Positions 1 through 64,000 of a stretch of 64,000 bases of DNA are shown one piece after another. The translations under genes were made by a program, and so were the position numbers. A model generated the notes under the pieces. That model did not search any database. It was given only the letters and a program-made list of their open reading frames with translations, and was not told where the DNA came from. The number at the start of each line of letters is the position of its first letter. Positions within the stretch are counted from its first letter, which is position 1. This DNA is from Rhodococcus sp. ARC_M6 (GTDB taxonomy: Bacteria; Actinomycetota; Actinomycetes; Mycobacteriales; Mycobacteriaceae): assembly GCF_022810305.1 (NCBI RefSeq), contig NZ_JALGQH010000015.1:1-64000 (forward strand), written 5' to 3'.

Positions 1-3000
1 TCGAATGTTGCGTATGTGATTTACACGTCGGGTTCGACGGGTCGCCCGAAGGGTGTGCAGGTTCCGCATTCGACGGTGGCGAAGTTGTTCGCGAATACGG
101 AGAGTGTGTACGGGTTCGACGAGTCGGATGTGTGGACGATGTTCCACAGTTATGCGTTCGACTTTTCGGTGTGGGAGCTGTGGGGTCCGCTGCTCTACGG
201 TGGCACGTTGGTTGTGGTCGATTACGTGACGTCGCGTTCGCCGGAGCAGTTCCTGGAATTGCTGGCGCGGGAGCGGGTGACGGTGCTGAATCAGACGCCG
301 TCGGCGTTCTATCAGTTGGCTGAGGCTGATCGGTTGGTATCCGAAGCTGGTGCGGCGCCCGCGTTGTCGTTGCGGTGGGTTGTGTTCGGCGGTGAGGCGC
401 TCGAGCTTCGGCGGTTGTCGGAGTGGTTCGGCCGCCGTGGTGATGTGTCGCCGACGTTGGTGAATATGTACGGCATCACGGAGACGACGGTGCATGTGTC
501 GCATCGTGCTGTGGATGCGGTGATGGCGGCGGGTGCGTCGGCGAGTGTTGTGGGTCAGGCTATTTCGGGTCTGCAGGTGTTCGTGTTGGATCGGCGTTTG
601 GCTCCGGTGCCGGTGGGTGTCGCGGGTGAGATGTATGTCTCGGGTGTGCAGTTGGCTCGGGGTTACCTCGGTCAGTCGGCGTTGACGTCGACTCGTTTTG
701 TGGCGAGTCCGTTCTCTGCTGGTGAGGTGCTGTATCGCACGGGTGACGTCGCCTCGTGGAACGGTGCGGGGGACTTGGAGTATCTGGGTCGCGCGGATGA
801 TCAGGTGAAGGTCCGTGGTTTCCGGATCGAGATCGGTGAGATCGAGTCTGCGGTGTTGGCGGATGTGTCGGTGGCGCAGACGGCTGTGGTGGTGCGTGAG
901 GATTCGCCGGGGGATCAGCGTCTGGTGGCGTATGTGGTGCCGGCGATCGGCGCGAGTGTGTCGGTGGACGAGTTGCGTGTGGCTGTCGCGGGTGTGTTGC
1001 CGGAGTACATGGTGCCGTCGGCGTTTGTGGTGTTGGATGCGATTCCGTTGACGGTGAACGGGAAGTTGGATCGTCGGGCGTTGCCGGTGCCGTCGTTCGA
1101 GGTTGCGGTGTTCCGGGCTCCGGCGTCGGTGGTGGAAGAGGTTGTTGCGCAGACGTTTGCGGATGTTCTGGGTGTAGAGCGTGTGGGCTTGGATGATGAT
1201 TTCTTTGCGCTTGGTGGCAACTCGTTGGTGGCGACGCAGGTGGTGTCGCGTTTGGGTCAGGCTTTGGATGCTTCTGTGGGTGTGCGGGAGTTGTTCGAGG
1301 CGTCGACGGTAGAAGGTTTGGCGGCTCGTTTGGGCTCGCACGTGGGCGGCGGTTCACGCATCGCACTGACTGCGCAGACGCGTCCGGCGCAGGTGCCGCT
1401 GTCGTTCGCGCAGCAGCGGATGTGGTTCCTCAACCAGTTGGATACGTCTTCCGCTGCCAGCAACATTCCGATGGCTATCACGCTCACCGGTGAGCTGGAT
1501 CAGACTGCCTTGTACGACGCCGTCATGGACGTGCTCAAGCGCCATGAGATTCTGCGCACGGTCTACCCCGAGGTTGACGGCACCGGCTACCAGCGGATTC
1601 TTCCGGCTGCGGCGGTTCCGGTGAATCTTGCTCCGGTGCAGGTCGATGCGTCCGACATCGTGTCGGCAGTGACCGAATTCTGTTCGGCCGGTTTCGACGT
1701 CACCGCTGAGGTTCCGTTGCGGGCCACACTGTTCCAGGTTGGCGACAACAGTTTTGTCTTGGCCATCGTCATCCATCACATCTCCACCGACGGTTTCTCG
1801 ATGGGACCGTTGACTCGCGATGTGATGAGTGCGTACTACGCGCGGTCAGTAGGAAACACTCCGACGTGGGCGCCGTTGCCGGTGCAGTATGCCGACTATG
1901 CGCTGTGGCAGCGGGAGGTCCTCGGATCGGAAGCCGACGCCGAATCTGTTCTGGCTCAGCAAATCGACTACTGGGCGCGCACGCTCGACGGTGTCCCGGA
2001 TCAGATCACACTGCCCAGCGACCGGGTTCGCCCGGCCGTGTTCACAGGGCGCGGCGCAACACTGAGTTTCCCCGTCTCTGCCGAGACACATCGCGGGCTG
2101 CTCGCAGTAGCACGCGATAACCAGGCGTCGCTGTTCATGGTGATGCACTCGGCATTGGCAACGCTGCTCGCACGATTGTCCGGTACCACCGACATTGCCG
2201 TCGGTACACCCGTCGCCGGTCGCGGTGAGGCGGAACTCGACGATCTGATCGGCATGTTCGTCAACACCCTGGTGCTGCGTACCGAGGTGGATCCGGGGAT
2301 GCGTTTCCGCGATCTACTGGCGTCCGCGCGCGAGACCGATCTTGCAGCCTTTGCGCACGGAGACGTGCCGTTCGAGCGGTTGGTCGATGTTCTCGATCCC
2401 GTTCGCTCGCAGGCTCACAATCCGTTGTTCCAGGTGGCCTTGGCTTTCCAGAACCTGGGGCAAAGCCAACTGACTCTGCCGGGTCTCGATATTGCAGAGT
2501 TCGACATCGCCGAAACCGTTGCCAAGTTCGACCTGCAGTTGACGTTGGTCGAAGCTGTTGACGGTCACGGAATGACGGCGACCTTCACTTACGCGACGGA
2601 CTTGTTCGACGAGGGGACAGTTGTCTCCTTCGCCGCCCGGTTGACTCGCATTCTCGAAGCGGTTGTCGGGGATGCGAGTCAGCCTGTCGGCGACATCGAC
2701 ATCCTCGAAATACCTGAGCGTCTCGAATTGACCAGTCGTCGAGCTTCTTCGGGTATCTCGCCGAAGCCGTTGGCCGATATCCTGGCCGAGACCGCGTTGC
2801 GGTACCCGGGCAATGAGGCACTGCGCTTCGAGGATCGTTCGATGACCTACGCCGAGGTCGACGCGTGGTCGTCGCGGCTTGCCCGTGTTCTGATCGCGCG
2901 TGGTTTGGGTGCGGAAGATTTGGTGGCGGTATCGATTCCGCGTTCGATCGAATCGGTTCTGCTCGTGTGGGCGGTGTCCAAGGCGGGTGCGGCTGTGGTT

Positions 3001-6000
3001 CCGATCGATCCGCATTATCCGGCTGACCGTATCGCGCACATGGTGTCCGACTCGGGTGTCGCAGTAGGTTTGACGCTGGAAGCTGAACTGGCGGGTCTTA
3101 CGGATACTGTCGAGTGGCTCGCTGTCGACAGTGTGCAGTGTGCGGAACTGATGGCAGCGCAGGACAGTTCGCCGGTGCGTGCCGACGAGCGCGTTCGCCC
3201 CGTTTTGCCGGCGCATCCGGCTTGGGTGATTTACACGTCGGGAACGACGGGCTTGCCCAAGGGTGTTGTGGCTACCGGTGCCGGTCTCGCGAGCTTCAGT
3301 GCGACGCAGGCACAGCATTACAAGGTCACTCCGAACTCTCGCACCCTGCACTTTGCGTCGCCGAGTTTCGATGCGTCGATGCTCGAGCTGTTCTTGGCTG
3401 TGGCGACCGGTGCGGCCATGGTGATTGTGCCGACGTCGGTCTATGGCGGCGACGAGTTGACTGAACTGTTCACGTCGGAGCGTGTCACGCATGCGTTCAT
3501 CACGCCGGCGGCTTTGGCGTCGATGGATCCGTCGGGTCTTGACGATCTCGCGGTTGTGGGTGTGGGCGGTGAGGCGTATTCGCCGGAGTTGATGGCGAAG
3601 TGGGCGGATCAGTCGAATCGTCGTCGGACGTTCCTCAATGTGTACGGGCCGACCGAGACGACGATCGTCACCAATGTCAGTGAGCCGTTGATGCCGGGCG
3701 ACCGGATGACCATCGGCGGAACCATCGGCGATATGGCGGCGTTCGTGCTCGATACGCGTTTGCAGCCTGTTCCGGTGGGTGTTGCGGGTGAGCTGTATCT
3801 TTCGGGTCCGCAGGTTGCTCGTGGTTACCATCGTCGTCCGGGTTTGAGTGCGGATCGTTTTGTGGCGAATCCGCATGGTCTGCCCGGTGAGCGTATGTAT
3901 CGCACGGGTGATGTTGTGCGTTGGACGGATCAGTTTGCGGTGGAGTATGTGGGCCGCAATGATTTCCAGGTCAAGATTCGTGGTTTCCGTATCGAGCTCG
4001 GTGAGATCGATGCGGCGTTGACGGCTCATTCGGCTGTGGAGTTTGCGGCGACGATGGGTACGACCCTGTCATCGGGTGCGACTGCGCTGGTGTCGTATGT
4101 GTTCATCGGCAAGGATTCGGCTGTGAGTTCGGCAGAGCTGAGTGAGTTCGTCTCGCGCACTCTGCCCGCGCATATGGTGCCGGCGTCGATCATGGTTTTG
4201 TCGGAGATGCCGTTGACCCCGGCGGGCAAGTTGGATCGAAAGGCTTTGCCGGATCCGGTCTTTGAGGTCAAGGAGTTCCGCGCTCCCGCCACGGAGATGG
4301 AACGAATCCTCAGCGAGGTCTTCGCGGACGTACTCGGACTTGACCAGATCGGCACCGACGATTCGTTCTTCGCTCAGGGCGGCGACTCGATCATGTCGAT
4401 TCAGTTGGTTTCGCGCGCCAAGGGACGTGGAATTCTCTTCTCTCCCAAGGACGTGTTCGAGAACAAGACTGTTGCGGCACTGGCGGAGGTCGCTGTATTC
4501 GGCTCCGACGCCGACGCGGCCACTGTTCTGTCCGAGATCGAGGGCGGTGGCACCGGTTGGATGCCGCTTACTCCGATTGAGCGATTCATGTTCGAACGTC
4601 CCGGTAGCTACCAGCGATTCAACCAGTTGTTGACGCTGGAACTTCCGAAGGGAATCGACCGGACCGGTGTTGTCGAAACATTGACCGCTGTCATCGATCA
4701 CCACGACATGTTCCGCTCGCGTCTGGTGGAGGATCAGCGCGGTCCGGGTATGAGTGTCTCCGAACCAGGGACTGTCGATGCCGACGCACTGGTACGCCGG
4801 GTGTCGGTGGATCCCGCAGTGGCAGAAGCAGAACTGACTGCCATCGCGTCGGGAGCACTCGACGATGCACTCGGTCGATTGAATCCCGCAGCGGGCGTCA
4901 TGGCGCAGTTCGTCTGGATCGACTTCGGCGACGAGCGCACCGGCCGGTTGATCGTGGCGGCGCACCACCTGATCGTCGACGGCGTCTCCTGGCGAATCAT
5001 CGTGCCGGACTTGATCTCTGCGTGGGCGCAGCGGTCGGGCGGAACAACGCCCGTGCTCGAACCGACGGGCACGTCCATGCGCACGTGGGCACATTCGTTG
5101 GCTGCGGAATCGCGGTCCGACAAGCGACTTGCAGAATTGGCGCGCTGGCGTAAGACACTGTCGACGCCGGACCCGGTTCTCGGCTCACGGGCATTCAACC
5201 CGTCCGTCGATGTCGCGGCAACAGTGGCGCGCGTTCGCGTCGAGGTGCCCGCAGATGTCACCGAAACACTCCTGACCACGTTGCCGGAGGTGTTCCGCGG
5301 CGGTGCCAACGACGGACTGTTGGCCGGACTGGCTCTGGCGCTGGTGCGTTGGCGTCGTGAACGAGGTATCAGCACCGAAGCAGCATTGCTCCAACTCGAA
5401 GGCCACGGCCGCGAAGAAGGCGTAGTTCCGGGAGCAGATCTCTCACGCACAGTCGGTTGGTTCACGGCTGCATTCCCGATCAGCCTCGATCTGGCCGGTA
5501 TCGACGTCGACGATGCGTTCAACGCCGGAGTCGCGGCAGGACAGTCGATCAAGGCAGTCAAGGAACAGCTGCTCGCCATCCCGGACAAGGGAGTGGGTTA
5601 CGGACTGCTGCGCTACCTGAACGACGAGACTCGGGCGGAACTCACGAAACGCAGTAGCGGTCAGATCAGCTTCAACTACCTGGGCCGCATTGTGGCGGAG
5701 GATATTCCGGCTGCAGCCCAGGAGCTCGGATGGATTCCGGCTCGGGACTTCTCCGAAGTCAGTGCGCCGGAAGACCCGGACATGCCCGCCAACAAGGTCG
5801 TCGACATCAATGCCATCGTCAACGACGGAGCCGGCGGAACAGTGCTCGAAGCGTCGTTTGCGTTCCCGAGCGGCCTGCTGGCCGAGGCAGAAGTCCAGGC
5901 TCTGGCCGATCTGTGGGTCGAAGCCCTGACGGCCTTGGCGAAGCACGCACGCACCACGGATGCCGGCGGACTCACACCGTCGGACGTGCCGCTGGTAACG

Positions 6001-9000
6001 CTCACCCAACAGGACCTCGACGGCTTCGAGCAGCGTTTCCCCGCTGTGCAGGACGTGTGGCCGCTCGCACCGCTGCAGTCAGGCCTGCTCTTCCATGCGG
6101 TGATGGCCGAGTCGACCGTCGACCTGTACTCGGTGCAGATGGTGCTGTCACTCTCCGGCCGTGTCGACGCAGATCGACTGCACGCTGCCGCGCAGAGCAT
6201 CGTCGACCGTCATCCGAACCTCCGGACCGCCTTTGTCGTCGACGGAACCGGCACACCTGTGCAGGTTGTTCTCGGCGGAGTTGACGTACCGTGGCGCGAG
6301 ATCGATCTCAGTGAGATCGCCGATGTAACTGAACGCACTGCCGAGTTGGATCGACTACTCGTCGAGGACCAGGCAACACACTTCGACATGTCCACCCCGC
6401 CGTTGATCAAGTTCACGCTGATCAAGCTCGCGGCCAGTGAGTACCGTCTGGTTGTGGCGAACCACCACATCATTCTCGATGGCTGGTCAATGCCGTTGCT
6501 GCTCCAGTCGCTTCTGGGTCATTACGCGATGCGCGGGAACATTCCCGCGCAGACGCGGGCACTGAGCTACCGGAACTACCTGGCCTGGCTGGTTCAGCAG
6601 GATCGCAGTGTTTCCATGGACGCCTGGGCGCAGGCGCTCGGTGGCGTCGAAGAGCCGACGTTGTTGGCTCCGACCGTCTCCGGCCAGGAGTTCAGTGCGC
6701 TGTCGCAGAAGCTGCAGCTCTCGCTCAGCGAATCGGTTACCGCGTCACTCACCGGTTTGGCTTCCCGTTCGGGTGTCACTGCCAACACGATCGTTCAGGC
6801 TGCCTGGGCAATCCTGTTGGGACGCTTGACCGGGCGCCAGGACATTGTCTTCGGTGCCACGGTCTCCGGCCGTCCGCCGCAGCTCGACAGCGTCGAGAAG
6901 ATGGTGGGCCTGTTCATCAACACGCTTCCCGTGCGAGTGCAGTTGGACTTGGCCGAGTCCGTCGAGGCTTTGCTTTCGCGGATTCAGATCGAGCAGGCAG
7001 GACTGCTCGATCACCACTACCTCGGACTGACCGACGTACAGAGCGCTGCCGGTGTCGGCGGATTGTTCGACACCTTGGTCATCTTCGAGTCGTACCCGGT
7101 CGACCGTGAAGGACTTGCCGCGCAGGCAGAGTTCTTGGACGGGATGATGATCGACGATGTCACGTCCGACGACTCGACCAACTACCCGCTCACTCTCCTG
7201 GTGGGTCTGGACGACCAATTGCACGTGACGCTCCGGTACCTGCCGGACTTCTTCGACGAGTCGTACGCTCAGGCTCTGTTGGGCCGCCTCGAAACGTTGC
7301 TGACCGAAATCGGCGAAACTCCCACTGTTGCAGTCGGAGACATCGAGATCATGACCGCCGCCGAGCGCAGTCTGGTGCTCGACACGTGGAACGACACTGC
7401 TCAGGTGACGGTGGGTGGGTTGTTGTTGGATGGTTTCGATTCGGTGGTGGCGGTGTCTCCGGGGGCGCGGGCTGTGGTGTTCGGTGAGCAGGTGTTGTCG
7501 TATGCGGAGTTCGACGTCAAGGTGAACAGGCTTGCGCGGTATCTGATTGGGCTGGGGGTGGGTCCGGAGTCGTTGGTGGGGTTGGCGGTTCGTCGGTCGA
7601 CGGATTTGTTGGTTGGGTTGTATGCGATTGTGCGTGCGGGTGGGGCGTGGGTGCCTTTGGATCCGGATGCGCCGTCCTCGCGTAATGAGTATGTGTTGGA
7701 GACGGCTGATCCGGTGTGTGTGGTGTCGACGGAGCGTGATGGTTTCGTGGCGTCGGGTCGTCGGGTTGTGTGTGTTGATGTTGTTGATGTGTCTGGTTTT
7801 TCGGGTGCGCGGGTGTTGGATGTGGATCGGTTGGGGCCGTTGCGTTCGGGGAATGCGGCGTATGTGATTTTCACGTCGGGGTCGACGGGTCGTCCGAAGG
7901 GTGTGGCGGTTTCGCATGGGGCGATTGTGAATCAGTTGGAGTGGATGCAGGCGGAATATGCTTTGTCGTCTGCGGATGTGTATTTGCAGAAGACGGCGAC
8001 GACGTTCGATGTGTCGTTGTGGGGGTTTTTCATGCCGTTGCGGGTGGGGGCGACGTTGGTGGTGGCTTCTCCGGATGGTCATCGGGATCCGGGGTATTTG
8101 GCGTCGGTGATTGATGAGCAGGGTGTGTCGGTGACGGATTTTGTTCCGACGATGTTGTCGACGTTTTCGTCGTTGGTGGATCCGGGGTTGTTGGGTTCGT
8201 TGCGTGATGTGTTGGTGATTGGTGAGGCGTTGCCGGTGGAGGCGGTGCGGGAGTTTTCGGCGGTGTCGTCGGCGCGGGTTCATAATTTGTATGGTCCGAC
8301 GGAGGCGGCGGTGTCGTTTACGTTTGCGGATGTGACGGCTGCTGGGTCGGGGTCGGTGGTGTCGATTGGTGTGCCGGAGTGGAATTGCCGGGTGTTTGTG
8401 TTGGATTCGCGTTTGCGTCCGGTGCCGGTGGGTGTTGCGGGTGAGTTGTATTTGTCGGGTGTGCAGTTGGCTCGGGGGTATGTGGGTCGGCCGGATTTGA
8501 GTGCGGATCGGTTTGTGGCGTCTCCGTTTGGTGTGGGGGAGCGGATGTATCGGTCGGGTGACCTTGTGAGGTGGTCGTCTGATGGGGATCTGGAGTACAT
8601 CGGTCGTACTGATTTTCAGGTGAAGTTTCGTGGTCAGCGGATTGAGTTGGGGGAGATCGAGGCTGCGTTGGTTGCGCATGGGTCGGTGTTGTCGGCTGCG
8701 GTGTTGGTGCGTGGCAGTGTGACGGGTGATCAGTTGGTGGGGTATGTGGTGCCGGCTGTGGGTGCGTCGGTTGATGTGTCGGTGTTGCGGGGGTTTGTGG
8801 GGGAGCGGGTTCCGGGTTATATGGTTCCGGCGGCTGTGGTGGTGTTGGATGCTTTTCCGTTGAATTCGTCGGGGAAGTTGGATCGTGGGTTGTTGCCGGA
8901 GCCGGTGTTTGAGGCTCGGGTGTTTCGGGCTCCGGTGTCGGTGGTGGAGTTGGTGGTGGCGTCGGCGTTTGTGGGTGTGTTGGGTGTTGATCGGGTGGGG

Positions 9001-12000
9001 TTGGATGATGATTTCTTTGAGTTGGGCGGCAATTCGCTGATCGCAACTCGAGTTGTCATGCGCATCGCCGAAGAACTCGATTCCGCTGTCCCCGTGCGTC
9101 TTCTGTTCGAGGCGTCGACGGTGCAGGAACTGGCAGCTCGCCTCGAAACGCACGTCGGTGAAGGAACTCGCCTGGCGTTGACACCGCAGGATCGGCCGGA
9201 AGAAATTCCGCTTTCCCTGGCGCAGCAGCGTATGTGGTTCCTGAACCGATTCGACGGTTCAGCCGGCGCCTACAACATGCCGTTTGCGCTGCGGTTGAGC
9301 GGTGACCTCGACCTCGACGCAATGCGCGCCGCGATCCGCGACGTAGTCGCACGTCACGAAACCCTGCGTACCGTGTACCCCGAAACGGATTCGGGACCTG
9401 TCCAGGTCATCGAGCCCGTGGGATATACGCCGGTCGAGCTCGACATCGAGAATGTGCCGGAAGCCGAGATCGTCGGCAAGCTGGTCGAATTGGCATCAAC
9501 CCGATTTGACGTGACAGCTGAAATTCCGCTGCGGATTCGGTTGTTCCAGGTTGCTGCACACGAGTACGTCCTCGCTGTAGTTGTGCACCACATTGCAGCC
9601 GACGGTTCGTCGACCACCCCGTTTGCCCGAGACCTTGTCATGGCTTACGCGGCCAGGGCCCAGGGAACGGCGCCGGGTTGGACTCCGCTCGATGTCCAGT
9701 ACGCCGATTACAGCCTGTGGCAGCGCGAGGTTCTGGGCAGCGAAGACGACGACCAATCGGTTGCCGCCGAGCAGATCGGTTACTGGAGTAAGGCTTTGGC
9801 TGGGCTGCCGGATCAGCTTGATCTGCCGACCGACCGTCTGCGTCCGGCCGCACAGTCGTACCGCGGCGGTTACCTCCCCTTCGAGATCGACGCGGAGATC
9901 CACCAGGGATTGTCGGCGTTGGCCCGTGCCCACGGAACCACGCTGTTCATGGTGACGCACGCGGCATTTGCAGTCCTGCTGGCTCGGTTGTCCGGTACCG
10001 ACGACATCGCTGTCGGTACTCCGATCGCCGGTCGTGGTGAGCGGGCGCTGGACGAGTTGATCGGTATGTTCGTCAACACCCTGGTCTTCCGTACACACGT
10101 CGACGGCGGCGAGACTTTCACGGAACTGCTTGCCCGCGTACGTGAGAACGATCTGCAGGCGTTCGCTCATGCTGACATTCCGTTCGAGCGATTGGTCGAA
10201 GTTCTCAACCCGGCGCGTTCGACTGCCCGCCATCCGCTGTACCAGGTCGGCTTCCTCTTCCAGAACATGGAACAGGCCAGCCTGGAGTTGCCCGGCCTCA
10301 CGGTCAAGGGGCTCGATATCGACAACGGTGTCGCGCAGTTCGATCTCCAGTTGATCGTCGGCGACAACTACGACGAACGTGGAGTCGCAAAGGGCATTTC
10401 GGCTGTCTTCAGTTACGCACACGATCTGTTCGACGAGTCGACTGTCCAGTCGTTCGCCGATCGGTTTATCGCTGTACTGGCCTCGGTTGTCGCGGATCCG
10501 TCCGTAGTGGTCGGTGACATCGGACTGCTCGACCCCCTCGAGTCGAATCGTGTTCTGCATGAATGGAATGCAACGGATCACGACACCGATTCCGCTGCGA
10601 CTCTCGTCGATCTGTTCGACGAGCAGGTGGCGGCTCACAGCGATTCCATTGCACTGGTCCACGGACATGAATCGTTGACCTATGCCGAGTTCGACGACAA
10701 GGTCAATCGCCTTGCACGTCATCTGATCGGCCTCGGCGTCGGCCCGGAATCGTTGGTGGCATTGGGAATGCGTCGATCCATCGACCTGGTGATCGGCATG
10801 TACGCCGTCGTCAAGGCCGGTGGCGGCTACGTTCCGATCGATCCGGATCATCCAGCTGATCGCACCGCCTACGTACTCGACATGGCAGCGCCGGTGTGTG
10901 TACTCAGCACCGAGCGCGACGCCCCGTCTCTGTCGGATATCGACTCCGTTGTTGTTATCGACACTCTCGAGCTGTCCGACGTCTCCGGTGACCCGGTGCG
11001 CGCCGACGAGCGGATCGCTCCACTCCGTGCGGCAAATACCGCGTACGTGATCTTCACGTCGGGTTCGACAGGTAAGCCGAAGGGTGTAGCCGTTTCGCAC
11101 GCCGCGATCGTCAATCAGCTTCTGTGGAAGCGCGATCAGTACGGTCTCGATCAGACCGACGCGATGTTGCTCAAGACAGCGGCGACGTTCGACCTCTCGG
11201 TGTGGGAGTTCTGGTCCGCGCTGACCTCCGGTTCACGCCTCGTCATCGCCGACCCGGACGGGCACAAGGATGCCGAGTACATGCTTGCGCTGATGGCGCA
11301 GGAGAAGGTGACGACGCTGCACGCAGTGCCGTCGATGCTGGCGATGCTTCACTCTGCGGCCGACGGAAGTCTTCCCCAGTCGCTGAAGCGTGTGTTGGCC
11401 ATCGGTGAGGCATTGCCGGCGGCAACAGCGAGCGAGTTCCGCAAGGTCTCTGATGCGGCTTTGGTCAACCTGTACGGACCGACCGAGGCGGCCGTGTCCG
11501 TGACCGCACACAACGTGGACGGACGCGACATCACGTCGGTCTCGATCGGTGCGCCGGAATGGAACACGCAGGTCTACGTCCTCGACGAGCGTTTGCACCC
11601 CGTCCCCGTCGGTGTGACCGGTGAGTTGTACCTGGCCGGAATGCAGTTGGCTCGCGGCTATCACGGCCGAGTCGATCTCACGTCGGAACGCTTTGTCGCC
11701 AACACCTTCGGTGAACCCGGCAGCCGTCTGTACCGCACAGGCGACCTCGTCGTCTGGCGCGAAGACGGGGAACTCGAGTACGTCGATCGTGCCGATTTCC
11801 AGGTCAAGATCCGTGGTTACCGCATCGAACTCGGTGAGATCGAAGCTGTCCTCCGCAATCAGCCGTCGGTGGAAGCTGCGGTCGTAGTTGCGAAAACCGA
11901 TCCGCGACTGGGTGATCGACTGGTCGGCTACCTCGTGCCGCCGACAGACGCAAGTATTGATCTCGATGCGGTGAAGTCGGAATTGATTCGTGAATTGCCG

Positions 12001-14055
12001 AGCTACATGGTTCCGTCGGCCTTGATGGTGCTGAGCGAACTACCGCTCAATATCAACGGCAAGATCGATCGAAAGGCGTTGCCGGAGCCTGAGTTCGAGG
12101 CTACGGAATTCCGTGCTCCCAGCAACCCTGTCGAGGAAATCGTCGCTTCGGTGTTTGCCGAGGTCCTCGGTGCTCCGCGCGTTGGGTTGGACGACGACTT
12201 CTTCGAACTCGGCGGAAACTCGTTGATTGCAACACAGGTCGTGGCGCGTTTGGGTCAGGCCCTCGATGCACAGATCCCGGTGCGAATCATCTTCGAGGCA
12301 TCCACCGTCGGTGCACTGGCGTCAAGGGTGCTCGAACATGCCGGCTCCGGTTCGCGTGCGCAGTTGGTGCAGCAGGATCGGCCGTCGCAAATTCCGTTGT
12401 CGCTCGCTCAGCAGCGGATGTGGGTGCTCAACCGTCTCGACAGCAGTTCTGCTGCCTACAACATCCCGGTGGCAATTCGGATGTCCGGGGATCTCGACGT
12501 GGCAGCGTTGGAGTCGGCGGTATCCGATCTTGTTGCGCGTCACGAGATTCTGAGAACGTTCTACCCCGATCAGGGAGACGGTCCGACACAGTCGATTCAG
12601 TCGAAGTCGGCGGTAACCGTCGACATGGCTGTGCTCTACGTCGGTGAGGACACGATCGCAGCCGAGGTTGCGAAGGTTGTCGGCCAAGGCTTCGACGTGA
12701 CCACGCAGGTTCCGCTGCGGGTACGTCTGTTCCAGATCACGCCTACCGAACACGTCTTGATCGTGGTCGTGCATCACATCAGTGGTGACGCCTTCTCGAT
12801 GGCCCCGATGATCCGAGACACGATGGTTGCCTACACCGCTCGCACCGGCGGCGCGGCACCGCAATGGGTACCGCTCGAGGTTCAATACGCGGACTACACA
12901 CTGTGGCAGCGTGACGTCCTCGGTTCCGAAGACGATCCGAACAGTGAACTGTCGACGCAGCTTTTGTACTGGGCGCAGGAACTCGCCGGCGTTCCGGAGC
13001 TTCTGGAACTGCCGACGGACCGTCCACGCCCGCCGACACAGTCGATGAAGGGTGCCGACTTCCTGTTCACGCTCGGAACGGAGTCAACGCGTCGTATCGC
13101 CGAGATCGCCCGCGAGCAGAACTCGACGGTCTTCATGGTCGTGCACGCGGCGTTCTCGGTGTTGTTGTCCAAGCTCAGCGGCTCGAACGACATCGCAATC
13201 GGTACCCCGGTAGCCGGTCGCGGTGAGCGAGTTCTGGACGACTTGGTCGGCATGTTCGTCAACACGCTCGTCCTACGGACACAGGTGACACCGTCCACCA
13301 CGTTCGTCGACCTACTGCAGCAGGTGAAGGAGAAGGACCTCGCGGCGTTCGGCAATGCGGACGTCCCGTTCGAGCGTCTGGTCGAGCAGGTCGGTCGTGA
13401 GCGCTCGCACGCCTACTCGCCGTTGTTCCAGGTGATGCTGACGTTCCAGAACATGGCTCTGGGTACGTTCGCCCTACCGGGTCTCGAACTCTCGGCGGTC
13501 GACGACGGATTCGATTCGGCCATGTTCGATCTACAACTGACCGGCATCGAGGAGTTCGACGAGGCCGGACGTCTGTCGGACATCCGGATGCGATTCACCT
13601 ACGCAACCGATCTGTACGACGCCTCGACCATGGAGGTGTTTGCCGCCAGGCTGCGGGCCGTCGTAGACGCCGTCGCGGCGGATCCGACTGTGGTTCTGCG
13701 CACCATCGACATCGTGACGGACACGGAGCGGGCACTGATCGAGGCTGCTGAGCCGAAGACGGTCGAGGACCTCCCGGATCTCGCGGCGGCCGCCGCAGCG
13801 GCGGATCCGACCGCGGTGGCATTCACCCACGGGGAGCACACCGTCACCTTCACGCAGCTGGCAGAAAAGCTGGCCACTACCAAGGCGACCATGGGCGCCG
13901 TTCTGGGCGCCGACGCACAGGCGTCGGTGTCGCTGAACGGTCTGGCTCCGGGTATTCTGCCGGCGCTCGGCGCTGACGGAATTGCCTCGTTGGTGAGTTC
14001 TCTCATCACTGATGCGCAGATCACATCAGAGAAAGACACCGGCGCGATTGGGTAA
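1..14055 (+). CDS. Nonribosomal peptide synthetase, 5'-partial (A-T-C-A-T-E-C-A-T-C-A-T-C)
   Basis: Multimodular peptide synthetase; the reading frame is open from base 1, so the start lies left of the window and 4,684 residues are visible. Domains in order: A (core [10 protein letters not shown] at 25–54; NGK near 1057), T (Ser codon 1222), C (HHxxxDG at 1774), A (core at 3232), T (GGDS, Ser 4387), E (4558–5990; HHxxxDG at 4963, FNYLG near 5670), C (HHxxxDG at 6463; accepts a D-residue by position), A (core at 7870), T (Ser 9034), C (HH at 9586), A (core at 11053), T (Ser 12220), C (HHISGDA at 12772). Ten-position codes read by alignment to GrsA: DFWNVGMVH (threonine), DALFGGVIV (unassigned, then epimerised), DVWDLILVS (unassigned), DLWHLILVS (unassigned). 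The last C has no partner A; about 100 residues of A-like tail follow. The third A is duplicated in the third NRPS protein. Domain calls are firm; substrates other than Thr are not. Confidence 0.95.
7390..9026 (+). repeat. Near-identical A-domain repeat, copy 1
   Basis: This 1,637-bp block matches 31297–32933 in direct orientation. The only difference found is t7485 against c31392, which is synonymous (Gly). It spans the C–A linker (from NDTAQV), the complete A domain and the start of the T domain up to DDDFFELG, and ends just before the carrier serine. Codon use is very C-poor: only 2 of the 28 codons that follow the linker (gtgacg... to ggtgag) end in C, unlike the flanking C domains. Confidence 0.97.
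13745..14052 (+). other. Degenerate A-domain-like C-terminal tail (putative docking region)
   Basis: After the last C domain about 100 residues follow that resemble only the first part of an A domain: a [19 protein letters not shown] segment, then [11 protein letters not shown], where intact domains have SLTYAEFD. The A3 motif and everything beyond are absent. The tail resembles the N-terminal extension of the next protein (both have EDLPxL, a DP motif, LGADA and LI(T/A)DA), suggesting paired docking elements. The docking role is inference. Confidence 0.6.
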
Positions 14056-14176
14056 TATGAAGCATTTGCCCAGTGGAGAGCATCGAGACGGCACCCGTGG
14101 TGCCGGATCGACGCCTTCCGTCTGTTGTCAGTTCGTCCGGTTTCAGTTCGTGCGCAGTCAGTTGGAGGAAGTCTAG

Positions 14177-27829
<13,653 letters not shown>

Positions 27830-27836
27830 ACTCTCG

Positions 27837-27874
27837 GCACTGCGAGTGGCAGAACTCATAGACACTCGCAGTGC
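27837..27874. terminator. 12-bp perfect inverted repeat after second NRPS gene
   Basis: GCACTGCGAGTG (27837–27848) and CACTCGCAGTGC (27863–27874) form a perfect 12-bp stem around a 14-nt loop, starting 7 bases after the NRPS stop codon. No T-run follows, so it may be a weak terminator, an attenuator, an mRNA-stabilising stem or a protein-binding site. Confidence 0.55.
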
Positions 27875-28041
27875 GGACTGTCGGCAATGCCCTGGCTGTA
27901 ACAATGACTGCGGGTTGCCGATGAGCTGTGGGGAGCCAGTACGGGCCTGCAAGTAAGTGGAAACAAGAATTACGTGAAGGTGAGTTGTCTGATGGCGCCA
28001 GTGGCCGACGTATCTGCAGATCGATCACTGGACGTGATCGC

Positions 28042-31000
28042 ATGAGCGCCGACGACGTGACCAGCGCAGTCGACGTGACACCAGGGAAGCCACGCGGAAG
28101 CCGCAAGCCCCGTCCCGTCCGTACGCGGCGGGTGCGAGTGCCGCTGCTACCTCAATTGCTGGCAGCTGCCGTCGACATCGATCCGGCTGCGGTCGCTCTC
28201 CGCTTCGACGGACGGTCCGTCACCTACACCGAGCTGGATGTGGCGTCGTCGCAGCTTGCTCGCCTGCTCATCACGCACGGGGTGGGCCCGGAGGATCGGG
28301 TGGCGATCTCCATCCCACGGTCGGTCGAGTCGGTATGCGCCGTCTGGGCCGTCGCAAAGGCAGGTGCTGCGTTTGTGCCCGTGGACCCGAATTATCCGGC
28401 TGATCGCGTCCTCCACATGATTTCCGATTCCGGCGCCTCGATCGGTCTGACAGTGGCGGCAGTCGCCGGCGGGTTGCCTTCGAGCTTGCCGTGGTGGGAA
28501 CTCGACAGCGCGGAGTATGTGGCTCTCGCATCTGATATTCCAGCTGAGCCCGTGTCGTACACCGAACGTGTCGGAACCTTGCGCCCAGAACACCCGGCGT
28601 ACGTGATCTACACCTCAGGCTCGACGGGACGACCCAAGGGCGTCATCGTCACGCACGGCGGTCTTGCGGACCTCTGCGCCGAGCAGGTTGAACGCTTCGG
28701 ACTGACGACGTCTTCTCGAACATTGCATTTTGCGTCACCGAGCTTCGACGCTTCCGTGCTGGAATTGCTCCTCGCTTTCGGGGGCTCTTCGACGATGGTG
28801 ATCGCTCGTCCCGATGTCTATGGCGGAGACGAACTGGCCGAACTCCTTGTAGGGGAACAGGTCACGCATGCATTCATGACTCCGGCCGCACTCGGATCGC
28901 TTTCGGCAGAAGACGGTTTCGAGAATCTCGAGGTCGTTGTTGTCGGCGGCGAAGCGTGTTCACCTGCATTGGTGACGCGTTGGGCGCCCGGACGCAAGTT
29001 CTTCAACGCATACGGCCCGACCGAAGCCACTGTCGCCGCCTCGATCGCCGAACTCACCGGCGAGGGCCCGGTCACTATCGGCGGCGCCGTCCGCGGTGTC
29101 GGACTGTATGTTCTCGACGCCCGGTTGCAGCCGGTCGCCACTGGCACTTCCGGTGAATTGTATGTGTCGGGAGCCCACCTGGCACGCGGGTACAACGGCT
29201 TGTCCGGCACTACCGCAGCAAGTTTTGTCGCGAACCCGTTCGGAACCGCCGGCGAACGCCTGTATCGCACCGGAGATACCGTGCGTTGGATTCGGACCGA
29301 CGGTGACGAGCGTGATCTCGAATACCTCGGACGAGGTGACTCGCAGGTCAAGATCCGTGGTTTCCGTATCGAACTCGGAGAAATCGACGCTGTGCTCTCG
29401 GCTGTGCCTGGCATCGATTTTGTCGCGACACTTATCAGGACTGGGCCGACGGGTGAGCCCGCGTTGGTGTCGTATGTGAAGGCCAAGGCGGGAGTCTCCC
29501 TCGAATCTGACGCGCTGGTTTCGAGTGCACGGGCAGCGCTGCCACGACATATGGTTCCGGCATCGATCGTGATGATCGCGGAGATTCCCCTGACCCCGGT
29601 CGGCAAGCTCGACGTCGACGCATTGCCGGCTCCGCAGTTCGAATCCCGTTCGTACCGAGCGCCATCCACGCCTGCGCAGATACTTGTCTCCGACTCGATC
29701 GCAGACCTGCTCGGGCTCGAGCAAGTCGGAGCCGACGACGATTTCTTCGAGTTGGGCGGCAACTCCCTGATCGCAGCCAAACTGGTAGGTCGACTCGGCG
29801 CAGCATTCGAGACGCGCGTGCAGGTGAAGACTCTGTTCGAGGCATCAACTGTCGAATCGCTGGCAGCACGGATCGAAGCCGAAACAGACTCGGTCGGACA
29901 TGTTGCGCTGCAACAGATGACGCGGCCGGAACGAGTGCCGCTTTCGTTGGCACAGAAACGTATGTGGTTCCTCAGTCAGTTCGACGCGGAATCGGCCGTT
30001 AACAATATTCCGATAGTTCTGAGGCTGACCGGCGAACTCGATGTTGATGCGCTGCGACTCGCTGTGAACGACGTCGTTGAGCGGCATGAGGTGCTCCGGA
30101 CCTTGTACCCGGCTTTCGGCGGTATCGGCTATCAGGAAGTCCTCGGAATCTCGACTGCCGACATCGACGTGGTACCCCAGGATCTCGATGAATCCATACT
30201 GCTCGCAACGTTGCTGCCGCTGGTGACAGCAGGATTCGATGTCGCGAAGGCCGTGCCGCTACGGGTTCGACTCTTCCGTACCAGTCCAACCGAATTCGTG
30301 CTGGCGATGGTGGTTCATCACATCTCCGCGGACGGTGTTTCGGTCGGACCGTTGGTACGCGACGTCGCGTTGGCGTATCTCGCCCGGGCGAGCGGTGAGG
30401 CGCCGGCGTGGTCTCCGCTTGCTGTTCAGTACGCGGACTTTGCGTTGTGGCAGCAGCAGGTTCTCGGTGACGATTCCGATCCGGATTCACTCATGTCGGA
30501 GCAATTGAGTTACTGGAGTGAGAATCTCGCGGGTTTGCCGGAGAAGATCGACGTGCCGTCGGATCGGCCGCGTCCGGCAGTGGCGTCGACACGCGGCGGT
30601 GTGCACCGGTTCGAGATCGACGGCGAACTGCATCGTTCGCTCGAGCAATTAGCGCTGGATCGCAATGTTTCGCTGTTCATGGTTGTGCATTCCGCGCTCG
30701 CAGTGTTGCTGGCGCGGCTGGCGTCGACGGATGACGTCGTGATCGGTTCGCCGATTTCCGGTCGTGGTGAGCCTGCGCTCGACGATCTGATCGGGATGTT
30801 CGTCAATACGTTGGTGTTGCGTACTTCGATAACTCCGGAAACGTCTTTCGCGGAGTTGCTCGAACAGGTTCGGGAGACTGATCTCAGCGCATTCGCGAAC
30901 GCGGACTTGCCTTTCGAGCGTTTGGTCGAGGTTCTGGACCCGGCACGGTCGCAAGCGCATCACCCGCTGTTTCAGGTGGCACTGTTTTTCCAGAACATGG

Positions 31001-33864
31001 TCGGTGAAGCTCTGGAGCTGCCCGGGTTGCGAGTCTCGGAGTTTGATGCCGGAATTGATATCGCGAAGTTCGATCTGCAGTTGACAGCATCGCCGATCGA
31101 GGACGAGGCCGGCGTTGGCACCGGTATCGCAATGTCCTGGTTGTATGCGACAGACCTTTTCGATGCCGAAACCGTGGTGGCGTTTGCCGATCGGTTGACT
31201 CGCATTCTCCGCGCGATGGTGGTCGATGCGGAATCTGCAATCGGTGATGTGCAACTGCTGTCCACCAATGACTTCCAGAGAATCGTTCGAGACTTCAACG
31301 ACACTGCTCAGGTGACGGTGGGTGGGTTGTTGTTGGATGGTTTCGATTCGGTGGTGGCGGTGTCTCCGGGGGCGCGGGCTGTGGTGTTCGGCGAGCAGGT
31401 GTTGTCGTATGCGGAGTTCGACGTCAAGGTGAACAGGCTTGCGCGGTATCTGATTGGGCTGGGGGTGGGTCCGGAGTCGTTGGTGGGGTTGGCGGTTCGT
31501 CGGTCGACGGATTTGTTGGTTGGGTTGTATGCGATTGTGCGTGCGGGTGGGGCGTGGGTGCCTTTGGATCCGGATGCGCCGTCCTCGCGTAATGAGTATG
31601 TGTTGGAGACGGCTGATCCGGTGTGTGTGGTGTCGACGGAGCGTGATGGTTTCGTGGCGTCGGGTCGTCGGGTTGTGTGTGTTGATGTTGTTGATGTGTC
31701 TGGTTTTTCGGGTGCGCGGGTGTTGGATGTGGATCGGTTGGGGCCGTTGCGTTCGGGGAATGCGGCGTATGTGATTTTCACGTCGGGGTCGACGGGTCGT
31801 CCGAAGGGTGTGGCGGTTTCGCATGGGGCGATTGTGAATCAGTTGGAGTGGATGCAGGCGGAATATGCTTTGTCGTCTGCGGATGTGTATTTGCAGAAGA
31901 CGGCGACGACGTTCGATGTGTCGTTGTGGGGGTTTTTCATGCCGTTGCGGGTGGGGGCGACGTTGGTGGTGGCTTCTCCGGATGGTCATCGGGATCCGGG
32001 GTATTTGGCGTCGGTGATTGATGAGCAGGGTGTGTCGGTGACGGATTTTGTTCCGACGATGTTGTCGACGTTTTCGTCGTTGGTGGATCCGGGGTTGTTG
32101 GGTTCGTTGCGTGATGTGTTGGTGATTGGTGAGGCGTTGCCGGTGGAGGCGGTGCGGGAGTTTTCGGCGGTGTCGTCGGCGCGGGTTCATAATTTGTATG
32201 GTCCGACGGAGGCGGCGGTGTCGTTTACGTTTGCGGATGTGACGGCTGCTGGGTCGGGGTCGGTGGTGTCGATTGGTGTGCCGGAGTGGAATTGCCGGGT
32301 GTTTGTGTTGGATTCGCGTTTGCGTCCGGTGCCGGTGGGTGTTGCGGGTGAGTTGTATTTGTCGGGTGTGCAGTTGGCTCGGGGGTATGTGGGTCGGCCG
32401 GATTTGAGTGCGGATCGGTTTGTGGCGTCTCCGTTTGGTGTGGGGGAGCGGATGTATCGGTCGGGTGACCTTGTGAGGTGGTCGTCTGATGGGGATCTGG
32501 AGTACATCGGTCGTACTGATTTTCAGGTGAAGTTTCGTGGTCAGCGGATTGAGTTGGGGGAGATCGAGGCTGCGTTGGTTGCGCATGGGTCGGTGTTGTC
32601 GGCTGCGGTGTTGGTGCGTGGCAGTGTGACGGGTGATCAGTTGGTGGGGTATGTGGTGCCGGCTGTGGGTGCGTCGGTTGATGTGTCGGTGTTGCGGGGG
32701 TTTGTGGGGGAGCGGGTTCCGGGTTATATGGTTCCGGCGGCTGTGGTGGTGTTGGATGCTTTTCCGTTGAATTCGTCGGGGAAGTTGGATCGTGGGTTGT
32801 TGCCGGAGCCGGTGTTTGAGGCTCGGGTGTTTCGGGCTCCGGTGTCGGTGGTGGAGTTGGTGGTGGCGTCGGCGTTTGTGGGTGTGTTGGGTGTTGATCG
32901 GGTGGGGTTGGATGATGATTTCTTTGAGTTGGGTGGTAATTCCCTCATCGCGATGAAGTTGGCATCCGAACTGACCGAGGCACTGGGTACCTCGGTGCCC
33001 GTGCGCATGCTCTTCGGTGCGTCGAGCGTCGAATCCCTTTCTGCACGAATAGAAGCTGTGCAGCAGGGAGATTCGAGCACACAGGATCACCAGGCAACCG
33101 ACGTGCTGTTGCCGATCCGCGAAATTGGATCTGCGGCGCCGACGTTCTTCATTCACCCGATGAGCGGCCTGGCGTGGAAGGGTTCGGGGCTTGTTCCCCA
33201 CCTCGACACCCAATCGCCGGTCTACGGATTGCAAGCTCCGGTCATGGTGGAACCGTGGCCTCTTCCTACATCGGTCGACGCCTTGGCTCAGCGTTACGTC
33301 CAGGAGATGCTGAGCGTGAACCCGAGTGGTCCGTTCCACATCGTCGGATTCTCGCTCGGCGGATTCATCGGGCACGCCTGCGCAGTTCTCTTGCGCTCGA
33401 AGGGCTTCGATGTGAAGCTGGCGATGATCGATCCTCGCGGCACTACCGAAGTCGGGGAAAACCAAGCCCGGAACAACGTCGCCGAACTGGCAGCAGGGTG
33501 GGGAGTCGATGTCGGAGACGCAATTGACCTCGGTGCGCGAGGCCGGGACGAGATCCTCGGACTCGGTCGATCACTCGATTCCCTGTCGTTTCTCACCGAC
33601 GATCAACTCGGATCTCTGTACGATTTTGCAACCTCTGCAGCCTCGATGATCGACGAGTACGAACCGAACGTGTTCGACGGTGACGCTGTACTTCTCAGCG
33701 CCACGGTCGGCGTCGGGTCGACACCAGAACTGGCCGCGACCTGGATGCCCTATGTCAGCGGAACCCTCACTGAGACAACAGTGCTGAGTTCGCATCACTC
33801 GATGATGGATCCCGATCAGCTCGAGCTGATCGGACCTCGGTTGGCGGCGTTCTTCAGGAGTTGA
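28042..33864 (+). CDS. Terminal nonribosomal peptide synthetase (A-T-C-A-T-TE)
   Basis: 1,940 residues from ATG 28042. The frame is open upstream to a GTG at 27928, but that extension has no A-domain similarity, so the ATG is preferred (start uncertain). Domains: A (about 28130–29640), T (Ser 29764), C (HHISADG at 30316), A (about 31300–32790, the duplicated copy), T (Ser 32941), thioesterase (about 33110–33860). The TE has GFSLGG with nucleophile codon 33352–33354, MIDPRG further on, and HHSMMDP near the C-terminus as the catalytic His region. A-domain codes read DALFVGAVA (unassigned; same FDASxLE class as the epimerised residue in the first protein) and DVWDLILVS (unassigned, identical to the earlier copy). 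This protein ends the assembly line and should release the peptide by hydrolysis or cyclisation; the sequence does not say which. It overlaps the convergent amidase gene by 11 bp. Confidence 0.94.
31297..32933 (+). repeat. Near-identical A-domain repeat, copy 2
   Basis: Second copy of the 7390–9026 block, offset by 23,907 bp (a multiple of 3), in the last module of the third NRPS protein. Flanking sequence diverges abruptly on both sides: ggaacgac against ttcaacgac upstream, and gggcggcaattcg against gggtggtaattcc downstream. Both copies must therefore activate the same amino acid. Confidence 0.97.
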
Positions 33865-35557
33865 TCGGGGCGTCGGAGGACGTCGGCACAAATCTGAACG
33901 AGAAGCCGACGTTCTTCGTGTTTGTCGGGTCAGGTCCGAGTCCGGGCTGCGTAACCACGGACGTCGGTATCTGCCTCGCGTTTCGTCTCAAGGGCGGAGC
34001 GTCCTGCCAAAAGGGCTGAGCAGCTTGCAGTTCCAACACAATCTGAATGAGGCCGGCTTCGTCCCACACTCGACCACCGAGTTGGACACCAAAGGGAAGC
34101 CCGGTCTCCTTCGACCTTCCGGCAGGCGTCGTGACAACCGGAGCGCCGGTGTAGTTGGCCCACGAGACATCGGCAGTGACGCTGTTGAACAGTGAGACAC
34201 CCGCGACCTCGGAGCGCTTACTGCCGTCCACCCGGGCGCCGGGTACAAGAATGGCGTCGAGATTGTGTTCGGATAGCATGCGGTTGTATTCGTGTTGGTA
34301 TCGAAGTCTGTTGTGCGCCAACATCATGTAGTCGGCGACCGGAACAGTCATCGATGCGATTGCCGCTCCGACGAAGAGTGCCCGCTCCGGCCTGTACAGT
34401 CCGATCCGGTCGGAGAACTGCTGGTGATAATTGCCGGCCTCGGCCATATCTCCGCTCAGTAGTCCCGCCGGATAGGTCGGCATCGTTACGTCGACAAGCG
34501 TGCCTCCGAGTGCGACAACAGTGTCCGTGAACTCGGCAAACAGGATCCCCAACGATCCCTGCAATTCGTCGATACTTGTGCGTGGGATGCCGAATCGACG
34601 GCCCGCCAGCGGTGACTTTCCGCGCTGAGCGGCCAATGGGTATCCCTGTGCCGGAACCGGCGGACCGACCGACGTGGTTGGATCGTTGGCGTCGACGCCT
34701 GCCATGTAACTGAGCAACAACGACGCATCGGCCGCACTCCGGGCCATTGGACCGGTATGGTCGCGGGTCCAGTTGAGGGGGATCGTTCCGTACGTGCTGC
34801 AACGTCCGAAAGTCGGTTTGACGGAGGTGATTCCCGTTGCGCTTGCCGGAAGGCGGAGTGACCCGCCGGTGTCGGTTCCTGTTGCAAGCGGACTGAAGCG
34901 GGCGGCCAGAACTGCAGCGCTGCCGCCCGACGACCCGCCCGGTGAGTACTCGGGATTCCACGGGTTACCGACTTGCGCCGTAGCCACACCGATGGCGAAT
35001 TCATCGCAGTGTGCGTGGCCCATCAGTACCATGCCGGCTTCACTCAGGCGCCGCCAGACAGTCGAGTCACCCGCGGCAATGTTCCCTTCGAGGACGCGAC
35101 TCGACGCAGTGACCGGCAATCCCGACACTGCGAACGTATCTTTCAGTGCGATCGGCAGCCCACAGACCAGTGGTGGCGCTTCGCCGGCGCTCGCACGCCC
35201 GGCGCTCGAGAGTCGTTGTGCTGCCTTCTCGGCGGCAGCGTACGCGACCTCCGGATAGATTCGGATCCAGGAGCCGATCCCGCCGTCGTACTCGTGACTG
35301 CGTGTCAGGCAGGCGTCGAGCAGCTCGCGCGGATGGAGTGTGCCGTTCTGGAGCAGGCTTGCGGCTTCGGTAGCGCTGAGCAGGGCAGGGTCCGTCGAAT
35401 CAATCGTGTCGGGAGCCGGCAATTGATTGTGGCGAGGCATCGAGCGGATCGGTGCGGCTGCTGCGGGTTGTACTCCAACACCTACTGCCGTGGCACTGGC
35501 TACTCCGAGTGCCGTTGCTGCGCCGAGGAAACCGCGTCGGGAAATGCCACTGTTCAC
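33854..35557 (-). CDS. Tat-exported amidase (amidase signature family)
   Basis: 567 residues, GTG start. The N-terminus has a twin-arginine signal (SRRGFLGAA at residues 6–14), a hydrophobic stretch and an AAAA cleavage region near residue 35, so it should be folded in the cytoplasm and exported. The Ser-cisSer-Lys triad is visible: Lys139 (LPIALKD), Ser210 (PGGSSGGS) and Ser233 ([10 protein letters not shown]). The family hydrolyses amide bonds; the substrate is not readable here. The gene converges on the NRPS and ends inside its last codons, so it may process the exported peptide or protect against it, but an unrelated catabolic role is equally possible. A strong hairpin separates it from the mycolyltransferase gene upstream, so it probably has its own promoter. 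Confidence 0.9.
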
Positions 35558-35637
35558 AAAAAAGTGCCTTCGAATGTGTCGCCTGGGATGATTGGGATAA
35601 TTCGGATGTCAGGTTACTGGAACCGCATCTGACGACG

Positions 35638-35691
35638 AAGGCCACCTGCCCTCGACACTCCAGATCGGGAGTGTCGAAAGCCGGTGGCCTT
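35638..35691 (-). terminator. Hairpin terminator downstream of mycolyltransferase gene
   Basis: Two nested complementary arms: AAGGCCACC (35638–35646) with GGTGGCCTT (35683–35691), and TCGACACTCC (35652–35661) with GGAGTGTCGA (35668–35677). It begins 21 bp after the mycolyltransferase stop on the minus strand. There is no clear T-run, as is common in actinobacteria. Confidence 0.8.
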
Positions 35692-35711
35692 CGAGAAGAA
35701 TCAGAGTGCTG

Positions 35712-36764
35712 TCAGACGCCCAAAGAGTTGGCGATGAACGGCCAGGACTTGTGGAGATCGTCCTGCCAGTAGCCCCACGAGTGGGTGCCCGTCGGGCGGA
35801 AATCCACCACGGCCGGAATGTTCAGCTCGAACAGACGCTTGGCCATATTCGAGGTGCACAGGTTTGTTGCAGCTTCGATCACGCCGCCGACGATGATCTG
35901 GTTCTCGAGATTTGCACGACCATCGTTCATACGCGGATTCTGCATGGAGTCGTTCGGGAAGCCGGGGAGTCCGTTGCCGGTGCTCATGTAGATCGGCGTC
36001 CCGCGCAACTTCTCGGCGTTGAGCAGCGGATCATGCTCGCGCCAACCCGGACCGTCGAGGGGGCCCCACATGTTCGTGACGTCGTCGACGCCACCGATCC
36101 ACTCGGTGGTGATCCGGACGAACTGCTGGCCCATCGGATCGCTCGTCTGTGCACAGCCGCTGTAGGCAGCGACTGAGCTGTAGAGGCCGGGGTGTTCGAT
36201 CGCGAGATTCAGTACCGAGGTTCCGGACATCGAGATTGCCGACAGTGCCTGCTTACCGTTGCTTCCCAGTTCCTTGTTCAGAATCGGGGGCAGTTCCTCA
36301 CCGAGGAATGTCGACCACTTGTTTCGGCCGGCTTTTGGGTCGTCCTTTTCCCAGTCGGTGTAATAGGAAAGGCGTCCGCCGACCGGGGTCGCGACGTTGA
36401 CGTTCTTATCGCTGAAGAAGTCGACAACATCCGACTGACGTTGCCAGGTTGCCGAGTCTTCTCCGCCGCCTGCGCCGTTCAAAAGGTAGAGAATGGGGCG
36501 AGGCTCGGAATTATCGGCCGGAGTGATGACCTGGATGGGCACCACCTTGTCCATCGACGCGGCATAGACGTTGACGACGAGTTGCCGATCATTAATCTTC
36601 TGCACCGACTTGACGTACGAATCGCTCGTAGCCACGTCGGATGCGGAATCGCTCGTATTCGTCGGAGCTGCTTGCGCAATGCCGGCGGTGAACAGTGAGC
36701 AGGCGATTGCCAGTACTCCGACATGCGTGGCGCGACGCCAGGCTGGTCTCGTGTTTCGCGTCAA
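35712..36764 (-). CDS. Secreted antigen 85-type mycolyltransferase/esterase
   Basis: 350 residues. The start is TTG (36764–36762) with GAGAGG nine bases upstream; no in-frame ATG lies before the signal peptide. Residues 12–32 form a signal peptide (GVLAIACSLFTAGIAQA). The alpha/beta-hydrolase nucleophile elbow is SAISMSG (Ser178), and the catalytic His is in GTHSWGYW (His328), the block typical of antigen 85 and corynomycolyltransferases. Such enzymes move mycolic acid between trehalose monomycolate and cell-wall acceptors outside the membrane. Rhodococci carry many paralogs, so its place between an NRPS exporter and an amidase may be incidental. Alternatively it could acylate the exported peptide, which is speculation. 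A 146-bp gap separates it from the upstream permease gene. Confidence 0.88.
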   Translation of the reverse strand: MTRNTRPAWRRATHVGVLAIACSLFTAGIAQAAPTNTSDSASDVATSDSYVKSVQKINDRQLVVNVYAASMDKVVPIQVITPADNSEPRPILYLLNGAGGGEDSATWQRQSDVVDFFSDKNVNVATPVGGRLSYYTDWEKDDPKAGRNKWSTFLGEELPPILNKELGSNGKQALSAISMSGTSVLNLAIEHPGLYSSVAAYSGCAQTSDPMGQQFVRITTEWIGGVDDVTNMWGPLDGPGWREHDPLLNAEKLRGTPIYMSTGNGLPGFPNDSMQNPRMNDGRANLENQIIVGGVIEAATNLCTSNMAKRLFELNIPAVVDFRPTGTHSWGYWQDDLHKSWPFIANSLGV

Positions 36765-36910
36765 GACTTCTTACCTCTCGTTTGAAACTTTTCGGAAGAC
36801 GATTCAATGGCTCCGAATGGATAAGTCGATTCGATCGTCGTATTCGTTACTTCAGCGAGACGTTTTGCGGTCTAGCAGTGACGATTTCGATCGGTGTCCT
36901 TGGATTGGTT

Positions 36911-37762
36911 CTATCTCGAAGCGGCCCGCCGGTATCCCCGGATTGCTGGATAAAGGAAGACTGCAATCATTCCGAATGACCAGGCAAATGTCTTGAGTAC
37001 AGGCTCGAGGACTGGCCCGCCGAGAGACATTCCACGCATAGCTTCCACCGCCACGGACATGGGCTGTGCTGCAATGACGGGCTGTAACCAGACCGGATAT
37101 GCCATCGTCGGGACAAAACCGCTGTTGAAGAACATGAGCAGGGTGCATCCGATGGAGACGATCTCGACGAGCGGAAGATTCTCGGACACTGTGGCAAGAG
37201 CCGTCACCATCACGGCAAATCCGATTCCGAAAGCGATCGGCAGGAGAATCATGCCGATCGCAGCTACCGGACCTTGATTGAATCGGAACCCGACAAGACA
37301 TCCGACTCCGATGATGACGATGGTCGTGAGGAGAACCCGCACGGCTTCCGCAATCATTCGACCCACCAAGCCGGAGGCGCGATGGGCGGGAAGGGTCCAG
37401 AAACGACTGAGTAGCCCACTGGTCATTTCGCCTCGAAGACCGACGGCACTCGCAATGGACCCAAACATCGCTCCGACCAGAATGATCAACGGAACGGTGC
37501 CGTAAATACTGGGCTGTCCGGTTGCGGCGCTGATCGAGTTTCCGAGAACAACACGAAACATGATGAGTGTCAGAGCTGGGTACAGCAGTGCTTGGATCGC
37601 GGTGGATGGGTCACGCGCCCAATTGATCAGAAGGCGTTTCGCCTGGATCAGACTGTGCGTCCAGAGCGCCTGCGTGGAGCCTTCCGGAAGTGCCGCATCA
37701 GGTACGGGGAAATTCAGGGTGCGTCCGTTGGTCGGTTGCGCCGAATTGTCGACTGCCGTCAT
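36911..37762 (-). CDS. ABC-2 type transporter permease (DrrB/DrrC-like)
   Basis: 283 residues, start ATG 37762, overlapping the stop codon of the preceding permease by one base (TGATG), so translation is coupled. Hydrophobic segments begin near ALLYPALTLIMF, TVPLIILVGAMFG, VLLTTIVIIGVGCLVGF, AIGMILLPIAFGIGFAVMV and IVSIGCTLLMFF, with a last one near the C-terminus, giving the usual six membrane spans of the ABC-2 family. It contains RDPSTAIQALLYPALT, resembling daunorubicin-type exporter permeases. With the second permease and the ATPase it should form one exporter, whose likely cargo is the product of the neighbouring NRPS genes (inferred from position). The reading frame extends upstream to 37828 inside the other permease gene; that extension is rejected. 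Confidence 0.88.
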   Translation of the reverse strand: MTAVDNSAQPTNGRTLNFPVPDAALPEGSTQALWTHSLIQAKRLLINWARDPSTAIQALLYPALTLIMFRVVLGNSISAATGQPSIYGTVPLIILVGAMFGSIASAVGLRGEMTSGLLSRFWTLPAHRASGLVGRMIAEAVRVLLTTIVIIGVGCLVGFRFNQGPVAAIGMILLPIAFGIGFAVMVTALATVSENLPLVEIVSIGCTLLMFFNSGFVPTMAYPVWLQPVIAAQPMSVAVEAMRGMSLGGPVLEPVLKTFAWSFGMIAVFLYPAIRGYRRAASR

Positions 37763-38625
37763 CACGACCGCCTCGTGCTTGCCCAGTACGCGAGCGGAGC
37801 GCACACAGCGATCAATCCGAGCGACCACATGAGCACGGGGAACATGGTGTTCCAGGTGACGCCGCCTTGGGCGAGGTCACGCATCGCGAAGGAGAACTGC
37901 GACACCGGCTGATTACGTACGAAGGGACGGATCCACTCGGGGAAACCGGTTTCCGGCACGAAACCACAGGAGAGCATCCCGAGGATCAGCTGAGGAAGAG
38001 TCAATGCCTGACTCGTAGCTTGAGGGCTCTTGGACAGCGAACCGATGGCATCGGCGCCGAATGACAGACACGTGCTGAACACCAGTGCCAAAGTGCAGAA
38101 CAGAATTGCCTGATTGAGGCCTTCGGTGAATCGGAATCCGATTGCGTGCCCGTAGATGAGGGCAGCGGTCAGTGAGAATACTGATCGCACGAACCCACTA
38201 CTCATACGCGAGAGCAGGGGGACTGCTCCGTAGACGGGCATCGTCTGCATTCGGGAACTGAAACCTGTGATCCGCTCCCTGGCTGCCATCTGAGCAGCTG
38301 AAATCGAGGTGAAGGCCATAGCCTGCAACACGATGATCGGCATCAGGAACTGGGCATAGTCGATGCCTTGCAGTTGCATCACGAACTTCAACGGCAGGTA
38401 GAAGCCGACAGTGAAAATCAGTGGGGCAATCACAGCGATGACAAGTTCGTAGCGACGGATCATCGAGCGCAACGTGCGGCCCGTCAGTACCCACCACTGC
38501 ATAACTGCTGAGGGGTTAGGGCGTCTATGCCGCCCGACGCGTGTGGCGGCCGGAACCGAAATCTCCCGAAGAGCCACCTTTTGCAGGGACAAGTTCGTAG
38601 TCGGATATTTCGTCGTAGTGGTCAC
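37762..38625 (-). CDS. ABC-2 type transporter permease (DrrB/DrrC-like)
   Basis: 287 residues, ATG at 38625 overlapping the ATPase stop by four bases (ATGA). After a cytoplasmic N-terminus (about 45 residues) and the segment TLRSMIRRYELVIAVIAPLIFTV, six hydrophobic stretches follow, including FLMPIIVLQAMAFTSISA and AILFCTLALVFSTCLSFGADA. It carries the NPFVRNQPVSQ-like loop (here PFVRNQPVSQFS) characteristic of doxorubicin/daunorubicin-resistance permeases. It forms the membrane channel with its neighbour. Order ATPase–permease–permease with overlapping codons indicates a single transcript read leftward from the 39612–39954 intergenic region. Confidence 0.9.
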   Translation of the reverse strand: MTTTTKYPTTNLSLQKVALREISVPAATRVGRHRRPNPSAVMQWWVLTGRTLRSMIRRYELVIAVIAPLIFTVGFYLPLKFVMQLQGIDYAQFLMPIIVLQAMAFTSISAAQMAARERITGFSSRMQTMPVYGAVPLLSRMSSGFVRSVFSLTAALIYGHAIGFRFTEGLNQAILFCTLALVFSTCLSFGADAIGSLSKSPQATSQALTLPQLILGMLSCGFVPETGFPEWIRPFVRNQPVSQFSFAMRDLAQGGVTWNTMFPVLMWSLGLIAVCAPLAYWASTRRS

Positions 38626-39611
38626 GACACATCACCGGCTTTGCCGGCGTCCGCGGTTGACTGATGACCGGTCAACGAGAGGAAGACATCGTCGAGGGAC
38701 GGACGCCTCAAGGCGATGTCGGCGAGCGGGATTCTGGCATGGTCCAAACGTCGGAGCGCCTCGGCGAGTGTCGCGGAACCTCGCGGAGCGGGGATGGCGA
38801 TCTTGCCGCTGTCCCGGGCCAGATCGAATCGGAAATCCGGCGGGAGGAGGTTGCCCAAGGCGTTGGCGACAGCGCCGAGCATGTTGGTATCCGTCGGCAC
38901 GATCTCACAGAAGCTTGCTCCGGTGCGCGCCTTCAGCTCGTCTGCGGTTCCCTCGGCGATAACCGAACCCTTGTCGATCACGATGATGTTGTCGCTGAGA
39001 AGATCGGCTTCCTCGAGGTACTGCGTTGTCAGCAGAACAGTGATGCCCTGATCCTTCAGCGTCTGCACGAGATTCCACACGCTCTGCCGACTGCGGGGAT
39101 CCAATCCTGTCGTCGGCTCGTCCAGGAACACGACTTCGGGGCGAACGACGAGGCCACAGGCGATGTCGATACGGCGACGCATACCACCGGAATAGTTGGC
39201 GACGGTTCGAGCGCCTGCTTCGACCAGATCGAATTCTTCGAGGAGATCAACTGCTCGCTGCTTGGCAGAGGCGCGATCGAGTCCCATCAGACGAGCGAAG
39301 AGTTCGATGTTCTCCCGGCCGGTCAGAGCATTGTCGAGGGCCGCGAACTGGCCGGTCATCATGATCGAGCGTCGAACCTCCGCGGCATTGCGCACGGCGT
39401 CGTATCCGGCGATCATGGCGCGGCCGCTGTCCGGACGAATGAGCGTCGAGAGCACTTTGACGGTTGTGGTCTTGCCTGCGCCGTTGGGTCCGAGGATGCC
39501 GAGAACCGATCCTTTGGGGGCCTGGAAGCTGATTCCGCGCAGGGCGTGGACATCTTTGAAGGACTTGTGAACGTCCTCCACGACTACGGCCGCATCCGTG
39601 GGAAAGGGCAT
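38622..39611 (-). CDS. ABC transporter ATP-binding protein (DrrA-like)
   Basis: 329 residues. ATG at 39611 follows GGAG by five bases. Walker A is GPNGAGKT (residues 41–48), the signature is YSGGM (140–144), Walker B is VFLDE with Glu165, and the H-loop region reads [11 protein letters not shown]. The C-terminal extension of about 90 residues after the nucleotide-binding domain, with DVFLSLTG near the end, is typical of the DrrA/NodI subfamily that powers export of hydrophobic natural products. It is cytoplasmic and pairs with the two downstream permeases. First gene of the leftward export operon, divergent from the glycosyltransferase. Substrate is inferred from context only. Confidence 0.93.
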
Positions 39612-39830
39612 TAATTCTCCGCTGTCTACATGAAGATGGTGGGGCTACCTGGTGGCTTGGTGTGCCGATGCGGCCGATGGTGAGGCCGAAATGAGCACCG
39701 AGTGGATGGCCCGCACGGATTGCGGGAACCTCGATTGTGTATCTCCGAACGCCTTGAGCATGTTACCGGAGGTGGTCCACGCAACTCGGGGCGAAGACGG
39801 CCCGCCGGACGCTTTTGCCTGGTTCCCTGA

Positions 39831-39880
39831 GCAAGTGTGCAGTTGGGCACCAATCATTTTGTGTGGCATTGCACACTTGC
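39831..39880. promoter_or_regulatory. 10-bp inverted repeat with 30-bp spacer
   Basis: GCAAGTGTGC (39831–39840) and GCACACTTGC (39871–39880) are perfect complements. They sit in the divergent promoter region, about 220 bp from the ATPase start and 75 bp from the glycosyltransferase start. Spacing suits a looped or dimer-of-dimers operator, or a cruciform. Confidence 0.5.
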
Positions 39881-39898
39881 GACTGCCTGTCGGATGAC

Positions 39899-39923
39899 TG
39901 ACGTCACGCGAACATTGATGTTC
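39899..39923. promoter_or_regulatory. Two adjacent palindromes upstream of glycosyltransferase
   Basis: TGACGTCA (39899–39906) and GAACATTGATGTTC (39910–39923; six-base arms, two-base centre). The second overlaps the candidate -35 box of the glycosyltransferase promoter, so it is a reasonable operator candidate. Confidence 0.5.
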
Positions 39924-39944
39924 CGACGGTGTAGCGAGTGATAA
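39915..39944 (+). promoter_or_regulatory. Candidate promoter of glycosyltransferase gene
   Basis: TTGATG (39915–39920), 18-bp spacer, TGATAA (39939–39944). The ATG follows ten bases after the -10 box and no Shine-Dalgarno sequence is visible, so the transcript may be leaderless. Confidence 0.4.
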
Positions 39945-39954
39945 CCTGCCGTCC

Positions 39955-40815
39955 ATGGGTGCCTTGCTTTCAGTTGTCGTTCCGGTCTATAACGAAGAAG
40001 AATATATTTCGGATTGTCTCGAGTCTTTGTTGCAACAGGGCGACGATATTACTGAAATATTGGTGGTCGACAATAATTCGACCGACAGAACCCCTGAGAT
40101 AATTCGTGATTTCGAGCGCAGGTTTCCCAAAGTTCGCTATCTGTTGGAAACTCGGCAGGGCGTCGTTTTTTCGAGAAACTTGGGGTTCAATTCAGCTCAG
40201 GGTGAGTTGATCGGGCGAGTAGACGCGGACACGAGGGTGTCTGCAGGTTGGGCCAATGCGATCGTCGAGTTTTTTGCCGCGCCTGAATTCGACGCTGTTA
40301 CCGGGTTTTCGTTATTCTATGACTCGCCCTTTGCGACCGTGCAACGCACGGCAGTCGCAAAGCAGGATGCTCTCGGAAAATTCGAAGGTCTGAAAGATGC
40401 GCCCTCATTAACCGGTTCGAACATGGCGATCCGAAAATCCGCATGGTCGATCGTGCAAGATTCTGTCTCTGATCGCACAGATTTTCACGAAGATGTCGAT
40501 CTTTCGTATTGCCTGCTCGGTCGTGGAATGAAATTTTCTCAGGACCTTTCGATGCGAGCGGAAGTTTCCGGCCGTCGCGGAGAAACCGGACCGATAGAGT
40601 TTCTTTCCTACAACAAAGCCTCCGTTCTCACATTGAAGCATCATGGGGCTATGACGCGTCGACTCCGCCTGATGATTTTTCGGAGTTCGATATTGCATGC
40701 GGTTTTATGGCCCGCCTATCGAATGTATGACAAAGACACGGACAAACTGTCTTTGAAGAGGCTCTTCTTCCGGCCTTCAGCGCGGCAGATGCCAGTGGAT
40801 TCGGTAGATCGCTGA
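39955..40815 (+). CDS. Family 2 glycosyltransferase
   Basis: 286 residues. The N-terminus SVVVPVYNEEEYISDCLESL and LVVDNNSTD are the nucleotide-sugar binding fold of GT-A family 2 enzymes; the metal-binding DxD is Asp90-Ala-Asp92 (RVDADTR). GSNMAIRKSAW and HEDVDLSY fit the acceptor and catalytic-base region. There is no clear signal peptide or multi-span membrane domain, so it is probably cytosolic or peripheral. It would transfer a sugar to a lipid, wall or peptide acceptor that cannot be read here; glycosylation of the NRPS product is a contextual guess. It is visibly richer in A+T than its neighbours (for example gaagaagaatatatttcgg), suggesting separate acquisition. It ends one base before the convergent N-oxygenase gene. 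Confidence 0.87.
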   Translation: MGALLSVVVPVYNEEEYISDCLESLLQQGDDITEILVVDNNSTDRTPEIIRDFERRFPKVRYLLETRQGVVFSRNLGFNSAQGELIGRVDADTRVSAGWANAIVEFFAAPEFDAVTGFSLFYDSPFATVQRTAVAKQDALGKFEGLKDAPSLTGSNMAIRKSAWSIVQDSVSDRTDFHEDVDLSYCLLGRGMKFSQDLSMRAEVSGRRGETGPIEFLSYNKASVLTLKHHGAMTRRLRLMIFRSSILHAVLWPAYRMYDKDTDKLSLKRLFFRPSARQMPVDSVDR

Positions 40816-40816
40816 C

Positions 40817-41767
40817 TCAGCGAAGAGGCTTGTCGACGCCTAGGGTGTCGAACAGTTTTCGGATTCCACTGAAATCCTGAACGAGCAGTTCAGACCCGGG
40901 GGAGTGCTCGACGTCCTCGATCATCCGGTTTCCGCCGGTGATGTCCTCAGCCTCCATGATCGCCCGCCAAGCGCCGAAGTCATTGCCGGCAAAAGCCGCC
41001 ATCGCTCCGGCCGCCCCGTCGACGAAGCGTCGACGCGACTCGACGTCGAGAGCCTCGAACACGGAAACGGCTAGAGCGTCGGCAATGGACGCGTGGCAAA
41101 GTTCGTCCCGATTGTGGAGTCGGACCGTCGCGCGATTTACCGGCTGGATATCTTCACCGTCGATGATCACGTCGAGGTATGAGCTGATGGAGATCTCCGC
41201 GACCGTCATGTATGCCAGGGAGACAACTGCGCGTGAGTGAGCATCCGGGCACTCGGTGAGCGCCCGCGCTCGGCTCCGGACCGTCTGTACGTCCGGCAGA
41301 AGCTTTGTCGGCAACGGCAATCCGCGTCCACGGCGGGTCAAAGAACTCGCGTTGAGATGCATCAACGTGTGGTATTGCTCGTCGACCATCGCCTGATTAA
41401 CCGCTACTTCGACGGAATCGCCGAATCCGACGTCGAACGCATCCACGGCAAGTAGTTCGAACCCCGGATTGACCACTGTTCGTTCGATATCCATCACATT
41501 CTTGTTGAAGGCGATCCAGGCCCAGGCTCGGAGTCGTATTTGTTGCTCAGACGTGAGAGCCAGATAGACGGGATGCTGCGCGAAGGGAAGCAAAGCGTCC
41601 GGATAGTCGAACTTCGTGATGTCGAAAAGGTCCTCGAGTTCGGGCTCGGATCTTTTGACGGCGGCTCGACGCGACCAGTTCTCGGCAAGCCGACGGACGA
41701 TCGCACTTTCGGCAGGATCCTTGGCATCGAATCCGGGAAGTGTCGGTGGAGCTACTCCGTGTCTCAT
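40817..41767 (-). CDS. AurF/CmlI-type di-iron arylamine N-oxygenase
   Basis: 316 residues, ATG 41767 with AGGA seven bases upstream. The helical di-iron core has all seven ligands expected from AurF in matching spacing: Glu95 (DIERT), Glu130 and His133 (DEQYH), Glu191 (EISIS), His218, Glu222 and His225 (LHNRDELCHAS). The family oxidises aromatic amines to hydroxylamine, nitroso or nitro compounds (AurF in aureothin, CmlI in chloramphenicol biosynthesis). It lies nine bases after papC in an operon that should make 4-aminophenylpyruvate or 4-aminophenylalanine, so an N-oxidised aryl unit is predicted. Whether it acts on the free amino acid, the carrier-bound residue or the finished peptide, and how far oxidation goes, cannot be read from the sequence. 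Confidence 0.85.
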   Translation of the reverse strand: MRHGVAPPTLPGFDAKDPAESAIVRRLAENWSRRAAVKRSEPELEDLFDITKFDYPDALLPFAQHPVYLALTSEQQIRLRAWAWIAFNKNVMDIERTVVNPGFELLAVDAFDVGFGDSVEVAVNQAMVDEQYHTLMHLNASSLTRRGRGLPLPTKLLPDVQTVRSRARALTECPDAHSRAVVSLAYMTVAEISISSYLDVIIDGEDIQPVNRATVRLHNRDELCHASIADALAVSVFEALDVESRRRFVDGAAGAMAAFAGNDFGAWRAIMEAEDITGGNRMIEDVEHSPGSELLVQDFSGIRKLFDTLGVDKPLR

Positions 41768-41776
41768 CGATCTGTC

Positions 41777-42652
41777 CTACTTCCGTGAGCCGATCTCCTC
41801 GAAGACCCGCCGGCACAGGGTGTCCAACTCCTCGGATCGGCTCCCGAGTCCCTCCGAGGCAGATTTCACCACGTCCGAGAAGTTCTCCAGATCCGCGGTT
41901 GCCGAGTCCAGTCGGACGCATGCCGTGATCAAGGCTTTGCGGGCAGTCTCCGCATAGGGGTTTCCCGATTGAACGTCCCAATACACCTCGGGTTCGCCGT
42001 TCACGATTCGAGCCAGCAAGGCCGAAAGCGTCCGGTGTGGGGGAGTCTCGACGTCGGCGACTTCTTCGGCGCTCACGCCGAGTTCGCCCAGTGCAAGGCC
42101 GAATGCCAGGACCGATGCGTGGGTCAAGGCCTGAGTTGCCGCAGCAAGGCGGTCATGACGATTCGGGTCCATCACGGAAACTATTGCTCCCCACGTACGC
42201 AGGCTTTCGACAAGATCTGTACCTCGCGGACCGTCGATGTACGGAACGGCGATGATCGGTCGTCCCGCGGGGCCGAGTGAGGGCCGAAACATCGGATTGA
42301 CCCCGAGGAATTCGCCCGTCCGGCCCGAATTTTCGACGGCAACCGACATTCGAGATTTGACCGACAGCGTGTCGACGATCAGGGCATCGGGGCGAACCGC
42401 TCGCACAAGTGTCGGCAAGGATGCGAGTGCGACAGTTTCTGGCACGGCCAGGATGACGATGTCGGCTGAGGTGAGAGCCCGGAGCAGGATGTCGTCCGGA
42501 CCGGTGACATCGCCGCGCAGAGGGCTGTCCGGGTCCGCCGGATCGAGAATTGTGACAGGCCTTCCGTCTCGGCGCATGAGATCGACAAGCATGGATCCGA
42601 CCGCTCCGGCGCCTCCGACCACGATCACGTCGTCACACCCAACCGGCGACAT
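41777..42652 (-). CDS. papC: Prephenate dehydrogenase-like, probable 4-amino-4-deoxyprephenate dehydrogenase
   Basis: 291 residues from ATG 42652; two GTG codons just upstream (42658, 42655) are alternatives, the first sharing a base with the papA stop. The N-terminal NAD(P)-binding loop is VVGGAGAVGSM (Gly13–Gly19), followed by a Rossmann fold (IVILAVPETVAL, ALIVDTLSVKSRM) and a helical C-terminal half with THASVLAFGLAL, as in prephenate dehydrogenases. Next to an aminodeoxychorismate synthase and a chorismate mutase-like gene it most likely acts as PapC, oxidatively decarboxylating 4-amino-4-deoxyprephenate to 4-aminophenylpyruvate. A role in ordinary tyrosine synthesis cannot be excluded from sequence alone, but the operon argues for a secondary-metabolite copy. 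Confidence 0.82.
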   Translation of the reverse strand: MSPVGCDDVIVVGGAGAVGSMLVDLMRRDGRPVTILDPADPDSPLRGDVTGPDDILLRALTSADIVILAVPETVALASLPTLVRAVRPDALIVDTLSVKSRMSVAVENSGRTGEFLGVNPMFRPSLGPAGRPIIAVPYIDGPRGTDLVESLRTWGAIVSVMDPNRHDRLAAATQALTHASVLAFGLALGELGVSAEEVADVETPPHRTLSALLARIVNGEPEVYWDVQSGNPYAETARKALITACVRLDSATADLENFSDVVKSASEGLGSRSEELDTLCRRVFEEIGSRK

Positions 42653-42657
42653 CACCA

Positions 42658-44772
42658 CTACCTGCCGAGTTCGTCGGTGTGACTGGCAACGACGTCGAGC
42701 GCACGAAGCAAAGTCGACGCCTTGACCGTCGTTTCGTCGAACTCTTCCTCGGCGTCGGACAATGCCGTGATGGCTCCGCCGATACCGAAACTGACACCGG
42801 TAGAGGTAGCGACCAACGAGCGGATGACGATCGACAGATCAGCGGCGCCGCCGAGAGCAAAATATCCGATGGATCCGGAATACACTCCGCGAGGACCGGA
42901 TTCCAGACGGTCGATGATCTCCATGGTCCGCACTTTGGGTGCTCCCGTCATGGATCCGCCAGGAAATGCGGCCCGAACGCAATCGACAGCAGAGGATCCT
43001 GCACGCAGCGCGCCCCGCACGGTCGACACCATCTGATGGACCGACGAATACGATTCGATCCCGAATAACCGTGGAACATGCACACTGCCGGGAACGCACA
43101 CTTTTGCAAGATCATTTCGCGTGAGGTCAACGATCATCAGGTTTTCGGCGCGGTCCTTCTCACTGTCGAGTAGGTCCTGTCGCAGCGCGGCATCCCGTGC
43201 TCGGGTGACGCCTCGAGGTCGTGTGCCCTTGATGGGTTTGGACTCGACGTTGCCTTCGGAGTCGACCCGCAGAAACCGTTCCGGGGAGGCAGAGATCACC
43301 GCTATTCCGGTGAAATCGAGCAGTGCGCTGTAGGGGGTCGGATTGATGCCGCGCAAGAACTCGAAAGTGCGTCGGGGATCGATCGTCTCGGTGACACTGG
43401 CCATGTTCGTCAGGCACACCTCGTACGATTCGCCGACGCGGATCTGTTCGAGTGCATCCTCGATCAGGGCCAGATATCGATTCCGGTCATGACGCAGACG
43501 TGCTTGTGTCCAGACGGTTTCACTGATTAGGGGAACCGGGATTCGCTCCCCGGTTGCAGCGCCGATGTCGGCCAGAACATCGATGGTATGCGCGAGCCAG
43601 TCGTCTTCGACTGTGCTGTCCCGATCGCCGCTGTTCCAATCTTCCGGCGAGGAGTTCTCGCGTAGACGCAGGACGTGTGTCCTGCCGGCGGTGTGGTCGA
43701 TGACAACAGCGCGGTCGGCAAAGACGAATGCAGCGTCGGGAGTATCTGCGGAGTGCGCCGAAACGCCACCGGTCTGCGCTTTCAACTCGTATCCGAGATA
43801 CCCGACATATCCGAGATTGAAGTCGAGTTCCGGATCCGCCGGTATGAACCGGGTCACCAGTTGCCCATCGAGATAGTCGAAGAACGGAACATGAATGTTC
43901 TCTTCCGGCAATCCTTTTCGGGCAACTGTGACAACTCCGCTTCCCACGTCGTACGTGATGAACTCTGCCAAGGGCCCGGATGCGTCACCCATGATCGTGA
44001 ACCGAGCGTCGGGTTCCGACGTCGCGGCTCGATCCAGCCAATAGGCGTTGGGGCCGTCGGCGAACAAGGCGGAATACGCTGCCGAAGGATCCACTGCGAA
44101 ATCAAGACGAACCTTGTCGACTCGGTAAGACGACGCGGGTCGCAGACTCGATGCGTGCACCGGTGGATCCTGGTGCATGACCGACTCGAGAGTCCGCCCG
44201 ATCGACAGATTGCGGAAATTGGTCAGCAGTTCGACCCCGAATTCCGTACTTATCGATTCGGGATGGAACTGAACCCCCCACATCGGCTTGGTCCGATGGC
44301 GCACGCCCATGATCAAGCCGTCCGACGTCCAGGCGGTGCGAACAAAGGTGTCCGGGAGGTTTTCGACGGTCAGCGAGTGATAACGGACTGCACGAAACGG
44401 CGAAGGCAATCCGGCGAAGACCCCGGTGCCGTCGTGGTCGACGAGCGAAATTCTGCCGTGCATGGGCTTAGGTGCGAGGACGACGTCGGCCCCGAACAGT
44501 TGGCAGAGCCCTTGATGTCCGAGACAGACACCGAGTAGGGGGAGCGGACCTTCCTCGACGAATCTTCGGCTGACACCGAAGTCACGCCCCCGATCGGGCC
44601 GGCCTGGACCTGGCGAGATCACGACGTTGTCGAATGCGGCAAGGTCGAGGGAGTCCCAGTCCGCGTCGTTGGTGATGACGGTGGGTACCACGCCGTTGAC
44701 CTTGGTGAGAAGTGTGAAGAGATTGTATGTGAACGAGTCGTAATTGTCCACGAGGAGCGTGCGGGAACTCAT
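42658..44772 (-). CDS. papA: 4-amino-4-deoxychorismate synthase, fused glutaminase–synthase
   Basis: 704 residues from ATG 44772; the open frame extends 30 codons further but homology starts at MSSRTLLVDNYDSFTYN. The N-terminal half is a class I glutamine amidotransferase with triad Cys83 (GVCLGHQ), His170 and Glu172 (GVQFHPES). The C-terminal half is a chorismate-binding domain with VDLTRNDLAKV, SSVHQM, PGGSMTGAPK and PIKGTRPRG. The lysine of PIKGT (Lys515) is diagnostic of aminodeoxychorismate synthase, since anthranilate synthases have Ala there. The fused architecture matches PapA of pristinamycin and chloramphenicol-type clusters, which converts chorismate and glutamine to 4-amino-4-deoxychorismate. 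The start codon overlaps the papB stop by four bases. No separate lyase gene for folate synthesis is nearby, supporting diversion to 4-aminophenylalanine. Confidence 0.9.
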   Translation of the reverse strand: MSSRTLLVDNYDSFTYNLFTLLTKVNGVVPTVITNDADWDSLDLAAFDNVVISPGPGRPDRGRDFGVSRRFVEEGPLPLLGVCLGHQGLCQLFGADVVLAPKPMHGRISLVDHDGTGVFAGLPSPFRAVRYHSLTVENLPDTFVRTAWTSDGLIMGVRHRTKPMWGVQFHPESISTEFGVELLTNFRNLSIGRTLESVMHQDPPVHASSLRPASSYRVDKVRLDFAVDPSAAYSALFADGPNAYWLDRAATSEPDARFTIMGDASGPLAEFITYDVGSGVVTVARKGLPEENIHVPFFDYLDGQLVTRFIPADPELDFNLGYVGYLGYELKAQTGGVSAHSADTPDAAFVFADRAVVIDHTAGRTHVLRLRENSSPEDWNSGDRDSTVEDDWLAHTIDVLADIGAATGERIPVPLISETVWTQARLRHDRNRYLALIEDALEQIRVGESYEVCLTNMASVTETIDPRRTFEFLRGINPTPYSALLDFTGIAVISASPERFLRVDSEGNVESKPIKGTRPRGVTRARDAALRQDLLDSEKDRAENLMIVDLTRNDLAKVCVPGSVHVPRLFGIESYSSVHQMVSTVRGALRAGSSAVDCVRAAFPGGSMTGAPKVRTMEIIDRLESGPRGVYSGSIGYFALGGAADLSIVIRSLVATSTGVSFGIGGAITALSDAEEEFDETTVKASTLLRALDVVASHTDELGR

Positions 44773-45170
44773 GACGATGATCCTGATCTCGGGCCGACGG
44801 ATTCCCGAACAGTCTCCTCCTCGGTAGCTTGGCCGTCGATCACCAGGTCTTCGAGTCGGCAAGTCTCGGCGATCACCAATTCGTACAACGCTTCGAAGAA
44901 CTCGGGTGACAGGTCATGCCGAAGGGCGAATTGTCGAGCTCGTTCCTGCACTAGATGCACCCGCCCGGGTTGCATCATCGGAACGTTGCTGACCCGCTTC
45001 CATTCTCCGATCTGCAGGCAGAGCAGCAGTCGCTCGCGGACCGTCTCGAGCAATGCAGCGTCGATGGCGTCGAGTTCGCGGCGAAACTGTTCGAGATTGT
45101 CGATCCGGGCGTGATCCGACTCGGTCGCGGGATTCTGGGTAGGACGGGTCGAGGGCTGGAAGTTGGCCAC
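44769..45170 (-). CDS. papB: AroQ-type chorismate mutase, probable 4-amino-4-deoxychorismate mutase
   Basis: 133 residues from GTG 45170, chosen because AGGAGG lies four bases upstream; the frame stays open to 45260 without further homology. The core is the three-helix AroQ pattern: FRRELDAIDAALLETVRER, IGEWKR, then QPGRVHLVQERARQFAL and FFEALYELVIAETCRLED. In PAPA-forming operons the PapB homolog rearranges 4-amino-4-deoxychorismate to 4-amino-4-deoxyprephenate; plain chorismate mutase activity is the alternative. It is the first gene of the papB-papA-papC-N-oxygenase operon and translationally coupled to papA. The 225 bp upstream must hold the promoter; no convincing boxes were found there. 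Confidence 0.85.
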   Translation of the reverse strand: MANFQPSTRPTQNPATESDHARIDNLEQFRRELDAIDAALLETVRERLLLCLQIGEWKRVSNVPMMQPGRVHLVQERARQFALRHDLSPEFFEALYELVIAETCRLEDLVIDGQATEEETVRESVGPRSGSSS

Positions 45171-45395
45171 GGTGCCTCCTGCTGATGCTCGGTCGGAGGC
45201 GACGCCGACCGATGCCCGAACCACGCTCAGACACCAGACACCGGTACCCCGACCGGACATCGCCGTTCGAGAAGGTGTTCCACCAATATGACGCCGCGAA
45301 ACAACGAAAATTCTTCTCCGAGCGGCTTGTAGTTCGCGTTCCGATCAGATATCGACTGCCTGAATCAGCTTGCCATTCAGCAATTTCGGGCCTGT

Positions 45396-45872
45396 TTACT
45401 TTCTCGTGACCCAAGTGGTGATCTGGGCATGTACAACTTCCTTGCCGGCCCGATCGAAAATCGAGATCGGTACGACAAGTTCGGTGCCGGTCATGATGGA
45501 ATCGAAATCAGGCAGAGCGTCGAGTTGCGCCACTGCGCGGAGACCGGTTTCGGCTTTGGCGAGATATTCGACGTTCATCGACTTCGGAATCCATCGGTGA
45601 GTGCCGGGAACCGTTGCTTCGCTGAGCATCCCCATGGCGACTTCCGCGAGGTTGCAGGCTGCGATCGCGTGGAACGTTCCCAAGTGGTTGTGCACACCCC
45701 ACCACTTCGGCGCCCGAACCTCGCAAAATCCTGGTTCGAGCTTGGTCACGCGGGGGAGTATCGACGCGAAGTACGGGACTCGAACTGACATGGCCAAGGA
45801 GAAGAGCGCGTGCCCGACAGCGTTGTCCGGGAGTCGCTGCCAGCCGCGATAGGTAGGGCTTGATGTCGTCAT
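45396..45872 (-). CDS. Hotdog-fold thioesterase-like protein (DUF4442 type)
   Basis: 158 residues, ATG 45872 with AAGG seven bases upstream. The sequence has the single hotdog layout: an N-terminal helix region, GVHNHLGTFHAIAACNLAEVAMGM (central hotdog helix with a conserved HN/H motif), and beta strands KSMNVEYLAKAETGLRAVAQL and TELVVPISIFDRAGKEVVHAQITTWV. Proteins of this group are thought to bind or hydrolyse acyl-CoA or acyl-ACP thioesters; no specific substrate is known to me. It reads the same way as papB, 225 bp upstream of it, but separate regulation is suggested by a palindrome over its own ribosome-binding region. It is probably a housekeeping lipid gene at the edge of the cluster rather than part of it. 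Confidence 0.75.
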   Translation of the reverse strand: MTTSSPTYRGWQRLPDNAVGHALFSLAMSVRVPYFASILPRVTKLEPGFCEVRAPKWWGVHNHLGTFHAIAACNLAEVAMGMLSEATVPGTHRWIPKSMNVEYLAKAETGLRAVAQLDALPDFDSIMTGTELVVPISIFDRAGKEVVHAQITTWVTRK

Positions 45873-45880
45873 ACGAGCAC

Positions 45881-45896
45881 CTTACTTCCGAGTAAG
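45881..45896. promoter_or_regulatory. Palindrome CTTACT-N4-AGTAAG upstream of hotdog gene
   Basis: Perfect six-base arms with a four-base centre (CTTACTTCCGAGTAAG), 9–24 bases upstream of the start codon and overlapping its ribosome-binding site. The form (TTACT-N4-AGTAA) resembles TetR-family operators of lipid genes; the regulator is unknown. Confidence 0.55.
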
Positions 45897-45939
45897 TTCG
45901 CTGTCGCGCGCATCACGTAACTCGACTACGTCTGGGGAG

Positions 45940-45968
45940 TTGAGTAATCCGGCCGGCTACGGCATACT
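45940..45968 (+). promoter_or_regulatory. Promoter of the S10 operon
   Basis: TTGAGT (45940–45945), 17-bp spacer, CATACT (45963–45968). It is followed at the same distance by GGGTTGCC, as at the rplN and rpsH promoters, which supports the call. The start of transcription would be near 45975, giving a leader of about 410 nt. Confidence 0.65.
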
Positions 45969-46125
45969 GGTCGGGTTGCCTTGTCTGGGACACGGTCGCT
46001 TGCGGCCGATGACAGTCAAGGGTGAGACGTCACGAGCAGTCGGTGAGAAACCTCAGGGAATCTGGCCGATGATCGTGACCAAGTAAGACGAGATGTAAAA
46101 GCACGACGGAAGCAGTACCTACTTT

Positions 46126-46143
46126 GTGTTCGAATTCGAACAC
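46126..46143. promoter_or_regulatory. 18-bp perfect palindrome in the S10 leader
   Basis: GTGTTCGAATTCGAACAC reads the same on both strands. It lies about 240 bp upstream of rpsJ and downstream of the inferred promoter. It could be a repressor site for a second promoter or a DNA-binding site unrelated to ribosomal genes. It does not match the actinobacterial LexA box, in which TCGAAC precedes GTTCGA. Confidence 0.6.
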
Positions 46144-46145
46144 GT

Positions 46146-46230
46146 CCGGTACACATCAAGCGCCAGACGATCGAAAGATTGTTCGGCGCAGGATGAGTGA
46201 GAGAGCGACACGCCCGACCGCGTGTACCGG
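46146..46230 (+). promoter_or_regulatory. 9-bp inverted repeat in the S10 leader
   Basis: CCGGTACAC (46146–46154) and GTGTACCGG (46222–46230) can close a long RNA stem around 67 nt in the mRNA leader of rpsJ. A leader structure is expected if a ribosomal protein autoregulates this operon, as L4 does in Escherichia coli; that mechanism is not shown here. Confidence 0.4.
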
Positions 46231-46384
46231 AGAACAATGACAAACGAACAGCGGCAGCGGATCTGGATACGTCCCGATCGCTTAAGTGTTCGTCGTGTCA
46301 TCGTCCAGGCAAGGACTGTGCAGACGAGGTAGCTCGAGCCTGACCAGGTGGGCTACGAAACGCGGCAAGAAAAGGACACTAAGC

Positions 46385-46690
46385 GTGGCGGGACAAAAGA
46401 TCCGCATCAGGCTCAAGGCCTACGACCACGAGGCGATCGACGCGTCAGCGCGCAAGATCGTCGAGACGGTAACCCGTACGGGTGCCCGCGTCGTTGGACC
46501 TGTGCCGTTGCCGACCGAGAAGAACGTATATTGCGTCATCCGCTCGCCGCACAAGTACAAGGACTCGCGCGAGCACTTCGAGATGCGTACTCATAAGCGG
46601 CTGATCGACATTCTCGACCCGACGCCGAAGACGGTTGACGCGCTTATGCGTATCGACCTTCCGGCCAGTGTCGACGTGAACATTCAGTGA
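46385..46690 (+). CDS. rpsJ: 30S ribosomal protein S10
   Basis: 101 residues, GTG start at 46385 with AAGGAC seven bases upstream; an in-frame extension to 46286 is not conserved and is rejected. The complete S10 sequence is recognisable ([52 protein letters not shown]). S10 sits in the head of the small subunit and also serves as NusE in transcription antitermination. It is the first gene of the S10 operon, preceded by a leader of about 410 nt. The following gene starts 17 bp downstream. Confidence 0.98.
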
Positions 46691-46707
46691 CGGCGGAGAC
46701 AAAAACA

Positions 46708-47364
46708 ATGACTGATACCAAGATCAAGGGAATCCTGGGCACCAAGCTCGGCATGACCCAGGTCTTCGACGAGAACAACCGGGTCGTCCCGGTCACCGTC
46801 GTGAAGGCTGGGCCGAACGTCGTAACCCAGATTCGTACCGAAGAGCGTGACGGCTACACCGCTGTGCAGCTCGCGTTCGGCGCAATCGACCCGCGCAGGG
46901 TGAACAAGCCGGTTTCCGGTCAGTTCGCCAAGGCTGGTGTGACCCCGCGTCGCCACGTCGTCGAGCTCCGCATCGCGGATGCCTCCGGCTACGAGGTCGG
47001 CCAGGAGCTCACCGCCGAGGTTTTCGAGGACGGCGCATTTGTCGACGTCACCGGAACCAGCAAGGGCAAGGGCTACGCCGGCGTCATGAAGCGTCACGGC
47101 TTCAAAGGACAGGGTGCATCGCACGGTACCCAGGCTGTTCACCGCCGCCCAGGCTCCATCGGTGCCTGTGCAACCCCCGGTCGTGTCTTCAAGGGCACGC
47201 GGATGGCTGGACGCATGGGTAACGACCGCATCACGACGCAGAACCTCTCGGTCCACAAGGTGGACGTCGAGAACGGTCTGCTGCTGATCAAGGGTGCGAT
47301 CCCGGGCCGCAAGGGTGGCCTCGTGATCGTCAAGAGCGCAGTGAAGGGTGGTGCACGGGCATGA
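46708..47364 (+). CDS. rplC: 50S ribosomal protein L3
   Basis: 218 residues from ATG 46708 (GGAG nine bases upstream). A GTG at 46687 overlapping the rpsJ stop would add seven residues, but the family begins at [17 protein letters not shown]. Conserved blocks [25 protein letters not shown] and [13 protein letters not shown] identify L3, including the glutamine of the RHGQ-type loop region that approaches the peptidyl-transferase centre. It binds 23S rRNA early in large-subunit assembly. Its stop overlaps the rplD start by four bases. Confidence 0.97.
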
Positions 47365-48041
47365 CCAGCACCGAGACCAAGTTGACCCTGGACGTCAAGG
47401 TTGCCGGCGGCAAGACCAACGGCACCGTTGATCTCCCCGCTGCGATGTTCGACGCGCCGGCCAACATCGCGCTTCTTCACCAGGTTGTTGTCGCGCAGCT
47501 TGCAGCTGCACGTCAGGGAACCCACTCCACCAAGTCCCGCGGTGAAGTCCGCGGTGGTGGCAAGAAGCCGTACCGCCAGAAGGGCACCGGCCGCGCACGC
47601 CAGGGCTCGACTCGCGCTCCTCAGTTCGTCGGTGGCGGTGTCGTTCACGGCCCGAAGCCGCGTGACTACAGCCAGCGCACCCCCAAGAAGATGATTGCCG
47701 CCGCTCTGCGCGGGGCTCTCTCTGACCGCGCACGCAACGAGCGCATCCACGTGATCACCGAACTGGTTGCAGGGCAGACGCCTTCGACCAAGGGCGCTCA
47801 GGCGTTCCTCGGCGAGATCTCGGATCGTAAGAAGCTGCTGCTCGTCGTGGGTCGCCAGGACATTGCAGCATGGAAGAGCGTGCAGAACCTGGAAGGCGTG
47901 CATCCCATTGCACCCGACCAGCTCAACACCTACGACGTGCTCAATGCGGATGACGTCGTGTTCAGCGTCGAGGCGCTCAACGCGTTCATCCACGGGCCCG
48001 CCGAGACCGCCCAGGAAGACAACAAGGAGGAGGCCAAGTGA
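47361..48041 (+). CDS. rplD: 50S ribosomal protein L4
   Basis: 226 residues, ATG overlapping the rplC stop (ATGA). The basic loop [23 protein letters not shown] that lines the exit tunnel is complete, followed by [13 protein letters not shown] and LNADDVVFS. The last residues are acidic and lysine-rich ([10 protein letters not shown]). In Escherichia coli L4 is also the translational and transcriptional repressor of its own S10 operon; conservation of that control here is unknown. The stop overlaps the rplW start by four bases, so rplC-rplD-rplW are translationally coupled. Confidence 0.98.
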
Positions 48042-48343
48042 CGACCATCGCTGACCCCCGCGACATCCTGCTGGCACCGGTCATCTCCGAGAAGTCCTAC
48101 GGACTTATCGAGGAAGGCACCTACACCTTCCTGGTGCACCCGGACTCGAACAAGACGCAGATCAAGATTGCCGTCGAAAAGGTCTTCGGTGTCACTGTGA
48201 CCAGCGTCAACACCGCCAACCGTCAGGGCAAGCGCAAGCGGACGAAGTTCGGTTACGGAAAGCGCAAGAACACCAAGCGCGCTCTCGTGACCCTCGCCGC
48301 CGACAGCAAGCCCATCGAGATCTTCGGAGGACCGGTCGCGTAA
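48038..48343 (+). CDS. rplW: 50S ribosomal protein L23
   Basis: 101 residues. The start overlaps rplD. Sequence [35 protein letters not shown] and the basic arm [21 protein letters not shown] identify L23, which sits beside the tunnel exit and is a docking site for trigger factor and the signal recognition particle. Length fits the actinobacterial family. A 39-bp gap follows before rplB. Confidence 0.98.
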
Positions 48344-48382
48344 GCGCCGGGACTTGACGAGACATAGAGGACGAGAAGACTC

Positions 48383-49219
48383 ATGGCAATCCGTAAGTAC
48401 AAGCCGACAACACCGGGCCGTCGTGGCTCGAGCGTTTCGGACTTCGCCGAGATCACTCGGTCGACCCCCGAGAAGTCGCTGGTTCGCCCGCTGCACGGTC
48501 GTGGTGGACGTAACGCACACGGTCGTATCACCACCCGGCACAAGGGCGGCGGACACAAGCGTGCCTACCGACTGATCGATTTCCGTCGCAACGACAAGGA
48601 CGGAATCCCGGCCAAGGTCGCTCACATCGAGTACGACCCCAACCGCACAGCAAACATCGCACTCCTGCATTACGCAGACGGTGAGAAGCGCTACATCATC
48701 GCCCCTAAGGGCCTGGTGCAGGGTTCACCGATCGAGTCCGGTGCAGGCGCCGACATCAAGCCGGGCAACAACCTGCCGCTGCGCAACATCCCGACAGGTA
48801 CCACCATCCACGGTGTGGAACTGCGTCCCGGCGGCGGTGCCAAGATGGCCCGTTCCGCAGGTGCCAGCATCCAGCTGCTGGGCAAGGAAGGCGCCTACGC
48901 CACGCTGCGTATGCCTTCCGGTGAAATCCGTCGCGTCGACGTGCGCTGCCGCGCATCCGTCGGCGAGGTCGGCAATGCCGAGCAGTCGAACATCAACTGG
49001 GGCAAGGCCGGCCGTATGCGTTGGAAGGGCAAGCGCCCGACCGTTCGTGGTGTCGTGATGAACCCGGTCGACCACCCGCATGGTGGCGGCGAGGGCAAGA
49101 CCTCAGGTGGACGCCACCCGGTCAGCCCGTGGGGTAAGCCGGAAGGCCGTACCCGCAAGAACAAGGCAAGCGACAAGATGATCGTCCGTCGCCGCCGCAC
49201 CGGCAAGAACAAGCGCTAG
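48383..49219 (+). CDS. rplB: 50S ribosomal protein L2
   Basis: 278 residues, ATG 48383. Complete L2 with [23 protein letters not shown] near the N-terminus and the strongly conserved C-terminal region [26 protein letters not shown], which holds the histidine implicated in peptidyl-transferase function. It contacts 23S rRNA at the subunit interface. A GAGAAG sequence seven to eight bases upstream is a weak ribosome-binding site. Followed 13 bp later by rpsS. Confidence 0.98.
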
Positions 49220-49232
49220 GAGGGAGTGAAGG

Positions 49233-49510
49233 ATGCCACGCAGCCTTAAGAAGGGCCCGTTCGTCGATGACCACCTCCTCGCGAAGGTGGATGTACAGAA
49301 CGAAAAGGGAACCAAGCAGGTCATCAAGACCTGGTCCCGTCGTTCGACAATCATCCCGGACTTCATCGGCCACACGTTTGCGGTTCATGACGGCCGTAAG
49401 CACGTCCCCGTGTTCGTTTCCGACTCCATGGTCGGACACAAGCTCGGAGAGTTTGCACCGACCCGTACGTTCAAGGGTCACATCAAGGATGATCGGAAGG
49501 CGAAGAGGCG

Positions 49511-49514
<4 letters not shown>
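49233..49514 (+). CDS. rpsS: 30S ribosomal protein S19
   Basis: 93 residues, ATG 49233 with a strong AGGAGGG upstream. [39 protein letters not shown] and [14 protein letters not shown] are the standard S19 blocks. S19 forms a complex with S13 in the head of the small subunit, near the A-site tRNA. The stop overlaps the rplV start by four bases. Confidence 0.98.
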
Positions 49515-50721
<1,207 letters not shown>

Positions 50722-50724
50722 CGC

Positions 50725-51141
50725 ATGTTGATCCCAAGGCGGGTCAAGCACCGCAAGCAGCACCACCCGAGCCGTTCGGGTGCCGCCAAGGGCGGTACCC
50801 AGGTCACCTTCGGCGAGTGGGGTATCCAGGCTCTCGAGCCCGCATACATCACCAACCGACAGATCGAGTCCGCTCGTATCGCGATGACCCGGCACATCAA
50901 GCGTGGCGGCAAGATCTGGATCAATATCTTCCCGGATCGCCCCCTCACGAAGAAGCCGGCCGAAACCCGCATGGGTTCCGGTAAGGGTTCGCCCGAGTGG
51001 TGGATTGCCAACGTCAAGCCCGGACGCGTTCTGTTCGAGATGACATACCCCAACGAGGAGATTGCACGTGAGGCACTGCGCCGCGCGATGCACAAGCTCC
51101 CGTGCAAGTGCCGGATCGTGACCAGAGAGGAGCAGTTCTGA
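50725..51141 (+). CDS. rplP: 50S ribosomal protein L16
   Basis: 138 residues, ATG 50725 with AGGAGG upstream at the end of rps[44 protein letters not shown] and [24 protein letters not shown] are typical of L16, which organises the A-site tRNA region of the large subunit. The arginine-containing loop near [14 protein letters not shown], hydroxylated in some bacteria, is present as [11 protein letters not shown]. The stop overlaps the rpmC start (TGATG). Confidence 0.98.
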
Positions 51142-51377
51142 TGGCTACTGGAACCCCAGCAGCAGAGCTCCGCGAGCTCAGTGAAGACGAGCTGGTCACC
51201 CGGCTCCGTGAGTCGAAGGAAGAGCTTTTCAACCTTCGTTTCCAGATGGCTACCGGCCAGATGGACAACAACCGACGACTGCGCACCGTTCGTCACGAGA
51301 TTGCGCGCGTCTACACCGTCCTGCGTGAGCGTGAGCTCGGACTCGCTACGGGTCCGGATGCAGGTGACGCGGCATGA
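51141..51377 (+). CDS. rpmC: 50S ribosomal protein L29
   Basis: 78 residues from ATG 51141; the longer open frame from 51102 lies inside rplP and is rejected. The two-helix hairpin of L29 is seen in [32 protein letters not shown] and [24 protein letters not shown]29 lies next to L23 at the exit tunnel. GAGAGGAG precedes the start. Its stop overlaps the rpsQ start by four bases. Confidence 0.97.
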
Positions 51378-51655
51378 GTGAGGAAAAAGCAGTGAGCACA
51401 GAAGAGCGCGCGAGCCGTAAGGTCCGTGTCGGATACGTAGTTTCCGACAAGATGGAAAAGACGATCGTGGTCGAGCTCGAAGACCGCGTCAAGCACAAGC
51501 TGTACGGCAAGATCATCCGCCGTACGACCAAGGTGAAGGCGCATGACGAGAACGGCGTTGCCGGCGTCGGCGACCGCGTTCAGCTGATGGAAACCCGTCC
51601 GCTGTCTGCGACGAAGCACTGGCGTCTGGTCGAGGTCCTCGAAAAGGCCAAGTAA
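51374..51655 (+). CDS. rpsQ: 30S ribosomal protein S17
   Basis: 93 residues, start overlapping rpmC. S17 is recognised by [34 protein letters not shown] and [24 protein letters not shown]. It binds 16S rRNA helices 7 and 11 with an OB fold. The first dozen residues are an acidic and serine-rich extension common in actinobacteria. It is the last gene of the S10 unit: a strong hairpin follows 34 bases downstream, then a new promoter. Confidence 0.98.
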
Positions 51656-51689
51656 GCCTGATCGTTGCTCTCGAGCTGATCGAGAACCA

Positions 51690-51730
51690 CCGAATGGCCC
51701 GCTTCCCCTTTGGGGGAGTGGGCCATTCGG
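51690..51730 (+). terminator. Hairpin terminator after rpsQ
   Basis: CCGAATGGCCC (51690–51700) pairs with GGGCCATTCGG (51720–51730). The stem continues through GCTTCCCC with GGGGGAGT (two G·T pairs) to a three-base TTT loop, about 19 bp in all. No T-run follows. Confidence 0.85.
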
Positions 51731-51784
51731 CTTCGATGGGACCTCCCGGTGTTACCTGCCAGGTTTGCGTTTACCCACGTTGAT

Positions 51785-51813
51785 TTGGTAATCGGGGGAG
51801 TGTTCCCTACAAT
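51785..51813 (+). promoter_or_regulatory. rplN: Promoter of the rplN (spc) operon
   Basis: TTGGTA (51785–51790), 17-bp spacer, TACAAT (51808–51813), followed by AGAA and CGGTTGCC. The leader before rplN is about 175 nt. It lies just after the rpsQ terminator, so the spc operon is an independent unit; together they fill the 341-bp gap 51656–51996. Confidence 0.8.
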
Positions 51814-51996
51814 AGAACGGTTGCCTGTGGCAGAGGTGTGTCTTCACGTGCGCAGCTCGACCGGTGCTTGCAGTGATCGTCCTGCCGATGAACTTCGGTG
51901 GGACTGCAGCTCAGACACGACGCAGGTAGCAACAATGACCGCGCGCACCGGGTCGGTAATCCGTTGCGTACGAAATTCCAGGTCTAGGGAGATCAA

Positions 51997-52365
51997 GTGA
52001 TTCAGCAGGAGTCGCGAGTTCGCGTCGCTGATAACACGGGTGCCAAGGAAATCCTTTGCATCCGCGTTCTCGGCGGTTCGTCACGTCGCTACGCCGGGAT
52101 CGGCGACGTTATCGTCGCCACCGTCAAAGACGCCATCCCGGGCGGAAATATCAAGAAGGGTGAGGTCGTCAAGGCCGTCATCGTTCGCACCACGAAGGAG
52201 CGCCGTCGTCCGGACGGTTCCTACATCAAGTTCGACGAGAACGCTGCAGTGCTCATCAAGGCTGACAGCGATCCCCGTGGAACTCGTATCTTCGGACCCG
52301 TCGGCCGTGAGCTGCGCGAGAAGAAGTTCATGAAGATCGTTTCGCTCGCCCCGGAGGTGCTGTAA
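51997..52365 (+). CDS. rplN: 50S ribosomal protein L14
   Basis: 122 residues, GTG start at 51997 with AGGGAG upstream. [43 protein letters not shown] and the C-terminal [23 protein letters not shown] are the full L14 sequence. L14 forms an intersubunit bridge and contacts 16S helix 14. First gene of the spc unit with its own promoter. The stop TAA overlaps the rplX ATG by one base. Confidence 0.98.
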
Positions 52366-52682
52366 TGAAGGTGCACAAGGGTGACACAGTTCTGGTCATC
52401 GCCGGCAAGGACAAGGGCGCAAAGGGCAAGGTCATTCAGGCCTACCCCGCGACCAGCAAGGTCCTCGTCGAAGGCGTAAACCGCATCAAGAAGCACACCG
52501 CGGTTTCCGCGAACGAGCGCGGAGCATCCTCCGGCGGCATCGTTACGCAGGAAGCCCCGATCCACGTTTCCAACGTTGCAGTCGTCGACTCGGACGGAAA
52601 CCCCACTCGCGTGGGCTACCGCACCGATGAAGAGTCCGGCAAGCGCGTTCGGGTTTCCCGGAAGAACGGGAAGGACATCTGA
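52365..52682 (+). CDS. rplX: 50S ribosomal protein L24
   Basis: 105 residues. The KOW motif is near the N-terminus ([24 protein letters not shown]), followed by [41 protein letters not shown]24 starts large-subunit assembly at the 5' end of 23S rRNA. The start overlaps the rplN stop (TAATG). One base separates it from rplE. Confidence 0.98.
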
Positions 52683-52683
52683 C

Positions 52684-53250
52684 ATGACCTCCACCGAAAA
52701 CAAGGCCCTGCCGCGCCTCAAGGCACGCTACCGGGCTGAGATCAAGGACGCGCTTAACAGCGAGTTCCAGTACGCCAACGTCATGCAGATCCCCGGTGTC
52801 GTCAAGGTTGTCGTCAACATGGGCGTCGGCGACGCTGCCCGTGACGCCAAGCTGATCAACGGCGCTGTCCACGACCTGTCGCTGATCACGGGCCAGAAGC
52901 CTGAGATCCGTAAGGCTCGTAAGTCCATCGCGCAGTTCAAGCTCCGCGAAGGCATGCCGATCGGCGCTCGCGTCACCCTCCGTGGCGACCGCATGTGGGA
53001 GTTCCTGGACCGCCTCGTGTCTGCGGCACTGCCCCGTATCCGCGACTTCCGCGGCCTGTCGGGCAACCAGTTCGACGGCAACGGCAACTACACGTTCGGC
53101 CTCAACGAGCAGTCGATGTTCCACGAGATCGACGTGGACAAGATCGATCGCCCCCGTGGCATGGACATCACCGTAGTGACCACCGCAACCAACAACGAGG
53201 AAGGCCGTGCACTGCTCAAGCACCTCGGCTTCCCGTTCAAGGAGAACTGA
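52684..53250 (+). CDS. rplE: 50S ribosomal protein L5
   Basis: 188 residues from ATG 52684; the in-frame extension to 52576 lies within rplX and is rejected. [54 protein letters not shown] and [30 protein letters not shown] identify L5, which binds 5S rRNA and touches the P-site tRNA. Four bases separate it from the S14 gene. Confidence 0.98.
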
Positions 53251-53254
53251 GCGC

Positions 53255-53440
53255 ATGGCTAAGAAGGCATTGGTCAACAAGGCCAACAAGAAGCCGAAGT
53301 TCGCGGTTCGCGCTTACACTCGCTGCCAGCGCTGCGGTCGCCCGCACGCTGTGTTCCGCAAGTTCGGCCTGTGCCGTATCTGCTTGCGCGAGATGGCGCA
53401 CGCAGGCGAGCTGCCCGGAGTTCGCAAGAGCTCCTGGTGA
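53255..53440 (+). CDS. rpsZ: 30S ribosomal protein S14, zinc-binding type (S14 type Z)
   Basis: 61 residues. Two CxxC pairs ([23 protein letters not shown]) show the zinc-ribbon form, the C+ type, rather than the long zinc-free paralog that actinobacteria keep elsewhere under zinc control. [24 protein letters not shown] and [11 protein letters not shown] complete the family pattern. It sits in the small-subunit head. A perfect 17-bp hairpin terminator begins 36 bases after its stop, so this ends the transcription unit. Confidence 0.98.
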
Positions 53441-53475
53441 TCTGAGACCTTCGGGTTTCATTACGTCACGCTTTT

Positions 53476-53512
53476 GAATGGGCGTGGGTTCCTTTGGAAC
53501 CCACGCCCATTC
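53476..53512 (+). terminator. Perfect 17-bp hairpin terminator after rpsZ
   Basis: GAATGGGCGTGGGTTCC (53476–53492), TTT loop, GGAACCCACGCCCATTC (53496–53512). All 17 pairs are Watson–Crick. No strong T-run follows (gacatttct). Confidence 0.9.
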
Positions 53513-53598
53513 GACATTTCTATGCATTCCGAAGGTGTTGTCGAGCTCCCGGGTGGCCGTCGGATCACTACGTCGAATCACTGCACTGTGGCCCCGGT

Positions 53599-53627
53599 TT
53601 GGATAGAACAGCATTGTTCCGTACACT
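53599..53627 (+). promoter_or_regulatory. rpsH: Promoter of the rpsH operon
   Basis: TTGGAT (53599–53604), 17-bp spacer, TACACT (53622–53627), then AGAG and CGGTTGCC. Very similar to the rplN promoter, including the bases before the -10 (TGTTCC) and after it. Leader of about 155 nt. With the rpsZ terminator it fills the 349-bp gap 53441–53789. Confidence 0.82.
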
Positions 53628-53789
53628 AGAGCGGTTGCCGTGGCTGTCGCATGCTTGCGATCAGCTCGGTGCGGTAACTTACGTCGTCCGACAGAAGTTG
53701 GGCGGCCCAGCCGAATTGCTGGAGGCCCACGGCCGGATTCGTCCGGTGTTGTATGGGAACCACAGCGAGAAAGGTGTCGAGGTCGAGAT

Positions 53790-54188
53790 ATGACCATGAC
53801 TGACCCCATCGCAGACTTTTTGACGCGTCTGCGCAACGCCAATACGGCGTACCACGATGAGGTGAAGCTTCCCCACTCGAAGATCAAGGCGAACATTGCC
53901 GAGATCCTCAAGCGCGAGGGCTACATCTCCGACTTCCGTACCGAAGACGCAACTGTGGGCAAGACCCTCATTGTCGATCTGAAGTACGGCCCGAGCCGTG
54001 AGCGCAGCCTTGCCGGCGTGCGACGCGTCTCCAAGCCCGGTCTCCGGGTTTACGCGAAGTCCACCAACCTGCCCAAGGTTCTGGGCGGCCTAGGCGTGGC
54101 GATCATTTCCACGTCCACCGGCCTGCTCACCGATCGCCAGGCGGCCAATCAAGGAGTAGGCGGGGAAGTCCTCGCCTACGTCTGGTAA
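53790..54188 (+). CDS. rpsH: 30S ribosomal protein S8
   Basis: 132 residues from ATG 53790 (a second ATG two codons on is an alternative). [42 protein letters not shown] and [40 protein letters not shown] are typical S8. It binds the central domain of 16S rRNA. In Escherichia coli S8 represses the spc operon; here it heads a separate unit, so any such control would act differently. Fourteen bases precede rplF. Confidence 0.98.
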
Positions 54189-54202
54189 GGGAGGCCACCA
54201 CA

Positions 54203-54742
54203 ATGTCGCGTATTGGAAAGATTCCGGTCAACGTCCCCGCGGGCGTCGACGTTACGATCGCCGGCCAGGACGTCACAGTCAAGGGGCCCAAGGGCACCCT
54301 GGCACTGACTATCGCCGAGCCCATCGAGATCGCCAAGGCTGAGGACGGCTCCCTGAGCGTCACTCGCCCCGACGACGAGCGTCGCAGCCGTGCGCTGCAC
54401 GGTCTGTCGCGGACCCTTGTTGCGAACATCATCACTGGTGTTACCGAGGGTTACACCAAGAAGATGGAGATCCACGGTGTCGGTTACCGTGTGGCACTGA
54501 AGGGCAAGGACCTCGAGTTCGCGCTCGGCTACAGCCACCCGGTCCCGATCGAGGCTCCCGAAGGCATCACCTTCGTCGTCGAGTCGCCCACCCGGTTCTC
54601 GGTGTCCGGCATCGACAAGCAGAAGGTCGGGCAGATCTCGGCCAACATCCGTCGTCTCCGTCGTCCGGACCCGTACAAGGGTAAGGGCGTGCGTTACGAG
54701 GGTGAGCAGATCCGCCGCAAGGTCGGAAAGACGGGTAAGTGA
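54203..54742 (+). CDS. rplF: 50S ribosomal protein L6
   Basis: 179 residues, ATG 54203 with GGGAGG upstream. [19 protein letters not shown], the tandem L6 domains ([46 protein letters not shown]) and the C-terminal [27 protein letters not shown] are complete. L6 lies at the base of the L7/L12 stalk near the factor-binding site. One base separates its stop from the rplR start. Confidence 0.98.
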
Positions 54743-54743
54743 T

Positions 54744-55151
54744 ATGAGCCAGACTGCAAACCAGAAAGCCAAGCGGATTCCGCTGGGCAAGGATGCGTCC
54801 ACCAAGCGTCGTCTCTCGAAGACGCGTCGTCACTTCCGTCTTCGCAAGAAGGTGTCCGGCACGCCCGAGCGTCCCCGTTTGGTCGTCAACCGGTCCTCGC
54901 GTCACATCCACGTTCAGCTCATCGACGACCTGGCAGGCCACACGTTGGCTTCCGCGTCGACGATCGAAGCCGACGTGCGAGTGGCCGAAGGCGACAAGAA
55001 GGCTGCGAGCGCAAAGGTCGGTCAGCTGATCGCCGAGCGCGCCAAGGCTGCCGGCGTGGAAGCAGTTGTCTTCGACCACGGCGGACACGGCTACCACGGT
55101 CGCATCGCGGCTTTGGCAGACGCGGCTCGCGAAGGCGGGTTGAAGTTCTGA
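54744..55151 (+). CDS. rplR: 50S ribosomal protein L18
   Basis: 135 residues from ATG 54744; the extension to 54702 overlaps rplF and is not conserved. [52 protein letters not shown] and [28 protein letters not shown] identify L18, a 5S rRNA-binding protein of the central protuberance. The N-terminus has a short polar extension. A 31-bp gap to rpsE contains a ten-codon frame that overlaps both neighbours. Confidence 0.98.
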
Positions 55152-55182
55152 TGACTAACATTTTCTACGGAAGGACAGCCTG

Positions 55183-55854
55183 ATGCCGGGACGTCAAAGG
55201 CGTGACGGCGGAAGCGGACCCGCCGGACAGAATGGCCCCAACAGCGGTGACAATGCCAACGCTCGTGGGGACAACCGCGGTGGCGGCCGTGACCGTCGCG
55301 ACGGTGGACGTGGCGGAAACGCTGCAGAGAAGTCGCAGTTCATCGAGCGCGTTGTCACGATCAACCGCGTTTCCAAGGTCGTCAAGGGCGGTCGTCGCTT
55401 CAGCTTCACCGCTCTGGTGATCGTCGGAGACGGCAACGGACTCGTCGGCGTCGGCTACGGAAAGGCCAAGGAAGTTCCCGCGGCCATCCAGAAGGGTGTC
55501 GAGGAGGCTCGCAAGAGCTTCTTCCGCGTCCCGATGATCGGCAACACCATTACTCACCCCGTTCAGGGTGAGGCTGCTGCCGGTATCGTCATGCTCCGCC
55601 CGGCAAGCCCCGGTACCGGCGTTATCGCCGGTGGCGCGGTGCGTGCCGTACTGGAGTGCGCTGGAATCGCGGACATCCTGTCCAAGTCGCTCGGTAGTGA
55701 CAACGCCATCAACGTCGTTCACGCGACCGTTGCTGCGCTCAAGGGTCTGCAGCGTCCCGAGGAAGTTGCGGCTCGCCGCGGCTTGACCCTCGAAGAGGTT
55801 GCACCCGCCGGCATGCTGCGCGCTCGCGCACAGGCTGCTGGGAGTGTGAAGTAA
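55183..55854 (+). CDS. rpsE: 30S ribosomal protein S5
   Basis: 223 residues, ATG 55183 with GGAAGGA upstream. After about 45 Gly/Arg/Asn-rich residues (disordered extension common in actinobacteria) come the S5 N-terminal domain ([47 protein letters not shown]) and C-terminal domain ([43 protein letters not shown]). S5 supports decoding accuracy and forms part of the mRNA entry site. The stop overlaps the rpmD ATG by one base. Confidence 0.98.
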
Positions 55855-56033
55855 TGGCAGATCTCAAGGTCACTCAGATCAAGAGCATCATCGGGACCAA
55901 GCAGAACCAGAAGGATTCTCTGCGCACGCTCGGTCTCAAAGGCATCCGTCAGACCGTTGTTCGTGAGGACAACGCACAGAACCGCGGTCTGATCAACGTG
56001 GTGCGCCACCTCGTAACAGTTGAGGAGGTCTAA
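55854..56033 (+). CDS. rpmD: 50S ribosomal protein L30
   Basis: 59 residues, start in TAATG shared with the rpsE stop. [58 protein letters not shown] is the whole L30 family pattern in length and order (quoted motifs: [29 protein letters not shown]). It binds 23S rRNA helices in domain II. AGGAGG inside its last codons serves rplO, two bases downstream. Confidence 0.97.
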
Positions 56034-56035
56034 CC

Positions 56036-56479
56036 ATGACCATCAAACTGCATCACCTGCGCCCCGCACCCGGATCCAAGTCCAACAAGATTCGTGTTGG
56101 TCGTGGTGAAGGTGGCAAGCGCGGTAAGACCGCAGGCCGCGGCACCAAGGGCACCAAGGCACGTAACACCGTGCGCGTGGGCTTCGAGGGTGGACAGATG
56201 CCGCTTCACATGCGTCTGCCCAAGCTCAAGGGCTTCAAGAACCCCTTCCGCACCGAGTACCAGGTCGTCAATGTCGGCGACATCGCCCTGCTGTTCCCCG
56301 AAGGTGGAGCAATCACGGTCGAGGATCTCGTTGCCAAGGGCGCAGTCCGCAAGAACCAGCTCGTCAAGGTTCTGGGCGACGGCGAACTGACAGTTGCCAT
56401 TCAGGTGACCGTCAACAAGTTCACCGGCTCTGCCAAGGAAAAGATCGCTGCTGCCGGTGGTACCACCACCGAGCTGTGA
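56036..56479 (+). CDS. rplO: 50S ribosomal protein L15
   Basis: 147 residues, ATG 56036. The Gly/Arg/Lys-rich N-terminus ([36 protein letters not shown]), [19 protein letters not shown] and the C-terminal [18 protein letters not shown] are diagnostic. L15 is a late assembly protein that contacts several 23S domains. It ends the rpsH unit: a hairpin terminator follows 21 bases downstream, so secY is not obviously in the same transcript. Confidence 0.98.
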
Positions 56480-56500
56480 GTGATCGCGCGTAGCTAGTTC

Positions 56501-56538
56501 GATGGCCACAGCGCAGCATTTGCTGTGCTGTGGCCATC
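56501..56538 (+). terminator. Hairpin terminator after rplO
   Basis: GATGGCCACAGCGCAGCA (56501–56518) and TGCTGTGCTGTGGCCATC (56521–56538) form an 18-bp stem with one G·T pair and almost no loop. No T-run follows. The remaining 180 bp before secY shows only a weak -10-like TACGCT (56545–56550). Confidence 0.85.
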
Positions 56539-56718
56539 GGCATCTACGCTAGATTTGGCTATGAAGGCGCCCCCGCGAAGGGACCCGAACGGTTGGTTGT
56601 ATCTTCGGCTTACCCGATTTTCGTGGTCTGCCCGCTTAGTTCCCATATGTGGCTGTTAGAGTTCTGAAATTCGGCAGATCAATCGGTCTGTCTCCCTACC
56701 GTCGTGCCAGGAGGATCT

Positions 56719-58038
56719 TTGCTTTCCGCCTTCGTTTCGGCCCTCAGGACCCCCGACCTGAGGCGGAAGATCCTTTTCACCCTCGGCCTCGTTGCCCTGT
56801 ATAGGGTCGGCGCTCTTCTTCCGTCCCCGGGTGTGGACTACGCCCGTGTGCAAACCTGCATCGACATCGCCAATTCAGGTGACTCAGCAGGTATCTACTC
56901 GCTGATCAACCTGTTCTCCGGTGGAGCGCTGCTGCAGCTATCCGTGTTTGCTATCGGCATCATGCCGTACATCACGGCGAGCATCATCGTGCAGTTGCTG
57001 ACCGTGGTCATCCCGAAGTTCGAGGAACTTCGGAAGGAGGGTCAGTCCGGCCAGGCCAAGATGACGCAGTACACGCGTTACCTGTCCATCGCCTTGGCTG
57101 TGCTCCAGTCGACGGGCATCGTTGCGCTCGCAGCTAGGGGCCAGCTACTCCAGGGTTGCGATGACATCATCGCGGACAAGTCGATTTTCGGTCTGATCAT
57201 CATTGTGCTGGTCATGACTGCCGGTGCAGCCCTCGTCATGTGGTTCGGTGAAATCATCACCGAACGTGGCGTCGGCAACGGCATGTCGCTCCTGATCTTC
57301 GCCGGTATCGCTTCGCGAATTCCGGGTGAGGGTAGTTCCATCCTCAGCAGTCGTGGCGGTCTCGTATTCGCTTTGGTCTGCTTCGCGGCACTCCTGATCA
57401 TCGCCGGCGTCGTCTTCGTCGAGCAGGGTCAGCGTCGTATCCCGGTGCAGTACGCAAAGCGCATGGTCGGACGTAAGATGTACGGCGGGTCTTCGACCTA
57501 CCTGCCTCTCAAGGTCAACCAGGCCGGCGTCATCCCCGTGATCTTCGCGTCGTCGCTGCTGTATCTGCCAAACCTGATCGCGCAGCTGACCTCGGCGAGT
57601 ACTGCCGTCGATCCCAGCTGGTGGCAGCGGATGATCAACACCTACCTGGTCAACCCGGCCAACCCGGTGTACATCCTGATCTACTTCGGTTTGATCGTGT
57701 TCTTCACTTACTTCTACGTCGCCATCACCTTCAATCCTGAAGAGCGTGCCGACGAGATGAAGAAGTTCGGCGGATTCATCCCAGGTATTCGTCCGGGTCA
57801 GCCGACCGCGGATTATCTCAACTACGTGCTGAGTCGCATCACCCTGCCAGGTGCGATCTACCTTGGCACCATTGCTGTTCTGCCCAACCTGTTCCTCGAT
57901 ATGGGGAGCGGCGGTGGCGCGCAGAACCTACCGTTCGGTGGCACCGCGGTGCTGATTATGGTCAGCGTCGGCCTCGACACGGTCAAGCAGATCGAGAGTC
58001 AGCTAATGCAGCGTAACTATGAAGGGTTCCTCAAGTGA
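56719..58038 (+). CDS. secY: Preprotein translocase subunit SecY
   Basis: 439 residues. The start is called as TTG 56719, four bases after AGGAGG, because the family begins [22 protein letters not shown]; the GTG at 56704 would put the ribosome-binding site inside the gene. Ten membrane segments are present, for example [47 protein letters not shown] and [44 protein letters not shown] and the cytoplasmic loop before the last helices fit SecY, the channel of the Sec exporter. Its stop overlaps the adk GTG start by four bases. Confidence 0.97.
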
Positions 58039-58580
58039 GACTTGTCCTCCTTGGTCCTCCCGGTGCCGGCAAGGGCACCCAGGCCGCGATCCTGTCCGAG
58101 AAGTTCGGAGTTCCCCACATCTCCACGGGTGATCTGTTCCGCGCGAATATCGGCCAGGCCACCGCTCTCGGCGTGGAAGCAAAAAAGTACATCGATGCCG
58201 GCGAACTCGTTCCCAGCTCGATCACGAATGACATGGTGAAGGCTCGTGTGTCCGAACCGGACGCTGCCAACGGTTTCCTGCTCGACGGGTTCCCGCGTTC
58301 GGTCGAGCAGGCAGAGGCACTCGAAGGCATCTTGAAGGATCTCGATGCCAAGCTCGACGGTGTTCTTTCCTTTGTGGTCGACGAAGATGTCGTGGTCGAG
58401 CGCATGCTCGCCCGCGGTCGTGCCGACGACACCGAAGACGTCATCCGCAATCGACTTCGGGTGTACCGCGACGAGACATCACCGCTGTTCGACTATTACA
58501 AAGACAGCGTCGTCTCCGTTGACGCCATCGGCGAGGTCGAAGAAGTCAATGCACGCGCACTGGCAGCGTTGGCCAAGTAA
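58035..58580 (+). CDS. adk: Adenylate kinase
   Basis: 181 residues, GTG start overlapping secY. The P-loop is [13 protein letters not shown] (near residues 4–15), with STGDLFR, the AMP-binding [16 protein letters not shown] and the short [21 protein letters not shown]. The length is that of the short actinobacterial form, without the zinc-finger LID insertion. It interconverts ATP, AMP and ADP in the cytosol. The TAA stop overlaps the map ATG by one base. Confidence 0.98.
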
Positions 58581-59377
58581 TGGTCTTCGGGCGTAAACGC
58601 AAGGTTGTTCCGTTCCGCTCCGCGGGCGAACTCGATGCGATGGCTGCGGCCGGCGCGATCGTAGGTTCGGCATTGGTGGCGGTACGCGCTGCGGCAAAGC
58701 CCGGTGTCAGCACCCTCGAGCTGGATGCGGTGGCAGAATCTGTGATCCGCGATGCCGGCGCAGTTCCTTCGTTCCTCGGGTACCACGGTTTTACCGGTTC
58801 GATTTGTTCCTCGGTCAACGACCGCGTCGTTCATGGAATCCCGACGGCCGCGGACATCCTGGCCGAAGGGGATCTGGTGTCGATCGACTGTGGCGCAATT
58901 CTCGACGGCTGGCATGGTGACTCGGCGTGGACCTTCGGCGTCGGCAAGCTGAGCGAAGCCGACGAACAGTTGAGTGAAGCAACACGGTTGTCGATGGATG
59001 CCGGTATTGCCGCGATGATCGCCGGCAACCGACTCACGGATGTGTCGCACGCAATCGAACTGGGCACGCGTGCAGCTGAGAAGTTGCACGGCCGAACCTA
59101 CGGAATTGTCGACGGCTACGGTGGGCACGGTATCGGGCGCGAGATGCATATGGATCCGTTCCTCGCCAACGAAGGGGCCCCGGGAAAGGGTCCTGAGTTG
59201 GTCATCGGTTCCTGCCTCGCTATCGAACCGATGCTGACGTTGGGAACCACGGATACGGTGATTCTCGACGACGACTGGACTGTGGTTACGGCTGACGGTT
59301 CACGTGCCGCTCATTGGGAGCACACAGTTGCCGTCACCGAGGACGGTCCGAGAATCTTGACACTTCGACCGGAGTAA
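58580..59377 (+). CDS. map: Methionine aminopeptidase, type I
   Basis: 265 residues, start in TAATG at the adk stop. The pita-bread fold metal ligands are visible: two Asp in [19 protein letters not shown], His in [12 protein letters not shown], Glu in CLAIEPML and Glu in [22 protein letters not shown] carries the substrate-pocket histidine. It removes the initiator methionine from new proteins. It is last in secY-adk-map; a canonical T-tailed terminator lies 52 bases downstream. Confidence 0.97.
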
Positions 59378-59428
59378 TTCGGATCGGATGCTCGACAAGT
59401 GTTGGTGGCGAGAGTAATTCGCTTGCAG

Positions 59429-59463
59429 AAAGTCCCGGCCCCGCAGGGGGTCGGGACTTTTTT
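59429..59463 (+). terminator. Intrinsic terminator with T-run after map
   Basis: AAAGTCCCGGCCCC (59429–59442), loop GCAG, then GGGGTCGGGACTTT ending in six Ts (59458–59463). One G·T pair interrupts an otherwise perfect stem. It is the most classical terminator in the window. Confidence 0.93.
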
Positions 59464-59520
59464 CTTGCTCTCGGCTTCGGTGTGAAGGTCGACACGACGA
59501 GGCGAGTGGGGGAGGCGCAT

Positions 59521-59549
59521 TTGGCCTGGTCGTTCTTCTCGCGTAGCAT
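59521..59549 (+). promoter_or_regulatory. infA: Candidate promoter of infA
   Basis: TTGGCC (59521–59526), 17-bp spacer, TAGCAT (59544–59549), leaving a leader of about 160 nt before infA. It lies after the map terminator within the gene-free stretch 59378–59718. The GGTTGCC element of the other ribosomal promoters is not clearly present. Confidence 0.5.
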
Positions 59550-59718
59550 AGCTAGGCGGTGCGCCATGCGTGTCGACAGCTTGTGTGTGTAGGACTGCCG
59601 CTACGGGGAATCACCGCACCAGTCGATGTAAAAATCATGTCGATGAAGAAACCATTGCGTGCCAATGTAACGGAAGCCGATGCACGAAGCATGCCAAACC
59701 AAACGGATCGCGGAGGAT

Positions 59719-59940
59719 ATGGCTAAGAAAGACGGGGCCATCGAGGTCGAAGGACGAGTAGTCGAGCCGCTGCCCAATGCAATGTTCCGCATTGAGCTCG
59801 AGAATGGCCACAAGGTCCTCGCCCACATCAGCGGAAAGATGCGTCAGCACTACATTCGCATCCTCCCGGAAGATCGCGTTGTCGTAGAGCTTTCGCCCTA
59901 CGATTTGTCGCGCGGACGCATCGTTTACCGCTACAAGTAA
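59719..59940 (+). CDS. infA: Translation initiation factor IF-1
   Basis: 73 residues, ATG 59719 with CGGAGG three to four bases upstream. [73 protein letters not shown] matches the IF-1 OB fold end to end (key blocks: [25 protein letters not shown]). IF-1 occupies the A site of the small subunit during initiation. It heads the infA-rpmJ-rpsM-rpsK-rpsD-rpoA-rplQ run. Confidence 0.98.
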
Positions 59941-60030
59941 CGAACTTCCCGGACCTGACCTGGGTCAGGGAGAAGTACGTCTGCCGTGGTTCGTCCTGGC
60001 AGGCTGCGACAAAACAGGAGATCAGAAGAC

Positions 60031-60144
60031 GTGAAGGTTCATCCGAGCGTCAAGAAGATCTGCGAAAAGTGCAAAGTTATCCGTCGTAACGGTCGGGTCA
60101 TGGTGATCTGCGAGAACCTGCGTCACAAGCAGCGTCAGGGCTAG
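60031..60144 (+). CDS. rpmJ: 50S ribosomal protein L36
   Basis: 37 residues, GTG start at 60031 with CAGGAG about 11 bases upstream. [19 protein letters not shown] followed by [17 protein letters not shown] gives the C-x2-C-x12-C-x4-H zinc site of the C+ form of L36. It is the smallest large-subunit protein and binds 23S rRNA near the factor-binding region. A 249-nt leader follows before rpsM. Confidence 0.97.
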
Positions 60145-60393
60145 ATCGAACTTTTCGAAGATCTGCTTGGCAACAAGCAAAGAAGACCTCCCAGTACCAG
60201 CCATTGTTGACGAGACCCCACGCGATCGTTCACCGATCGACAAGGTCGGACAATGGTTCACCCCCGGCACGGAGGCCGGGGCCCCACTGAGTTAGTTGAT
60301 GAGATCACCTACGCCTTACGGCGTCGGTACTCGGCAAGAGGCACAGGGGATGGGCCGGGAGCAGACCTCCGCACACCGATAGGAAATGCCGAC
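60145..60393 (+). promoter_or_regulatory. Structured leader between rpmJ and rpsM
   Basis: 249 nt without a gene. Two short hairpins are clear: CCCCGGC with GCCGGGG (60262–60281, loop ACGGAG) and ACGCC-TTAC-GGCGT (60311–60324). In Escherichia coli S4 binds a leader structure before rpsM to repress the alpha operon; a comparable role here is only a possibility. Confidence 0.4.
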
Positions 60394-60768
60394 ATGGCAC
60401 GTCTCTCTGGTGTTGATCTTCCTCGCGAAAAGCGTATGGAGATCGCACTGACATACATCTACGGCATCGGCCGTACCCGCTCCAAGGAAATCCTTGACGC
60501 CACCGGCGTCAACCCGGATCTCCGGAGCAAGGACCTCTCGGACGAGGACCTGGCAAAGCTCCGCGAGTACATCGAGGAGTCGCTCAAGGTTGAGGGTGAC
60601 CTTCGCCGCGAGGTTCAGGCCGACATCCGTCGCAAGATCGAGATCGGCTGCTACCAGGGCCTGCGCCACCGTCGTGGTCTGCCCGTGCGTGGTCAGCGCA
60701 CCAAGACCAACGCCCGTACCCGTAAGGGTCCGAAGCGCACCATTGCCGGCAAGAAGAAGGCGAAGTAA
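60394..60768 (+). CDS. rpsM: 30S ribosomal protein S13
   Basis: 124 residues from ATG 60394 (AGGAAATG upstream); the open frame back to 60253 shows no homology. [34 protein letters not shown], then [56 protein letters not shown], are complete S13, whose C-terminal tail contacts P-site tRNA and which bridges to L5. The stop overlaps the rpsK ATG by one base. Confidence 0.98.
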
Positions 60769-61181
60769 TGCCCCCGAAGTCACGTAGCACCGGTCCGAAG
60801 AAGACCCAGAAGGCGCGTCGCAGGGATAAGAAGAACATCCCGCACGGCGCTGCTCACATCAAGAGCACCTTCAACAACACCATCGTGTCCATCACGGACC
60901 CCGCCGGAAATGTCATTTCCTGGGCGTCCTCGGGACACGTCGGCTTCAAGGGTTCGCGTAAGTCGACTCCCTTCGCCGCTCAGCTCGCTGCTGAGAGCGC
61001 TGCCCGCAAGGCGCAGGAGCACGGTGTCAAGAAGGTTGACGTCTTCGTCAAGGGACCGGGTTCGGGTCGCGAGACCGCGATTCGTTCACTCCAGGCTGCA
61101 GGCCTCGAGGTCGGCACCATTTCCGATGTAACTCCCCAGCCGCACAACGGCTGCCGTCCGCCCAAGCGGCGTCGGGTATAA
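60768..61181 (+). CDS. rpsK: 30S ribosomal protein S11
   Basis: 137 residues, start overlapping rpsM. Basic N-terminus, then [53 protein letters not shown] and the C-terminal [20 protein letters not shown] typical of S11, which lines the mRNA path at the platform. The conserved Asn-Gly near the C-terminus (HNGCR), a known isoaspartate site in other bacteria, is present. A 24-bp gap precedes rpsD. Confidence 0.98.
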
Positions 61182-61205
61182 GCGGGAAGGAATAGGTAGA
61201 AAATC

Positions 61206-61811
61206 ATGGCACGTTATACCGGACCCATCACCCGCAAGTCGCGTCGTCTGCGCGTCGACCTCGTTGGAGGCGACCAGGCATTCGAGCGTCGCCCGTACCC
61301 GCCCGGACAGCACGGCCGCGCGCGTATCAAGGAGAGCGAATACCTGCTCCAGCTGCAGGAGAAGCAGAAGGCTCGCTTCACCTACGGCGTCATGGAGAAG
61401 CAGTTCCGTCTGTACTACAAGGAGGCGAACAACCGCCCCGGTAAGACCGGCGAGAACCTGCTTCGCATCCTTGAGTCGCGTCTCGACAACGTCGTGTACC
61501 GCGCAGGCCTCGCTCGCACTCGCCGTCAGGCACGTCAGCTGGTCACGCACGGTCACCTTCTCGTGAACAACAAGAAGGTCGACATTCCCAGCTACCGCGT
61601 TTCGCAGTACGACATCATCGATGTCAAGGAAAAGTCGCTCACCACGCTTCCGTTCCAGGTTGCACGTGAGACCGTCGGCGACCGCCCGGTTCCCGCATGG
61701 TTGCAGGTTGTCGGCTCGCGTCTGCGGATCCTGGTTCACCAGCTTCCCGAGCGCGCGCAGATCGATATTGCTCTGCAGGAACAGCTCATCGTCGAGTACT
61801 ACTCGAAGTAA
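61206..61811 (+). CDS. rpsD: 30S ribosomal protein S4
   Basis: 201 residues. MARYTGPITRKSRRLRVDL, QLQEKQKARFTYGVMEKQFRLYYKEANNRPGKTGENLLRILESRLDNVVYRAGLARTRRQARQLVTHGHLLVNNKKVDIPSYRV covers the N-terminal and S4 RNA-binding domains. The N-terminus lacks the four-cysteine zinc motif (C- form). S4 nucleates small-subunit assembly and in Escherichia coli regulates the alpha operon. Three consecutive hairpins follow before rpoA. Confidence 0.98.
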   Translation: MARYTGPITRKSRRLRVDLVGGDQAFERRPYPPGQHGRARIKESEYLLQLQEKQKARFTYGVMEKQFRLYYKEANNRPGKTGENLLRILESRLDNVVYRAGLARTRRQARQLVTHGHLLVNNKKVDIPSYRVSQYDIIDVKEKSLTTLPFQVARETVGDRPVPAWLQVVGSRLRILVHQLPERAQIDIALQEQLIVEYYSK

Positions 61812-61828
61812 GGCGTTTCGCTCTCTGT

Positions 61829-61864
61829 GAGTGGTTGCGGAGTCTTCGGACTTCGCAACCGCTC
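61829..61864 (+). terminator. UUCG-capped 16-bp hairpin after rpsD
   Basis: The arms GAGTGGTTGCGGAGTC and GACTTCGCAACCGCTC close a UUCG tetraloop in the C(UUCG)G context. It lies 17 bases after rpsD. It could act as attenuator or RNA-processing barrier between rpsD and rpoA. Confidence 0.7.
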
Positions 61865-61866
61865 GC

Positions 61867-61916
61867 AGGGCGCAAGCCCTTTCTGCCCCATCGTGGGCGT
61901 CAAATAGTGGACGCCC
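61867..61916 (+). promoter_or_regulatory. Two further hairpins upstream of rpoA
   Basis: AGGGC-GCAA-GCCCT (61867–61880, GNRA tetraloop, followed by TTT) and GGGCGTC (61895–61901) with GACGCCC (61910–61916) around an 8-nt loop. The last ends four bases before the AGGAGG of rpoA, so it may affect ribosome access. Confidence 0.55.
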
Positions 61917-61934
61917 GTACAGGAGGAAATACCA

Positions 61935-62996
61935 ATGCTCATTTCTCAGCGACCCACGCTGACCGAAGAGGTCATCGCTGATAACCGCTCGAAGTTCGTC
62001 ATCGAGCCCCTGGAGCCAGGTTTCGGGTACACGCTCGGCAATTCGCTGCGCCGCACGCTGCTCTCGTCGATCCCCGGCGCTGCTGTCACCAGCATCCGTA
62101 TCGACGGAGTTCTCCACGAGTTCACCACGGTCCCCGGAGTCAAGGAAGATGTCACTGACATCATCCTGAACCTCAAGGGCCTGGTCGTGAGCTCCGAAGA
62201 GGACGAGCCGGTCACCATGTACGTCCGTAAGCAGGGCCCCGGCGCTGTTACTGCAGGCGACATCGTGCCCCCGGCTGGCGTCATCGTGAACAACCCTGAT
62301 CTGCACATCGCCACCCTGAACGACAAGGGAAAGCTGGAGATCGAGCTCGTAGTCGAGCGCGGTCGCGGCTATGTCCCCGCCGTCCAGAACAAGGCGTCCG
62401 GCGCAGAGATCGGCCGTATTCCGGTCGACTCGATTTACTCGCCGGTGCTCAAGGTCACCTACAAGGTGGAGGCCACTCGCGTCGAACAGCGCACCGACTT
62501 CGATCGGCTCGTTCTCGACGTGGAAACGAAGAATTCCATCACTGCACGGGACGCGCTCGCTTCTGCGGGCAAGACCCTGGTGGAGCTCTTCGGCCTGGCC
62601 CGTGAGCTGAACGTCGAAGCAGAAGGCATTGAGATCGGACCCTCGCCTGCCGAGGCCGATCACATCGCTTCCTTCGGACTCCCCATCGAGGATCTGGACC
62701 TCACCGTCCGTTCCTACAACTGCCTCAAGCGCGAAGGTGTTCACACCGTCGGTGAGCTTGTCGGCCGTACCGAGTCCGATCTGCTCGACATCCGCAACTT
62801 CGGACAGAAGTCCATCGACGAGGTCAAGGTCAAGCTGCATTCGCTCGGCCTGTCCCTCAAGGACAGCCCCGCATCCTTCGATCCCACCACCGTTGCCGGC
62901 TACGACGCCGCCACCGGAACGTGGAGTGACACCGATGCCGGTTCCTTCGGCGATGCCGAGGGTACCGAGGACTACGCCGAGACCGAACAGCTGTAG
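61935..62996 (+). CDS. rpoA: DNA-directed RNA polymerase alpha subunit
   Basis: 353 residues, ATG 61935 eight bases after AGGAGG. The N-terminal dimerisation domain contains [34 protein letters not shown]. The C-terminal domain ([52 protein letters not shown]) binds UP elements and activators. About 40 acidic residues follow. It is the assembly platform for RNA polymerase. It is separated from rpsD by 123 bp of tandem hairpins and from rplQ by 29 bp. Confidence 0.99.
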
Positions 62997-63025
62997 CAGC
63001 TCAGGTCCTTTACTAGGAGATCATC

Positions 63026-63544
63026 ATGCCCAAGCCCAAGAAGGGTGCCCGCTTCGGCGGGTCGGCTTCGCACCAGAAGGCGATTTTCGCCAATCTGGCT
63101 ACCGCGCTCTTCGAGCACGGTCGCATCACCACCACCGAGTCCAAGGCCAAGGCACTGCGCCCCTACGCCGAGAAGCTCGTCACGCACGCTAAGGCCGGCA
63201 CGCTGGCTCACCGTCGTGAGGTTCTGAAGGTCATCCGTAACAAGGATGTCGTTCACACCCTGTTCGCCGAGATCGGCCCGTTCTACGCGGACCGTCCCGG
63301 TGGATACACCCGCATCACCAAGACGGTCCCCCGCAAGGGCGACAACGCTCCGATGGCAATCATCGAGCTCGTCAAGGAAAAGACCGTCACCTCCGAGGCT
63401 GACCGCGCACGTCGCGTCCAGGCTTCGCAGGACGCACCGGTAGAAGCAGCTGTTGAAGCTGAGTCTGCTGCTGTCGAGGCTGACGTCACCGAGGTTGTGG
63501 AGGCCGACGAGGCCCCCGCAGCCGAAGAGGCCAAGAAGGACTAG
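63026..63544 (+). CDS. rplQ: 50S ribosomal protein L17
   Basis: 172 residues, ATG 63026 with AGGAGA upstream. [56 protein letters not shown] and [26 protein letters not shown] are L17. About 45 C-terminal residues rich in Ala, Glu and Val ([19 protein letters not shown]) form an extension usual in actinobacteria and absent from the short L17 of Escherichia coli. L17 lies near the tunnel exit. A hairpin begins 28 bases after the stop, inside the next gene. Confidence 0.98.
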
Positions 63545-63549
63545 TTCCC

Positions 63550-64000
63550 TTGGTTTCAGCACACGCTGAATCGAATGAGCCCGCCGCCCCCCTCGGGGAC
63601 GGCGGGCTCGTTCGATTGCGTCTCGACATCTCCTACGACGGAACCGATTTCTCCGGCTGGGCCAGGCAGACCGATCTACGCACAGTGTGCGGCGAGATCG
63701 AGGATCGGCTTGGAACTGTGCTGCGGCTTCCGGTTCAGTTGACCGTCGCGGGCCGGACAGACGCCGGAGTACATGCGAGCGGCCAGGTCGCGCACGTCGA
63801 CGTACCGGCAGACCTGTTGCCCGAGGATCCGTCCCGGTTGGTCCGTCGACTGGCTCGATTCCTTCCGAAGGACGTTCGGGTCCGAGAGATTACTGTTGTG
63901 CCCGCCGATTTCGACGCTCGGTTCTCTGCGATGCGACGTTATTACGAGTACCGGGTGTCCAATGCTGCGTTCGGAGTTGAACCGCTCAGATCCCGCGATA
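63550..64000 (+). CDS. truA: tRNA pseudouridine(38-40) synthase TruA, 3'-partial
   Basis: 150 residues are visible before the right edge. The start is called as TTG 63550, nine bases after GAAGGA and five bases after the rplQ stop; a TTG at 63616 is the alternative and would place the start after a strong hairpin. The catalytic aspartate is in [16 protein letters not shown], and [18 protein letters not shown] is the family's N-terminal block. TruA makes pseudouridine at positions 38–40 of the tRNA anticodon arm. The frame contains no ATG before the conserved region. Gene order rpoA-rplQ-truA is standard for actinobacteria. Confidence 0.92.
63572..63614 (+). terminator. Large hairpin at the rplQ–truA junction
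   Basis: CGAATGAGCCCGCCG (63572–63586) pairs with CGGCGGGCTCGTTCG (63600–63614), one G·T pair, enclosing a C-run/GGGG segment that extends the stem. It sits within the first codons of truA if the TTG at 63550 is used. Confidence 0.75.

What the first reader, a model, noticed from the sequence alone, without database searches (positions are those of the whole stretch)
1..45170. NRPS assembly line next to a 4-aminophenylalanine/N-oxygenase operon: a probable undescribed nitro- or aminoaryl peptide pathway
Seen: at least ten NRPS modules with TE, an exporter, and a papB-papA-papC operon with an AurF-type enzyme. Known: PapABC make 4-aminophenylpyruvate in pristinamycin and chloramphenicol-type pathways, and AurF/CmlI make nitroarenes. 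Inferred: the peptide contains a 4-aminophenyl, hydroxylaminophenyl or nitrophenyl residue with a Thr...Ser-Ser-Ser core. I know of no described peptide with this composition, but I could not search.
Basis: partly seen in the sequence, partly recalled or inferred. Interest (0 to 1): 0.85.

Follow-up and report, generated by a model that had tools for sequence, protein, structure and literature searches.

The report
Aminophenylalanine operon serving rhodococcal lipopeptide synthetases
A four-gene operon that should make the unusual building block 4-aminophenylalanine and oxidise its amine is widespread in rhodococci and usually lies next to genes for non-ribosomal peptides, often of the humimycin antibiotic type, so those peptides may carry an amino- or nitro-aromatic residue that has not been assigned to them.

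Summary
The window is Rhodococcus: three collinear NRPS genes (10 adenylation domains in the window, 14 in the complete relative G016), a DrrABC exporter and a papB-papA-papC operon ending in an N-oxygenase, next to the S10 ribosomal-protein operon. PapA is an aminodeoxychorismate synthase by sequence (closest solved structure 766 bits; anthranilate synthase 205). The oxygenase is closer to 5hyg (CmlI by recall, 259 bits) than to AurF (153 bits). The operon is not special to this strain: 27 of 28 Rhodococcus genomes and 96 of 301 in the family carry the oxygenase, and in 40 of 46 loci opened it lies beside an NRPS. Its commonest partner in other genera is a humimycin-type synthetase (starter domain and oxygenase both present in 88 genomes, one only in 13, neither in 200). 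The same four genes appear in R. equi as REQ23860-23830, read in 2010 as aromatic amino-acid genes linked to macrophage growth, close to the humimycin NRPS IupU. Most likely the operon supplies 4-aminophenylalanine, later N-oxidised, to lipopeptide assembly lines. Which residue it becomes is not shown; adenylation codes do not settle it. The published rival product, corynecin, lacks its known beta-hydroxylase (0 of 28 genomes).

The parts
1..14055 (+). NRPS1, C-terminal half of an approximately 9,550-aa synthetase (modules 5-8 plus the C domain of module 9); codes DFWNVGMVHK (Thr), DALFGGVIVK followed by an epimerase, DVWDLILVSK, DLWHLILVSK
   Evidence: 97.4% identical to G016 NRPS1 residues 4869-9553
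14177..27829 (+). NRPS2, four modules: Ser, Ser, Ser, DLKNFGSDVK, ending in a C domain
27928..33864 (+). NRPS3, two modules (DALFVGAVAK, DVWDLILVSK) and a terminal thioesterase
33854..35557 (-). amidase with a Tat-like N-terminus (by eye)
   Evidence: Pfam PF01425 267.9 bits; N-terminus printed
35712..36764 (-). putative esterase with a signal-like start (by eye)
   Evidence: PF00756 100 bits
36911..39611 (-). DrrC, DrrB, DrrA: ABC exporter
   Evidence: DrrA over the TIGR01188 cut-off (374.3 against 312.45); the two permeases below their cut-offs
39955..40815 (+). family 2 glycosyltransferase; 67% identity or less outside the nearest relatives and unmatched in many loci
40817..41767 (-). CmlI/AurF-type diiron arylamine N-oxygenase
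   Evidence: PF11583 166.9 bits; PDB 5hyg 258.9 bits against AurF 3chh 153.4 bits; far below the curated AurF cut-off (174.5 against 620); metal-site motifs mostly kept in relatives
41777..42658 (-). PapC, prephenate-dehydrogenase family
42658..44772 (-). PapA, fused 4-amino-4-deoxychorismate synthase
   Evidence: over the NCBIfam pabB cut-off (337.4 against 328.4); PDB 8hx6 766 bits; PIKGT in 40 of 40 copies
44769..45260 (-). PapB, AroQ-fold 4-amino-4-deoxychorismate mutase (annotated start may be too early)
   Evidence: CM_2, TIGR01803 'CM-like' over cut-off (75.7 against 73.35); changed active site
45396..45872 (-). DUF4442 protein between the operon and rpsJ; role in the pathway unknown
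   Evidence: among the 46 loci it was matched only in the erythropolis/globerulus clade and in genus g4
46286..64000 (+). S10/spc ribosomal-protein operon and onward, not part of the pathway; marks the chromosomal position
   Evidence: gene sizes and order by inspection; rpsJ, rplC and rplB (names by inspection) used as anchors

Best explanation
The papB-papA-papC-cmlI operon makes 4-amino-4-deoxychorismate from chorismate (PapA), rearranges and oxidatively decarboxylates it to 4-aminophenylpyruvate (PapB, PapC), which an ordinary aminotransferase turns into L-4-aminophenylalanine. The CmlI-type diiron enzyme N-oxidises the aryl amine to the hydroxylamine or nitro level. The building block is used by non-ribosomal lipopeptide synthetases. 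In several other genera the main partner is the humimycin-type synthetase; in the clade of this window the operon sits instead beside a 14-module synthetase with its own Drr exporter, which probably also uses it. Shown: gene identity, family-level conservation, linkage. Inferred: enzyme specificities, order of N-oxidation, incorporation into a peptide, which peptide, and the position in it.
For: PapA is aminodeoxychorismate-synthase-like (PIKGT in 40 of 40 copies found in the 46 opened loci). PapB keeps R11, R28, K39 and R51 of E. coli chorismate mutase in 40 of 40 copies, but D48 is Q (40 of 40), E52 is V, I, M or A (40 of 40) and Q88 is E (40 of 40), as expected if the 4-OH of chorismate is no longer read (inference). 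The oxygenase is nearest 5hyg and occurs in 27 of 28 Rhodococcus genomes; the miss, G020, is 75% complete. 46 loci were opened, all 27 of Rhodococcus and 19 of the 69 in other genera: 40 are NRPS-adjacent, 38 with a C domain within about 11 kb and 2 with only a thioesterase match in the held stretch. 6.3% of this genome lies that near a C domain. Oxygenase and humimycin-type starter domain: both 88, oxygenase only 8, starter only 5, neither 200 of 301. Humimycin-type gene (span estimated from frame length) within 18 kb of the oxygenase in 13 of 14 g206, 14 of 17 g222, 6 of 6 g218 and 1 of 2 g212 genomes. In genus g4 papA lies 0.5-0.8 kb from the 3' end of a humimycin-type NRPS in 4 of 8 genomes, about 1 Mb from the oxygenase, with papB beside it in the one opened. 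In four of the six loci without an adjacent NRPS (G007, G015, G025, G359) the starter domain is elsewhere in the genome at 58-66% identity. In R. equi four genes of the same types and order, REQ23860-23830, are close to IupU, REQ23810 (PMC2947987 passages; PMC5550956 passages).
Against: No adenylation domain can be named as the 4-aminophenylalanine one: the candidate DALF... codes also occur in NRPSs not beside the operon (C19; C106, a 6.7-kb contig of unknown place) and in a humimycin-type synthetase of a genome without the oxygenase (G343), while a second such genome (G375) has the same type of code as operon-bearing g222. Six of 46 loci have no adjacent NRPS, and the two opened in g5 also lack the humimycin-type starter. 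In 26 of 27 Rhodococcus (g1) and 26 of 26 g4 genomes no humimycin-type gene was found near the oxygenase. Five genomes have the starter without the oxygenase. Corynecins, an alternative product, have been reported from a Rhodococcus. The co-occurrence test is not corrected for common descent, and the starter search can admit related lipopeptide starters.
Confidence: 0.6

Rival explanations
1. Corynecin pathway: the operon makes chloramphenicol-like N-acyl p-nitrophenylserinols, and the large NRPS beside it is unrelated or merely swept into the same antiSMASH region. (Not strictly exclusive of the best explanation; the odds given here overlap.)
For: Corynecins reported from Rhodococcus sp. H-CA8f, and antiSMASH gives 100% 'corynecin' similarity in R. 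erythropolis MGMM8 and four other strains (PMC10819586). In R. erythropolis PFS1.20 the corynecin region is 108 kb (PMC13163003), about the size expected for an NRPS locus like this one (the G012 NRPS genes span about 65 kb, plus flanks). The oxygenase resembles 5hyg, CmlI by recall.
Against: The CmlA-type beta-hydroxylase domain PF18456 was found in 0 of 28 Rhodococcus genomes, while the same search finds it in 24 of 295 genomes of a Streptomyces-like genus. No reductase domain in NRPS3, which ends in a thioesterase. It does not explain linkage to humimycin-type synthetases in four other genera and the split g4 case. The paper that assigned the cluster (doi 10.1099/mgen.0.000621) is not held and was not read.
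Confidence: 0.2
2. The operon serves only the humimycin-type synthetase in trans; its place beside the 14-module NRPS in this clade is positional and that peptide lacks an aminoaryl residue.
For: Humimycin-type starter domain present in this genome (C19, 62%) and in 88 of 96 oxygenase-bearing genomes. In g4 papA lies at that synthetase while the oxygenase stays at the S10 locus.
Against: In Rhodococcus the operon sits beside different kinds of NRPS (14-19 modules; 9-11-module type; two lines in G021), hard to explain if these never use its product. G014 has the operon with an NRPS about 10 kb away and no humimycin-type match.
Confidence: 0.3
3. Redundant aromatic amino-acid biosynthesis (chorismate mutase, anthranilate synthase, prephenate dehydrogenase), as proposed for the same four genes of R. 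equi in 2010.
For: Family-level names fit (Pfam CM_2, Anth_synt_I_N, PDH). R. equi deletion mutants of the first two genes grow less in macrophages (PMC2947987 passages).
Against: PapA is an aminodeoxychorismate synthase by model cut-off, nearest structure and PIKGT motif. The PapB active site is changed. The fourth gene is an arylamine N-oxygenase. The mutants grew normally in broth and other chorismate mutases and an anthranilate synthase exist there.
Confidence: 0.03
4. The operon makes a free, exported aminoaryl or nitroaryl small molecule through DrrABC, unrelated to any NRPS.
For: drrABC lies near the operon even where no NRPS is adjacent in G007 and G015.
Against: drrABC was not matched near the operon in G025 and G359, and only weakly and 15 kb away in the two g5 loci. 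NRPS adjacency in 40 of 46 loci and co-occurrence with the humimycin type.
Confidence: 0.1

Closest known systems
Humimycin A/B synthetases (IupU of R. equi; humimycin B cluster of R. erythropolis)
   Same: In genus g206 the operon lies 0.6-17 kb from the humimycin-type gene in 13 of 14 genomes. In the two read in full (G356, G458) the NRPS has seven modules with codes read as aromatic-Ser-aromatic(E)-aromatic-Thr(E)-aliphatic-aliphatic, the order of humimycin A: Tyr-Ser-D-Tyr-Phe-D-Thr-Val-Val (the aromatic and aliphatic readings are mine). This genome carries the type on C19, with epimerase-like matches after modules 3 and 5.
   Different: The NRPS in the window is a different, 14-module line; published humimycins are synthetic compounds based on predictions and contain no aminoaryl or nitroaryl residue.
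Chloramphenicol and corynecin pathways
   Same: PapABC set and CmlI-type oxygenase (the reference pathway is recalled).
   Different: CmlA-type beta-hydroxylase domain in 0 of 28 Rhodococcus genomes; the partner here is a long NRPS with thioesterase, not a single reductase-ended module (recalled for chloramphenicol).
Pristinamycin I (PapABC supplying 4-dimethylaminophenylalanine to an NRPS; recalled)
   Same: Same logic: PapABC feeding a peptide synthetase.
   Different: No N-methyltransferase among the 12 window proteins scanned with Pfam; an N-oxygenase instead.
Obafluorin (Pseudomonas)
   Same: AurF-type oxygenase plus pap-like genes giving a 4-nitrophenyl unit for an NRPS (recalled; PMC5490192 seen in a search listing only).
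   Different: No threonine-transaldolase-like protein among the 12 window proteins scanned.
R. equi REQ23860-REQ23830 locus
   Same: Four genes of the same types in the same order, with IupU at REQ23810, two locus numbers beyond REQ23830.
   Different: Published as chorismate mutase, anthranilate synthase, prephenate dehydrogenase and a hypothetical protein.

Membership tests
4-aminophenylalanine (PapABC) pathway | PapA is an aminodeoxychorismate synthase, not an anthranilate synthase | tested here: met
   By sequence:
4-aminophenylalanine (PapABC) pathway | PapB: AroQ fold with an active site changed from chorismate mutase | tested here: met
   40 of 40 copies
4-aminophenylalanine (PapABC) pathway | PapC: prephenate-dehydrogenase family | tested here: met
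4-aminophenylalanine (PapABC) pathway | Enzymes make 4-aminophenylpyruvate | not testable with these tools
   Needs assay
CmlI/AurF arylamine N-oxygenase | Family score and diiron-site motifs | tested here: met
   motifs DE.[YF]HT..H in 46 of 46, H.[RK]DE..H in 45 of 46, [AG]E[TI][ASCI] in 38 of 46 relatives; the ligand roles are recalled; below the curated AurF 'exception' cut-off
Chloramphenicol/corynecin BGC | CmlA-type beta-hydroxylase | tested here: not met
   0 of 28; positive control 24 of 295; an earlier phylum-wide control gave 1 weak match in 296
Chloramphenicol/corynecin BGC | Single-module A-T-reductase NRPS (CmlP type) | tested here: inconclusive
   Not among the window proteins scanned; whole genome not searched for it
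Chloramphenicol/corynecin BGC | Identity with the MIBiG corynecin entry | not testable with these tools
   MIBiG and the source paper are not held
Humimycin-type NRPS | Seven modules with Ser at 2, Thr at 5, epimerases after 3 and 5 | tested here: not met
   The window line has 14 modules in G016 and one epimerase; met by the g206 NRPSs G356 and G458 beside the operon and, as far as read (6 of 7 codes), by C19 of this genome
NRPS peptide containing 4-aminophenylalanine or 4-nitrophenylalanine | Adenylation domain specific for it | tested here: inconclusive
   DALF codes not unique to operon-linked NRPSs

The most novel reading that the evidence does not exclude
Natural humimycins, and the 14-module peptide here, contain 4-aminophenylalanine or its N-oxidised (nitro) form at a position now predicted as Tyr or Phe; and the two R. 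equi chromosomal genes tied to macrophage growth since 2010 are the precursor genes of that lipopeptide rather than aromatic amino-acid genes, so a specialised metabolite underlies the published phenotype.
Probability: 0.4. Interest if true: 0.9.

Novelty: new variant of a known kind. Interest (0 to 1): 0.72.

Why it matters
Humimycins were built by chemical synthesis from predicted sequences. If the native assembly line uses 4-aminophenylalanine or a nitro derivative, the true antibiotics differ from the synthetic ones and the precursor operon is the handle to find them. What looks like the same operon is in R. equi, where two of its genes were reported as needed for full growth in macrophages and explained by aromatic amino-acid supply. 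Reading them as precursor genes of a lipopeptide turns an odd virulence link into a testable claim about a specialised metabolite. For the window itself it explains why an arylamine oxygenase sits next to a giant NRPS at the ribosomal-protein locus.

Tried and rejected
Unique-to-this-strain reading: rejected, 27 of 28 Rhodococcus genomes have the oxygenase (in G017 the operon copy is a fragment). Pseudomonas origin: my first guess, dropped. Naming the 4-aminophenylalanine module by specificity code: failed. My first use of C127 of this genome as an unlinked control was wrong in part: its right end carries the front of this same NRPS, so the unlinked controls that remain are C19 and C106. Identifying this locus with the MIBiG corynecin entry by region size alone (108 kb) is only suggestive. 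The phylum-wide CmlA_N search gave 1 weak match in 296 genomes and was useless as a control, so one search was run. R. erythropolis 'rezu6' (five modules, PMC13336364) is a different cluster. Gene-family clustering from my own crude gene calls missed papC in several loci and was replaced by tblastn. My note says papA is away from the oxygenase in 8 of 8 g4 genomes; it is 7 of 8 (G385 keeps them together). In one search only part of the printed rows was typed in; the other 76 were checked and none lay within 60 kb of the oxygenase, so the linkage counts stand. The printed list was itself cut at its weak end.

Papers: PMC2947987, PMC5550956, PMC12024397, PMC9557007, PMC12915292, PMC11705897, PMC13163003, PMC9319460, PMC10972888 and PMC12380520: passages only. 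PMC10819586, PMC11433410 and PMC13336364: passages and one section (or part of one) each. PMC5490192: search listing only. Undabarrena 2021 (doi 10.1099/mgen.0.000621): not read, known only from citing papers. That no held paper joins the humimycin or R. equi genes to 4-aminophenylalanine rests on searches of the open library; papers outside it were not searched.
Full report
Observation. The window is the first 64 kb of contig C8 of a Rhodococcus genome (named relatives: R. globerulus 83%, Rhodococcus sp. IEGM 1379 91% identity for the oxygenase). Three collinear NRPS genes on the plus strand end in a thioesterase. Then come an amidase, an esterase and DrrCBA on the minus strand, a plus-strand glycosyltransferase, the minus-strand operon papB-papA-papC-oxygenase, a DUF4442 gene, and the S10 ribosomal-protein operon. 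The window has 10 adenylation domains. In the complete relative G016 the line is 9,553 + 4,559 + 1,979 aa with 14 modules: DVWDFILVSK, DLKNFGSDVK, DALFVGAVAK, Thr, Thr, DALFGGVIVK with epimerase, DVWDLILVSK, DLWHLILVSK, Ser, Ser, Ser, DLKNFGSDVK, DALFVGAVAK, DVWDLILVSK, thioesterase (first seen). The front of NRPS1 is on contig C127 of this genome. Ser and Thr are read from recalled Stachelhaus codes; the other codes I leave open.

Enzymes. PapA matches a solved 4-amino-4-deoxychorismate synthase (8hx6) with 766 bits over nearly its whole length, and the best anthranilate synthase with 205 bits. It passes the NCBIfam pabB cut-off and no trpE cut-off among the 25 of 45 matches shown, and carries PIKGT in 40 of 40 copies compared. 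PapB has the AroQ family domain, keeps the four basic residues that bind the substrate in the E. coli enzyme (roles recalled), but replaces D48, E52 and Q88 in 40 of 40 copies; the two chorismate mutases best seen keep D..RE. That this fits a 4-amino substrate is inference. PapC is of the prephenate dehydrogenase family. The oxygenase is closest to 5hyg, 258.9 bits, which I recall as CmlI of chloramphenicol biosynthesis (the record says 'Uncharacterized protein'), against 153.4 bits for AurF.

How widespread. The oxygenase is in 27 of 28 Rhodococcus (g1) genomes and in 96 of 301 genomes of the family, 7 of 31 genera. I opened 46 loci: all 27 of g1 and 19 of the 69 in other genera. In 38 a condensation domain lies within about 11 kb; in 2 more (G002, G022) only a thioesterase match was in the held stretch; in 6 there is none (G007, G015, G025, G359, G502, G581). 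About 6.3% of this genome lies within 11 kb of a condensation domain. The loci are not independent, but the neighbourhoods differ: S10 locus with a 14-19-module line (erythropolis/globerulus clade), another place with a 9-11-module line (opacus clade; a similar line in G014), the 3' end of a humimycin-type gene (g206, g218), the 5' side of a shorter humimycin-like gene (g222) or of a humimycin-type one (G335 of g212).

Humimycin link. The NRPS beside the operon in g206 has seven modules, Ser at 2, Thr at 5, epimerases after 3 and 5, aromatic-type codes at 1, 3, 4 and aliphatic-type at 6, 7 (read in full in G356 and G458, in part in G476). Humimycin A is Tyr-Ser-D-Tyr-Phe-D-Thr-Val-Val (PMC12024397), predicted from IupU of R. 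equi (PMC5550956). A search with the starter domain of the G458 gene (E at most 1e-140, which can admit related lipopeptide starters) matched 93 of 301 genomes. With the oxygenase set: both 88, oxygenase only 8 (G014, G305, G385, G399, G425, G502, G576, G581), starter only 5 (G343, G375, G526, G539, G572), neither 200 (Fisher p about 1e-59, not corrected for descent; 6 genera hold both, g5 the oxygenase only, g3 and g220 the starter only). The humimycin-type gene, its span estimated from the open frame, is within 18 kb of the oxygenase in 13 of 14 g206, 14 of 17 g222, 6 of 6 g218, 1 of 2 g212, 1 of 27 g1, 0 of 26 g4 and 0 of 4 g5 genomes. In g4 the operon has split: in the loci opened, G385 apart, the oxygenase and papC are at the S10 locus without papA, while papA is about 1 Mb away or on another contig in 7 of 8 g4 genomes searched (G385 keeps it with the oxygenase). 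In 4 of the 8 (G446, G570, G580, G585) papA lies 0.5-0.8 kb from the 3' end of the humimycin-type gene. In G353 and G509 the spacing is compatible but crosses a broken frame or the contig start, in G424 they are on different contigs, and G385 has no starter match. In G580 papB precedes papA there. This genome has the type on C19 with epimerase-like matches after modules 3 and 5 and six of seven codes read, away from the operon. In four of the six loci without a neighbouring NRPS the starter domain is elsewhere in the genome (G007, G015, G025, G359).

R. equi. The genome paper (PMC2947987, passages) describes REQ23860 (AroQ chorismate mutase), REQ23850 (fused TrpEG-like anthranilate synthase), REQ23840 (prephenate dehydrogenase) and REQ23830 (hypothetical protein) as a four-gene locus conserved in environmental rhodococci including R. 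opacus, with IupU as REQ23810. In named R. opacus (L007) the four genes are papB, papA, papC and the oxygenase. The match is by gene order, gene type and neighbourhood; I did not have the R. equi sequence under its name. The authors found REQ23860 and REQ23850 co-regulated with the virulence plasmid genes and needed for full growth in macrophages, with normal growth in broth, and suggested aromatic amino-acid supply.

What speaks against. Codes do not single out a 4-aminophenylalanine module: similar codes occur in NRPSs away from the operon (C19, C106), and the codes at modules 1 and 3 of two humimycin-type genes in genomes lacking the oxygenase (G343, G375) look like those of genomes that have it. 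Two g5 loci have the operon with neither an adjacent NRPS nor the starter domain. Corynecins have been reported from a Rhodococcus, and antiSMASH labels a large region of R. erythropolis with that name; the assigning paper was not available. Against corynecin from this locus: the CmlA_N domain was found in 0 of 28 Rhodococcus genomes, with 24 of 295 positive in a Streptomyces-like control genus. A different hydroxylase is possible.

Verdict. The operon looks like a conserved supplier of an aminoaryl building block for rhodococcal NRPSs, not a private feature of this cluster. Its link to humimycin-type synthetases and to the R. equi genes is the part that a specialist would not expect; I found it stated in no held paper. 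Odds of the rivals overlap, because one operon can feed more than one product; they were not changed in checking.

Noticed in passing
g206 G356 NRPS (joined L158, L159, L128, L129), residues about 430-720; larger C-to-A spacing also in g212 G335, g218 G341, g222 G441, G021: Module 1 of the humimycin-type synthetases has about 260 extra residues between the starter C and the A domain; in G356 they look by eye like the C-terminal half of a second C domain. It may be a recruitment platform for a tailoring enzyme.
   Followed up: partly
G012 (joined L060-L064), third NRPS gene 52868-74713: In an erythropolis-clade genome the terminal NRPS has grown to seven modules with several A domains identical over the stretch printed, as if by recent internal recombination.
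   Followed up: no
L041, L042, L043, L044 and other second matches: Some large Rhodococcus genomes carry a second CmlI-type protein (44-45% identical to the window's) with no pap gene matched in the 3.9-kb stretches held.
   Followed up: no
L010 (Actinomadura sp. J1-007): A relative of the oxygenase (49%) with no pap gene matched in 20 kb.
   Followed up: no
contig C127 of this genome, 140-173 kb: A second very large NRPS (10,885-aa frame) lies about 23 kb upstream of the start of this NRPS line and shares some A-domain codes.
   Followed up: partly
window 45396-45872: A DUF4442 protein lies between the operon and rpsJ in the erythropolis/globerulus clade and in g4.
   Followed up: no
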